DNA of 64,000 nucleotides from Ulota crispa (Eukaryota; Streptophyta; Bryopsida; Orthotrichales; Orthotrichaceae), in NCBI GenBank assembly GCA_963920765.1, contig OY987243.1, positions 26,159,419-26,223,418 on the forward strand, in the 5' to 3' direction. Of this stretch, positions 1 to 64,000 are shown piece after piece (position 1 is the stretch's first letter; every line of letters begins with the position of its first letter). The notes under the pieces were generated by a model. The model worked only from the letters and a program-made list of their open reading frames with translations, was not told the DNA's origin and ran no database searches. Made by a program: the position numbers and the translations under genes.

Positions 1-1203
1 AGTAACAACGTTGAGCGTGTCGACTCGAGAGACGTCGTCACCGGGAAGAGCTCCTCCTCCGCCATAGTGCATTTCAACAGGAAACGCGTCGATTTTAAAC
101 TGAGCTGCTCGACCGGAGGCGCTCGTCGTCGTCGTCGTCGTCGTCTTGTGATGTTGTTGTTGCGTTGAATGTAAGCCTTTCTCTTTCCTGTTCGCAAACG
201 GACAATCCTCACCAAGCTCACACTCGATAATCGGCGACCGCAGTCCTAAGCTCCGACTATAATTCGCATTAAACAACAACTCATGCGTTAACTGCTGCTG
301 CTGCCGGTCCGGCGTGAGTTTACGAGGACTTAATCGCTGGTAATCCGACGGCAAAAAAAGACGATCCGAACCAGCATTGCTCGACGACGAGCACAACTGC
401 ACACTCTCGGGACAGGCAAAATCCGACCAAGGAAGCGACTGCTGCTGCGAGACAACAAAGCTTCCGACCGGCATCACGCCACCGTCACAGCTACAATTAT
501 TATCAAGCAGCTTTGTTCCAAAGCTTTCTACCGGCATCACGCCACCTCCTCCTTGCAATTGCAAATCACAGCTACAATTGTTATCCAGCAGCTTTGCTCC
601 AGTCTCCTCCTGTGAATTGTGCACATTTGGCAGAGTTCTAAAGTGATTGAAGCTGTTGCTATTTGTTGCACCGCTCCGATGCAGCTCTCTCTCATGCGGC
701 AAGTTTAATCTGGCGCCACTGCCATGGTACACCAGTGCTGCTTCATCGTAAGCTCTCGCTGCTTCTAACGCCGTTCCGAACGTGCCTAACCACATGCGCG
801 TCCGCAACCTCGGCTCCCGGATCTCCGCCACCCAGCGCCCCCACTGCCTCTGCCTCACCCCTCGGTACTGGTGTAATCCGTTCTCTGGTCCTCCTCGTCG
901 TCTCCTCACTCTCTCCCCCTGTCCTTGTCCCTGTCCTTCTCCCCCGCCCTCTCCCGCTCCCTCTCCATCTTCCCGCTCGCGCTTCGTTCTCCCGCTCGTT
1001 TTTGAATTGCAGTCCACATCTGAGGCCTCCGAGTTGATGTCGACGTCATCCTCCCGCCCTCCATCAATCACCTCTCCTCCATCGCTCACGAGCTTCATCT
1101 CCTTCGAATTTAAATTCTCCATAGCCACTCCTCTCTCCAGTCCTTTCTCTACTCCACTCTTGATTCCACTCTCTAAGCTTACTCCACTCTCTACTCCACT
1201 CAT
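1..1203 (-). CDS. DREB-type AP2/ERF transcription factor, partial (runs off left edge)
   Basis: The minus frame is open from the window edge up to a stop at 1216-1218; the first in-frame ATG is at 1203, giving 401 codons without a stop, 3' end missing. Residues about 113-169 (DNA 697-867) form one AP2 DNA-binding domain: YRGVRQRQW, then [30 protein letters not shown] and ARLNLP. Val125 and Glu130 occupy the family positions 14 and 19 that define the DREB rather than the ERF subfamily, so a nuclear factor binding DRE/CRT-like GCC-core elements is expected (family knowledge). The N-terminus is low complexity (Gly/Glu/Ser; Gly-Gln run just before the domain). Downstream are Gln, Ser and Thr runs typical of activation regions, and a near-repeat with LLDNNCSCD twice (residues about 202-241). 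Later starts at Met28 or Met36 are possible because the first codons derive from repeat-like DNA. No intron is needed. Domain assignment is secure; start and full length are not. Confidence 0.9.
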
Positions 1204-1905
1204 CCCTCCCAAACCTCAAATCTACTGCAAAGTTTACTGCAAAATCCAGTCCAAAATCCAGTCCAAAATCCACTGAAAAATTCACTGAAAAATTCACTGC
1301 AAAATCCACTCCAAATCCACTCCAAATCCACTCCAAATTCCACTCCAGAATTCCACTCCAGAATTCACTGATAAAGCAACACAAACAAGTACAGGAGAAA
1401 CGTCAAGTAGTGCTGAGAAATGGAAGGATTGCTCTAGCACTCTTGACATCAACAGTAGCAGCAACAACAACTACATATGATAGCCACGTAGATGAAAGAT
1501 CCAGATCCCTCCTAAACCTCAAAATCCACTCCAAAATCCACTCCAAATTCCACTCCAAATTCCACTCCAAATTCCACTCCAAAATTCACTGAAAAAGCAA
1601 CACAAATAAGTACAGAAAAACGTCAAGCAGTGCTGAGAAATTGAAGGATTGCTCTAGCACTCTTGACATCAACAGTAGCAGCAACAACAACTACAGATGA
1701 TAGCCACCTTGATGAAAGATCCAGATCCCTCCCAAACCTCAAAATCCACTCAAAATCCACTGCAAAATCCTTTGAAAAAGCAATACAAACAAGTACAGAA
1801 AAAACGTCAAGTAGTGCTGAGAAATTGAAGGATTGCTCCAGCACTCTTGACATCAACAACAACAACAACTACAGATGATAGCTACCTCGATGAAAGATCG
1901 AGATT
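1204..1905. repeat. Minisatellite and higher-order tandem repeat upstream of the AP2/ERF start
   Basis: Short 11-12 base units of the type CCACTCCAAAATT are arrayed at about 1212-1375, 1515-1592 and 1738-1765. They alternate with three copies of a larger unit (from about 1381, 1601 and 1788) containing GTGCTGAGAAATTGAAGGAT, a CAACAACAA run and GATGAAAGATC. The larger periods are about 220 and 187 bases. The array lies in the 5' UTR or proximal promoter of the minus-strand AP2/ERF gene and its degenerate edge continues into the first codons. Confidence 0.85.
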
Positions 1906-3056
1906 GCCTTGTTATATAAGCAACAATAACAACAAAAATTCAGGAATTCTGTAATTGCAACAGGGGCGACGTCCACTGTAGTTGCAATGTGGACCGCCAA
2001 CTGTTGTCAAGCGAACACTGCAGTTGCGTTTTCAAAGGCCAACTCCCGGCCTTCCTAGTGGCCGCCTTATTAGCTGTCTGACCACTAGCCTTTGGGCTAC
2101 TACACCTGCCTACACTTGGCAACTAAATCTCAAAATTCTGTAGAAATTTGACCGCTTTCTCCATTTAGTTTTCAATCTTTTTTTTTATAGCATTTTTCTG
2201 CATTTTTAAGCATGTTTTTGTTTTTCGGAGGTTTTGAATTTGGGAATTTCTTTGTGGATTGTGATGCTGATATTGTGGTCCCCCCCTACCCTTCTCCCAC
2301 GCGCCTTCCCTCGTTGGATAACCTTGTTATTTTTTAGTATATATTTTGGGCATCATTTCAATCCAAGGTGCTGAGTAATCAGTCTCGGTCCAGGTGAGAA
2401 AGGTGGGGGTGGGGCTGGGTGGGGTTAAGTTTCAGAAGTTGGGCCCTGGAATTTAGTTCCTGGAGTGTGAGATTTGGCTATTATTGGGAGGGGGTTACAT
2501 GACTGGTCGTTCCACTGTGAGTTGTGGGTCAAAAGTGGGGCAGAAATTTGCTCCGCTACTTGGTGGTTTAGTGTTTTGACCCCCTTCTCTTTTGGCCTTT
2601 GGGTAGTAACTTTGTTTTGCTTCTGTTTTTATGCCAGCTGCTGTGGGGACTTGGTTTACAGCACATACGTCGACGTGGGGACAGGGTGGAAAATCTTAGC
2701 GTTTTTTTTTTATAACACAGGGAAAAATACTAATTTTCTCCCTATTTTAGTGTTGTTCAATTGTATCTTCTTTCAAGGTTTCTACACGAAATCAGGGTTA
2801 TTGAATCCAAATGTGAATTCAAAATTTTTTTAATCAGTCTCTTGAAGGTATAAATCTAAACTCTTATAGTTTTGGGCTAATTAAAAATTGGAGATTTTCC
2901 ATCTTGACCACACATTCATGTATGTGTAGTAAATCCAGCCAGAGAGTTGCATAGGTTGAATGACCCCTTAGGCTATTTTCTTGGTGTTTTGCGTTCATCC
3001 TTGTGAAATTTTTTTCATGTTTTCTTGGAATTACAAAATTCAAAAACAATAAACAA
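1906..3056. other. Intergenic, upstream of the AP2/ERF gene
   Basis: The promoter of the minus-strand gene probably lies here. An open frame at 2474-2833 (119 codons, plus) has no recognisable motif and no coding look. I see no clear TATA box or other element. Confidence 0.4.
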
Positions 3057-3134
3057 CACTACAAAGAAACCATGGTTGAATTTACAAAAAGTTGACAAAG
3101 ATTGTGACCTAATCTACATGGTTTTCTTGTAGTG
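3057..3134. mobile_element. CACTA-like mini-element (78 bp)
   Basis: Starts CACTACAAAGAAACCATGG and ends CATGGTTTTCTTGTAGTG, so about 18 bp of imperfect terminal inverted repeat. It is flanked on both sides by CAA, a 3-bp duplication as expected for CACTA (En/Spm) elements. Internal text (GTTGACAAAGATTGTGACC) recurs in the MTP intron element at 61051-61199. Confidence 0.8.
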
Positions 3135-3821
3135 CAAGTTTGTAATGCAAAACTATTTGTTACTTTTTAGTTTTCCAATTTTAAGGCCAGATGGAAGTAC
3201 ATCATACAGGTAAACTTCCATCTTTCTTGGTGATTCGCATTCATCCTAATGGGCTAACTTCCATGCTTGACTGCAGTTGCAAAATTTACACACAAACAAT
3301 AAGTTTTTAGTGCAACATCGTTTTTGTTGTATTTGAGCTTTATTGGTTCCTAGGCGAGCATGAAAATTCACCCTTCGTGCCTGAGTGCCTCCACAATTGC
3401 TATTGTTGAAATAAAGCAAGTATGTAAAAACAAAAATCAACCATGTTAGAGTCCCTTTGTAAAATGTGTAGGATAAAGGCCTCATTTAAGTCATTAGGAA
3501 CAGGGGCTGAGTCCAGGTAACTAATGGAGCAAACGTGAGATTGCTTATGCGTGAGACCTTCAACTTGGGTAAGTGTTGTTTGAAGAAATATTGTCACATG
3601 TTCTTTTTGTGTGCAAGATTGATATTGCACAATATGACACCACTCTGTAATTTTTTGTTTTTACATTCATTAATACAAGGGCAACCAAAGATGCAAAGGA
3701 TTTTGTTCAAGTGACATTTACAATTGCATAAAGAAATCTAAGATACTACCATTGTGGTTGTCGCTTCCTTAATTGCTTTTGGAAATGACACTAAGACGTT
3801 TGAATGTGAGCAAAACATTCT
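3135..3821. other. Intergenic, nothing recognised
   Basis: AT-rich sequence with short open frames on the minus strand (3246-3485, 3400-3630) that show no motif. Confidence 0.4.
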
Positions 3822-4263
3822 ACGTTTAAAAGTTTGAGCCCTCCAAGAGCCTCCTAAGGTTTGACAATCCAAGTTATTATTTGGCTAGTGTGAGTACAAG
3901 AAGAGGACACTTGTCTCATTCCTATTGCTACCTTGTATGAAGGACCTTAGCCACATGCATAATCCAAACCAACAAAAAGTGTATTGCACTCATAAATATG
4001 TAAATGTACTCACTAGGTAATATCCAAGTACTTCACCCATCTATTCAAAAATAGAGTAAAGTAGAATTTATGATCCTATTATAAATTTGTACCCATAATT
4101 TTTGTCCAATTGAGATAACATAATGATATAATTCATATGATTACATTGAATTCAAAGAGCAAAAATAGAAGATTAGTGATTTAATTGTTGCAATAAGTAT
4201 ATGTTTTGAGACCATTTTTTAACTTTGAAGGGGCTCTTGGAGGGCCCAAAATTTTCCTAACGT
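3822..4263. mobile_element. MITE-like inverted-repeat element (family GGGCCCTCCAAGAGCC)
   Basis: Left arm reads AGTTTGAGCCCTCCAAGAGCC; the right end, reversed, reads TTTTGGGCCCTCCAAGAGCC. Ends are approximate. A shorter relative with CCCTCAATAAGGCCTT arms lies at 25953-26207. Confidence 0.55.
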
Positions 4264-4791
4264 CTCCAAGATTATTGAATGATGCAAGCTTGAAGGCTTT
4301 CACCAAACTGTTGATCCATCCAAATGTTGGAAGTCCGCACTATTAGAGTACATTCACACCGAGGTTGATGAAAACATTACGTATAAAACATGACCTTGTT
4401 GGTTTTAGAGGACTTGAAAACATAACTTATATGAGTATATGCCTTCCACATTAAGAGCTCCTTCACATAGGAGGAGTAACAACCTATAAAAGGTGAACAT
4501 GGAATTAAAAATCCCTTTTTCATGTGACATTTAAAGATCCTCATTATTCCCGTCCAACATTTGAACACTTTGAGATTGCAGTTCCATGAGAGCAAACCAT
4601 AAGCCACGAGAATTTAAGATGTAATCCACTTGCCATGTCATGTACGACACTGAATGTGGGTGATGATTTACCTCCTTGGTGTAACCACTTCATTTGAGTT
4701 TGAAAACTTAACCTCCTACATTTCATATCTCCCACCATGGTTTAGTGATGTATTGGTTTAGTGATGCATCACTAGGGGCCTAAATATACTT
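4264..4791. other. Intergenic, nothing recognised
   Basis: AT-rich sequence; only short motif-free open frames on the minus strand. Confidence 0.35.
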
Positions 4792-4795
4792 TTAA

Positions 4796-5728
4796 CACCT
4801 AAAGGACCATTGTCCCTGCGAGGGATAGGCTGGACTTTGGGCATGTACCTATGGCTAAACTATTTTGTGTGATTTTTTGAAACTTTTATTGAAGGTGGGG
4901 AATTCAAAGATCTATGTGGGTATCTAATTTTTTCTTCATTTTGACATTTGATGAAGAAGTTATGCATGAATTTATGAAATATTGGGGAGGGCTGCCCATC
5001 CGGGTAGCCCAAAAACTTCTTTAAAATTTACTTTTTTATAAAACACAAATTTGAAATTGGTTCTTTAGATTTTTTTATTCATGGGGAGTTTTGAATCATT
5101 CAATTTCAGTCAATGACATGAAAGTTATGAGGAGTTTTTGTTTGTGGGCAATTATGGAATCTCTACTCTAAATTGAACTTTGAAGTCTTTTATTTTACTC
5201 AATTTTTAATATTTTGGAAAATTAAAATCAAACTTATGGAAGTAGATTATTATCACAACTTTATCACCCTTGGGATTTGCATTTTTCATTTCAATAATTA
5301 AATTCTTAACAATTCAATGTTTTGACTCATTCTCTACTTCTTTTTACTTACTGTTTTTTTGCATGTCTTGTAAAGTTCCAATTGATTTGAAAATTCTCCC
5401 ACACATACCTAACTTGATCTCCTACATGGAAAAAAAAAAGCGCAACTTTGGGGAGAGCAACTTTTTTTTTATAAGAGTGGTCAAAGGCTTCTGAAATTCT
5501 TGGGCAGCATGGAAAAAAAACTTCTTCTTTTCACTTTAGATATAAATATCTCACTCCTCTCCTTTTGGAATAAGCTGATATTTTTTCCATAAGTACCTCT
5601 TCTAATCTAGGGCAAGATCCTACAAATAGATTTCCCAAAAAAAAATATAAAATCCCTTTTTAATGAACCTCATAGAAGTGGCAGTTTTTAGTGATTTTCA
5701 GAGAAAAATGGGCTTGGTCCTTTAGGGG
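4796..5728. mobile_element. piggyBac-like non-autonomous element A (933 bp)
   Basis: Flanked by TTAA at 4792-4795 and 5729-5732. Left end CACCTAAAGGACCATTGTCC; right end, reversed, CCCCTAAAGGACCAAG. It contains no transposase frame. Subterminal sequence (GGGCATGTACCTATGGCTAA and AAATCACTAAAAACTGCCAC) is shared with elements E, L, N, O and Q. TTAA target plus CCC start is the piggyBac signature; the superfamily call is inference. Confidence 0.75.
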
Positions 5729-5732
5729 TTAA

Positions 5733-6381
5733 CCCCTAATTGCCCAAGGTACTTTTTGAGATTCTAGGAATTTGTTTCAAGTTGAACAAAAAGCCAAAAA
5801 ATTTATACGTTGTATTAGTTTTTTTAAATTGTGATCATAAAAAACCAAACTACATGTGTTAGAGATCACATAAGAAAAGAAAACACAACAATATCATTTG
5901 TGGATTGAGAGATTATAATGTTTGATCAAGAGGGTGTTAATTTGTGATAATGACTTGAAGTCTTTCAATCCTCTTTTCACATGTCAAGTCTAAAAAAACG
6001 GTCACATGAAAAATACAGAGTTAAAGGACATAACACACACATAACTCCAGTCAACTTGTGGTTTTCCAAAATCTGAAATCTCCTCTACAACTTTTTTAAA
6101 TGAATTTCTAGTGTAAATTTTTCTCCAAGGTCTAATGTATTGGAGGCTCATTTCCAAGAGCCCTCAACACTAAGAAAGTCAAGATTGCAATGGACACCCT
6201 TGCACAAAATCTTGAATAGAAAAATCATAATCATATACAAAATCGGCTTTTTGATGCTAGAATTAGATTTCAAAAAGAATAGTTAAAAAATAAAATATAC
6301 TAAAATTAAACACTTAGCTAGATTTTATAGAAGTTCAAAGTATTGTCAACACCATAATGTGGTGCCTTGGGCATTTAGGGG
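5733..6381. mobile_element. piggyBac-like non-autonomous element B (649 bp)
   Basis: Shares the TTAA at 5729-5732 with element A and has a second TTAA at 6382-6385. Left end CCCCTAATTGCCCAAGG; right end, reversed, CCCCTAAATGCCCAAGG, so about 17 bp of nearly perfect terminal repeat. No coding frame. Confidence 0.75.
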
Positions 6382-6669
6382 TTAAGGGGCAAAACATTCT
6401 ATTAAGGCGGTGTGTTGAAAGGAGATTTTTGAGCTTCATCAGCTGATATCCTGCATTTCGAAACATCAATTGGTTTTTCACAAGCTATGCACCCAATACT
6501 ACCTGTATTTAAATACATTATAATTCATATATTTTTTTGAAGATTTTAACTGGTTTTTTTTGTTTTTTTTATAATGTTAACCAGCTAGCTATACACTAAC
6601 TGGTAGTTCCCCCTGCACATTGGTCAAAATTTGGTAAGATTTTGATGAAAATTCTTCCCAAAAGAACTG

Positions 6670-6971
6670 CACTAAATACTGCATTTAGGTTATCCCATAC
6701 TAATTTCTTGACAATTTACACTATATAAATATTTGTTGATACTACAATAACTTTCATCAATAATCATTGTAGTACATTATTTTTATAAATTATGGCAATA
6801 ACAATAAAATTGTAAAAAATAAACTAGCAACGTTTAAGTCATAAATCATATAAAATTTTAGTATTTAAGAAGTTACATATGCCTTCAAGTGGACAAACAA
6901 TGAGTCATGAGATAAATTTTTTAGGATAAGGCAATCTAATTGTTGAGACAACCTAAATGCACTGTTTAGTG
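6670..6971. mobile_element. MITE family W, copy 1 (about 300 bp)
   Basis: Ends CACTAAATACTGCATTTAGG and, reversed, CACTAAACAGTGCATTTAGG. Homologous copies lie at 7332-7644, 7646-7717 (fragment) and 8893-9189. The next 360 bases to 7331 hold nothing recognised. Confidence 0.7.
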
Positions 6972-7331
6972 AAAAATGAGCAGGGTTGAGGCGAGATTCT
7001 CTGTTGTTATTAGAGAGGATAATCTGCAGGAACAGTAGAAAGATAAGAATCTCCCATCAGATAAGAGTCATACAGTAAAGACTGTAAAGTAGAGGGTTGT
7101 CTCCATCTTGGGACATAAAAACGGCCGAAGTTTCCTTGGAAACGATCAAGAGCTTGCCTGGTCATTTGTTAGGGGGACCTGCAAAATTACTATTATTTAA
7201 CCCCCTTCTTTTTCTTGCCCCCACAAAAAAAGTCCCAACTACAAAAATAAAAACAGGGGAATGCACCTTCGCGAAGAGTCAAAGATCCTGAAAATTCCAG
7301 GAAACTAAATTCTGTATATATATAAGAACTA

Positions 7332-7717
7332 CACGAAATAGTGCATTTAGGTTGCCTCAATAATTTTAGGTTGTCTTACCTTGACAAAGTTACTTCATGC
7401 CTCACTCTTGGTCACTTGGAGGGTTATGCAACTCTCTTCATGCTATAGTAATTCCTAGTTTTGATTAAAGTTCTAGCTTCCTTGCTCCTTAGTTGTGTCG
7501 TTTGTTGGTGATTCCAACTTTTGCTTGCTTCTTCCATTTTTTATCACAATAATTATTAACAAAAGTTACTATATGTTTGGAAAAAAATTAAATAGTGAAA
7601 TGTCAAGAAATTAGTATGGGGCAACCTAAATGCACTATTTGATGTACATTAAATATTGCATTTAGTTTGCCCCACACTAATTTATTGACATTTTTCACTA
7701 TATATAAATATTTATTG
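7332..7717. mobile_element. MITE family W, copy 2 plus an adjoining fragment
   Basis: Copy 2 spans 7332-7644 with ends CACGAAATAGTGCATTTAGG and, reversed, CATCAAATAGTGCATTTAGG. A partial copy in the opposite sense (ATATTGCATTTAG, then CCCACACTAATTTATTGAC) follows directly at 7646-7717. The remainder to 7916 is featureless. Confidence 0.65.
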
Positions 7718-7920
7718 CTAGTGTGAAGTATTAGATGTCTCTTAATCATCCAAAATTTGAAATCCAAGAGGGAGGGAGAGAAAAGGCATGAAAGGGAGGG
7801 TGAAAAATCACCCAAAAAGTCACTACTTGCGCAAAGAGCAAGCAAGGCATGTTTGTTAGCATAAAATGCAATTGCATTTTACACATTGACTTCTACAGAT
7901 TAGGTAACAATTAGATTTAA

Positions 7921-8839
7921 CTCCTAAAGTACTAAGCTCAAATTTTTACCAAAACCCCTCCAAAACTGCCATTATTAGTACAAGTACCAAAATTTAGATT
8001 TTTTTTTTATACATGTAGCCATAAGATCTTGTACTACATTACTATCAAAAGATGTGGAAAATTTTTAGGAGTTTTCACCATGTAGATTGTTAGATATTTG
8101 AGTTTGAATTGACAAAAAGTCATTTTTTGTCTTTGCAAAAATCTGGGCAGTTGCACTTCACAAGGTCACATTTGTATGAAAAAAATTCCAAAATAGTTGA
8201 ATTTTTTTGGATTTGTTCTTCAAAGCAAGTCAGTACACACTTGAAAATTTTCAAATCATTTGAGAATCATTTGGAACTGTAAAACACATGGAAATAAAAT
8301 AGTAAATAAAAAGAAGTACATAATGATTTAAACCACTAAATTGTGAAAAAATTAATTATGGAAATGAAAAATTCCAATCCCAATGGTAATAATGTTGTAA
8401 TAAACAATCGACATTTTTTATTTATTTGTTTTTCTAAAACATTGAAAATGGAGTAAAATAAAGGACTTCAAAGTTTATTTAAAAGTAGAGAATCCATAAC
8501 TGCCTACAAACAAAATCTCCTCATAATATTAATCTCATTGATAAGAATGGAATGATTCAAAGCTTCCCAAGTATATATAAATCTAAAGAACCAGTTTCAA
8601 AAAACAAAATTTAAAAAATGTAAATTTTAAAGAAGTTTTTTGGCTACCCGCCAAGCAAAGAAAACAACATATCATGCAATAACTTTTGAACCATGAAGTA
8701 AAAAGTTATGAAAATTGTTGAGTCTACTTCTTGGACACATTATGTGTGAAAATTTCAAAGAAAAAAATGAAAACCCCATTGGTAGTGAGTTGCCCAAAAT
8801 TGCTATATTGCCAAAAAAGGATGTTTAGGACTTTAGGGG
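7921..8839. mobile_element. piggyBac-like element C (919 bp, degenerate)
   Basis: TTAA at 7917-7920, left end CTCCTAAAGTACTAAGCTC; right end ACTTTAGGGG followed by TAAA instead of TTAA. Subterminal blocks (tggctacccg, ataacttttgaaccatgaag, tcaaagcttccc) resemble elements A and L but have diverged. Confidence 0.6.
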
Positions 8840-8892
8840 TAAAAATTTATTGGTTTAGATTTATTGTACACCTATTGTATGATTGTCAACTA

Positions 8893-9189
8893 CACTAGAT
8901 ATTTCATTTAGGTGGCACATTCTAATTTCTTAGCATTTTACACTACACAAATACTTACAAATACTACAAAAAATTTCATCAATAATTACTATAGTAAACA
9001 AGTTATAATGGCATGGCAACAATGTAGATGCAAACAAACAAACTAGCAATGTTTAGGTCGTAAACCATGTTAAATCTTAGTATTGAAAAAGTTGCTTGTG
9101 CCTCCAAGTGACCAAGCAATGCGTCATGAGATAACTTTCTATAGGAAAGCAGCTTGATTGTTAAGGCAACCTAAAAGCAACATTTAGTG
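8893..9189. mobile_element. MITE family W, copy 3 (297 bp)
   Basis: Ends CACTAGATATTTCATTTAGG and CATTTAGTG. The interior aligns throughout with copy 1 (for example CTAGCAATGTTTAGGTCGTA against CTAGCAACGTTTAAGTCATA). Confidence 0.7.
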
Positions 9190-9603
9190 TAGCTAAAAAT
9201 AGACATGTAATTAGAAAATGCCTTTGGTGATCAAAACACTTCATTATAAATGACAATGAGTTTTACTATATCTCATTATTATTTTTTGAGCTTAAATTAT
9301 AGAGAAGCACTATTGCTGTTTACAGTAGATTTGAATGACAAAGGATACTGGTATTTGAGCATCCAAAGTCCAATTTGGGTTTAAAATATGGTCTCAAGTT
9401 TTGGTTACTTACAATCAGAGGCATTCTTTTATTGTTCTTTTTGAAAATGATTGTTCCAGGCTCGTTCCAAGCAATTGTATTCTGCAACAACGAAATCTTA
9501 CATTGCTATAATGCGTGTTTTAGTAGAATTTTGCAAACAAAAGTAAATATGCCATTTAAAAAAAAAAAAGGAGGCCTCTTCTTCAAAGTAGTTTGAAAAA
9601 AAA
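9190..9603. other. Intergenic, nothing recognised
   Basis: An open frame at 9375-9596 lacks any motif. Confidence 0.35.
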
Positions 9604-10550
9604 GGGGAAATTACGAACAGGACCATGAAAACAAAAAAAAAACATTACAAATAGGGGCATAGTTTCAAAACAATATGTAAATTCTTGTATTTTTTTTGGT
9701 TTTAACATTAATTGATTTAAATACATCACATTAAATGTTGGCTCTTTTCAAAGCTTGGGGAGATCACTATGTGTATCTACAACTAACCACGTGAGTTAAG
9801 TGATTTTTTGTCCCCATATTTATTTTTAAATGGATTATGATTTCAACTTAAAATTTTGAACTTTGTTTAATTAAGACTATAGGATTCTATTGCCAAAATC
9901 TTTAGTCCAAATAATATATGAAATGATTTTTAGAGCAGGTTGAAAACTAAACTAAAATGGCATAATTTTCAACTCAAATATTTATAGAGAACACATTTAG
10001 ATGACTATTGCATCAATATTCAAGAAATATAAACTTTAAATAGAGCCTCATATTTGGGAATTTCTTTTGTATTTTTTAAAAAGTTTTTCTTACATAAGAT
10101 AGGGGTGTGAAAGTTATTTTCAGCTCTACAATATATCATTTTACTTCAAAAATTTGTAACTAATTATAATTAACAAATAAAATTATCAATAATTCAAAAC
10201 ATGAACTTTCAAAGTAAGGGAATCTACTCATATTTTGTTCTTTTCCTTTTATTTAAGTTTTAGAGCATAAGATAGGGGGTTCAAAATCTTAACACAAGTG
10301 GTTTTTAATGGACCCTCTAAGTGATCTCCCCGAGTTCTAAAGACTTAAAGGCCTCTCCAAAACAAGCCTAAATAAAGAAATTTTAGCAAAGGGGATGACA
10401 ATCTTTGGATAAGCTTCTAAGTTTTTAAAAATTAGCTTACATTTAATGTGATGTATGTAATCAACCAACATCCAAATCAAAAAAAATTCATGAATTTACA
10501 AATTATTTTGAAATGGTGCCCCTATTTGTAATTATTTTGAAATTGTGCAC
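9604..10550. mobile_element. Foldback element family FB1, long copy (right end incomplete)
   Basis: Begins GGGGAAATTACGAACAGG and carries repeated TTACAAATAGGGGCA-type subterminal motifs. The block ACATCACATTAAATGTTGGC near 9724-9744 returns inverted near 10440-10455 (ACATTTAATGTGATGT). The outermost right end, present in the compact copy at 50535-50964, is missing here. Confidence 0.55.
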
Positions 10551-11527
10551 ACAGAATGCAAAACATTCTTTTATGTTATACATTGTAGTGAATTTTTATA
10601 AATTTTTAAGCAAACATAGGCTTGATGAATTTTTTTAAAAAGGAAACTAATAAACCCCCTCTATAAATACTTTATATCATGAAGTCAAAACCTCTTTATC
10701 GTAATTATAGTAAATTTCAAAATACATCCATACATTAGCGTGTTCTTGAATAGAAGGCAGTCTTGACTACTTTGATAATGTACAATTGTACCATTTAAGT
10801 CTTAACACACATCTTTCAATGTAAATGGAAGAGCCATCTCTTTACAAACAACCATTATATGATTTTATTTATGCAAAAAGGAAAAGATTGGAATTCTTTA
10901 TTTATTAGTTGATCACAAAAAATTGTTAGTTATTAGTGAATTTTAGGATTCTTTTACACTACCAGTCAAGGTCATGAAAATTGAAGCCATTTTAACCAAA
11001 ATTTCAATCCAAATGGCCTTAGGAGCATCCTCAAGCGCTCATTATAATATGGATATAACAAAGGCTAATTCTCTTGTGTGTAATGGCTTTAAGACCAAAA
11101 AGTTAAGGCCACTATAGTAGATTTTGAAAATTTCAAGAAAAAAGGGATAAAAAACAAGAGACCAAGGAGAGCCATCTATACATTTATTCTATCCCCTTGT
11201 ATCAACTATCTCAAAAGATTTTTTCTACTCAAATAATCATATCATAATAATATCTAGCTATTGCTCATGGCCCAATTATTAGCTTCTTGTTTTTGGAAGA
11301 ATCATTTCTTAGAGTTAGGGTCATGTCAAATCTTGTGGTTTAGACATTAAAATATGTTCTAAATATTTGGCCTTGACTCCTTGTGTAATGACCTTGAGGC
11401 CATTTTCAAAAAATTAACCAATCAAAACTTAGCATTAGGGTGTCTAACACTAAAAAACCAGCCTTGACTTTTAGTGTAAAGTGGCCCTCAACCCCTAAAT
11501 GCTCCAAGATACTTTTCTTATTTTTAA
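10551..11527. other. Intergenic, nothing recognised
   Basis: AT-rich. A single CAACCCCTAAATGCTCCAAG at 11489-11508 looks like one end of a piggyBac-like element, without an identified partner. Confidence 0.35.
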
Positions 11528-12393
11528 CCCCTAAAGCCCCAAAGTCCCCTCGGGGGACTTTCAAAATTTTGGGTAGGCTCAATTATTTACATAATTTTTT
11601 GAAACTTTTTAAGAGTGTGTAGGAATGTATAAGGTTTGTGGGATGCAAAAAATCATGTGATTATGTCACACGGTTCACAAGTTATGGGCTTTTTTGGCCA
11701 AAAGCAGTTTGAGGGGCCGCTTGGGCAAGGGAGAAAATATTGACTTCAAAGGGGGTGAGCAAGGAGGGGTTGCCACATGTTGCTCTAGTGGTCCCCATTA
11801 TTTCCTCTTTCCTTTCCAATTAGGAGGTCAGATTGGGCTTTGGGAGCTTCTAAATTTTAGAGTTTTAGAGTTTTTTAACTTCTTCTTTTTTCAACATTTG
11901 AATTACATGTTTATCTTCAAATACACCATTTGGATTTTCCATATCTAAAAATATATGGTGAGAAACTACACTCAAAAATGTCATAGTATATTTGCAAAAC
12001 TTGTCATATAGTGGCATTGCAATATTTTTTAGGATGTGTTTGGTGTCTTTGATTGCCTTGAAAATTGGCATACAAAGGTCTAATTTGATTACCTATAATA
12101 TAAAATTACAACTTCAAGGTCCGTAGTGCAAAAAAAATCAGCAAATGTTAGTCAAAGCCATCTGAAATATCAGGCACAATGGGAAAAAAAGAAACTTCTC
12201 CCTTCAAATGCTCATAACTTTCAATCAGTATTGTCAAATGTCACAAAAAATTTATCACTTCTTCTTCTACAAGTCCATTACAAGATCCTATGGTTAGATT
12301 TTCAAGAACAAAATCTTGTTGAAATTTTTGATGAACGCAGCAATAGGGACAGTTTTGAGTGGTTTTTGGAAAATGGCCTTGGTAGTTTAGGGG
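11528..12393. mobile_element. piggyBac-like element D (866 bp)
   Basis: TTAA at 11524-11527 and 12394-12397. Left end CCCCTAAAGCCCCAAAG; right end, reversed, CCCCTAAACTACCAAGG. Open frames inside (11694-11948, 12126-12410) show no transposase motif. Confidence 0.65.
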
Positions 12394-12663
12394 TTAAGAG
12401 GCATTTTTGAAGTTTTTTAATTGGGGTTGTCAAGATTATTATTAACACTAAAATAATATTGTAACTATAGGATCTTGTATATCAAGGCTTCTAGATGGTG
12501 TTGCCAAAAAAATTCCAAAAAAGTCATGTGGATGCTAAAATATTTGTGACTAAATGTGGATGAGTATGGAACTTGCTATTTTATTTGGAGCCACTAGAAA
12601 CTTGTTATGCAAATGGCAACTTTTGGGTACAAAGTTGGGAAACAACCACTTATGATAATTTTA

Positions 12664-13283
12664 CCCCTAAAGGACCAAGCCCCCTTTTGGGGGACAAATG
12701 GGATTTTGGGCAGGTACCTATGGCTAAACTACTTTGCATGATTTTTTGAAACTTTTATGGAAGATAGGGAATTCAAATATCTACATGGGCATCTAACTTT
12801 TTCTTTAGTTTGACATTTATTGAAGAAGTTAAAAATGAACTTCTGGGAAAAGGTTGAAATGGGGCAGCCCAAAAAATTCTCTAAAATTGTATTAAAAATA
12901 AATAGAAATATGAAATAGGTTCTTTAGACTTCTATATAGGTGGGGAGCTTTGAATCATTCAATTTTCATCTCATCTATGAAAATTGAATGATTCAAAGCT
13001 CCCCACCTATATAGAAGTCTAAAGAACCTATTTCATATTTTTATTTTTATTTTATACAATTTTTGAGAATTTTTTGGGCTACCCCATTTCAACCTTTTCC
13101 CATAAATTCAATTTTTAACTTCTTCAATAAATATCAAAATGAAGAAAAAGTTAGATGCCCATGTAGATATTTGAATTCCCCATCTTCCATAAAAGTTTCA
13201 AAAAATCATGCAAAGTAGTTTAGCCATAAGTACCTGCCCGAAATCCCATTTGTCCCCCAAGGGGACAGTTGGTTCTTTAGGAG
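12664..13283. mobile_element. Palindromic piggyBac-like element E (620 bp, two arms of about 305 bp)
   Basis: Left end CCCCTAAAGGACCAAG (flank TTTA), right end, reversed, CTCCTAAAGAACCAA (flank TTAA at 13284-13287). The whole element is an inverted repeat with its centre near 12973 (TTCATCTCATCTATGAA). Each arm equals the GGGCATGTACC-side terminal part of element A, so E looks like two copies of one end joined tail to tail. Confidence 0.85.
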
Positions 13284-13287
13284 TTAA

Positions 13288-14755
13288 TGTCTATCCTTAT
13301 TACTTCAAAACTAATTACTCGCTTTCCAAATCCATGATCACAATTTCACAAATGAGCTTGCAATGCAACAATCAAAGAACTACCACCTAATACTAAGAAA
13401 TTTCTAATTCCAATCATTGGCCAAAATTCATTATGAACATAGAGAATTCAATGATGGATGAATTTTGATTTGTGAAACAAAGACACTCCAAGCAAAATTA
13501 GCCCAAAAACACATCTAGATATTATTAGATGATGAATTTTCAATAGAAGGGCCCTCACTATCCAAGGAGAGATCTTGACTTTATTCTCAATTTGTTGGCA
13601 ATTTTTCCAATGTGGCAACTTGTCATAGGCTTTTTAGTGACACTATTCATCACACTTTTTAGTGTGCAACAAGCATGCTTGCAATTTTGTTGGATGATGC
13701 TATTTTGTGAGCATAACACAATGAGACATGAGAGGCAATTTGGGATTCTTTGAGCAAGAACCAATTTTCAACTCCAAATTATTGAGAAAAAAAAAAAAAA
13801 AAAAAAAAGTTTTTAAAAAGCTGATAGTATGAAATGCACTATCACAAGGTCCTATGTACACAATTACAAGTGGAATTTATTATTTTGACAAAAAAAATTT
13901 GCTCACAACTCATTGCTCACAAATCCTTGCTCACAAAGTGACATTCTCCCAATTTAGCTTCCAACAAAAATAATTGGAATGTAGTATGGAGGACATTCAA
14001 ATTGAACATGCAAGCTAACTATAAAACACAACTTCTCCAAGACTTTTTTTTAAACATTCAAATCTCCACCTTCAACAAGGTCTCAAAGTTCCCTAAACAC
14101 CAAAATTTGGTGCCTCTTGCGTTTAGGGGTTAATAGTTCAAGATATGACAAAGTCAAAGGAGATGGCTTATGCCACATTCAACTAAATCCAAACTATTCA
14201 AAGTCCAAAAATAATAATTTAATTGCAAAACATCATGGAAGACTTGCATAAAAGATTGGAAGATGTGTGGTTTAAATCAAGATGTGTGTGCAAAACACAC
14301 AAAGACCTCCCTATATTTAGCATATAAAAACTAGAATTACATGGTTAGTCCAAATTTGGTTAAGCAAGTATACCTTGCACATACTTTGCACCATCTCACT
14401 CATAATTTCCAACCTCCACTTCACTCCCTCTCTTTGAGTTTCAAAATTTGGATGGACAAACATACGTTCAATGCTTAACAAGTCTTTGCAAAGCTAAAAA
14501 TTAGCTAGTTAAGCACATTAGAACTTGTTTAATTGAATACAACTAAGACCAAGGTAGAGTTTGTACTTAAGAGTAGTTGATCTTTAATTTAGGTTGATAT
14601 GGATACACAAATACAATTTTCATGTTCTAGTTGAGACCATGACATTGCTACAATAAAACATGTCTAATTGGATACTATCCATGTGAACAACTTGCACAAA
14701 TGAATACTAACTCTAAGTCCCTACCTTGATCCCAAACTTAGTCCCAACCTTAGTC
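13288..14755. other. Intergenic with a poly-A run, a shared repeat and one orphan element end
   Basis: An uninterrupted A run lies at about 13785-13808. The segment 13818-13960 (GTCCTATGTACACAATTACA and GCTCACAACTCA) resembles 59980-60115 just upstream of the MTP gene. A right-hand piggyBac-like end (GCGTTTAGGGG, then TTAA at 14130-14133) has no identified left partner. Confidence 0.5.
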
Positions 14756-14759
14756 TTAA

Positions 14760-15663
14760 CCCTTTAAGGACCGCACCCATTTTCACAAAATCCACTAAAA
14801 ACAGGGGCTGTAAGCTTAGATGTGCAATTAACTCAAATATGGACCCATTTTCAATAATCCAATTATACAAATGGGAAGTACACCTTGTTCACTTTAAAGC
14901 ACCAAAATTTTAGCTAGATCTACCATTGGAGGTGAAACATTATAATGATTGAGCGAGCTGTATGCAGAAAATCTTTAGTGTTTCATGCTAGTGTGGATTT
15001 GAATGTTATCGCTTCATGCAAGCTTTGATTGAAAAGAGTCTTACATTTCTAGAAAGCAGGGTTTCCCACCTTTCCAACAAGACTAGTTTCACACAAAATA
15101 GACAAAAATAACAATCACAAGGTGTAGCTAAGTGGATAGAAAGGGCAAAAAATCCCATTTTTTTTGCTACCCTAAAACAATTCTACAAGAAATTTGATAA
15201 TTGTTATGGAAAATCCGATTGGTGAAAGCAATCAAGAATTGGCCTTTAATGTAGGATGACATATTTTAAAGCCAAAATGACAACACCATTTTAGTAGATT
15301 TTCAAATACTACAATTATACTACTATCGTATAGGAAAACAATACAAGCATATTTCTTAAGCAATTTTAATTTCTTTAGAATTGTGCAATTGAAATGTGGC
15401 ATTCTTGGATGTTTGATGTATTGTGTTGTTGCTTTGATCCACCTTTGACAAAAATTGGATAGGTATTTTGAAGCCACGCCGTATAAACACCATTATTTAT
15501 CAACTCACATACCCAATTGCATTGTTATTTTTTTAGATGGATGCAAAATTCTTGTGATCACATGCGTACTTCAAGACCAAATTCCAAATTATTGAGTGAT
15601 TTCAACCTACAGACCAAAAACCACTCCTAGCGACCAAAATATGGTCACGTGGTCCTTGAAGGG
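14760..15663. mobile_element. piggyBac-like element G (904 bp)
   Basis: Exact TTAA at 14756-14759 and 15664-15667. Ends CCCTTTAAGGACCGCACC and, reversed, CCCTTCAAGGACCACGTGACC. It is the same family as element K (35135-36034), which lies in opposite orientation. A minus-strand frame at 15232-15477 is mirrored by a similar frame in K. Confidence 0.8.
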
Positions 15664-15749
15664 TTAACCATGATCCCCACCTTAGTCCCAAACTTGGTTC
15701 CAACCTCAAGCCCAACCTTAGTCCCATAGTCAAGACCAACCCATATTAA

Positions 15750-15833
15750 CCCTTAAACGCCAAAGGGGACGATTTTTGTCCCCGGGAATACACAGGGGCC
15801 ATGTACCCACTGTGACACCCAGGCGTTTAAGGG
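15750..15833. mobile_element. Minimal piggyBac-like element H (84 bp)
   Basis: TTAA at 15746-15749 and 15834-15837 enclose ends CCCTTAAACGCC and, reversed, CCCTTAAACGCC: a perfect 12-bp terminal repeat in an 84-bp element. Between here and 16150 lies the 3' flank of the OTU gene, with nothing else seen. Confidence 0.8.
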
Positions 15834-16150
15834 TTAACAAGTAACCTGGACAGGTTCTACTGTATTTGTTTACAGAGGAAGTTGCTATTCAGAGATTACT
15901 CAATTGTTCCAATGCACTAGTGGGTTTGACATCACCAAGCTCACAACAGAAAATAAACAATCATTCAATTTCAAGCTCTATTTAAACAGAATCATCCAAC
16001 TTGCAAGACTGACTAACTTTTGAAGATTGCGTTTTGAATACAAGAAAAGCCTAGAAGGTTCCAACAAAGCGAGTAAAGAGAAAAAAATACTGACACTTCA
16101 AGAAAGGAGAGAGTGAAAGGTCATCGTCATCACTCCCTCACTCACTCCAT

Positions 16151-22115
<5,965 letters not shown>

Positions 22116-23570
22116 TGTCTTCGATCACCAATCAACACAACATCCGTAGGCACTAATAAATTGGCCCTCTTAAGATTTTACCGACTCCCCTTACAATAAA
22201 CGACTTTCCCTGTTTCGTGTTCAACACAAAGAAAGAAGCCGTTACGATATTTGCGTGCTGCACGTTCTTGGCAACAACGCCATACCGCACTCACGCTACT
22301 TCGTCACACTGGCACCAACTTCAATTGCCGAAATCCACTGACCTGCCAATTGTTCAAAAATCGAAGTTCCTGTTTTAGGTCAAACCTCTCTCCACACGTC
22401 CAAAAGAAACTTAAAACAAAAAACAAAACAAAACTACTACTACTACAAGTGCAGATTACATCCACGTTAGCTCTCATCATCATTCATAAAATCCTCATGA
22501 AAATTCTCAACCCTAGACCGCACGCAAACCAAGACTCCACTTCACTTCTTCTCCTTTCATGCTCTATCCCGCAACCACAACTTTCTACAACCCTAACAAC
22601 AAACACAAAAAGCCTACAATAAACAATGATCCACACAAATCAAAAATCGCAACCCTCGAAGTTGCGAATTACGCTCTCAGCTAAGTTAAAACAGAAACTA
22701 AACAAACAAAACAATGGCTTCCTTTATAAAAATCTAGCCATTCGACTTCCAAGCTCACTCACTCACTCACACTAACTTCCACGGAAACCAATTCGTCACG
22801 GCACAAGCTCCCCGATCACAAAGCCATCGTTCACCAAACCCCCGCCCCTCGCCATTTTGCAAAAAAAAAAGGAAAAAGGTGCTGTAGATGAGAACCTAAC
22901 TTAACTTCGAAATAAACCTCGGATCCAGTGAATTCAACATCGTCGCAGACCACACTTGATCCACAAGAGACGAATCTTAACCATAAAAGACAGGATCTAT
23001 TCTACACCAAATCGTATGAGAAATTCCGCAAACGAACCTGTAAAACTTGAAGAGGAAGGCAAGCAGCGTGCAGACCCTAACTAAGCTTAAGTTAAGCGAT
23101 GGCGATGGCGATGCTGTTGTGGCTTGTGCGGAGAGAGAGAGACCGGAGGGAAACCAGAAGGGGAACCAGAGGAAACCGGAGGAACAAAGGCACCCTGGAA
23201 TACTCTTCTTCTACTAGTAAGTTACTAGTAAGTTACTACTACGTTACTAGTTACAACTACTGAGCAATAATATATAACCATTTTCTATCGGGGAAGAAGA
23301 CAGATATACAGACAGGCCGAAAGGGCTTCCAGAAAGAACGGAATATCTTGGTATTAAGCTTAAATATTTCTGGTTCCTGGTGCCCTCGACATATTATAAG
23401 CCCACCACCGACTTCGACGTCTGTCACGTTTTCTTTCTTTCAGCGAGCAGGCCCTCTGTTTTTCCCGTGATATTTTGGTCCTTTGTTTTTTCTTGTCCTA
23501 AAATTCAGATTTGAAATGGGGAAATCTCATGTTATAACAATTAGGGAAATTTTTAGGGAAAATATCAAAA
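22116..23570. promoter_or_regulatory. Upstream region of OTLD1 (5' UTR and promoter, unresolved)
   Basis: Richer in GC than the surrounding DNA up to about 23470. It contains AACCCTA telo-box-like strings (near 22509, 22588, 23071), CACTCACTCACT and an ACTAGTAAGTTACTAGTAAG short repeat near 23214-23250. A 5' UTR intron is plausible but I cannot fix its borders. Short plus-strand frames here show no motif. Confidence 0.4.
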
Positions 23571-24552
23571 GGGGATTGATATGTTTACTACACCCTTTTA
23601 GCTTTTCTACCACCCTCTTAGGATAAATTTTAGATTTTTATCATCAAAAAGCTGAATTTGAGAATTTGGAATTCAAATTTGGAATTAGAGATTGTGATTT
23701 AGTTTAAAATCATAAAAAGGTTCTAATTGAACAACACCCAGTGAAAAAGCTTATCTGTTTTTGTAAACAAAAGTAAAAGTAATAACTTTCCCCTAGCTAA
23801 GCTTTCTCATTGGGTGTTGTTCAATTACAACCTTTTATTTATGGTTGTAGACAAAATCAAGGTCTCTAAGTCCAATACTAAATTTCAAATTCTCAAATTC
23901 AACTATTTGATGGTAGAAATCTAAAATTTACCCCAAGAGGGTGGTAGAATAGCTGAAAGGGTGTGGTAGACATATCAATCCCCATATCAAAAATGCCCCT
24001 TAGTTCTGTCAAAATATCAAATATGCCCCTATATTATACAAAATATCAAAAATATCCATGGTTTGTGTAAGAATATCAATTGTACTCCTACTATAGTTAT
24101 TTTTGAGAATATCATTAATACCCCTAGTTTTTTGTGCCTCTTTACTGCAATTTTTTTTAAACATAAAACCAACAACAAAAATTACTATGTAATAATTGCA
24201 ATGGCTTTGATCACAATAGACTTATATGCAAACACCTTATATAGAACTTAAAGAACTTGCTTCCAAGATTTGGCTTGCATTCAACTTACATCTAGTTTTT
24301 AGATTTTCCATTATCATCCAAATATTTACAAAAATATGCAAAAAGAGACACAAGAGAATTAGGGATATTTTTTGTAAATCAAATAATACAAGGGTACATT
24401 TGATGTTTCATAATAATTGAGGGTCTCAAAGAACTAAAGGTATGATTGATATTCCTACATAAAGCTAAGGGTATTTTTGATATTTCAAATAATATAGGGA
24501 TATATTCAATATTTTGAAAGAATGAGGGGTAATTTGATATTTTCCCTAAATT
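23540..24552. mobile_element. AT-rich inverted-repeat element with nested FB2 foldback copy 1 (23571-23983)
   Basis: Outer ends TTAGGGAAAATATC and, reversed, TTAGGGAAAATATCAAATT. The interior is a ladder of degenerate AATATCAAAAATGCCCCT repeats. Nested at 23571-23983 is FB2 copy 1: ends GGGGATTGATATG and, reversed, GGGGATTGATATGTC, two arms of about 190 bp around a short loop with ATTGGGTGTTGTTCAATT. Confidence 0.65.
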
Positions 24553-25352
24553 TAATCCACATGTATGTACATATAAACATGCATTTCAAGTTAATTTTGA
24601 ACTACACTTAATGAAATAAAACTATAAATTCCAAAAATAGTAGAAAGGCGGTAGAAACCTGTAGGACTAACTAAATCAAATTGCCTTGTGACCATTATGT
24701 AAACACAAATAAAATAAATAAATTATTAGTACACTTTTTCATAACAACTCTTGTCAACTTACATCAATCAAAATGAATGCTGATTTGATCTTTGAAGGAT
24801 CAAGAAAATCAATTTAGAACTTGTGTCTTAAAAGAAATTCCAAAGGTCAAACAAGGATATTTGTGTTCAAATCTAGATTTTTTTTACAAATAAATGTAAT
24901 GCTTTTCAATATGAATCGCTTCAAATAGATTTAATGATCACAAACAAAAGTTTACCATTGGACATTAAAACATTGTTTAATATTTGAAAGCACACTTAAA
25001 AGTAAAAGTTTATCACACAAAAATATTTCAATATGTTTTAGAATTTCACTAAAATATGAAGCTCACTAAGTTTTAATATTTAGAGTTTTTCCTTAAATTT
25101 GGTGTATTGATCATCTTCTCTCTTGCTATGTTCTTTAAAGTTGATTTTGCAATTGTCACCAATCAATGTATGTTTAGCATTTCTTTGATACTTTTGAAAA
25201 ATAAAGCATCCCAATATGTTTTTATAGTGGATTTGTGCCAAATTTTGCTCGATTATTTGGAGTATAGATTGTTGGTATATAAAGGCTTATCCATTAATTT
25301 CATATTATTTATTTTGTATCACACAAGCTCGCACATACATATACATATACAT
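24553..25352. other. Intergenic, nothing recognised
   Basis: AT-rich. Ends in a short ACATAT microsatellite next to FB2 copy 2. Confidence 0.35.
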
Positions 25353-25763
25353 AGGGAATTGATATGTGTATCACATCCTTTCAATTACTGTACCACACGC
25401 CAGAGTAAATTTTAGATTTCTACCATCATAAAGATGAATTTGAGAATTTGGAATTCAGATTTAGACTTAGAGACCGTGATTTAGTCTAAACCACAAAAAA
25501 GTTGCAATTCAACAACACCCAATGAAAGAGCTAATTTTTTTTTACAAACAAAAGTAAAAGTAATACTTTTCTCCCTAGCTAAACTTTTTCATTGGGTGTT
25601 GTTGAATTGCAATTTTTTATATGGTTCTAAACTAAATCATGGTCTCTAAGTCCAAAATTGAATTCCAAATTCTCAAATTCTGCTTTATGATGGTAGAAAT
25701 CTAAAATTTTCTCTGAAGGTGTGGTACAGTAATTGAAAGGGTGTGTACACATATCAATTCCCT
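25353..25763. mobile_element. FB2 foldback element, copy 2 (411 bp)
   Basis: Ends AGGGAATTGATATGTGTA and, reversed, AGGGAATTGATATGTGTAC. Arms of about 190 bp pair along their length; it is inserted in an ATATAC microsatellite. Confidence 0.8.
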
Positions 25764-25952
25764 ATATATATGTATATTTATATGTATATGTATATGTATA
25801 TGGTACAAAATGAGTGAATAGGGTATTCAAATTTTGAGTTACTCTTTGTATTCAAAGCTATTAAAGACTAAGGAAATGAAACACACTAAAAAGGTTATTG
25901 GAAATACAAATGTTACCTTGAGACCTTTTTTGAGTGTTGGTAGAACTTTTGA

Positions 25953-26207
25953 ACCATTAGGAAAAATTTGGGCCCTCAATAAGGCCTTGAGTTCCCAAGC
26001 ATGGGAACCTTGGGCCCAAACCCCCTAACCTTAGAAATTTTGCAGGTCGACGTGGCACCATTGGTGACACATCATTTTTAATTTAAAAAAATCAAAGAAA
26101 TTTCTACCTTTTATTCTAAGATTTTATTTATTTTTTAATCCCCACATCGGGAACCAAATTAACAAAAAATTTAAAGGCCTTATTGAGGGCTGAATATTTT
26201 CCTAATG
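25953..26207. mobile_element. MITE-like inverted-repeat element (255 bp)
   Basis: Left arm CATTAGGAAAAATTTGGGCC then CTCAATAAGGCCTT; the right arm is its imperfect inverse. Probably related to the element at 3822-4263. Confidence 0.6.
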
Positions 26208-28506
26208 CTCACATGAAAATCTATTTGAATGTGAATCACAATGAGTATTCAACGACAAAAGAAAGTATAATATTTATGTGTTATTTAGTGGACGCATGTG
26301 ATTCACATTTTATTGCACTTGGAGCTCCTGTCATGCATATAGTGTTTTTTGCATCTTTACGCAAAAAGGAATCCACATTGCAAGACCTACTTGAAGTCAA
26401 AATAACTCAAGATATTAAAATAATTTAGGAACTAATATACTATGCTTTACTAAAGTATTTACAATTTCTCTTGTGTCACCAATGGTGCTAAAACATTGAA
26501 GGAGATATAATAGCCTCAAATAAAAATGATTGGCATCCGTGTTTACATATTCAATTTACTTGCATTAGGTCACAAAATAAATCAAAATGTAACCTGTTGG
26601 TTCATATAAAAATAAACTCGAGTACCAATTTTTGACTTATTGTATGTTACTGAATTTTGTTGTATGGTATGCAATGTACGTCATAGCTCTAAGAAGCATC
26701 TACATCATTTAACAACAATCCAAATCTCAACAGATTTCTCTTTGTCTCCTTGGCACTAATTTCTAAAGAAACACATGGGTAAAGCTTGAAAAAAACATAT
26801 ATTGTCGTCCACGGTCTTCCCTTATGACGTCAAAGTTGGATTCATTTTTTTGTAAACACCCAATCTAAGCAAGTAGCAATACACAAACAATAGTTCACAA
26901 AATTTGGGAAATACAACTCACAATTAATGTGGAGAACAACATAAAAAATAAACACCTATAACAAAATGCCTTCATTTTTTTTTGCCTACGAATCAAATTT
27001 GGAATCATTTTTGAAAACAATTTTATTTAACATATCTTCTTTCCATGAAAATTTGGGTTGTATAAGTGTTTTCTTCAGTCAATATAGCCATGTAAAAAAA
27101 GCGTTAAACAACCTAAAACGTAATAAAAAAGAACTAAAAATATGGTATCAATCAACAATGTAATTTATTAAGGTTTGAAACTCTTTATCAAAGGGTTCCA
27201 AAATTGGTTAGCAAGAAAAGAAACTTCATTTTTTAACGGTGGTTTCAAGAGTTTTTTAAAAACCTTTTCTAAGGTTTTTTCATATGAGAGTCCCCATGCT
27301 TTCAGTTTTCTCACACAATAGAGTCCATGCTTGCACTTTTGCACACCTTGTCAAGTGTACAAATTTTTTGTGGTTTTCTCAAGAGCAAACATAAGGAAAT
27401 TTTTTGTGCTGGTTTGGGATTGTCAAACTTAGGGGTGGTTTACACTATATCTTATGTCCCGTATCCCATTGAAATATGAGAATCTAATTGGTGTAAAGCC
27501 AAAAGTTGGGACTTGGTCCTTCTCACTAGTTCCAAGTTTCATGTCTTGGTTGCTTACATTGCAACACCTTTTGAAAGTTTTGGCATCAAAGAAGATGAGA
27601 CTTCACCCAAAATTTGGATCAGCTGTTTTATTGAACCCAATTTTGAGCTTGAGTCCCACCAACATTTTTGCATAGAATTTTCAAGACTTTCTTTAGTACT
27701 CCTTTTTTCTCTTAATAACTCAACTAAGTTGGGGTTTGACATTGAGGTGGGACTTGCAAAGATGGGGCATAGGATATATAACTACAAGAAAGTAAGACCT
27801 AATCAACAATATTGTGTTGATTCAGACCTCTTGATTAGGACATTTTGAACAGAGTAGTGTTGGTTAGGACATATGTGTGTTGATTAGGATCACTTGATTA
27901 AGACAGACTTTCTCCTAGTGATAATGTGAATAACACCTTAGACATACTGTGATTAGTCCCTTAGAAACAACACACAAGTTTGCATTTTTTGAGTTTTCCA
28001 ATGCTTGGGTCAACATGGGAGTTTTGTTTAGCATGAGAAATTTGCCATTTTTGCAAAGAAAATGCCTTGAGGAGGAATGGAACCTTTCGTGAAGATTTAT
28101 TTGGAGGATTTTCTCAACTAAGGTAGTGTGCTCTAATTGCGATCCTCTCAAATAAAGCACCCCATAGGTAATTTAGGAATGGATATGAAGTGGTCCTTGA
28201 ATTGACCGTTTAAGTCATAGAAGAAAAGGTATATTCTCTTGCAAGAGCCAATCACACTCCTTGGTTTCACCTCATCACTTCATAAGTTGCAAGGGGACAA
28301 TTTATGAGAGACCTAGAGTCACAAATAGGTGTCCACTATAAAAAACTTTGAAAATTCATCAACAATTCAATAATGCTTCATAAATATGAAAAAAATCGTG
28401 TTACATTTAATATCTATTTTTCTTTATTTGAAAATTAGGAAATTTTTTATTCTTGTCTTGAAAAGCCCATGAAAAATCAGATCAACTCTTAAAGTGACAA
28501 TTTTAG
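26208..28506. other. Intergenic, no gene recognised
   Basis: Open frames at 26183-26428, 26966-27163, 27454-27848 and 27915-28160 show no family motif or splice-supported extension. Around 27790-27910 the phrase TTGATTAGGAC recurs several times as a degenerate short repeat. Confidence 0.4.
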
Positions 28507-29236
28507 AGCATACTATGATAATTGTACCCATACTTGAGCGGTCCCTAATACTGCACTTTATGTTTAGGGTGTTCTCCACACACTCTTGAACCCAAAGTGG
28601 ACCAGTGAATGTCACTTGCACAAGCAAATATTGCCACATGTCAACTTAAGAGCTAGTTTGCATTGGGAGGGTCAAGATTGGGACAATCAAGTACATGTAT
28701 AGGAACACATCCAAACAGTTTCAAGAATAATCTAGAGTTGCTAATAGGGATCCTATGAGTTGCAATTTTGCCCTTTAACCCTTAAGCGTCTGTTGGGTGG
28801 CTGTGGCATGCCCACACTGTAGCTTCAATAGTGTTTGTAATGTAGCTTCAATAGTGTTTTGATTAATGGGCACCAATAGTATTGCTTCTAAAAATTTCAA
28901 AAGTCAATAGTGCATGCTGACCTCATGAAAATTGTAATAAGGGCAACTCGAGACCTAACACCATGATATTGAATTTTCTCACACTTTGGGTTACCTAAAA
29001 ACATGAGCGTATTTGATAAGATTGTTATTTACCTTCTATGATGGATCATATGTTTACGGTCACTTTGAAAAAAAATAGATAAAAAGTGACTTTTTTCTAT
29101 TATACATAATGTTTTTTCAGGGCTAGAGGACAAAAAACGTCCTCATGGGCGTTTAAGGATTTATGTAAATTAATCTACAATACCGTTTTCACAAAAAATA
29201 CGCTATAGGATAGCTTGTTGAAAGGGCTAACCCAAA
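28507..29236. mobile_element. MITE (family of 47977-48376) interrupted by piggyBac-like element J
   Basis: 28507-28774 and 29165-29236 together align, inverted, with about 48060-48376. Between them sits element J. The far left end here is degenerate (ATAATTGTACCCATACTTGAG). Confidence 0.7.
28779..29159. mobile_element. piggyBac-like element J (381 bp), nested
   Basis: Flanked by TTAA (28775-28778) and TTTA (29160-29163). Ends CCCTTAAGCGTC and, reversed, TCCTTAAACGCCC. Relative of element I. The uninterrupted host sequence at about 48110-48125 shows a single target copy (TAAA). Confidence 0.8.
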
Positions 29237-29299
29237 ATATGGTTCGGTGGTCTCTAAAGTGTTAAGTTAAGGGCAGAAAGAGAGGAGGACCAAGGAAAA

Positions 29300-29710
29300 A
29301 TGTGTCCACAAGTCAAGCGAGCAAGAGAGAGAGGGGGGACTGGGGGAGTGGACGGCGACGACGACGGCGAGAGACTGGACGGCGGTCGTCTCTCCCGACT
29401 AGTCTAACGCCCGCTGTTAGGCGGGGGGGTGCGTTCGTCGTCGTCGTCGACTCCCCTGCTCCTGCAGCGACAAGCGGCCCCCGGTCTGTCCTCTCTCTGC
29501 TCTGCCTGTCTGTCTCTTTCCTTCCCCTCATGTCCCTCACGCCATCGCCACCATTGCGCTTTTCCTGCTCTTTTCCCTGGACCTCAACTTGCCGACACTC
29601 CTCCTCCTCCTCCCCCTTCGGGACCTCGTCCCGAGCTCATGGATCCCTTTTTCTGCGCCCGCTTGCGCCTCTTGTTACTGCTGAGCCTTGTGTTCGAGGG
29701 CGTTAGTTAA
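29300..29710 (+). promoter_or_regulatory. Leader of the RPK2-like gene with three upstream ATG frames
   Basis: Upstream frames: 29300-29407 (35 codons), 29530-29706 (58 codons) and 29639-29710 (23 codons). The last encodes MDPFFCARLRLLLLLSLVFE followed by GVS, which looks like a classical signal peptide. These frames could restrain translation of the main frame, or the third could be a spliced first coding exon (see the receptor kinase entry). Confidence 0.55.
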
Positions 29711-29749
29711 TGCCCTCCCCGCTCGCGTCCCCTTTCGGAGGTCGGGGAG

Positions 29750-32700
29750 ATGACGCGCACGTCTCCTAAGAAGAAGGCCGTGAACGCAGCGTGCGAGACG
29801 ACGACGACGACGACGACGGAGGATTGTTATTCCAAGCAACGAACGGGGAGTGTGCTCTACTCATTCGTGTGTCTCCTCTCGGTTCTGTGTCAGTTTCAGC
29901 GGGTTAGGGTTGGCGAGAGCTTGAGCGACGACGGCGTGGCGTTGCTGGCGGTGAAGCGGAGCATAAGCGTGGACCCGTTCCGGGTGCTGGCGAATTGGAA
30001 CCAGCGGGACGCCGATCCGTGCTCGTGGTGCGGGGTGACGTGCAGTAGTGTGTCCCGGCGCGTGGTGGCGTTGCATTTCCCGGGGTTAGGGTTGTCGGGA
30101 TGCAGGAGCAAGCAGGACTTCACCTGTCAGCTTCACGATGCAGCTCAGCAGGCGATGTCGCGATGCAGCGTAAGCTTAGAAGAACTTCGGAACGCGACTT
30201 GTGCAAGTGGTGATGATCAACCACCGGATTTGTCTCCAATTTGTTATCGGAACGGGTCCGTTGTGTATACGTCGTCGTCGTCGTCGTCAGAGGAGGAGGA
30301 CGGAGAAGACGAGGTGCCGTGTGTGTTGTACGGCGTGTTATCACGGGAGATTGGAAACCTGTCGGAGCTTGTAACACTGTCCTTACCTTTCAATGGCTTG
30401 TCCGGTGAGGTTCCGAAAGAGATTGGGAAGCTGAAGCGACTGGAGGCGCTGGATTTAGAAGCGAATGGATTTTCCGGTGCCATTCCTGTCGAAATCGGGG
30501 AGCTACCTCGGCTGCGTGTTTTGAACCTTGCAAACAATTTGTTCCAAGGAATCATCCCGCCGGAGTTGTCGACGTCGTCCGCCGGTCTTTGTTTCTTGAG
30601 CCTCGCAGGGAACACACTTCGAGATGGAATACCGCCATTTATTAACACTCTGACTCGATTACACTGGTTGTCTCTCTCGTCCAACTTACTGGACGGTGCT
30701 ATCCCCGCTCAGCTCAGCCAATCCCTTGTGCATTTAGATCTGTCAAATAATTATTTCTCGGGTGTTATCCCCTCCGAGCTTGCCAATTGTACACAACTAG
30801 AGTCCCTCTTCTTGAACTCCAACTCCCTGGTCGGGTCGATACCGCCGGAGCTCGGCAGGTTACAGAACCTACAACACCTTCACGTAGATTTGAACAAACT
30901 CTCAGGTTTCCTCCCCCGTGCATTAGGCAACCTTAACCAGCTCTCTTCCTTTGTAATTTCAGCCTCTCAAGGATGCTCATACCGCCTGAATGCGTCGGGC
31001 ATGCCGCACTTCGTCGACGTCCACAGACGCGAACTCAACCGCTTCACCGGCTCGTTTCCTCCCGAGCTGGCACTCCTTCCCAGGATCCAGGTCGTTTGGG
31101 CACCCGACTGCGGACTCACTGGAACCCTACCAGCAGACTGGGGGTTGTGTACAACCTTGGAGATTCTCAATGTGGCTAAGAACGCGCTCACCGGGCAGAT
31201 ACCGCCTGGCTTAGCCGCTTGCGAGAGCTTAACCGTGCTCGACTTGAGCTCAAACCAGCTCACAGGCACAATCCCCGTCAAGCTTCCCATCCCGTGCCTC
31301 GTCGTTTTGAACGTGAGCTCCAACGCTCTGTTCGGAAGCATTTCTGCTCCCCTCGACACCAGTTGCAGCAACCCGTGGCTCCTCTCCCTCAACAACAACA
31401 CTTACTTCACGCCCAAGACATGCTACGGCGTCCCGCACTACGCAACAACATACTCCGAACTCATCTACGTGTCCCACGACTTCAGCAATAACGACCTCTC
31501 CGGCCCGGTTCCGGTTTCTTTAGTAGGCAGCGCGTTGATGAAGAAGCCGACCGCGTACGCCTTGATCCTCTCCAACAACGACCTCAGCGGTACGTTCCCC
31601 GAGGATTTCTTCGCCTTTTGCAACGGCTTTCAGAAACTCGCCGTCAACTTGAGCTACAACCGGCTGGTCGGGGAGCTGCCCTCGGAGGTCGGCGAGTGTG
31701 AAACCCTCGGGTACTTCGACGTGGCAGCAAACCAACTGACAGGCTCCATTCCAGAGACCACAGGTGCCCTTCCTAACCTCGTCATTCTCAACCTTTCCCG
31801 CAACAAGCTTCATGGCAGCATTCCTTACCAACTCGGAGGGTTGCAAAACCTAGAAGGCTTGTTCCTCGACAACAACCTCTTCTCCCAGTCCATGCCAGCG
31901 TCGCTCGGCAACCTAACCAGCCTCGTCATGCTCGACCTCTCCTTCAACGCTCTCAATGGCAGCATTCCTCCGGAACTCGGTAACTTGACTCACCTCCGGT
32001 CTCTTCTCTTAAACCACAACAGTCTCTCGGGTTCTATACCTAAAGAGCTCAGCAGGCTCACTGCTTTAGACCAGCTCAACCTGTCTTTCAACAACCTCTC
32101 CGGACAGTTCCCCATCTTTGGCAACTGGGGGGGTTTATGCAGTAGTTTAGTAGTCATGGGAAACCCGTACCTGCTCCCTTGTAGAGTAGCCACTGCTCCA
32201 AAATCTTTACCTATTCTCTCATCCCCTCAACCCGGGTTACCTCCAAACGCCCCGTTCCAGGAAGACTCTCGAGACGGGCCTCGGTTCAACTCGATTGTAG
32301 TTGCAGCCATCACCTCGGGATGCGCCATCGGTGTGGTCCTCCTGGTTCTGGGGCTCCTGTTCCAGTGCACCAAGCAGCAGTACCCCAGATTACAACCCGG
32401 GAACGAAGGTCGCAAAGTGGTGGTCACCTTCACCAACATCAACTTCCACTTGACCTACGAGAAGCTGGTGCGTGCAACCAGCAACTTCGGTTTGGACAAC
32501 CTGATAGGAACCGGCGGGTTTGGAGCGACGTACAAGGCGGAGTTGCGACCGGGGCTGGTGGTGGCGGTGAAGAGGCTTGCCATTGGGAGGTTTCAAGGAG
32601 TGCAACAGTTTGACACGGAGATTCGCACTCTGGGCAGGATCAAGCATCCCAACTTGGTTACGTTGATCGGGTACCATGCCAGCGAAGAGGAGATGTTTCT

Positions 32701-33709
32701 GATTTACAACTACTTTCCTGAAGGCAACCTGGAGACGTTGATTCATTTTGGTGAGCGAGGGAAGGGGATGGAGTGGAACATGCGGTACAAGATTGCTTTG
32801 GACCTGGCCCGGGCGTTGGCGTACTTGCACGACGAGTGTGTTCCTCGCGTGTTGCACCGGGATATTAAGCCTAGTAATGTGCTTCTGGATGGTGATCTGT
32901 GTGCTCATCTCTCGGACTTTGGCTTGGCTCGGTTGCTTGGCGATACTGAGACGCATGCCACTACCGACGTGGCTGGCACCTTTGGGTACGTTGCTCCCGA
33001 GTATGCCATGACTTGCCGGCTTTCTGATAAAGCTGATGTTTATAGTTATGGTGTGGTGTTGCTGGAGCTCTTGTCTGGGAAGAGAGTGCTGGATGAGACG
33101 TTTTCGAGCTATGGCGATGGGTTCAATATTGTTGGTTGGGCTACGCTTCTTATTCATAACCATCGGCCTCAAGAGGTTTTTAGTGCTGGGCTTTGGCAAG
33201 CTGGGCCGGAGCGGGAGCTTTTGAGTGTGTTGTATTTGGCTGTCGAGTGTACCGAGGAGAGCACGTCTGTTCGACCCCCCATGCGGCAGGTGGTTGAACG
33301 CTTGAGATCCTGCCATCCCCAACCTCAACCCCAACCTCAACCCAGATATCAACCTCAACCTCAATCCAGATATCAATCTCAACCCCAGCCTCAACCTCAA
33401 CCCCAGCCTCAACCTCAACCCCGAAATCAATCTCAACCCCAATCTCAACCTCAACTCCAACCTCAACCTCAACCTCAGTCTCTACCTCAACCTCAACCTC
33501 AGTGTCTACCTCAACCTCAACCTCAACCCCAAAATCAATCTCAACCCCAATCTCAACCTCAACTCCAACCTCAACCTCAACTCCAACCTCAACCTCAACC
33601 TCAGTCTCAACCTCAACCTCAACCCCGATATCAACCGGAGCCCCAACCTCAACCCAGGTATCAACCGCGTCCCGAACAGCCGCAAGCCACTCAGCCATTG
33701 CCATCGTAA
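29750..33709 (+). CDS. RPK2: LRR receptor-like kinase, RPK2/TOAD2 type, with Pro-Gln tail
   Basis: One open frame of 1319 codons. Order: N-terminal leader, LRR N-cap ([13 protein letters not shown], then [19 protein letters not shown], residues about 57-95), a Ser/Glu insert about 170-195, roughly twenty LRRs interrupted by an irregular island near 590-650, transmembrane helix about 848-871, kinase about 905-1185. Kinase residues are intact: P-loop GTGGFG 920-927, Lys941, HRD Asp1038, DFG Asp1056, and an [20 protein letters not shown] segment. Phrases [16 protein letters not shown] and LTEGYHAS-like motifs agree with RPK2, a plasma-membrane kinase for meristem and anther signalling in Arabidopsis (family knowledge). 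Residues about 1189-1319 are a Pro-Gln repeat not known to me in RPK2. Start: Met at 29750 gives a 33-residue polar leader before a weak hydrophobic stretch. An alternative joins 29639-29701 to 29900 across a GT-AG intron, giving a clean signal peptide. Confidence 0.93.
33315..33695 (+). repeat. CCTCAA hexamer array coding the Pro-Gln tail
   Basis: Near-tandem copies of CCTCAA/CCCCAA with interspersed TATCAA and TCTCAA fill the last 380 coding bases of the receptor kinase. Frame is kept because the unit is six bases long. The long minus-strand frames opposite it are a by-product of the repeat. Confidence 0.9.
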
Positions 33710-34416
33710 TCTACGGTGAGAGTTTACATATCTTGGTCGTTTTCATTTGGCCCCCCAGTTTTGGAATTCCTTGTATTGATGGAGAATTTATTTCAAATTC
33801 TAGCCCCAGTGAGTGTTTATTTGCCCAGACAACTGATATCTCCCTGTACAGTTTCTTTTAATTAAACACATGTCGTTGTCTTGTTGGCTCATCCATTTTT
33901 TTCTCTTTCGTGACCATTTTTTTTTGTCACGTGTGGAATTGGGAGGTTTCAAAGCTCGGTGCCTTGTTTGCTAGTAAAGGTACATTGCAAGTAAATCCGT
34001 TTGTGTATAGGAAAAATACATGTTATATGTTATGTGTATTGGAATAGTTTTTTTCTTTGCTTTTTTTTTTTTTTTTTTTTGCCATATAAGATAGTTAGAA
34101 TGATATACATGATTTATTTAAAACACAAAATATTTACACAAGTAAAGTTGTTCTTAAGTGATTTTGGAGTCCTAAAATACTTGTGCTTCACCATTGTATT
34201 TGTAGATTTTAGCTCGTACAAACAAACATGTGTTAATCAAAATACGTATCCAAGAAAATGCAACATCTTTCTTAATTGTGGCTTGTTGTCAAGAATTGTT
34301 AAGAAACTCCAAGTTCCATGAGAATCACTTTAATTATCCTATAAACTTCTTCATGGCAACCGTGGCCTTGCGGTGAGAGGAGTTTGATTTGTCCTTGCAT
34401 TACTACTGAGGCTATT
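33710..34416. other. 3' flank of the receptor kinase gene
   Basis: Probable 3' UTR, with AATTAAAC near 33860 as a possible polyadenylation signal; a T run lies at 34061-34080. No gene recognised. Confidence 0.4.
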
Positions 34417-34831
34417 AGAGCATCCGCAATCCAGCGTGGGTTAATACCGGTGCGATTGTACTCTCACGGTGGGTCTTAGGTTGAGAACTGCAAACCTGGT
34501 CCAATGCACCTTGCATGTGGGACATGATCTTGAAGGGGACAGCAAAATTTAACCCACACTTGGTAGTTTCATTGTTCTTCAAGAGTTTTTCAAATTGTTT
34601 TGAATATTTGTGTCAAAGCAATGATGACTACTTTGCAAACCAAAAATAGAAATTTTCTCAAAAATATATTTGACAAAAGTTTGACAAAAACAAAATTTAG
34701 AGTCTTGCTACTTGTGTGTGCATTGGATCAAAGGAGCAAGTGTGCTACCCACGTCAATCAAGACAACCCAACAAGGCTCAATAATTGCAGCTAACCAAGC
34801 TTGATGCAAGCTCTAGATTGAGGATGCCCTT
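34417..34831. mobile_element. MITE-like element with GAGCATCC ends (415 bp)
   Basis: Left AGAGCATCCGCAATCCAGC; right, reversed, AGGGCATCCTCAATCTAGAGC. Such GGGCATCC-type ends are common in plant hAT-like MITEs (inference). 34832-35130 is featureless. Confidence 0.5.
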
Positions 34832-35134
34832 AGGTTTGTCAAATTTTCAAAGAACTTTATCCTAAAATTCACCCAAAGTTTTTGGGTGATTGCTTGTATA
34901 GCTAAGGTAGGTGTACCCGTAAGCCTAGAAATAAGGGTTTTGGAGTAAGTAAAACACTTGACTAATTTTGAAAAAAATAGTGTAAGTTAGGAAATGGAAA
35001 TCAAAAATATTGGCATCAATTTCAAGGTTCCAACTCCAAGCATTCGTTCACAAAGATTTTTCAAAGTCCAAAATCATTGAAATTGTAGGAACCATGTGTA
35101 AGAGATGCTAAAAACAAGGCTTGTTGGTTCTTAA

Positions 35135-36034
35135 CCCTTTAAGGACCATGCGACCATATTTTGGTCACTAGGAGTGGTTTTTGGCATGTAGGTTGAAATC
35201 ACTCAATAATTTGGAATTTGGTTTTGAAGTACGCATGTGATGACAAGAATTCTGCATCCATCTAAAAAATAACAATGCAATTGGGTATGTGAGTTGATAA
35301 ATAATGGTGTTTATATGGCATGGCTTCAAAATATGTATCCAATTTTTGTCAAAGATGGATCAAAGCAACAACACAATACATCAAGTATGCAAGAAGAATG
35401 TCAAATCTCAATTGCACAATTCTAAAGAATTTTAAATTGCTTAAGAAATATGCTTGTATTGTTTTCATATATGGTAGTAGTATAATTGTAGTATTTGAAA
35501 ATCTACTAAAATGTTGTTGTCATTTTGGGCTTTAAAATTTGTCATCCTACATTAAAGGCCAATTCTTGATTGTTTTCACCAATTGGATTTTCCAAAATAA
35601 TTATCAAATTTCTTGTAGAACCATTTTAGGGTGGCAAAGAAAGTGGGTTTTTTGACCCTTTTTGTCCACTTAGCTACACCTCGTGATTGCTATTTTTGTC
35701 TATTTTGTGTGAAACTAGTCTTGTTGGAAAGGTGGGAAACCCTGCTTTCTAGAAATGTAAGGCTCTTCTCAATCAAAGCTTGCATGAAAGGTTAACATTT
35801 GAAACTAAACAAGAATGAAACACAAGAGATTTTTGGTATATGGCTCACTCAATCATTATATTGTTTCACCTCCAACTCTAGCTGAAATTTGGTGCTTTAC
35901 AATAAACAAAGTGTACTTCCCATTTGTACGGTTGGATTATTGAAAATGGGTCCATATTTGAGTTAATTGCACATCTAAGCTTATAGCCCCTGTTTTTAAT
36001 GGATTCTGTGAAAATGGGTGTGGTTGTTAAAGGG
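35135..36034. mobile_element. piggyBac-like element K (900 bp)
   Basis: Exact TTAA at 35131-35134 and 36035-36038. Ends CCCTTTAAGGACCATGCGACC and, reversed, CCCTTTAACAACCACACCC. Inverted relative of element G along its length; a frame at 35320-35535 is similar to the frame at 15232-15477 in G. Confidence 0.8.
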
Positions 36035-36038
36035 TTAA

Positions 36039-37046
36039 ATAGTGAGATGGGTACTCATAACCGTCATGGAGTCACCCACAACCATCACTTTGTCACCCAT
36101 AACTATCACTTAAATACCCATATCACTCAAGTACCAATAACCACCTTGACTTTTTCAATGACGCCCATGGATGCGGCTACCTTACTTACAAAGCTTCACA
36201 AACCATTTGATAACCATTGTCACTCCTCCTACATAACTCCTTCCCCTTTTCCGCATCCCACCATCTTACTTCCCAACCCACATGCAATCATGTCCTACTT
36301 GTCACAACGTGCTCTCATCAAGCATGTCTAGGAGATGCTTTTCTACAAGCTCTTCAATGTGCAATTTGCAGGTCACATTGGTGGAAGGGAGGGACCCCTA
36401 TGAGATCACTCAATAACTTTTTGTTAGAAGGGGCCATACCTTGTTTGAGTTACGAAGCACCTCCCACCTTGAGAGGTGCTTGGTAGATGTTATTTTATTT
36501 GATAACTTGTTAAAGTTATTTAATTACAATATGAACTCACCTTGGAGTTTTTAGATGAAAAACTTTGAGGTTTGACATCCCATATTGTTGCTTTTGATTT
36601 ATCTATCAAAGGTTCTATGACCAATATAAAGTAATCGGAAATAATTTTGTTTCATTCACAAATAGTCTTGGTTGCATGGCAAAGTTTTTCTAACTTTTTG
36701 TTAAGCTGTTTTTAAGAATGCACCAACGTCTTCAATGATAGCATTATACTAAATATTTTTTGTTCGTGTAGATTTTTCAAGCTTTAATGGTAGAAAGATC
36801 CTTCAAAGTGTTCAATTCATGCTCATAGGAGCAAATGGCTACACAAAGCATTTTATTTGTTTTGAACATGATATTACAAAACACTAAATAGATTGGCTAT
36901 AAATGGCCATGTATTTTATAGTGTGCAAAATGTATAGATAAAGCAAAAAGCTACCATAAGAAACATTATTATAGATGGAAATGAATAATTGATATATTAG
37001 AGTGCCATATGTAATTAAATTTGGACTATTCATGTAATTTTAGATT
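36039..37046. other. Intergenic, degenerate ACCCATAACCATCACTT repeats
   Basis: 36050-36140 contains several degenerate copies of ACCCATAACYATCACTT. The overlapping frames 35999-36331 and 36217-36486 show no motif. The rest is featureless. Confidence 0.35.
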
Positions 37047-37461
37047 GGGAATTGATACACATACCAGCCCTTCTTGATTATTCTACCACACCCTACTATA
37101 TTGTCAATAGTTATAGTATTAAAATAGGTGTGGACCATGGGAAAAACATCACTAATTTGAAAATACAACTTGACATTGAAATTGTAACTTTAATTCTATT
37201 TTTTAGTTTTAGATCTAGCTCATTTTATTTGCTAAAAAATCTAAATTATATTTAGTTCAATTTAGATTTGTTTAAGTGATACTATAAGCAAGATTAAGAG
37301 TTGAAAAAAAAATCAAAACAACATCTTCTATATCAAGTTGTATTTTCAAATTAGTGATATTTTGCCCATAGTTCACACCTATTTTAATATTGTAGATATT
37401 GACCATATAAAGTAGAGTGTTGTAGAATAGTCAAGAAGGGGTGGTACATGTACCAAATCCT
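37047..37461. mobile_element. FB2-like foldback, divergent copy 3 (415 bp)
   Basis: Starts GGGAATTGATACACATACC. The two arms pair through GTCAAGTTGTATTTTCAAAT-type text (37150-37170 against 37330-37350) and ACACCTATTTTAATA. Its core differs from the other FB2 copies. Confidence 0.6.
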
Positions 37462-38836
37462 TTTAGATTTTTTGTGCAAAACATAAGGAGCTTTTCCAAT
37501 GTTGAATGATATGTATCTTTGAATATTCTGAACACATCTGTCAATGTTTTGCACACATCTCTAATATATATCACACATCAAAAAAAATCTCTACATGTGT
37601 CCTTTAATGTTTTGCATTTCAGTTACTATTCTTGGACTTTGCAAAGTCCAAGTTCAGTTTAATGTCGAAATTCTCAATTATAAAAGAGGAACAGTTTTGT
37701 TACATCTAAGGTTTATATGAAGTATTCTTTTCTTAGGCATCAATTGCAATTAGTCTTTTCGGCTCCAAATTAAATGGGTAGTTCTGCTTTTTATAAATAG
37801 TAGTATTTTTCGTATAAAAAAACTTTTGATGTACACAACTCTTTTACATGATTTTAATGTAGTAACAGTAGAAGCCAACAATAAAATAAACAAGAATTTT
37901 TTCTCTTTAGACTATGTGCATTTGTACTCAACTAAAGAAGTTCTCCATAAAAAATTTCCTTACGCTAAAGAATTAGATGTACCATTCTCATTTTTTAAGT
38001 GCTAAATCCTAAAAAAAAAGCTCACAAAACATGGATGGTGTTTTATTATTGTGTCCTATACCCCCTAAAGATTTCAAGAATTTGGAAGGATAATTAAAAG
38101 GTTCAAGAATTTGGAAGGATAATTAAAAGGTTCAAGAATTTTCATTTTTTTAAATAAGTCATTACATATGAAAAAATTAATACTTTCAAATGTGGCAATA
38201 AAATAACTTAGAGTTCATATTGTTTTGTGTTCGTAGCTTTAATGAATTCAGCCTACCAGAGTACATAAAATTCAAAACATAAAAGTGTAAGTTTGAAATT
38301 TATACAAAATATTGGTATATTTTTTTTCCACGTGCTTTTAAATAGTTCAATTATTTTCTGTTATTTTAAATTCAAATTTGAGCATATAGATCATTTCTAA
38401 AAAACATAAGTAACATCTCTAATTCAATGCAAATTTCAAAAATTGAAGAAGTCATATGGTATAGTATATATAGGTTTGGCTCTAAACTTGTTGGACAATT
38501 AAGTGTAGAAGCTTGCCAGGAGATTTATCTCAAATCCTACAAACACAAAGGACTTTTGACCACGGACTTGTTTTTGGAATTGTCAATTTTTTGTTGTTCA
38601 CATTCTAAATGGAGGGACCAGTCCACATTTGTTTAAATTTGTCAAATTTGTTGCCAACAAGCTCCATTTTGCCAAGAAAAAGATGCCTTGTTTTTTACCA
38701 TTTGAACATTTCACAATTTCTATCTCCTATAAGCACTTTTTTTGTACAAATAAGCTTATTGTTAATGCTCACAAATACTCCTTCATCCTCTTTAGATTGT
38801 TGGACCAACATTGAAAAATTTCTTGTCCTCATAAGG
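37462..38836. other. Intergenic with a 29-bp tandem repeat at 38073-38141
   Basis: TTCAAGAATTTGGAAGGATA is the start of a 29-base unit present 2.4 times at 38073-38141. Open frames at 38427-38636 and 38609-38839 lack motifs. Confidence 0.4.
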
Positions 38837-39217
38837 TAGGAGGTTCTAAAAGCATTTGGGTTGTAAAAGCGTTTGCAGTTTAGGAACAATTGACATTTTT
38901 GTTCAAAGATCTATTACTGTTATTGATGAGTTAGGAGGTGGGTTTAACAAATTAGGCTAACTTGCTAAGCCCACCTAACCAGGGCATTTTTTTCTGGCAA
39001 ACTGTTGCCAAACTAGCGAAAAACTAACAGGTTTCCGCCAGTCTAGGACAGTCCCTCCATTTTTTTTCTAATCCTCTCTTGACATGTAGAATCTGGCGAA
39101 CGAAAAAAATGCGCTGCACCTAACTCATCAACAACGGTAATAGATTTTTGAATTAAAATATTAGTCATTCCTAAGCTGCAAACACTTTTACAGCCCGAAC
39201 GCTTTTAGAACCTCCTA
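38837..39217. mobile_element. MITE-like inverted-repeat element (381 bp)
   Basis: Left end TAGGAGGTTCTAAAAGC, right end exactly its reverse complement over 17 bases. The pairing continues, imperfectly, for about 100 bases including CTATTACTGTTATTGATGAG. Confidence 0.75.
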
Positions 39218-39354
39218 TCTTGATAATTCTTCCTGGCAACTTTTCCCATTTGTCCTTAACATGCTTAGGCTCTCAAAGTGATTCATTTAGACAAAACAAA
39301 ACAATTTTGTCACGGTAAACCTTTCCCAATCTTTTGCACAAAATAAAGCATAAC

Positions 39355-40214
39355 TTAACTGGAGTCCACAATGTGTTCTTCCACAGTCTCAACAAGCTTC
39401 TTTGTTGCCTCTTTGCTCCATGTGCGATCATCCTCACCACCACCATGAGCTGGTAAGGGCCAATTTTCACGGACGCTAAACCCGCATGCCCATCTAAGCT
39501 GACCCAAGCAAAATGAAGAAAATATCTTAAAATGTTCAAAATGCGTAGAGTTCAAAAATGCAATTTTAGATTTTGGGTCCAATTTTGGGTACAATGCCTC
39601 CAGGGATGTAAGATAGGAACTCCCATAAGTGTTAGTGTTCCCATAATCTTCACTTTTGAAATCTTGAAAAATCTGTGGAAATGAATAGATATAATTACAA
39701 GGATATACAACATGTGAACATGAAATCATAGTGTTAGTGATGGGTGCAATGGGAGTTTGCTCTTTAAAAATTCACAACTTATTCTCACAGTATCCAAATA
39801 ATACATTTAAAAGTGCAAACTTATTATCATTTTTGTTCCTAATAGAATCCTGTAACTTGCTAATTGTTTATTAATAGTCATCATGTTCAAAACCCTTAGT
39901 TTTGACGTTTATAGGTGCTCCTACCTTAGTTTGACTTGGCTGGACGTCCAGGTCGGACACTCGGACCCCTCCAGCCCACCACCACCAGGAGCTCTCAAGT
40001 TTAACGGGGCTTGTTGCGTTCCTCTGTGGGCTTGACTGACGTCCACCTCCTTCTGCCCTGTTGCCGACCTCCTCCTTGCTGGCTCCCTCCTTGTGTGCCT
40101 GTGCCGTTGCTCTTTCTTCTTCCCTCCCTTGCTTGCACAGATTCTTCGCTGCTGCGTCTCCTCTTCAACATCTTCTTCTTCAAAATTATATTCATCTTCA
40201 CACTCCTCAATCAA
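39355..40214 (-). CDS. Candidate two-exon gene or gene remnant, divergent from the PTAR1-like gene
   Basis: I do not recognise this. A purine-rich frame at 40214-39925 (acidic EDEYNFEEEDVEEE, then basic KKKEQRHRHTRR) ends at a fair donor AAG/GTAGGAG. An in-phase acceptor at 39493 opens RWACGFSVRENWPLPAHGG, then DRTWSKEATKKLVETVEEHI and a stop at 39355-39357. The second exon has a plausible helical look, possibly MYB/SANT-like, which is speculation. No convincing start was found: the only nearby ATG (40254) gives 15 codons before a stop. It lies about 200 bases from the PTAR1-like start, so they could share a bidirectional promoter, or this is a decayed gene. Confidence 0.3.
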
Positions 40215-40324
40215 ACAAATTAGCTAAGTAGCCTGGTTGTCGATGCTCTGCCATGACTAGGTTTTGAGAAGGGAGAGAAAGAAGGTGTGAGATGAGAGAG
40301 AGTGAGTGTGTTGTTATGAGCAGG

Positions 40325-40334
40325 TTTAGGGTTT
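40325..40334 (+). promoter_or_regulatory. Telo-box (TTTAGGGTTT) upstream of the PTAR1-like gene
   Basis: Located 84 bases before the start codon. Telo-boxes are common near transcription starts of plant housekeeping genes (established knowledge); function here is inference. Confidence 0.45.
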
Positions 40335-40417
40335 GGTGGTTATGAAGGGGGAGGTTCAGCTGCAAAACGTGTGTGAATGTGTTAATTGCATTGCAGGTAA
40401 AAAGCAACACGCAAGAG

Positions 40418-47712
<7,295 letters not shown>

Positions 47713-47976
47713 AATTTATTGCGGTACCAAAAGAAAACCAAAACAAGCATGGCTCTGGTAAGGAATGTTGTAACTTGACGAGCATTGCCACTTATGCTCA
47801 CTAAACATAATTGACACATCAAATATGGATTGATACATATGAGGGGTTTACAAAAAAGGCCTTACCAAGACACTTCGATGTTCACTTAGGTGAATCCTCG
47901 TTTTGAATTGATGTTTTCAATGGGGTTCTTTTTTGTCTTCTACTACAAATGTGGTGGCTTGTGAATAGTTCAAAAC

Positions 47977-48376
47977 TAAGGTAACTGTACCCATACGCGA
48001 GCAATTATGGGTTTAGGGTACTTCAAGGTCTCGGAAATTCAGGAAAAAATTCTGTAGGGTTAGACTTTCAACAAGCGTAATTTTTGTGGAAAAGGATATT
48101 GTAGATTATTTTATATAAAAGGGCAAAGTTGCAACTCATAGGGTCCTTATTAGCAACTCTAGACTATCCTTGAAATTGCTTGAATGTGTTCCTATACATG
48201 TATTTGACGGTTCCAATCCCGACCCTCCCAAACTAGCTCCTAATCTGACACGTGGTAGTATTTGCTTGTGCAAGTGACATTCACTGCTCCACTTTGGGTT
48301 CAAGAGTGTGTGAAAAAACACCCTAAATGTAGAATGCGACATTGGGGATTGCTCAGGTATGGGTACGGTTACCTTA
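47977..48376. mobile_element. MITE (400 bp) with AAGGTAACTGTACCCATA ends
   Basis: Left TAAGGTAACTGTACCCATAC; right, reversed, TAAGGTAACCGTACCCATAC. An interrupted relative lies at 28507-29236. 47713-47976 is the 3' flank of PTAR1. Confidence 0.75.
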
Positions 48377-49411
48377 TAACATGGAAATGTGTTCAATAAA
48401 AAATTGGAAATCAGAAACAGTGTTTTGGTAAGTTTCTTGCCGATTCCAATGCAGCATGGAAAGTTGGCCTTTCATCATGAATGATGTGTGGCTGGGAAAG
48501 TTCAAACTTCTGGGGCCATTTTAATTTTAAAAGACTCATTGTGTTTGAGTGTACATGGGTATTGATGCCCTTAGGTTGAGAACGTGCCTCTTTGACAAAT
48601 CATACGTGGACAGCAAGGCCTAAACTAAAACTTAGATATGTTCTATAGTTATCACTATAACTTAAAACACAACTTCGTTCGAAAGTCTAAAGGAATATGA
48701 AATCCTAAATGTTTGGGGATGGTCATCCATTTGTGGCCACAAAATCAGCTTAATATTTTATTTATTTATAAATGTGGATATAATTTAACAATGTAATGTA
48801 GGATCCTATAAAGATAGTTCGATGTAAAGATTGTAACGAATTTAATGTAAAGATTATAATGATCGACCAAATTGTTAAATGAGCTTCTCAAGAAGAATTA
48901 AAAATATTTGTATCTAAATTTCTTCATGATAAAGTTTTTTAAAGAATTGAATTTGCTTAGATGCAAATGAAATGTATTTTTTGTACAACAAATTTTAAAG
49001 GATTTTATGCCATTCTGTAGAAGATGTTTTAGATTGAGACAAAACCTTACTTAATGATCAAATATTAATAACAATTGGTTATGCTATGGGAGGCAATGTC
49101 CTTGTAGCACTTGCTCAGTGTTTGGGTAAGATAGTCTACCTACTCAAACTTCTTCAGTGTAGCTTCTTTATATGCAAAGCCTCCTCCCCATGCACTCGGG
49201 AGATAAAGAAATTCCAACCTCCATGTTATCTGCCTTTTCGAACTTATTGTACAAATTTTGAGGTTGGTTGTGCCATTTAGCAACTTTTAATTATATTGAC
49301 TATTGTGGATGTGCTCAAGAACATATTGTTTTAATTTGTGTTCCTATAGAAATCCTTCAAGAATGAAGATTGATCTTGAAGCAATTGGACCTTTAGCATT
49401 ACAATTAATAT
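48377..49411. other. Intergenic, nothing recognised
   Basis: AT-rich; a short frame at 49086-49280 has no motif. Confidence 0.35.
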
Positions 49412-49804
49412 AGGGAATTGATATATGCATACTCTCAGGGTAAATTTTAGATTTCTACCATCATATAGCTAAATTTGAGAAATTTGAATTCAAATTTGGA
49501 CTTAGAGACCATGATTTACTCTAGAACCATAAAAAAAAGTTGCAATTGAACAGTGCCCAATGAAATAGTCTACCTAGGGGGACAAGTATTACTTTTACTT
49601 TTGTTTGTAAAAAAAAAATAAACTTTGTCATTGGGTGTTGTTGAATTGCAACTTTTTGTTATGATCTTAGACTAAATCATGGTCTCTAAGTCCAAATTTG
49701 AATTCAAATTTCTCAAATCCAGCTTAATGCTGATAGAAATCTAAAATTTATCCCAAGGGGGGTGTGCAAAGATCAACTTCTTTGTGTACGTGTATCAATT
49801 CCCT
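49412..49804. mobile_element. FB2 foldback element, copy 4 (393 bp)
   Basis: Ends AGGGAATTGATATATGCA and, reversed, AGGGAATTGATACACGTAC. The interior matches copies 1 and 2 (CTTAGAGACCATGATTTA, ATTGGGTGTTGTTGAATTGC). Confidence 0.8.
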
Positions 49805-50534
49805 TAATATACAATACAATTTCTATTTTTGTCACTTGACTAAGTACAGTTTACACATGGTCATAGTTATATTAATATTCCAAATAAATCTTTGAAGTAT
49901 TGTGTTTTATAAATTATCCCTTCATTTGGAACTAATTTTTAGACAATGAGCCTTATCCCTTCATTCACAATAAATTTGTACTCTTTTGAGAATAAGATGA
50001 CCACTTGAATTTGGAAGGTTTTGCACTACCAATAAATCTTTCAATAGCTAATGGGGACCTAGTGAAGCTTATAGCTTAGATTTTCAACATTTTTGTCCTC
50101 AATTTAATTATTTTAAACGGCCAATATCTATAATACAAGGCAAAGGGATAGAGGTATTTGTATGCATAGCTTTTCAAAAGTGCCACACGAGATTATTTAT
50201 TTGGAAGGAATGAAAATTTGGATAATCAAATGCTTTGCATCCATAAGTGGAAAATTTCAAGGATATGTAGTAGCATGCTAAGAATATTCTTATTACAAAA
50301 TTATATGAAAGTTGGAGAAACAAATGAATAGGAACAAATATATATGTTTAATCACAGGGGTCTTCTTAAAGGTATAAAAGACATACAAAACTTTCAATCA
50401 CATGTGTAATAAAGTAGTCATTAGCAAGACCCCATATATATAATATATATATATATAGATATATAGATAGATAGAGAGGTGGGTAAAACTTCATGAATTT
50501 GAATGTTTTTCATTATAGAATATAGAAGGAATAT
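49805..50534. other. Intergenic with a TA/TAGA microsatellite at 50430-50478
   Basis: AT-rich; nothing else recognised. Confidence 0.4.
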
Positions 50535-50964
50535 GGGGAAATTACAAATAGGGGCATGAAAATGTAAAATATTACAGATAGGGGCTTAGTTTCAAAATAA
50601 TTACAAATGGAGGCACAATTTCAATACAAAATGTAATTTTTGGAATTTTTTTTGGTTTGGACATTGGTTGATTTGGATACATCACATTAAATGTTAGCTA
50701 ACTTCCAAAAAATTTAAAAGTCTTCAAAAACTACTTACCATTTTACTAAAATTTCTTTATCTAGGCTTGATTTGGAGAGACCTTTAATTTTTTGGAAATT
50801 AGCTAACATTTAATGTGATGTGTCTAACTCAACTAATGTCCAAACCAAAAAAATTACAAAAAGTTACAATTTTTTTGAAATTGTGCCTCTATTTGTAATT
50901 ATTTTGAAACTAAGCCCTTGTCTGTAATATTTTACATTTTCATGCCCCTATTTGTAATTTCCCC
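50535..50964. mobile_element. FB1 foldback element, compact copy (430 bp)
   Basis: Begins GGGGAAATTACAAATAGGGG and ends with the inverse. Arms of about 190 bp contain three degenerate ATTACAAATAGGGGC repeats each. Confidence 0.85.
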
Positions 50965-51424
50965 AAGAACTATAGATAACAAATGCTTGCAAATGCATGT
51001 CTTTGTTAATACAAATAATTATATTGTATATTGCATTGGATATTATGGAACATGTTATATGTTGATGTTAGAGTTAAATATTGTACACTTCATGTTTCAT
51101 TCTTAAACAACAAATCCACTATTTGGGCCTAGTGTTTACATATTCTTTCTTTGTTCAAGAGTACCACTTAATTGTGGTAGCCTAGGTTGGAGTCCTTCAA
51201 TTTAGCTCCATGCTGGTCATCTATTGTACATATATGCAACATCAAATTCTTACATGTTTGCTTGTATTATGCATCAAGGTATAAAGAACCATTTGATTCT
51301 TGCCCAAGTTTTCAATTAATTCCTTATGGTGGTTGTTTCTTTAAAATTTAGTTTAAAGGTTAATGGAGTCAATCTTTTAAAATAGAATGTTTACTTGAAA
51401 AATGTTGGTACTATATAGTTTTGT
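50965..51424. other. Intergenic, nothing recognised
   Basis: AT-rich; no motif-bearing frame. Confidence 0.35.
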
Positions 51425-51428
51425 TTAA

Positions 51429-52350
51429 CCCCTAAATGACCAAGCCCTTTTTTCAGTGAAAGTCCCTGAAAACTACCACTTTTGGGGGAATGAGTAGAAA
51501 GGTAGGAAAAACAATTATTTTGGAAATCCAACCGTAAGATCTTGCCCTAGACTATGGGAGGTACTTGTAAGAAAAAATCAACTCATTCTAGATGTAAATG
51601 AGTGAGTTATTGACATTTGAAGTGAAAAAAAAAGTTTTTTTTCCTATTGCCCAAAATTTTCAAAAGCCTTTGACTGCCCCTAAATCAAAAAAATTGCTCT
51701 ATACAAAGTTGAGGTTTATTTTTTCCATGTAGAAGACCAAGTTAGGTAAGTGTGGGAGAATTTTCGAATGAATTGGAGGTGTGGATCAAACTTTGTAAAA
51801 TCTTGTAATGCCGTAAGGCCATGAAATTTGCAAATACACTTGGCAAAATAAGAGGATTTATATAAAATTGAGAAATATGAATTACATTGATCCAAATAGT
51901 GAAAACCAAGGAATCTTAGTCTACTACAACTTGGAAAAAAAAGAAGTAAAAAAAAAAATCACAAGGAGCACAAAAAAGTAAAGTACCAAAGGCAAAAGGA
52001 ATGGAGGTATGGAGTCTTGTAGCTGCCCGCAAACTAAAACTTTTCACTCATATATCAAATTGAATGATTCAAAGCTCCCCACATATACATAGATCTAAGG
52101 AACCAATTTCAGATTTTTATTTTGAAAAAAAAATTTAAAAAAAATTGGCTACCCAATCTTGCATGTTTTCAAAAATTCATGCATAACTTCTTCAATAATT
52201 GTGAGAATGAAGGAAAAATTAGATGCCCATGCAAATCTTTGAATTCCCCATCTTTAATAAAAGTTTCAAAAAATCATGCAAAGTAGTTTAGCCATAGGTA
52301 CATGCCCAAAATCCCATTTGTCCCCCGTAGGGACAATGGTCCTTTAAGGG
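51429..52350. mobile_element. piggyBac-like element L (922 bp)
   Basis: Exact TTAA at 51425-51428 and 52351-52354. Ends CCCCTAAATGACCAAGCCC and, reversed, CCCTTAAAGGACCATTGTCC. Same family as A, opposite orientation. Confidence 0.8.
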
Positions 52351-52528
52351 TTAATATTGTAATGGAATTTCCAAACATAACCCAATGTAATATAAACACA
52401 TACAATCACATTCATCTAAAATACAAGTTCAACATTTCTTAAATTTGAGGTTCTCTTTTTCTATAAATGCTTTTGTTCCTAGGGCATTACAAATATGTTG
52501 CCATATAATTGGCATTTACCAACATTAT

Positions 52529-53063
52529 CCCCTAAACGCCCAAGGGGGTAAGGGCAAAACATAGATGCATTACAAAATGATACTTATGTAACCTTGATGA
52601 AGTTTGCTTCAAAATAGAATACAAGAATCATGATGTTTAGTAATTATCTTTATAGTCAAACATAAAAAAAGTTATGGATTTATATTTAGTGAATTTAGAA
52701 GCATTTACCATTTAATATTCACCAAAATTACAAATTTTATTCATAGATTTTAAATTTTGGTATGATTGGTTAAAAACACACATTCTATAGTAAACTTCAA
52801 AAATGCAATATTTTCAAAGGAGAGAACATCATTAGTTTTCAAAATAATAAATTTTGTAACACTAGCAAATATTGAAGTGTTTGTTTTTTATTATTCTCCT
52901 TCATGGAGTTTAACTTGAATTGACATGATTCAAGTTGGGTTGGAAAGTAGGCTTAATTTCCAATTCAAAGGTTTTTTTAATTTGTAAAAAAAGTTCTTTT
53001 TCATCTCTGGCTTCCCGCAAGAAATAGGCAACAACCAAAAAATGATCGATTGAGCGCTTAGGG
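52529..53063. mobile_element. piggyBac-like element M (535 bp, weak)
   Basis: Left flank TTAT, right flank TTAA (53064-53067). Ends CCCCTAAACGCCCAAGG and, reversed, CCCTAAGCGCTCAATCG match only partly. Confidence 0.45.
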
Positions 53064-53325
53064 TTAAGAAGTTTTAATTTGAATCTCAAATACCTCACTA
53101 GGACCACGTTGATCTATATTTCAACTTCTTTGTCAATCCCAAATGTAGCAAAGGTATGATTGCATTCCAAATATTAGAAAAATAACTTGTATTGTACAGG
53201 CCACCATGGCATGCTTAGATTTATCAGAGGTTTTTATTTATTTTGGTTTTTTTTACTCTTAGCACAAGGTCTAGTCCTTTTTCTTCCAAGAACTTTGGCC
53301 TACAATCCTCTTATTTAACCCTTAA

Positions 53326-54231
53326 CCCCCAAAGGACCATGGCCTTTATTTTGTAAAAAGACACTCAAAATTGCCACCTCTATGGCAAAGCGTAAAAAAG
53401 TTTGAAAACCAATCTTTTTGCATATCTAACCTTAGGATCTTGTACTAGACTACTATAAGAATATGTCATACAAAACTCAAGAACTTTGTCCACACAAATT
53501 GGAAGATATTTGCATTTAAAAAGTAAAAAACAACTTTTTTTGCACCTTGCATGATTAGATTATTTGACTTTGAACTTTTTAACTTAGAATTTTTGCACCA
53601 CAGAGTTTGGAATTCTACTTTTTCATGGTGGGAAGTTGAGTTGGTAATCTTGGGGAAAACAAAAAAAACAAAAAGTAATTAATTTTCATTCTTTAAAAAA
53701 AACATTAGGCAGAAGAAAGTATGAGATTGAACAAAAACTTAAATTACTAATAACCTTGCAATGGAATTGAAACACAATAATCTCAATGGTGAGATTGTTC
53801 CAAAAAGCAAACTTCACCCTCTCCAACAATTTTTTTGAAAAAATGTTAAACTTGCATTTACAAGTTATTTTTTCAAGAAGATGCTTGAATTGCCCAAAAA
53901 ACAAGATTGTCCATAACTTTCTCATAACTAGTCCACATGGAATGAATCAAAGCTTCAGATGTAGACAAAGATATAATTTATGAGAGACTTCTTTTTCTTT
54001 TTCTTTTTTTTTCAAGTTTTTATGAGAATTTTTTTTGTTGCCCGAAGTCCCCAAATTTGTGCTTATTTGGGCATAACTTTTGCTCCTTGGCATCAATTGG
54101 AATAAAAATTAGAACATTTTTGAATTCCCCATCTTCAATAAAAATTTCAAAAAACCATGCAAAGTAGTTTAGCCATAGGTACATGCCCAAAATCCCATTT
54201 GTCCCCCGTACAGACAATGGTCCTTTAGGGG
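53326..54231. mobile_element. piggyBac-like element N (906 bp)
   Basis: TTAA at 53322-53325 (another TTAA at 53315-53318); right flank TCAA. Ends CCCCCAAAGGACCATGGCC and, reversed, CCCCTAAAGGACCATTGTC. Family of A. Confidence 0.65.
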
Positions 54232-55156
54232 TCAAAGGCCCAACCGTCTTCTTGGGGGACCATTGGATTTTGGGCATGTACCTATAGCTAAACTAGTTTG
54301 TGTAATTTTTTTAAACTTTTACTAGAGGTGTGAATTCCAAGACCTATGTGGCCATCTAATTTTTCTTCATTCCGACAACATTTAATGAAGAAGTTATCAA
54401 GAATATTCTAAAACTAGGCAAGAAGGGGCAATTTGGGCTATGGCCTTTCCTTTGCAAGTGGGTGTTGACTAAAAAGAAGGTCCGGCCTTTGTGGGCACAA
54501 GGTGTGTACAATTTGGCAAGAGAGAGTGGAGTGGAAGGTGCCCATCTTGGGGGACTCCCAAACCTCCATTCCTTTTGCCCCTTGTAAAATTTGGTGCTTT
54601 AATGTTTTAAGCTCTTTGTGTATTTATTTTTTGACTTTTTTTTTCTAAGTTGTAGTGGATTAAGATTCCTTGGTTTTCACAATTTGGATCAAAGTAATTC
54701 AAATTTCTGAATTTTACATAAATCCTCCAATTTGCTTAGTGTATATGCAAATTTCATGACCTTATGACATTGCAAGATTTTACAAAGTACAATTCACACC
54801 TCCAATTCATTTGAAAATTCTCCCACATACCTAACTCAGTCTTCTACATGTAAATAAAACAAACCTCAACTTTGCATAGAGTAATTTTTTTAATATGAGA
54901 GTGGTCAAAGGCTTTTGAGAATTTTGGGCAGCAAGGAAAAAAACTTTTTTTTCACTTTTGATATCAAAATCTCACTACCCTACATTTGAAGTGGGCTGAT
55001 TTTGTTTTGCAATATCTCCCATAGTCTAGGGCAAGATCCTATGGTTGGATTTCCAAAAAGAAACATTTTTCCTACTTTTCTACTCATTCCCCCAAACCCC
55101 CAAAAGTGGCAGTTTTCAATGATTTTCACAGAAAAAAGGGCGTGGACCATTAGGGG
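54232..55156. mobile_element. piggyBac-like element O (about 925 bp), abutting N
   Basis: Starts within a few bases of the end of N, apparently after loss of its first bases. The interior follows element A (ATTTTGGGCATGTACCTATA, then AACTTTGCATAGAG). The right end GGACCATTAGGGG is followed by TACT, so that duplication has decayed. Confidence 0.6.
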
Positions 55157-55171
55157 TACTCAAGAGGTTAA

Positions 55172-55411
55172 TCCTTGGGCGCCCAGCCCAAATTTGTGCC
55201 GGGTTGGACCTCATTGCAAACAATCCGGTGCTATAAGTTCAAAAACAACATCTAAAGAGTTAGCCTTTGATCTTGCACAATGCTTAGGGTTTGCAGATGC
55301 ATGAAAATTTTGGTAAACATTCATTGCACGGATCAAAAGATTGTAATGGTCAAAGTCAACATATTGCTGAAAATGGAGAGGCTAGATTTGGGGCGTTGGG
55401 GCGCTCAAGGG
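55172..55411. mobile_element. piggyBac-like element P (240 bp)
   Basis: Exact TTAA at 55168-55171 and 55412-55415. Ends TCCTTGGGCGCCCAGCCC and, reversed, CCCTTGAGCGCCCCAACGCC. 55416-55727 holds nothing recognised. Confidence 0.7.
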
Positions 55412-55731
55412 TTAAGAGATAATTCCACATGAATTGTGATTTCAAATGCCTTGGAACTTTGTTTGAGTTATTTCAAATATGTTTTCTTGGATTTTAAAGA
55501 ATAAAACAAAATCACACACTCCAAATTGGAGTACCTGAAACTTATGAATTACTACTCTTCATTGATTTTTTTGTTTTTGTTTTTTTGCTATCATTTTTTA
55601 ACAAAACTAGTCAACATTATCATTTTAGTATTAAGGTTGCAACATGTGATTTTGGTGAGAATTGTTGAGTGGTTTATGATTGAGTCATTTTTTAAAGTCT
55701 ATAGTTAGCTTTTCTTCAAAGTAGTTGTTAA

Positions 55732-56640
55732 CTCCTAAAAGATCATTGTTTTTTTGAGGGACAAGTTGGACTTTGGGCATGTACCTATGGTTAAACTACT
55801 TTGTGTGATTTTCTAAAACTTTTGTTAAAGGTGGGGAACTTAAAGATCTATGTGGGCTTCTAATTTTTTCTTCATTCCAACATTTGATGAAGAAGTGATG
55901 CATGAATTCATGGAAATTTGAGGAGGACTGCTCTTCTGGGTAGCCCAAAACTTCTTTAAAATTTACCTTCTTTATAAATAAAAATGTGAAATTGGTTCTT
56001 TAGAACTTTTTATAAGTGAGAAGCTCTGAATCATTCAATTTCAATCAAGAAGATGAAAGTTATGAGGAATTTTTGTTTGCGTGCAATTATGGATTCTCTA
56101 CTCTAAAATAAATTTTGAAGTCCTTTATTTTACTCAATTTTCAATATTTTGGAAAAAACACTAGACCAAAGGAAGTCCATTGAACCGTCGGGATTTGCAT
56201 TTTTCATTTCAAAAATTATATTCTTAGCAATTTAGTGTTTATAGTCATTCTCTACTTCTTTTTACTTACTATTTTTTCCCATGTGTTGTATAGTTCCAAT
56301 TGATTTGAAAATTCTCCCACACATACCTAACTTGATCTCTTACATGGAAAAAATAAAGTGCAACTTTAGGTAGTGCAATTTTTTTCATGTACAAGTGGTC
56401 AAAGGCTTCTGAATTTTTGGGCAGCATGGAAAAAACTCTTTCTTCATTGTAGATGTAAATATCTCACTCCTCTCCATTTAGAATGAGCTGATTTTTTTCT
56501 CACAAGTACCTCTTCTAATCTAGGACAAGGTCACACTATTGGATTTCCCAAAAACAAAACATAAAATCATTTTTACTAAACCTCCTAGAAGTGGCAGTTT
56601 TTAGTGATTTTCATAGAAAAAGGGCTTGAACTTTTAGGGG
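55732..56640. mobile_element. piggyBac-like element Q (909 bp)
   Basis: Exact TTAA at 55728-55731 and 56641-56644. Ends CTCCTAAAAGATCATTG and, reversed, CCCCTAAAAGTTCAAGCCC. Interior close to element A. Confidence 0.8.
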
Positions 56641-56644
56641 TTAA

Positions 56645-58160
56645 GACAAGTAATTGAAAATGGTTTTGGTAGTGGGTTTGAAATCGCCAAAAACCCTTGG
56701 ATATTGGAGACTAGTACTTGTCTGTATTTTCAAAAATAATGGTATGAAGTTTGTGTAATTTGAGAAATAAAATGGCATAGAAAGCGTTTTTAATTTCTAC
56801 TTTAACCAAATGTGTACAAAACCTTAAATTGAAAGAACAATCAAAATTGTTTTATCATTTTGTGTGGAATACAATTTTTTGAGATCTTCACTAATGATCA
56901 CTTAGAAGAATTCCAAAAACCTATTTTTGAAATATAGATAGTTTTGAAAAATTTCTTAAAATTATATTCAAATCATTTATTTTATTTTTTCAACTTCTTA
57001 AATAATTTCACCAAAAATACTAAAAAAATCAACTTGCCTTTGGTATAATAGGTCTAAGTTGTAGAGTTAAAAGAATGTTGCAAAAAATATATTGATTCCA
57101 TATACTTAGGACTCTTTATCTTTTGGCAACTTTGATGATGTTAGTATCTTTTCCTTGTCTCTTTTAAGAGTTTTTGCATAATGGAATGTTCTTCTTCAAA
57201 TTGAGATTTCATATATTTTGTCAGCTAATACTACAACCATTATGAACCATGGAATATACAAGTCTGTACAATTGCTGCTATACAAGATTACAAAAGTAAG
57301 AGAATTATCAACATGGTAGAATTTGATGCATGTAAGATACTTTTACGATCTTGCAATGGTGAAGAAGGTCTACAATTGAATGGATAATGTTATGAGTTCA
57401 CAATTTGCAAGAAATCTACAAACTTTTGAAATCATATGGTGCATGACACTTATAACCAAGAACTCACATATTTGAGTTGTTGGTATGTTACGTTGTCAAA
57501 AAAAAAGCTATCAAAAATCCAAAACCACCAAGGTGAAAATTAGGTTTTGTTCTTCTTGTTTATGGAATTGCTTTTGAGCTAATGAATATATGTGTTGTAC
57601 TTTAGTATTTCTTATTGTGACAATACTTGTTATTTATAAGTGTCATGCATTATACAAAATAATTGTTTCATATTTTCAATGTTGAATATATTTACATGAT
57701 TTCATTAGGCATTTTATTGGTTTCATATGTTAAAAACTTTCATTTGTTAGTAAAAAATATAAATTTTCTACCCAAAATGAAATTTATTCATTGAATTGGT
57801 GATGTAACTAACCAAATTAAAATCAACAACTTGAGATTGATAAAATTATATTGTGATCTAATATCAAGAACAAATATTGACGTTGACATAAATGCAAGGA
57901 ATTTTTACAGTTTAACATATCTCCCGTTCTCGTTTTTTTCAAAATTTTGAAAAATAAAAAGAACTTAATTTACAAATAGAAAAAGATTGACTTGTATAGA
58001 CTCGAAGAACGTTGCGCTATATTTTCATAACATAGGATCAAAGTTTATCTAAAGTTTATTTTTGAAATTTTGTTATCAATAGTATATCACATATATACAA
58101 AAATTTATTCAAACTCAGTTTTAATTCAATTCAATATGCCATCACAATATATTATTTTTT
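56645..58160. other. Intergenic, nothing recognised
   Basis: Very AT-rich; no motif-bearing frame and no clear repeat structure seen. Confidence 0.35.
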
Positions 58161-58268
58161 ATGTATAGTGGATGGACAAAAGTGTTCAGTCAAGACTTGT
58201 TCACTTCCAAACTAGCAAGTTTGTAAGTGCACAAGTCTTGACCAAACACTTTTGTCTATGTACTATAC
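58161..58268. mobile_element. Small foldback element (108 bp)
   Basis: TGTATAGTGGATGGACAAAA returns inverted as TTTTGTCTATGTACTATACA. The arms also share GTCAAGACTTGT and CACTTNCAAACT. Confidence 0.75.
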
Positions 58269-59220
58269 AGTAGCCTTGAATAAAGATTTTCAGTCTTTGT
58301 TTGTTCATATAAAGGTGATGTCAGGTTGGGATATGAATCTGAGGTCAATTGGATTGTTTTTATCTTGAATTTTTTAAATTTCATTCTTAACCCCAATCCA
58401 ACCAAGCATACCAAAATGCAATTCTAATAAATTAAAATCCAAATTTTGATAAATTTGTTTGTGTCACAAATCATGGTTTTACATGGTTTTATAAGAAAAT
58501 TGATTGAAAAACATTGATCATGAATTTTGGAGATTTGATTGCATGGATATGTAGGTAACATCCATATGCACATTCATGCACACATCTTTCATGCTAAAAA
58601 AACCCCTTAAGTAAAAAGAAAAAATGATTTTCAAAAGGATTAGTGTGACATGTGACATGTCCAAATTTTGTAAAATAGATTTTTTATTATGATAATCAAT
58701 TTGTTCTATTTGTCTCATACATAGTAACTAAGTTTGTATCTTTGGACATGTTGTTGTGTTTATTTGGTGAAAATATAATTAAATTTTTCAAAAAATTTAA
58801 AATAAAAAAATTTGGACATATCACATGTCACATTAAATCTTTTGAAGATCATTTTTCTTTTTACTTAATGAGTTTTTTTTAGCATGAAAGATGTGTGTAT
58901 GAATGTGCATATGGATGTTACCTATATACCCATGCAATCAAATCTCCAAAATTCATGATCAATGTTTTTCAATCAATTTTCTTATAAAACCATGTAAAAT
59001 CATGTAAAACTATGATTTGTGACACAAAAAAATTTATCAAAATTTGGATTTTAATTTATTGGAATTGCATTTTGGTATGCTTGGTTGGATTGGGGCTAAG
59101 AATGAAATAAAAAAAACTCAAGATCAAAAAGCCCAATTGACCTCAATTTCATATCCCAACGTGACATCATCTCTATGAGAACAAACAGAGACCGACAATC
59201 TTTATTTGAGGTTACTGTAC
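58267..59220. mobile_element. Large foldback element FB4 (954 bp, arms above 400 bp)
   Basis: Left ACAGTAGCCTTGAATAAAGA; right, reversed, ACAGTAACCTCAAATAAAGA. The arms pair over most of their length (for example CAAATCTCCAAAATTCATGA against its inverse), with a loop near 58690-58800. It abuts the 108-bp foldback. Confidence 0.85.
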
Positions 59221-59541
59221 ATAGGCTTTTTGTAAAAAAATTGTGTCAATAAAATGAAGCGTTTCAGGTATTTCCTTTTTAAATCTAATCTATTTATTTT
59301 TTGTGTTGAAGTTTTGAACATACTGATTTTCAACATTTTGATTTTACCACCTATAAAATTTACCTTACTTAGGACAAAAATGTCTAAAAATCTGTAACCA
59401 CACAATTGAACTTTAAGAAAATCACAATGAAACTCAAATTTGGAATTTTTGATACATAGCCTAGTTCGGATAGTACACTTCCGTGCATTCGGATTGGAAA
59501 TAGAGTTGTACAAAATGAGCTTAACACTATTTCATTTCTTA

Positions 59542-59589
<48 letters not shown>

Positions 59590-60253
59590 TATAAATTTTA
59601 CAAATATAATTTTACACATGTACACATGTGATGTAATTCCTTTATTCCAGAAAAAAAAAAATTACACATATCAATTAATCCACTGATTGTTTTTAATATT
59701 AATCTTTTTGCAGGTTTTATAGCAATGTTTGTGTCGATATATGTCATGATTAGAACGATGAGCTCAATTTGCTTTTACAATAGATGATAAAGGGTATATT
59801 GATATACTCTAAGAAGCAATAACAAAAAGTATTTGTTTTGTATTTTGATTCCAATCAAGTGAAACAGACGATGCTATTTGTTGAGCGTAAAGCATTGAGT
59901 TCAAGATTTTGTGAGAAGGAACAATTTCTCAACTCAATATCAAAGGAATAACTAAGAAAATAACATGTTTTTCAAGAGTCGATAGTATTAAATGCATTAC
60001 TATAAAGTCCTATGTACACAGTTATAGGTGGAATTTTTTATTCTCACAAAAAAATTTGGCTCATGGCACACAACTCACAAATAGTTGCTCATGACATAGC
60101 ATTCCCTAAGTGAAACAACATAAAGTGTAGGTTATTTTCATAAGAATATGAAATGGAAAATTATATCAAATCAAAAGCAAGAATTAAGAAGACTACAATT
60201 CTGGATGAAATGAATAATAATTGCCACAAAAGGCAAAGACCATGTAACTTACA
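59221..60253. promoter_or_regulatory. Upstream region of the MTP gene, with a TA microsatellite at 59543-59586
   Basis: Contains the (TA)n run and, at 59980-60115, a stretch similar to 13818-13960. The promoter must lie here but no box is convincing in this AT-rich context. Confidence 0.4.
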
Positions 60254-63152
60254 ATGGATGATGTTGAAAGTGCTCTTCAACTAAAATGCAATGACAAATG
60301 TAATATTGACAATGCAAAAGAAGCTAAAAACAGAGCTAGGGCTGCCAAAAAGTTGTCATGCGCAGTAGGATTATGTGTTGTTTTTATCATAGGCGAGGTT
60401 ATAGGAGGAGTGATTTCCAATAGTTTAGCCATATTAACAGATGCTGCACATCTCCTTTCAGACATTGCTGGTTTTGCCATTGCTTTATTTGCAATTTATG
60501 CATCTGGGTGGGAAGCCACTCCACGTCAGACATTTGGTTATTATAGATTGGAAATTTTAGGAGCATTGGTTTCTATTCAAATAATATGGTTGGTAACAGG
60601 CGTCTTGGTATACGAAGCAATACTCCGATTTATTCACCCTGATAAAAACATAAATGGATTAATCATGTTTTGTGTAGCTTGTGGTGGACTTGGTATCAAT
60701 ATTATTATAATGCTCACACTTGGTCATGAAGGCCATGGACATAGCCATAGCCATGACCATGATCATGGCCACTCCCATGAACATAGTAATGAACATCATC
60801 ATGAACATAATAATTACAAGAAGAAACATCATTCTGAATTGCTGCACAACAAGGAACACAAGCATTCAAGTGATCACGAACATGATAAGCCCAAAAAAGG
60901 ATTCAATGTGTTATGTTGTTTTGGTATATTATATACATTTTGAGCCCATGAATCATATATATTTCAATACAATCTGGAATGAAATAAGCAAATTGATATA
61001 TGCACATCTGGGGTTTGATATATGCATATCAAGGGGATAAATTTTAGATATTTATACAAGGAAATCATGTTTGAATCTATATAAAGTTGATAAAGACTGT
61101 GACCTAACCTAAGATTGTGACCTAATGTATAGTATATTATAAGTTAGGTCATAATTTTTGTCAACTTTTTGTAGATTTGACCATGGTTTCCCTGTAGTGG
61201 ATTACCATCAACAAGCTAAATTTGAAAAAAATGAATTTAGATTTAGAATTGAAGACCTTGATTTTGTTTAGAATCACAAAGGAAGTTACAATTGAACAAC
61301 ACCCAATGGGAAAGTTTTGCTTTTTTTTACAAACAAAAATAAAAGTAACAGTTTTCCCCCTCGCTAAGCTTTTTCATTAGGCATTGTTCAATTGTAACCA
61401 TGGTTGTCACATTGGACCGCCCGTTTGTTGGCTTGCATATTTGCCTGAAGTGGCTGATTGAGGTCATGGTCCCTCTAATAAACTCAACTCATAGTTGACT
61501 TTAAAAAATGGTACAAAATGATAAAAAAAACTTCTTTTTGTACATGTTGGTGACATTCATTATTGCCAACATGAAGTCAAAACACGGATTCAAAGCCATA
61601 TCGCGTAATAAAAATAGAAAATGATAATTCAATCCTTCCATTTTTAGGTCAAAAACCCTAAAAATGCCCTAAAAACAAAACTCACTACTGTCTTTTTTGT
61701 GTGTGTGCATGTGTTATCCAACAGCCAAAACTTGCCCAAAGTAACAACCATGATTGTAGCCTCCTTTGTGGTTCTAAACCAAATCAAGATTTCTAAACCT
61801 AAATCCAAATTCAAACTTTCCAAACTTAGCTTGTTGATGGTAGATATCTAAAATCCATAATGTACTTCATTACAAATTGGGATTGACTAATAGTGTGCTA
61901 ACATAGTTCAAACTTGAATAATGATATTTTGAAACATGAGAAAATTTTACAGATACCCTTGAAGTCTGCCATGTTTGTACAGGTACCCTTGGTTTTCCAG
62001 AAATTGCACAAATACCCTTGGGTCATAGTTTTTAGGTGTTTGTTTTTTTATGCACGCTACTTCCTTCATGATCACTGTTAAATTAAGGAGTGCAATAGAT
62101 TAGAAAAGAAGCAGCATGCGCACAAGGGAGAAAGAAATAACATGCTCAATAGAACAAACGACTAAAAATTATGGTTCAAGGGAATTTGTGCAATTTTTAC
62201 AAAACTAGGGTATTTGTACAAATATGGCAAACTTCACTACAAGAAATTGTATCCTAATTGACATGTCCAAATTGACTAAATGTGTCCAAAATAACAAAAA
62301 AACTGTCAAATTAGACAATTTTTGTAGATTTAGCCATGTTGATTTGGACATATTTTTGTTATTTTGGACAATTTCCCTTGTAGTGCTCTTCAAAGTATCC
62401 CTAAAATTTTCTCTTGAAACATTGGCATAAACATATAAGATATTTATTGGTTTTCATTGTTGATATTAGGAACAAAAAAACACCATCATCATCAATCATC
62501 TAGCAAGACACCATCATCAATAGATGTCAAAAGAAAAGAAACCCATCACAAGTTGCATGATCATGAACGTGATGATGAAGACAATGAGGCTCATGAAATA
62601 AGCATAATTGAACAATACAAGGAAGAAGAGAATCATCCCAAGCATAATAGATCAACAAGTGTGAAACTTGACAAAGACCTTCATCAACATAATCCCAAAC
62701 ATGCAGCTGAAAGCATAAACATTCGTGTTGCGTATTTGCATGCTTTTGGTGATTTTGTGCAAAGTATTGGAGTCATGATTGCAGGAGTGATTATTTGGAT
62801 TAAGCCTGAGTTTTATATTGTGGATCCCATATGCACCATTGCTTTCTCAGTCATGGTTTTAGCCACAACTTATAACATGATTCGAGAAATTGTAAGCATA
62901 CTAATGGAAAGCACTCCAAGGGAAATTGATGCAAGTGCCCTTGAAGCTGGTTTGTTGAAATTAGACGGCGTTGATGAAGTGCATGAACTTCATATTTGGG
63001 CCATTACTGTTGGTAGGTCATTACTTGCTTGTCATATTCAAGCTGGTTCCAACTCGGATACTAATGAAGTTCTTCATACTGTAACTGATTATGTTGAAAA
63101 GGTGTATAATATTAGTCATGTAACAATCCAAGTAGAACAAAAAGTGTCTTAG
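60254..63152 (+). CDS. MTP1: Zinc transporter of the cation diffusion facilitator family, MTP1-like (2 exons)
   Basis: Exons 60254-60923 and 62470-63152; G/GTATAT donor and TTAG acceptor rejoin the frame (Gly224), giving 450 aa. Six membrane helices are expected: about 34-55, 58-82, 102-122, 134-156, 306-330, 337-360. The Zn-site HxxxD motifs are both intact: His66/Asp70 in helix 2 (DAAHLLSD) and His314/Asp318 in helix 5 (HAFGD). Helices 4 and 5 are separated by a long His-rich loop (about 158-300; GHGHSHSHDHDHGHSHEH), typical of plant MTP1-group Zn/H+ antiporters of the vacuolar membrane. The C-terminal domain carries VHELHIWAIT. It is longer than Arabidopsis MTP1 (about 398 aa), mostly in the loop. 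The intron falls inside the loop; Arabidopsis MTP1 has no intron in its coding region, as I recall. Codon use is markedly AT-rich compared with the receptor kinase. Start is the first ATG of the frame. Confidence 0.93.
61013..61862. mobile_element. FB2 foldback copy 5 in the MTP intron, interrupted twice
   Basis: FB2 text (ATTGAACAACACCCAATGGG, then its inverse) is split by a CACTA-like mini-element relative at 61051-61199 (ends ACAAGGAAATCATG and CCATGGTTTCCCTGTAGTG) and by a second element at 61400-61751 (ends ATGGTTGTCACATTGG and, reversed, ATGGTTGTTACTTTGG). Confidence 0.65.
61931..62417. mobile_element. Inverted-repeat element in the MTP intron with nested CACTA-like element 62235-62385
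   Basis: Outer ends GAGAAAATTTTACAGATACC and, reversed, GAGAAAATTTTAGGGATAC. The nested 151-bp element starts CACTACAAGAAATTGT, ends ACAATTTCCCTTGTAGTG, and is flanked by CTT and CTC. The outer element ends about 50 bases before the exon 2 acceptor. Confidence 0.7.
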
Positions 63153-63426
63153 TTTATTTTCTTCTTTTTGTGTATATGTTTATCTTGTTTTGATTTGATG
63201 TTTCCAATTAGAATTGTTGGCATTTTGATTTGTTATTAATTATGCCTAAAGTAATTGTTTTGAAATCTTTTAATCAACTTGTTTGGTTGCATCGGCAATT
63301 GAGCCATTATAAGGTTTACTATAGTTTTGGATATAAAATGTTGTAAAATATCAATCTTGCAACCATTCAATGAAATAAGTTTGTGCAATTGAAGTCCATT
63401 TTAATTTTTGTGTTTATATGATAGAA

Positions 63427-63531
63427 CAAGCTAGTTCCAACTCGGTTACTAATGAAGTTTGTTCCAACTCAGTTACTAATGAAGTTCTCTATATTGAAAA
63501 GGTGTAAAATATTAGTCATGTAACAACCCAA
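63427..63531 (+). pseudogene. Duplicated 3' coding end of MTP1 (broken)
   Basis: AAGCTAGTTCCAACTCGGTT through TATTAGTCATGTAACAACCC copies exon 2 bases about 63039-63137. A 33-base stretch is itself repeated and a TAA appears early (GGTGTAAAATATTAG). The following 300 bases copy the 3' UTR (63150-63425), so the whole tandem unit is about 390 bp, ending near 63830. No upstream exon exists, so it cannot make protein. Confidence 0.85.
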
Positions 63532-63830
63532 GTAGAACAAAAAAAATCTTAACTTAGTTTATTTTTGTGTATATGTTTTTGTCTTGTTTTGGTTTGTTGT
63601 TTCCAATGAGAATTGCTTGCATTTTGATTTGTTATTCATTATGCCAAAAGCAATTGTTTTAGAATTCTTTTGATCCACTTGTTTGGTTGCATTTGGCAAT
63701 TGAGCCATTTCAAGGTCTACTATAGTTTTGGATATAATGTTGTAAAATATCAATCTTACAACCATTCAATGAGATGAGTTTGTGTAATTGGAGTCCATTT
63801 CATGTTTTATGTTTATAAAATAGAACAATG
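63531..63830. repeat. Second copy of the MTP1 3' UTR
   Basis: Aligns with about 63150-63425 (CTTGTTTGGTTGCATTTGGC, GGATATAATGTTGTAAAATA, CAACCATTCAATGAGAT). 63831-64000 is unremarkable AT-rich sequence. Confidence 0.85.
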
Positions 63831-64000
63831 CAATACATTCTATAGAGATTACAATAAATGATCTTCTAGATTGTGTAATAAATATTGAAAATTTTTGTGA
63901 ATCTTTTTTTAAGACAAAATAAAAGAAGTATGATTTGAACCAATTCTCTTGGTACACAATGTTTGGCATTTGCAATGCATGCTGCAACATTCTAAAAGTA

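Follow-up and report, generated by a model that had tools for sequence, protein, structure and literature searches.

Short TTAA-flanked elements, probably of the piggyBac superfamily, are abundant in a land plant genome

The 64,000-nucleotide stretch of DNA analyzed here (the window) contains short elements that are very probably non-autonomous (MITE-type) DNA transposons of the piggyBac superfamily, a group described mainly from animals and from other lineages outside the plants. The assignment is based on their ends, their TTAA duplication, their high copy number, the occurrence of PF13843 genes in this genome, and one full element in which ends of this type enclose such a gene. The original prediction of non-autonomous piggyBac derivatives is thereby supported by the TTAA duplication, the PF13843 matches and the complete element. 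The genome holds thousands more short TTAA-flanked elements of this kind. All genome-wide counts refer to the window's own genome (275 Mb), whose land-plant origin is supported by a leucine-rich repeat receptor kinase and a cation-efflux transporter in the window and, at the genome level, by a strong match to the SAM domain of LEAFY.

Elements and terminal inverted repeats in the window

A curated list of 15 elements, ranging from 84 to 933 bp, was compiled for the window. Exact TTAA was present on both sides of 10 of the 15 and on at least one side of 14. The elements and one empty site are given below with strand (where assigned), left/right flanks and end bases out of 14.

4796..5728, + strand: alpha-family element, 933 bp; TTAA/TTAA; ends 13/14
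5733..6381: element, 649 bp; TTAA/TTAA; ends 13/14
7921..8839: element, 919 bp; TTAA/TAAA; ends 12/14; internal sequence in common with the alpha family
11528..12393: element, 866 bp; TTAA/TTAA; ends 11/14
12664..13283: fold-back (palindromic) alpha-related element, 620 bp; TTTA/TTAA; 91.6% to its own reverse complement
14760..15663, + strand: beta-family element, 904 bp; TTAA/TTAA; 90% to 35135-36034
15750..15833: 84-bp element, hardly more than two ends; TTAA/TTAA; ends 12/14
16635..17010, - strand: gamma-family element, 376 bp; TTAA/TTAA; ends 9/14; inner part aligns with 28779-29159 reversed
28779..29159, + strand: gamma-family element, 381 bp; TTAA/TTTA; ends 9/14; used in the empty-site comparison
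35135..36034, - strand: beta-family element, 900 bp; TTAA/TTAA
48074..48366, - strand: empty copy of the repeat holding insertion 28779-29159; 4-base gap at the insertion point
51429..52350, - strand: alpha-family element, 922 bp; TTAA/TTAA
52529..53063: element, 535 bp; TTAT/TTAA; ends 6/14 (poor); right end maybe minus one base
54236..55156: damaged alpha-related element; left end degraded; no TTAA pair; ends 3/14; internally like 51428-52016
55172..55411: element, 240 bp; TTAA/TTAA; ends 11/14
55732..56640, + strand: alpha-family element, 909 bp; TTAA/TTAA; 83% to 4792-5732

The original prediction had given the same size range and at least 16 elements, a count close to the present one though not exactly reproduced; its "nine" elements with TTAA on both sides were accompanied by ten letters, and ten is the number obtained here. 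The neighbors 4796..5728 and 5733..6381 have the TTAA at 5729-5732 in common. Two pairs of copies aligned over their full length, from TTAA to TTAA: 4792-5732 with 55728-56644 (83%) and 14756-15667 with 36038-35131 (90%). The call at 54236-55156, with its damaged left end and 3 of 14 end bases, is a poor one among the 15. A reading of 15750-17010 as a single 1,261-bp element with a nested insertion was unsupported by alignment, and the region was resolved into two distinct elements, the one of 84 bp and a gamma-family one of 376 bp.

At 10 or more of its 11 informative positions, the end sequence CCCYTAAANGNCC matched 22 window sites against 1.25 expected, and at all 11 positions it matched 7 against 0.05, with expectations derived from 20 random sequences having the window's dinucleotide frequencies. 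Matching end pairs flanked by TTAA numbered 12 in the window versus 0-3 per random sequence (mean 0.65, n = 20); eight of these are in the final list, three are alternative pairings of those ends, and the remaining pair, 59679-60658, looks like chance. With end motif and end pairs far above random sequences, the predicted occurrence of TTAA-flanked elements with CCC-type inverted repeats was confirmed. The clean elements start with CCC, CTC, TCC or CAC, and inverted ends starting CCC or CCY, as in piggyBac, were found among the window elements.

Sola3 transposons also use TTAA, and an origin of the elements from Kolobok or Sola3 was considered, with the outcome that it is highly improbable. 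Kolobok has TTAA duplications in common with the present elements but differs in its termini, 5'-RR and YY-3' (PMC9587614), as opposed to the CCC or near-CCC starts seen here; the clean window elements do not have the Kolobok termini. Furthermore, the location of PF13843 within similar ends, in one complete element, argues against both groups.

Target site duplication

Alignment of many copies, the check proposed with the original prediction, indicated that the TTAA duplication is kept genome-wide. TTAA was present on both sides in 46 of 69 genome copies of the alpha, beta and gamma families (including 30 alpha and 20 beta copies). On either side, enrichment extended over all four TTAA columns (0.98-2.0 bits) and stopped at the column just outside, which was near random (0.0-0.32 bits). 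Beta was the least clean family, with TTAA on both sides in 11 of 20 copies and just 0.98 bits in the left -4 column. For insertion 28779-29159, the empty copy in the window shows a 4-base gap, marking a 4-bp duplication, and the flanks at that comparison are TTAA and TTTA. This is the one empty-site pair found, since a second apparent pair was lost when the nested reading of 15750-17010 was rejected. A 4-bp TTAA target duplication, characteristic of piggyBac, was thus observed in window elements, in genome copies and at one empty site.

These data bear on the possibility that the elements are PIF/Harbinger (Tourist-like) MITEs with a 3-bp TWA duplication, located in TTAA by chance. TTA and TAA are both contained in TTAA, and Harbinger-type DDE_Tnp_4 genes are abundant in the genome (at least 150 matches, with 1 of the 14 control genomes also positive). 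However, four enriched positions per side followed by a near-random column in alpha, beta and gamma, together with an empty-site gap of 4 bases, do not correspond to a 3-bp target, and the sole complete coding relative encloses PF13843. Because DDE_Tnp_4 is present in the genome, the case against PIF/Harbinger is made by target length and by the single complete coding element rather than by a lack of such genes; this origin is regarded as very improbable.

Abundance across the genome

One 14-base end motif occurred at 8,876 genome sites, versus 0 for its reversed control, and was directly preceded by TTAA at 7,555 of them. The pattern TTAACCCYTAAANGNCC occurred at 19,465 sites versus 1 for the reversed pattern. 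As queries, the alpha element 4796..5728 yielded 42 genome matches (40 candidates scored out of 8,522 at first look), the beta element 14760..15663 yielded 40, and the gamma element 28779..29159 yielded 41.

Transposase sequences

No transposase coding was found in the window elements, and a profile of eight PF13843 pieces detected no decayed transposase in the window (best E 0.27). The original prediction had suggested that a plant piggyBac transposase may exist elsewhere in the genome, where 120 matches to PF13843, the piggyBac transposase family, are indeed present, all above the curated cut-off (best E 1.3e-73); 0 of 14 control genomes matched. All eight PF13843 loci read (L001-L008) contain stops, and their transposases are mutually divergent (27-55% identity where stop-free pieces were compared). 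PF13843 loci free of stops lie at C1:1180709-1181995 and C8:19570986-19572215; each of the two was matched in two pieces. An ORF piece matches two piggyBac transposases of solved structure, 6x67 (E 1.6e-25) and 9c0f (E 2.7e-21). In L001, VTVDEV and VVCDNFF are aligned to the 6x67 segments LTIDEQ and ITCDNWF, and MRGVDLVDQ of L006 aligns with MKGVDRADQ of piggyBat; judged by these alignments, the catalytic aspartates are present in L001 and L006. The second D is replaced by N in L002, L007 and L008. With regard to the C-terminal Cys-rich domain of the superfamily, Cys-rich tails were seen by eye in L002, L004, L005 and L007, and a scan of four tail pieces gave no Pfam zinc-binding family at cut-off.

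A complete transposase-bearing element

A search for such ends enclosing PF13843, also proposed with the original prediction, led to one element read whole. This element, C3:13130266-13135284 (5,019 bp), has exact TTAA on both sides and CCC ends (CCCCTCATCGCC / CCCTTCATTGCC), and the PF13843 gene that it encloses is broken by stops. Exact alpha or beta ends were not found on any transposase-bearing element. A full-length relative with another transposase, named beforehand as evidence to the contrary, was not seen, one full-length element having been read.

No left ends were found within 1.5 kb of the eight transposase loci. Exact right ends occur at L001 and L006 alone, and the left end of L001, the locus of the C3 element, sits 2.5 kb upstream. 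The left 300 bp of the C3 element occurs at itself and at four other genome places, two of which (on C10 and C8), by coordinates only, precede a same-strand PF13843 match by about 2.5 kb, with the spacing seen in the C3 element. The first 23 bases of window element 15750..15833 are 87% like the C3 element end, a short match with E 0.94. A pattern fitted to both of these ends occurs at 197 genome sites versus 0 reversed, and elements with ends like those of the C3 element are therefore numerous. Among 58 of these sites tested, two lie inward of PF13843 at up to 6 kb, and one of the two is the left end of L001 itself.

The right ends of L001 and L006 served as the model for the pattern TTAACCCTTCANNGCC, which occurs at 115 genome sites versus 2 for the reversed control. 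Among the 100 sites listed, three are inward of PF13843 matches at a distance of up to 3 kb. Two of the three belong to L001 and L006 themselves, and C1:27657022 is the sole independent neighbor among these 100 of 115 sites. For DDE_Tnp_4, the same 100 sites gave one match inward within 3 kb, a point in favor of PIF/Harbinger, one more within 6 kb and one outward-facing at 440 bp. Chance expectations in the PF13843 and DDE_Tnp_4 tests were 0.13 and 0.16. Since one independent neighbor each is left after removal of L001 and L006, the distance test favors neither family.

Proposed mobilization

Ends of approximately 13 bp (CCCYTAAANGNCC and variants) would be recognized by a piggyBac transposase that a full-length element supplies from another part of the genome; this enzyme would cut window-type elements out and paste them into TTAA sites, with TTAA duplicated. 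Such cut-and-paste chemistry is known from piggyBac in other organisms. We infer that the PF13843 transposases of this genome, or related ones, moved the window families. In a rather unlikely variant of this explanation, the TTAA-CCC families are likewise of piggyBac type, but the transposase lineages that moved them have been lost and are distinct from the visible ones. The one full element has ends unlike those of alpha and beta, and the eight transposases read are mutually divergent, both in keeping with lost lineages, while the 197 versus 0 sites of the pattern made to fit the C3 element and 15750 ends point the other way. It may tentatively be suggested that piggyBac has long been resident in this land-plant lineage, that several deeply diverged transposase lineages amplified some ten thousand short elements, and that one or two of the stop-free PF13843 loci are perhaps domesticated host genes.

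If correct, the coexistence of many diverged transposase genes with thousands of TTAA elements in a land-plant genome would mean that the piggyBac superfamily can thrive in plants, would offer a plausible transposase source for plant TTAA MITEs, and would provide material for the question of transfer versus long residence.

Comparison with known systems

The ends of moth piggyBac start with CCC. PDB entries 6x67 and 6x68 are piggyBac of Trichoplusia ni, with which the present system has in common a PF13843-type transposase, a TTAA target and ends starting CCC; unlike T. ni piggyBac, the window elements are without a transposase gene. The piggyBat transposase (PDB 9c0f), the second solved relative matched by sequence, belongs to an animal element with different ends. 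A length of 2,472 bp is given for a well-defined piggyBac element, and piggyBac end motifs include CCCTT and CCCTC (PMC10813416); the full element here is about twice as long, and its gene is broken.

In general terms piggyBac in plants is already mentioned in the literature and is not wholly unreported: plants are listed among piggyBac hosts (PMC3902484), and PiggyBac is named among plant superfamilies in one sentence (PMC10794571). The available portions of PMC9860276 and PMC13120521 contain nothing on plant piggyBac, and PMC10619864 was discarded as a source, having matched merely via the word "piggybacking". No description of a piggyBac transposase from moss, liverwort or fern was noticed in the portions of the literature covered by the search, which does not prove absence. 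A review counts PiggyBac as one of seven MITE superfamilies in angiosperms, with no plant transposase described in the portion available (PMC10004981), whereas here transposase sequences and an enclosing element occur in the same genome. PiggyBac annotations comprise 1,230 entries (122,417 bp) in Ceratopteris (PMC6890710) and a single 75-bp entry in Stipa (PMC8319324); as available, these are class counts from repeat annotation, while ends, target duplication and transposase were examined here. The finding is thus an extension of a known kind, abundant in this plant genome.

TTAA-flanked elements in the window

The window (64,000 bases, 36% G+C) contained 22 sites matching CCCYTAAANGNCC at 10 or more of its 11 informative positions, compared with 1.25 expected, and seven matching at all 11, compared with 0.05 expected. 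Pairs of matching ends with TTAA flanks numbered 12, while each of 20 random sequences matched to the window's dinucleotide frequencies yielded 0 to 3 (mean 0.65). Eight of these pairs were retained in the final list, three were alternative pairings and one looked like chance. The curated list comprised 15 elements of 84 to 933 bp, with exact TTAA on both sides in 10 and on at least one side in 14; end matches were poor in two (54236-55156 and 52529-53063). Self-comparison of the window defined three families.

Families of TTAA elements in the window, by self-comparison
4796-5728, 55732-56640, 51429-52350: alpha family, approximately 0.9 kb
12664-13283: fold-back relative of alpha
14760-15663, 35135-36034: beta family, 0.9 kb, 90% identity
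28779-29159, 16635-17010: gamma family, approximately 0.38 kb

Alignments ran from TTAA to TTAA in two full-length pairs (one alpha, one beta), and a single TTAA was common to the adjoining elements 4796-5728 and 5733-6381.

Other repeats were also present. Further palindromic (fold-back) repeats were located at 23562-25784, 49432-49761, 61203-61854, 58162-59219, 42491-42889 and 37048-37460, some of them mutually related. A 582-bp break at 9753-10334, with an overlap of approximately 6 bp at the junction, interrupts a repeat also present at 50590-50905 and is perhaps an insertion of another kind. Related repeat copies at approximately 40835-41599, 44221-44648 and 46862-47430 (within 40835-47430) shared 76-89% identity by stretch. 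Genes in the window included a leucine-rich-repeat receptor kinase and a cation-efflux transporter split over two open frames, the end of which is overlapped by the first of two adjoining direct copies (63039-63828, approximately 0.4 kb each, 84%).

Target site duplication

The repeat hosting the gamma element 28779-29159 has an empty counterpart at 48074-48366 on the opposite strand, the only filled and empty pair found in the window. When the joined flanks were aligned to the empty copy, a 4-base gap fell where the element had inserted. TTAA stands in the left flank and TTTA in both the right flank and the empty copy, so at least one of these copies has mutated. Flanks were further examined in the best-scoring genome copies (30 alpha, 20 beta and 20 gamma, one gamma copy being left out because of partial alignment), which are better preserved than the average copy. 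TTAA duplication, predicted for many genome copies, was borne out by exact TTAA on both sides in 22/30 alpha, 11/20 beta and 13/19 gamma copies. In the same copies, information per TTAA column was 0.98 to 2.0 bits, compared with 0.0 to 0.32 bits in the first column outside and at most 0.54 in the remaining outward columns. An origin of the elements from Kolobok transposons is disfavoured by Kolobok termini, given as RR/YY in a passage of PMC9587614.

Genome-wide abundance

The assembly holding the window comprises 275 Mb in 157 contigs, at least 11 of which exceed 5 Mb judging from match coordinates. SAM_LFY had six matches in this genome, one of them strong (E 1.2e-27); LEAFY is a marker of land plants and their algal relatives. 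The motif CCCCTAAAGGACCA had 8,876 sites, compared with 0 for its reversed reading, and 7,555 of the 8,876 (85%) came directly after TTAA; TTAA itself occurs 437 times in the window's 64,000 bases. The broader TTAACCCYTAAANGNCC had 19,465 sites, compared with 1 for its reversed reading. With two ends per element, these counts roughly suggest a genome total on the order of ten thousand elements. Mean pairwise identity among fetched copies, excluding the window copy, was 0.90 for alpha, 0.92 for beta and 0.87 for gamma, a moderate divergence.

Transposase genes and a complete element

The original prediction also allowed for a piggyBac transposase elsewhere in the genome, and at least 120 matches to PF13843, the piggyBac transposase family, were found, every one above the curated cut-off. 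This count is a lower bound (116 of 528 candidates were scored), and a few matches are two pieces of a single locus. PF13843 had no match in 14 control genomes, which may not be plants. Stops interrupt most matches, 10 of the 120 being stop-free. Stop-free pieces of eight transposases shared 27-55% pairwise protein identity, and DNA alignments at E 1e-10 or better were confined to a single pair of loci. As judged from sequence, this diversity would be easier to reconcile with several ancient lineages than with a single recent introduction.

Two loci, C1:1180709-1181995 and C8:19570986-19572215, each carry two PF13843 pieces in reading frames free of stops (563 and 472 aa, respectively); the pieces score low, partly owing to the split, and each locus is a candidate spliced gene or domesticated gene. 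Three opposite-strand pairs of matches, spaced 7-20 kb apart, suggest recent inverted duplications or assembly effects: C7:18203169 with 18223004 and C2:36765124 with 36779670 (equal scores), and C2:1480196 with 1487826 (loci L014/L015, 99.7% identity).

One full element with PF13843 enclosed by the predicted kind of ends was recovered on contig C3, where the contiguous loci L079 and L001 form the stretch C3:13129300-13135423. The element spans 5,019 bp (13130266 to 13135284), is flanked by TTAA on both sides, ends in CCCCTCATCGCC and CCCTTCATTGCC, and holds between them a PF13843 sequence interrupted by stops. Its longest stop-free piece matched the solved piggyBac (6x67, E 1.6e-25) and piggyBat (9c0f, E 2.7e-21) structures. 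The first 300 bp including TTAA were found at five genome places, one being the element itself. Copies on C10 and C8 each lie approximately 2.5 kb upstream of a same-strand PF13843 match; those on C11 (73%) and C1 (36 bp) had no listed PF13843 match nearby. The pattern TTAACCCYTMANCGCCAAAGGGGACG, designed to fit both this left end and the 84-bp window element at 15750, had 197 genome sites at up to 2 mismatches, compared with 0 for its reverse. Aligned directly, the two ends matched over a short stretch of 23 bp (87%, E 0.94).

Elements of PIF/Harbinger origin would have transposases of the DDE_Tnp_4 family, which had at least 150 genome matches, a number of them stop-free. Since such genes are abundant, the case against this origin rests on the 4-bp TTAA target and the one full element with PF13843, by which it is disfavoured. 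Among 100 listed end sites, one faced a PF13843 match within 3 kb, setting aside two PF13843 loci that had served to design the end pattern, and one faced a DDE_Tnp_4 match; this test does not discriminate between the two families. Given their ends, the TTAA duplication and the PF13843 sequence in the C3 element, the window elements are, as predicted, very probably non-autonomous members of the piggyBac superfamily. For alpha and beta, a tie to any particular transposase is one that we infer.

Comparison with known systems

PiggyBac is included among angiosperm MITE superfamilies in a passage of a review (PMC10004981), and plants are named among piggyBac carriers in a passage of the PGBD5 paper (PMC3902484). 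Furthermore, in repeat table excerpts PiggyBac has 1,230 entries for Ceratopteris (PMC6890710) and a single entry for Stipa (PMC8319324). According to these portions, the kind is therefore known and its presence in plants already stated. The present addition is the genome of a land plant in which copies number in the thousands, the TTAA duplication was tested and a transposase sequence lies inside such an element.
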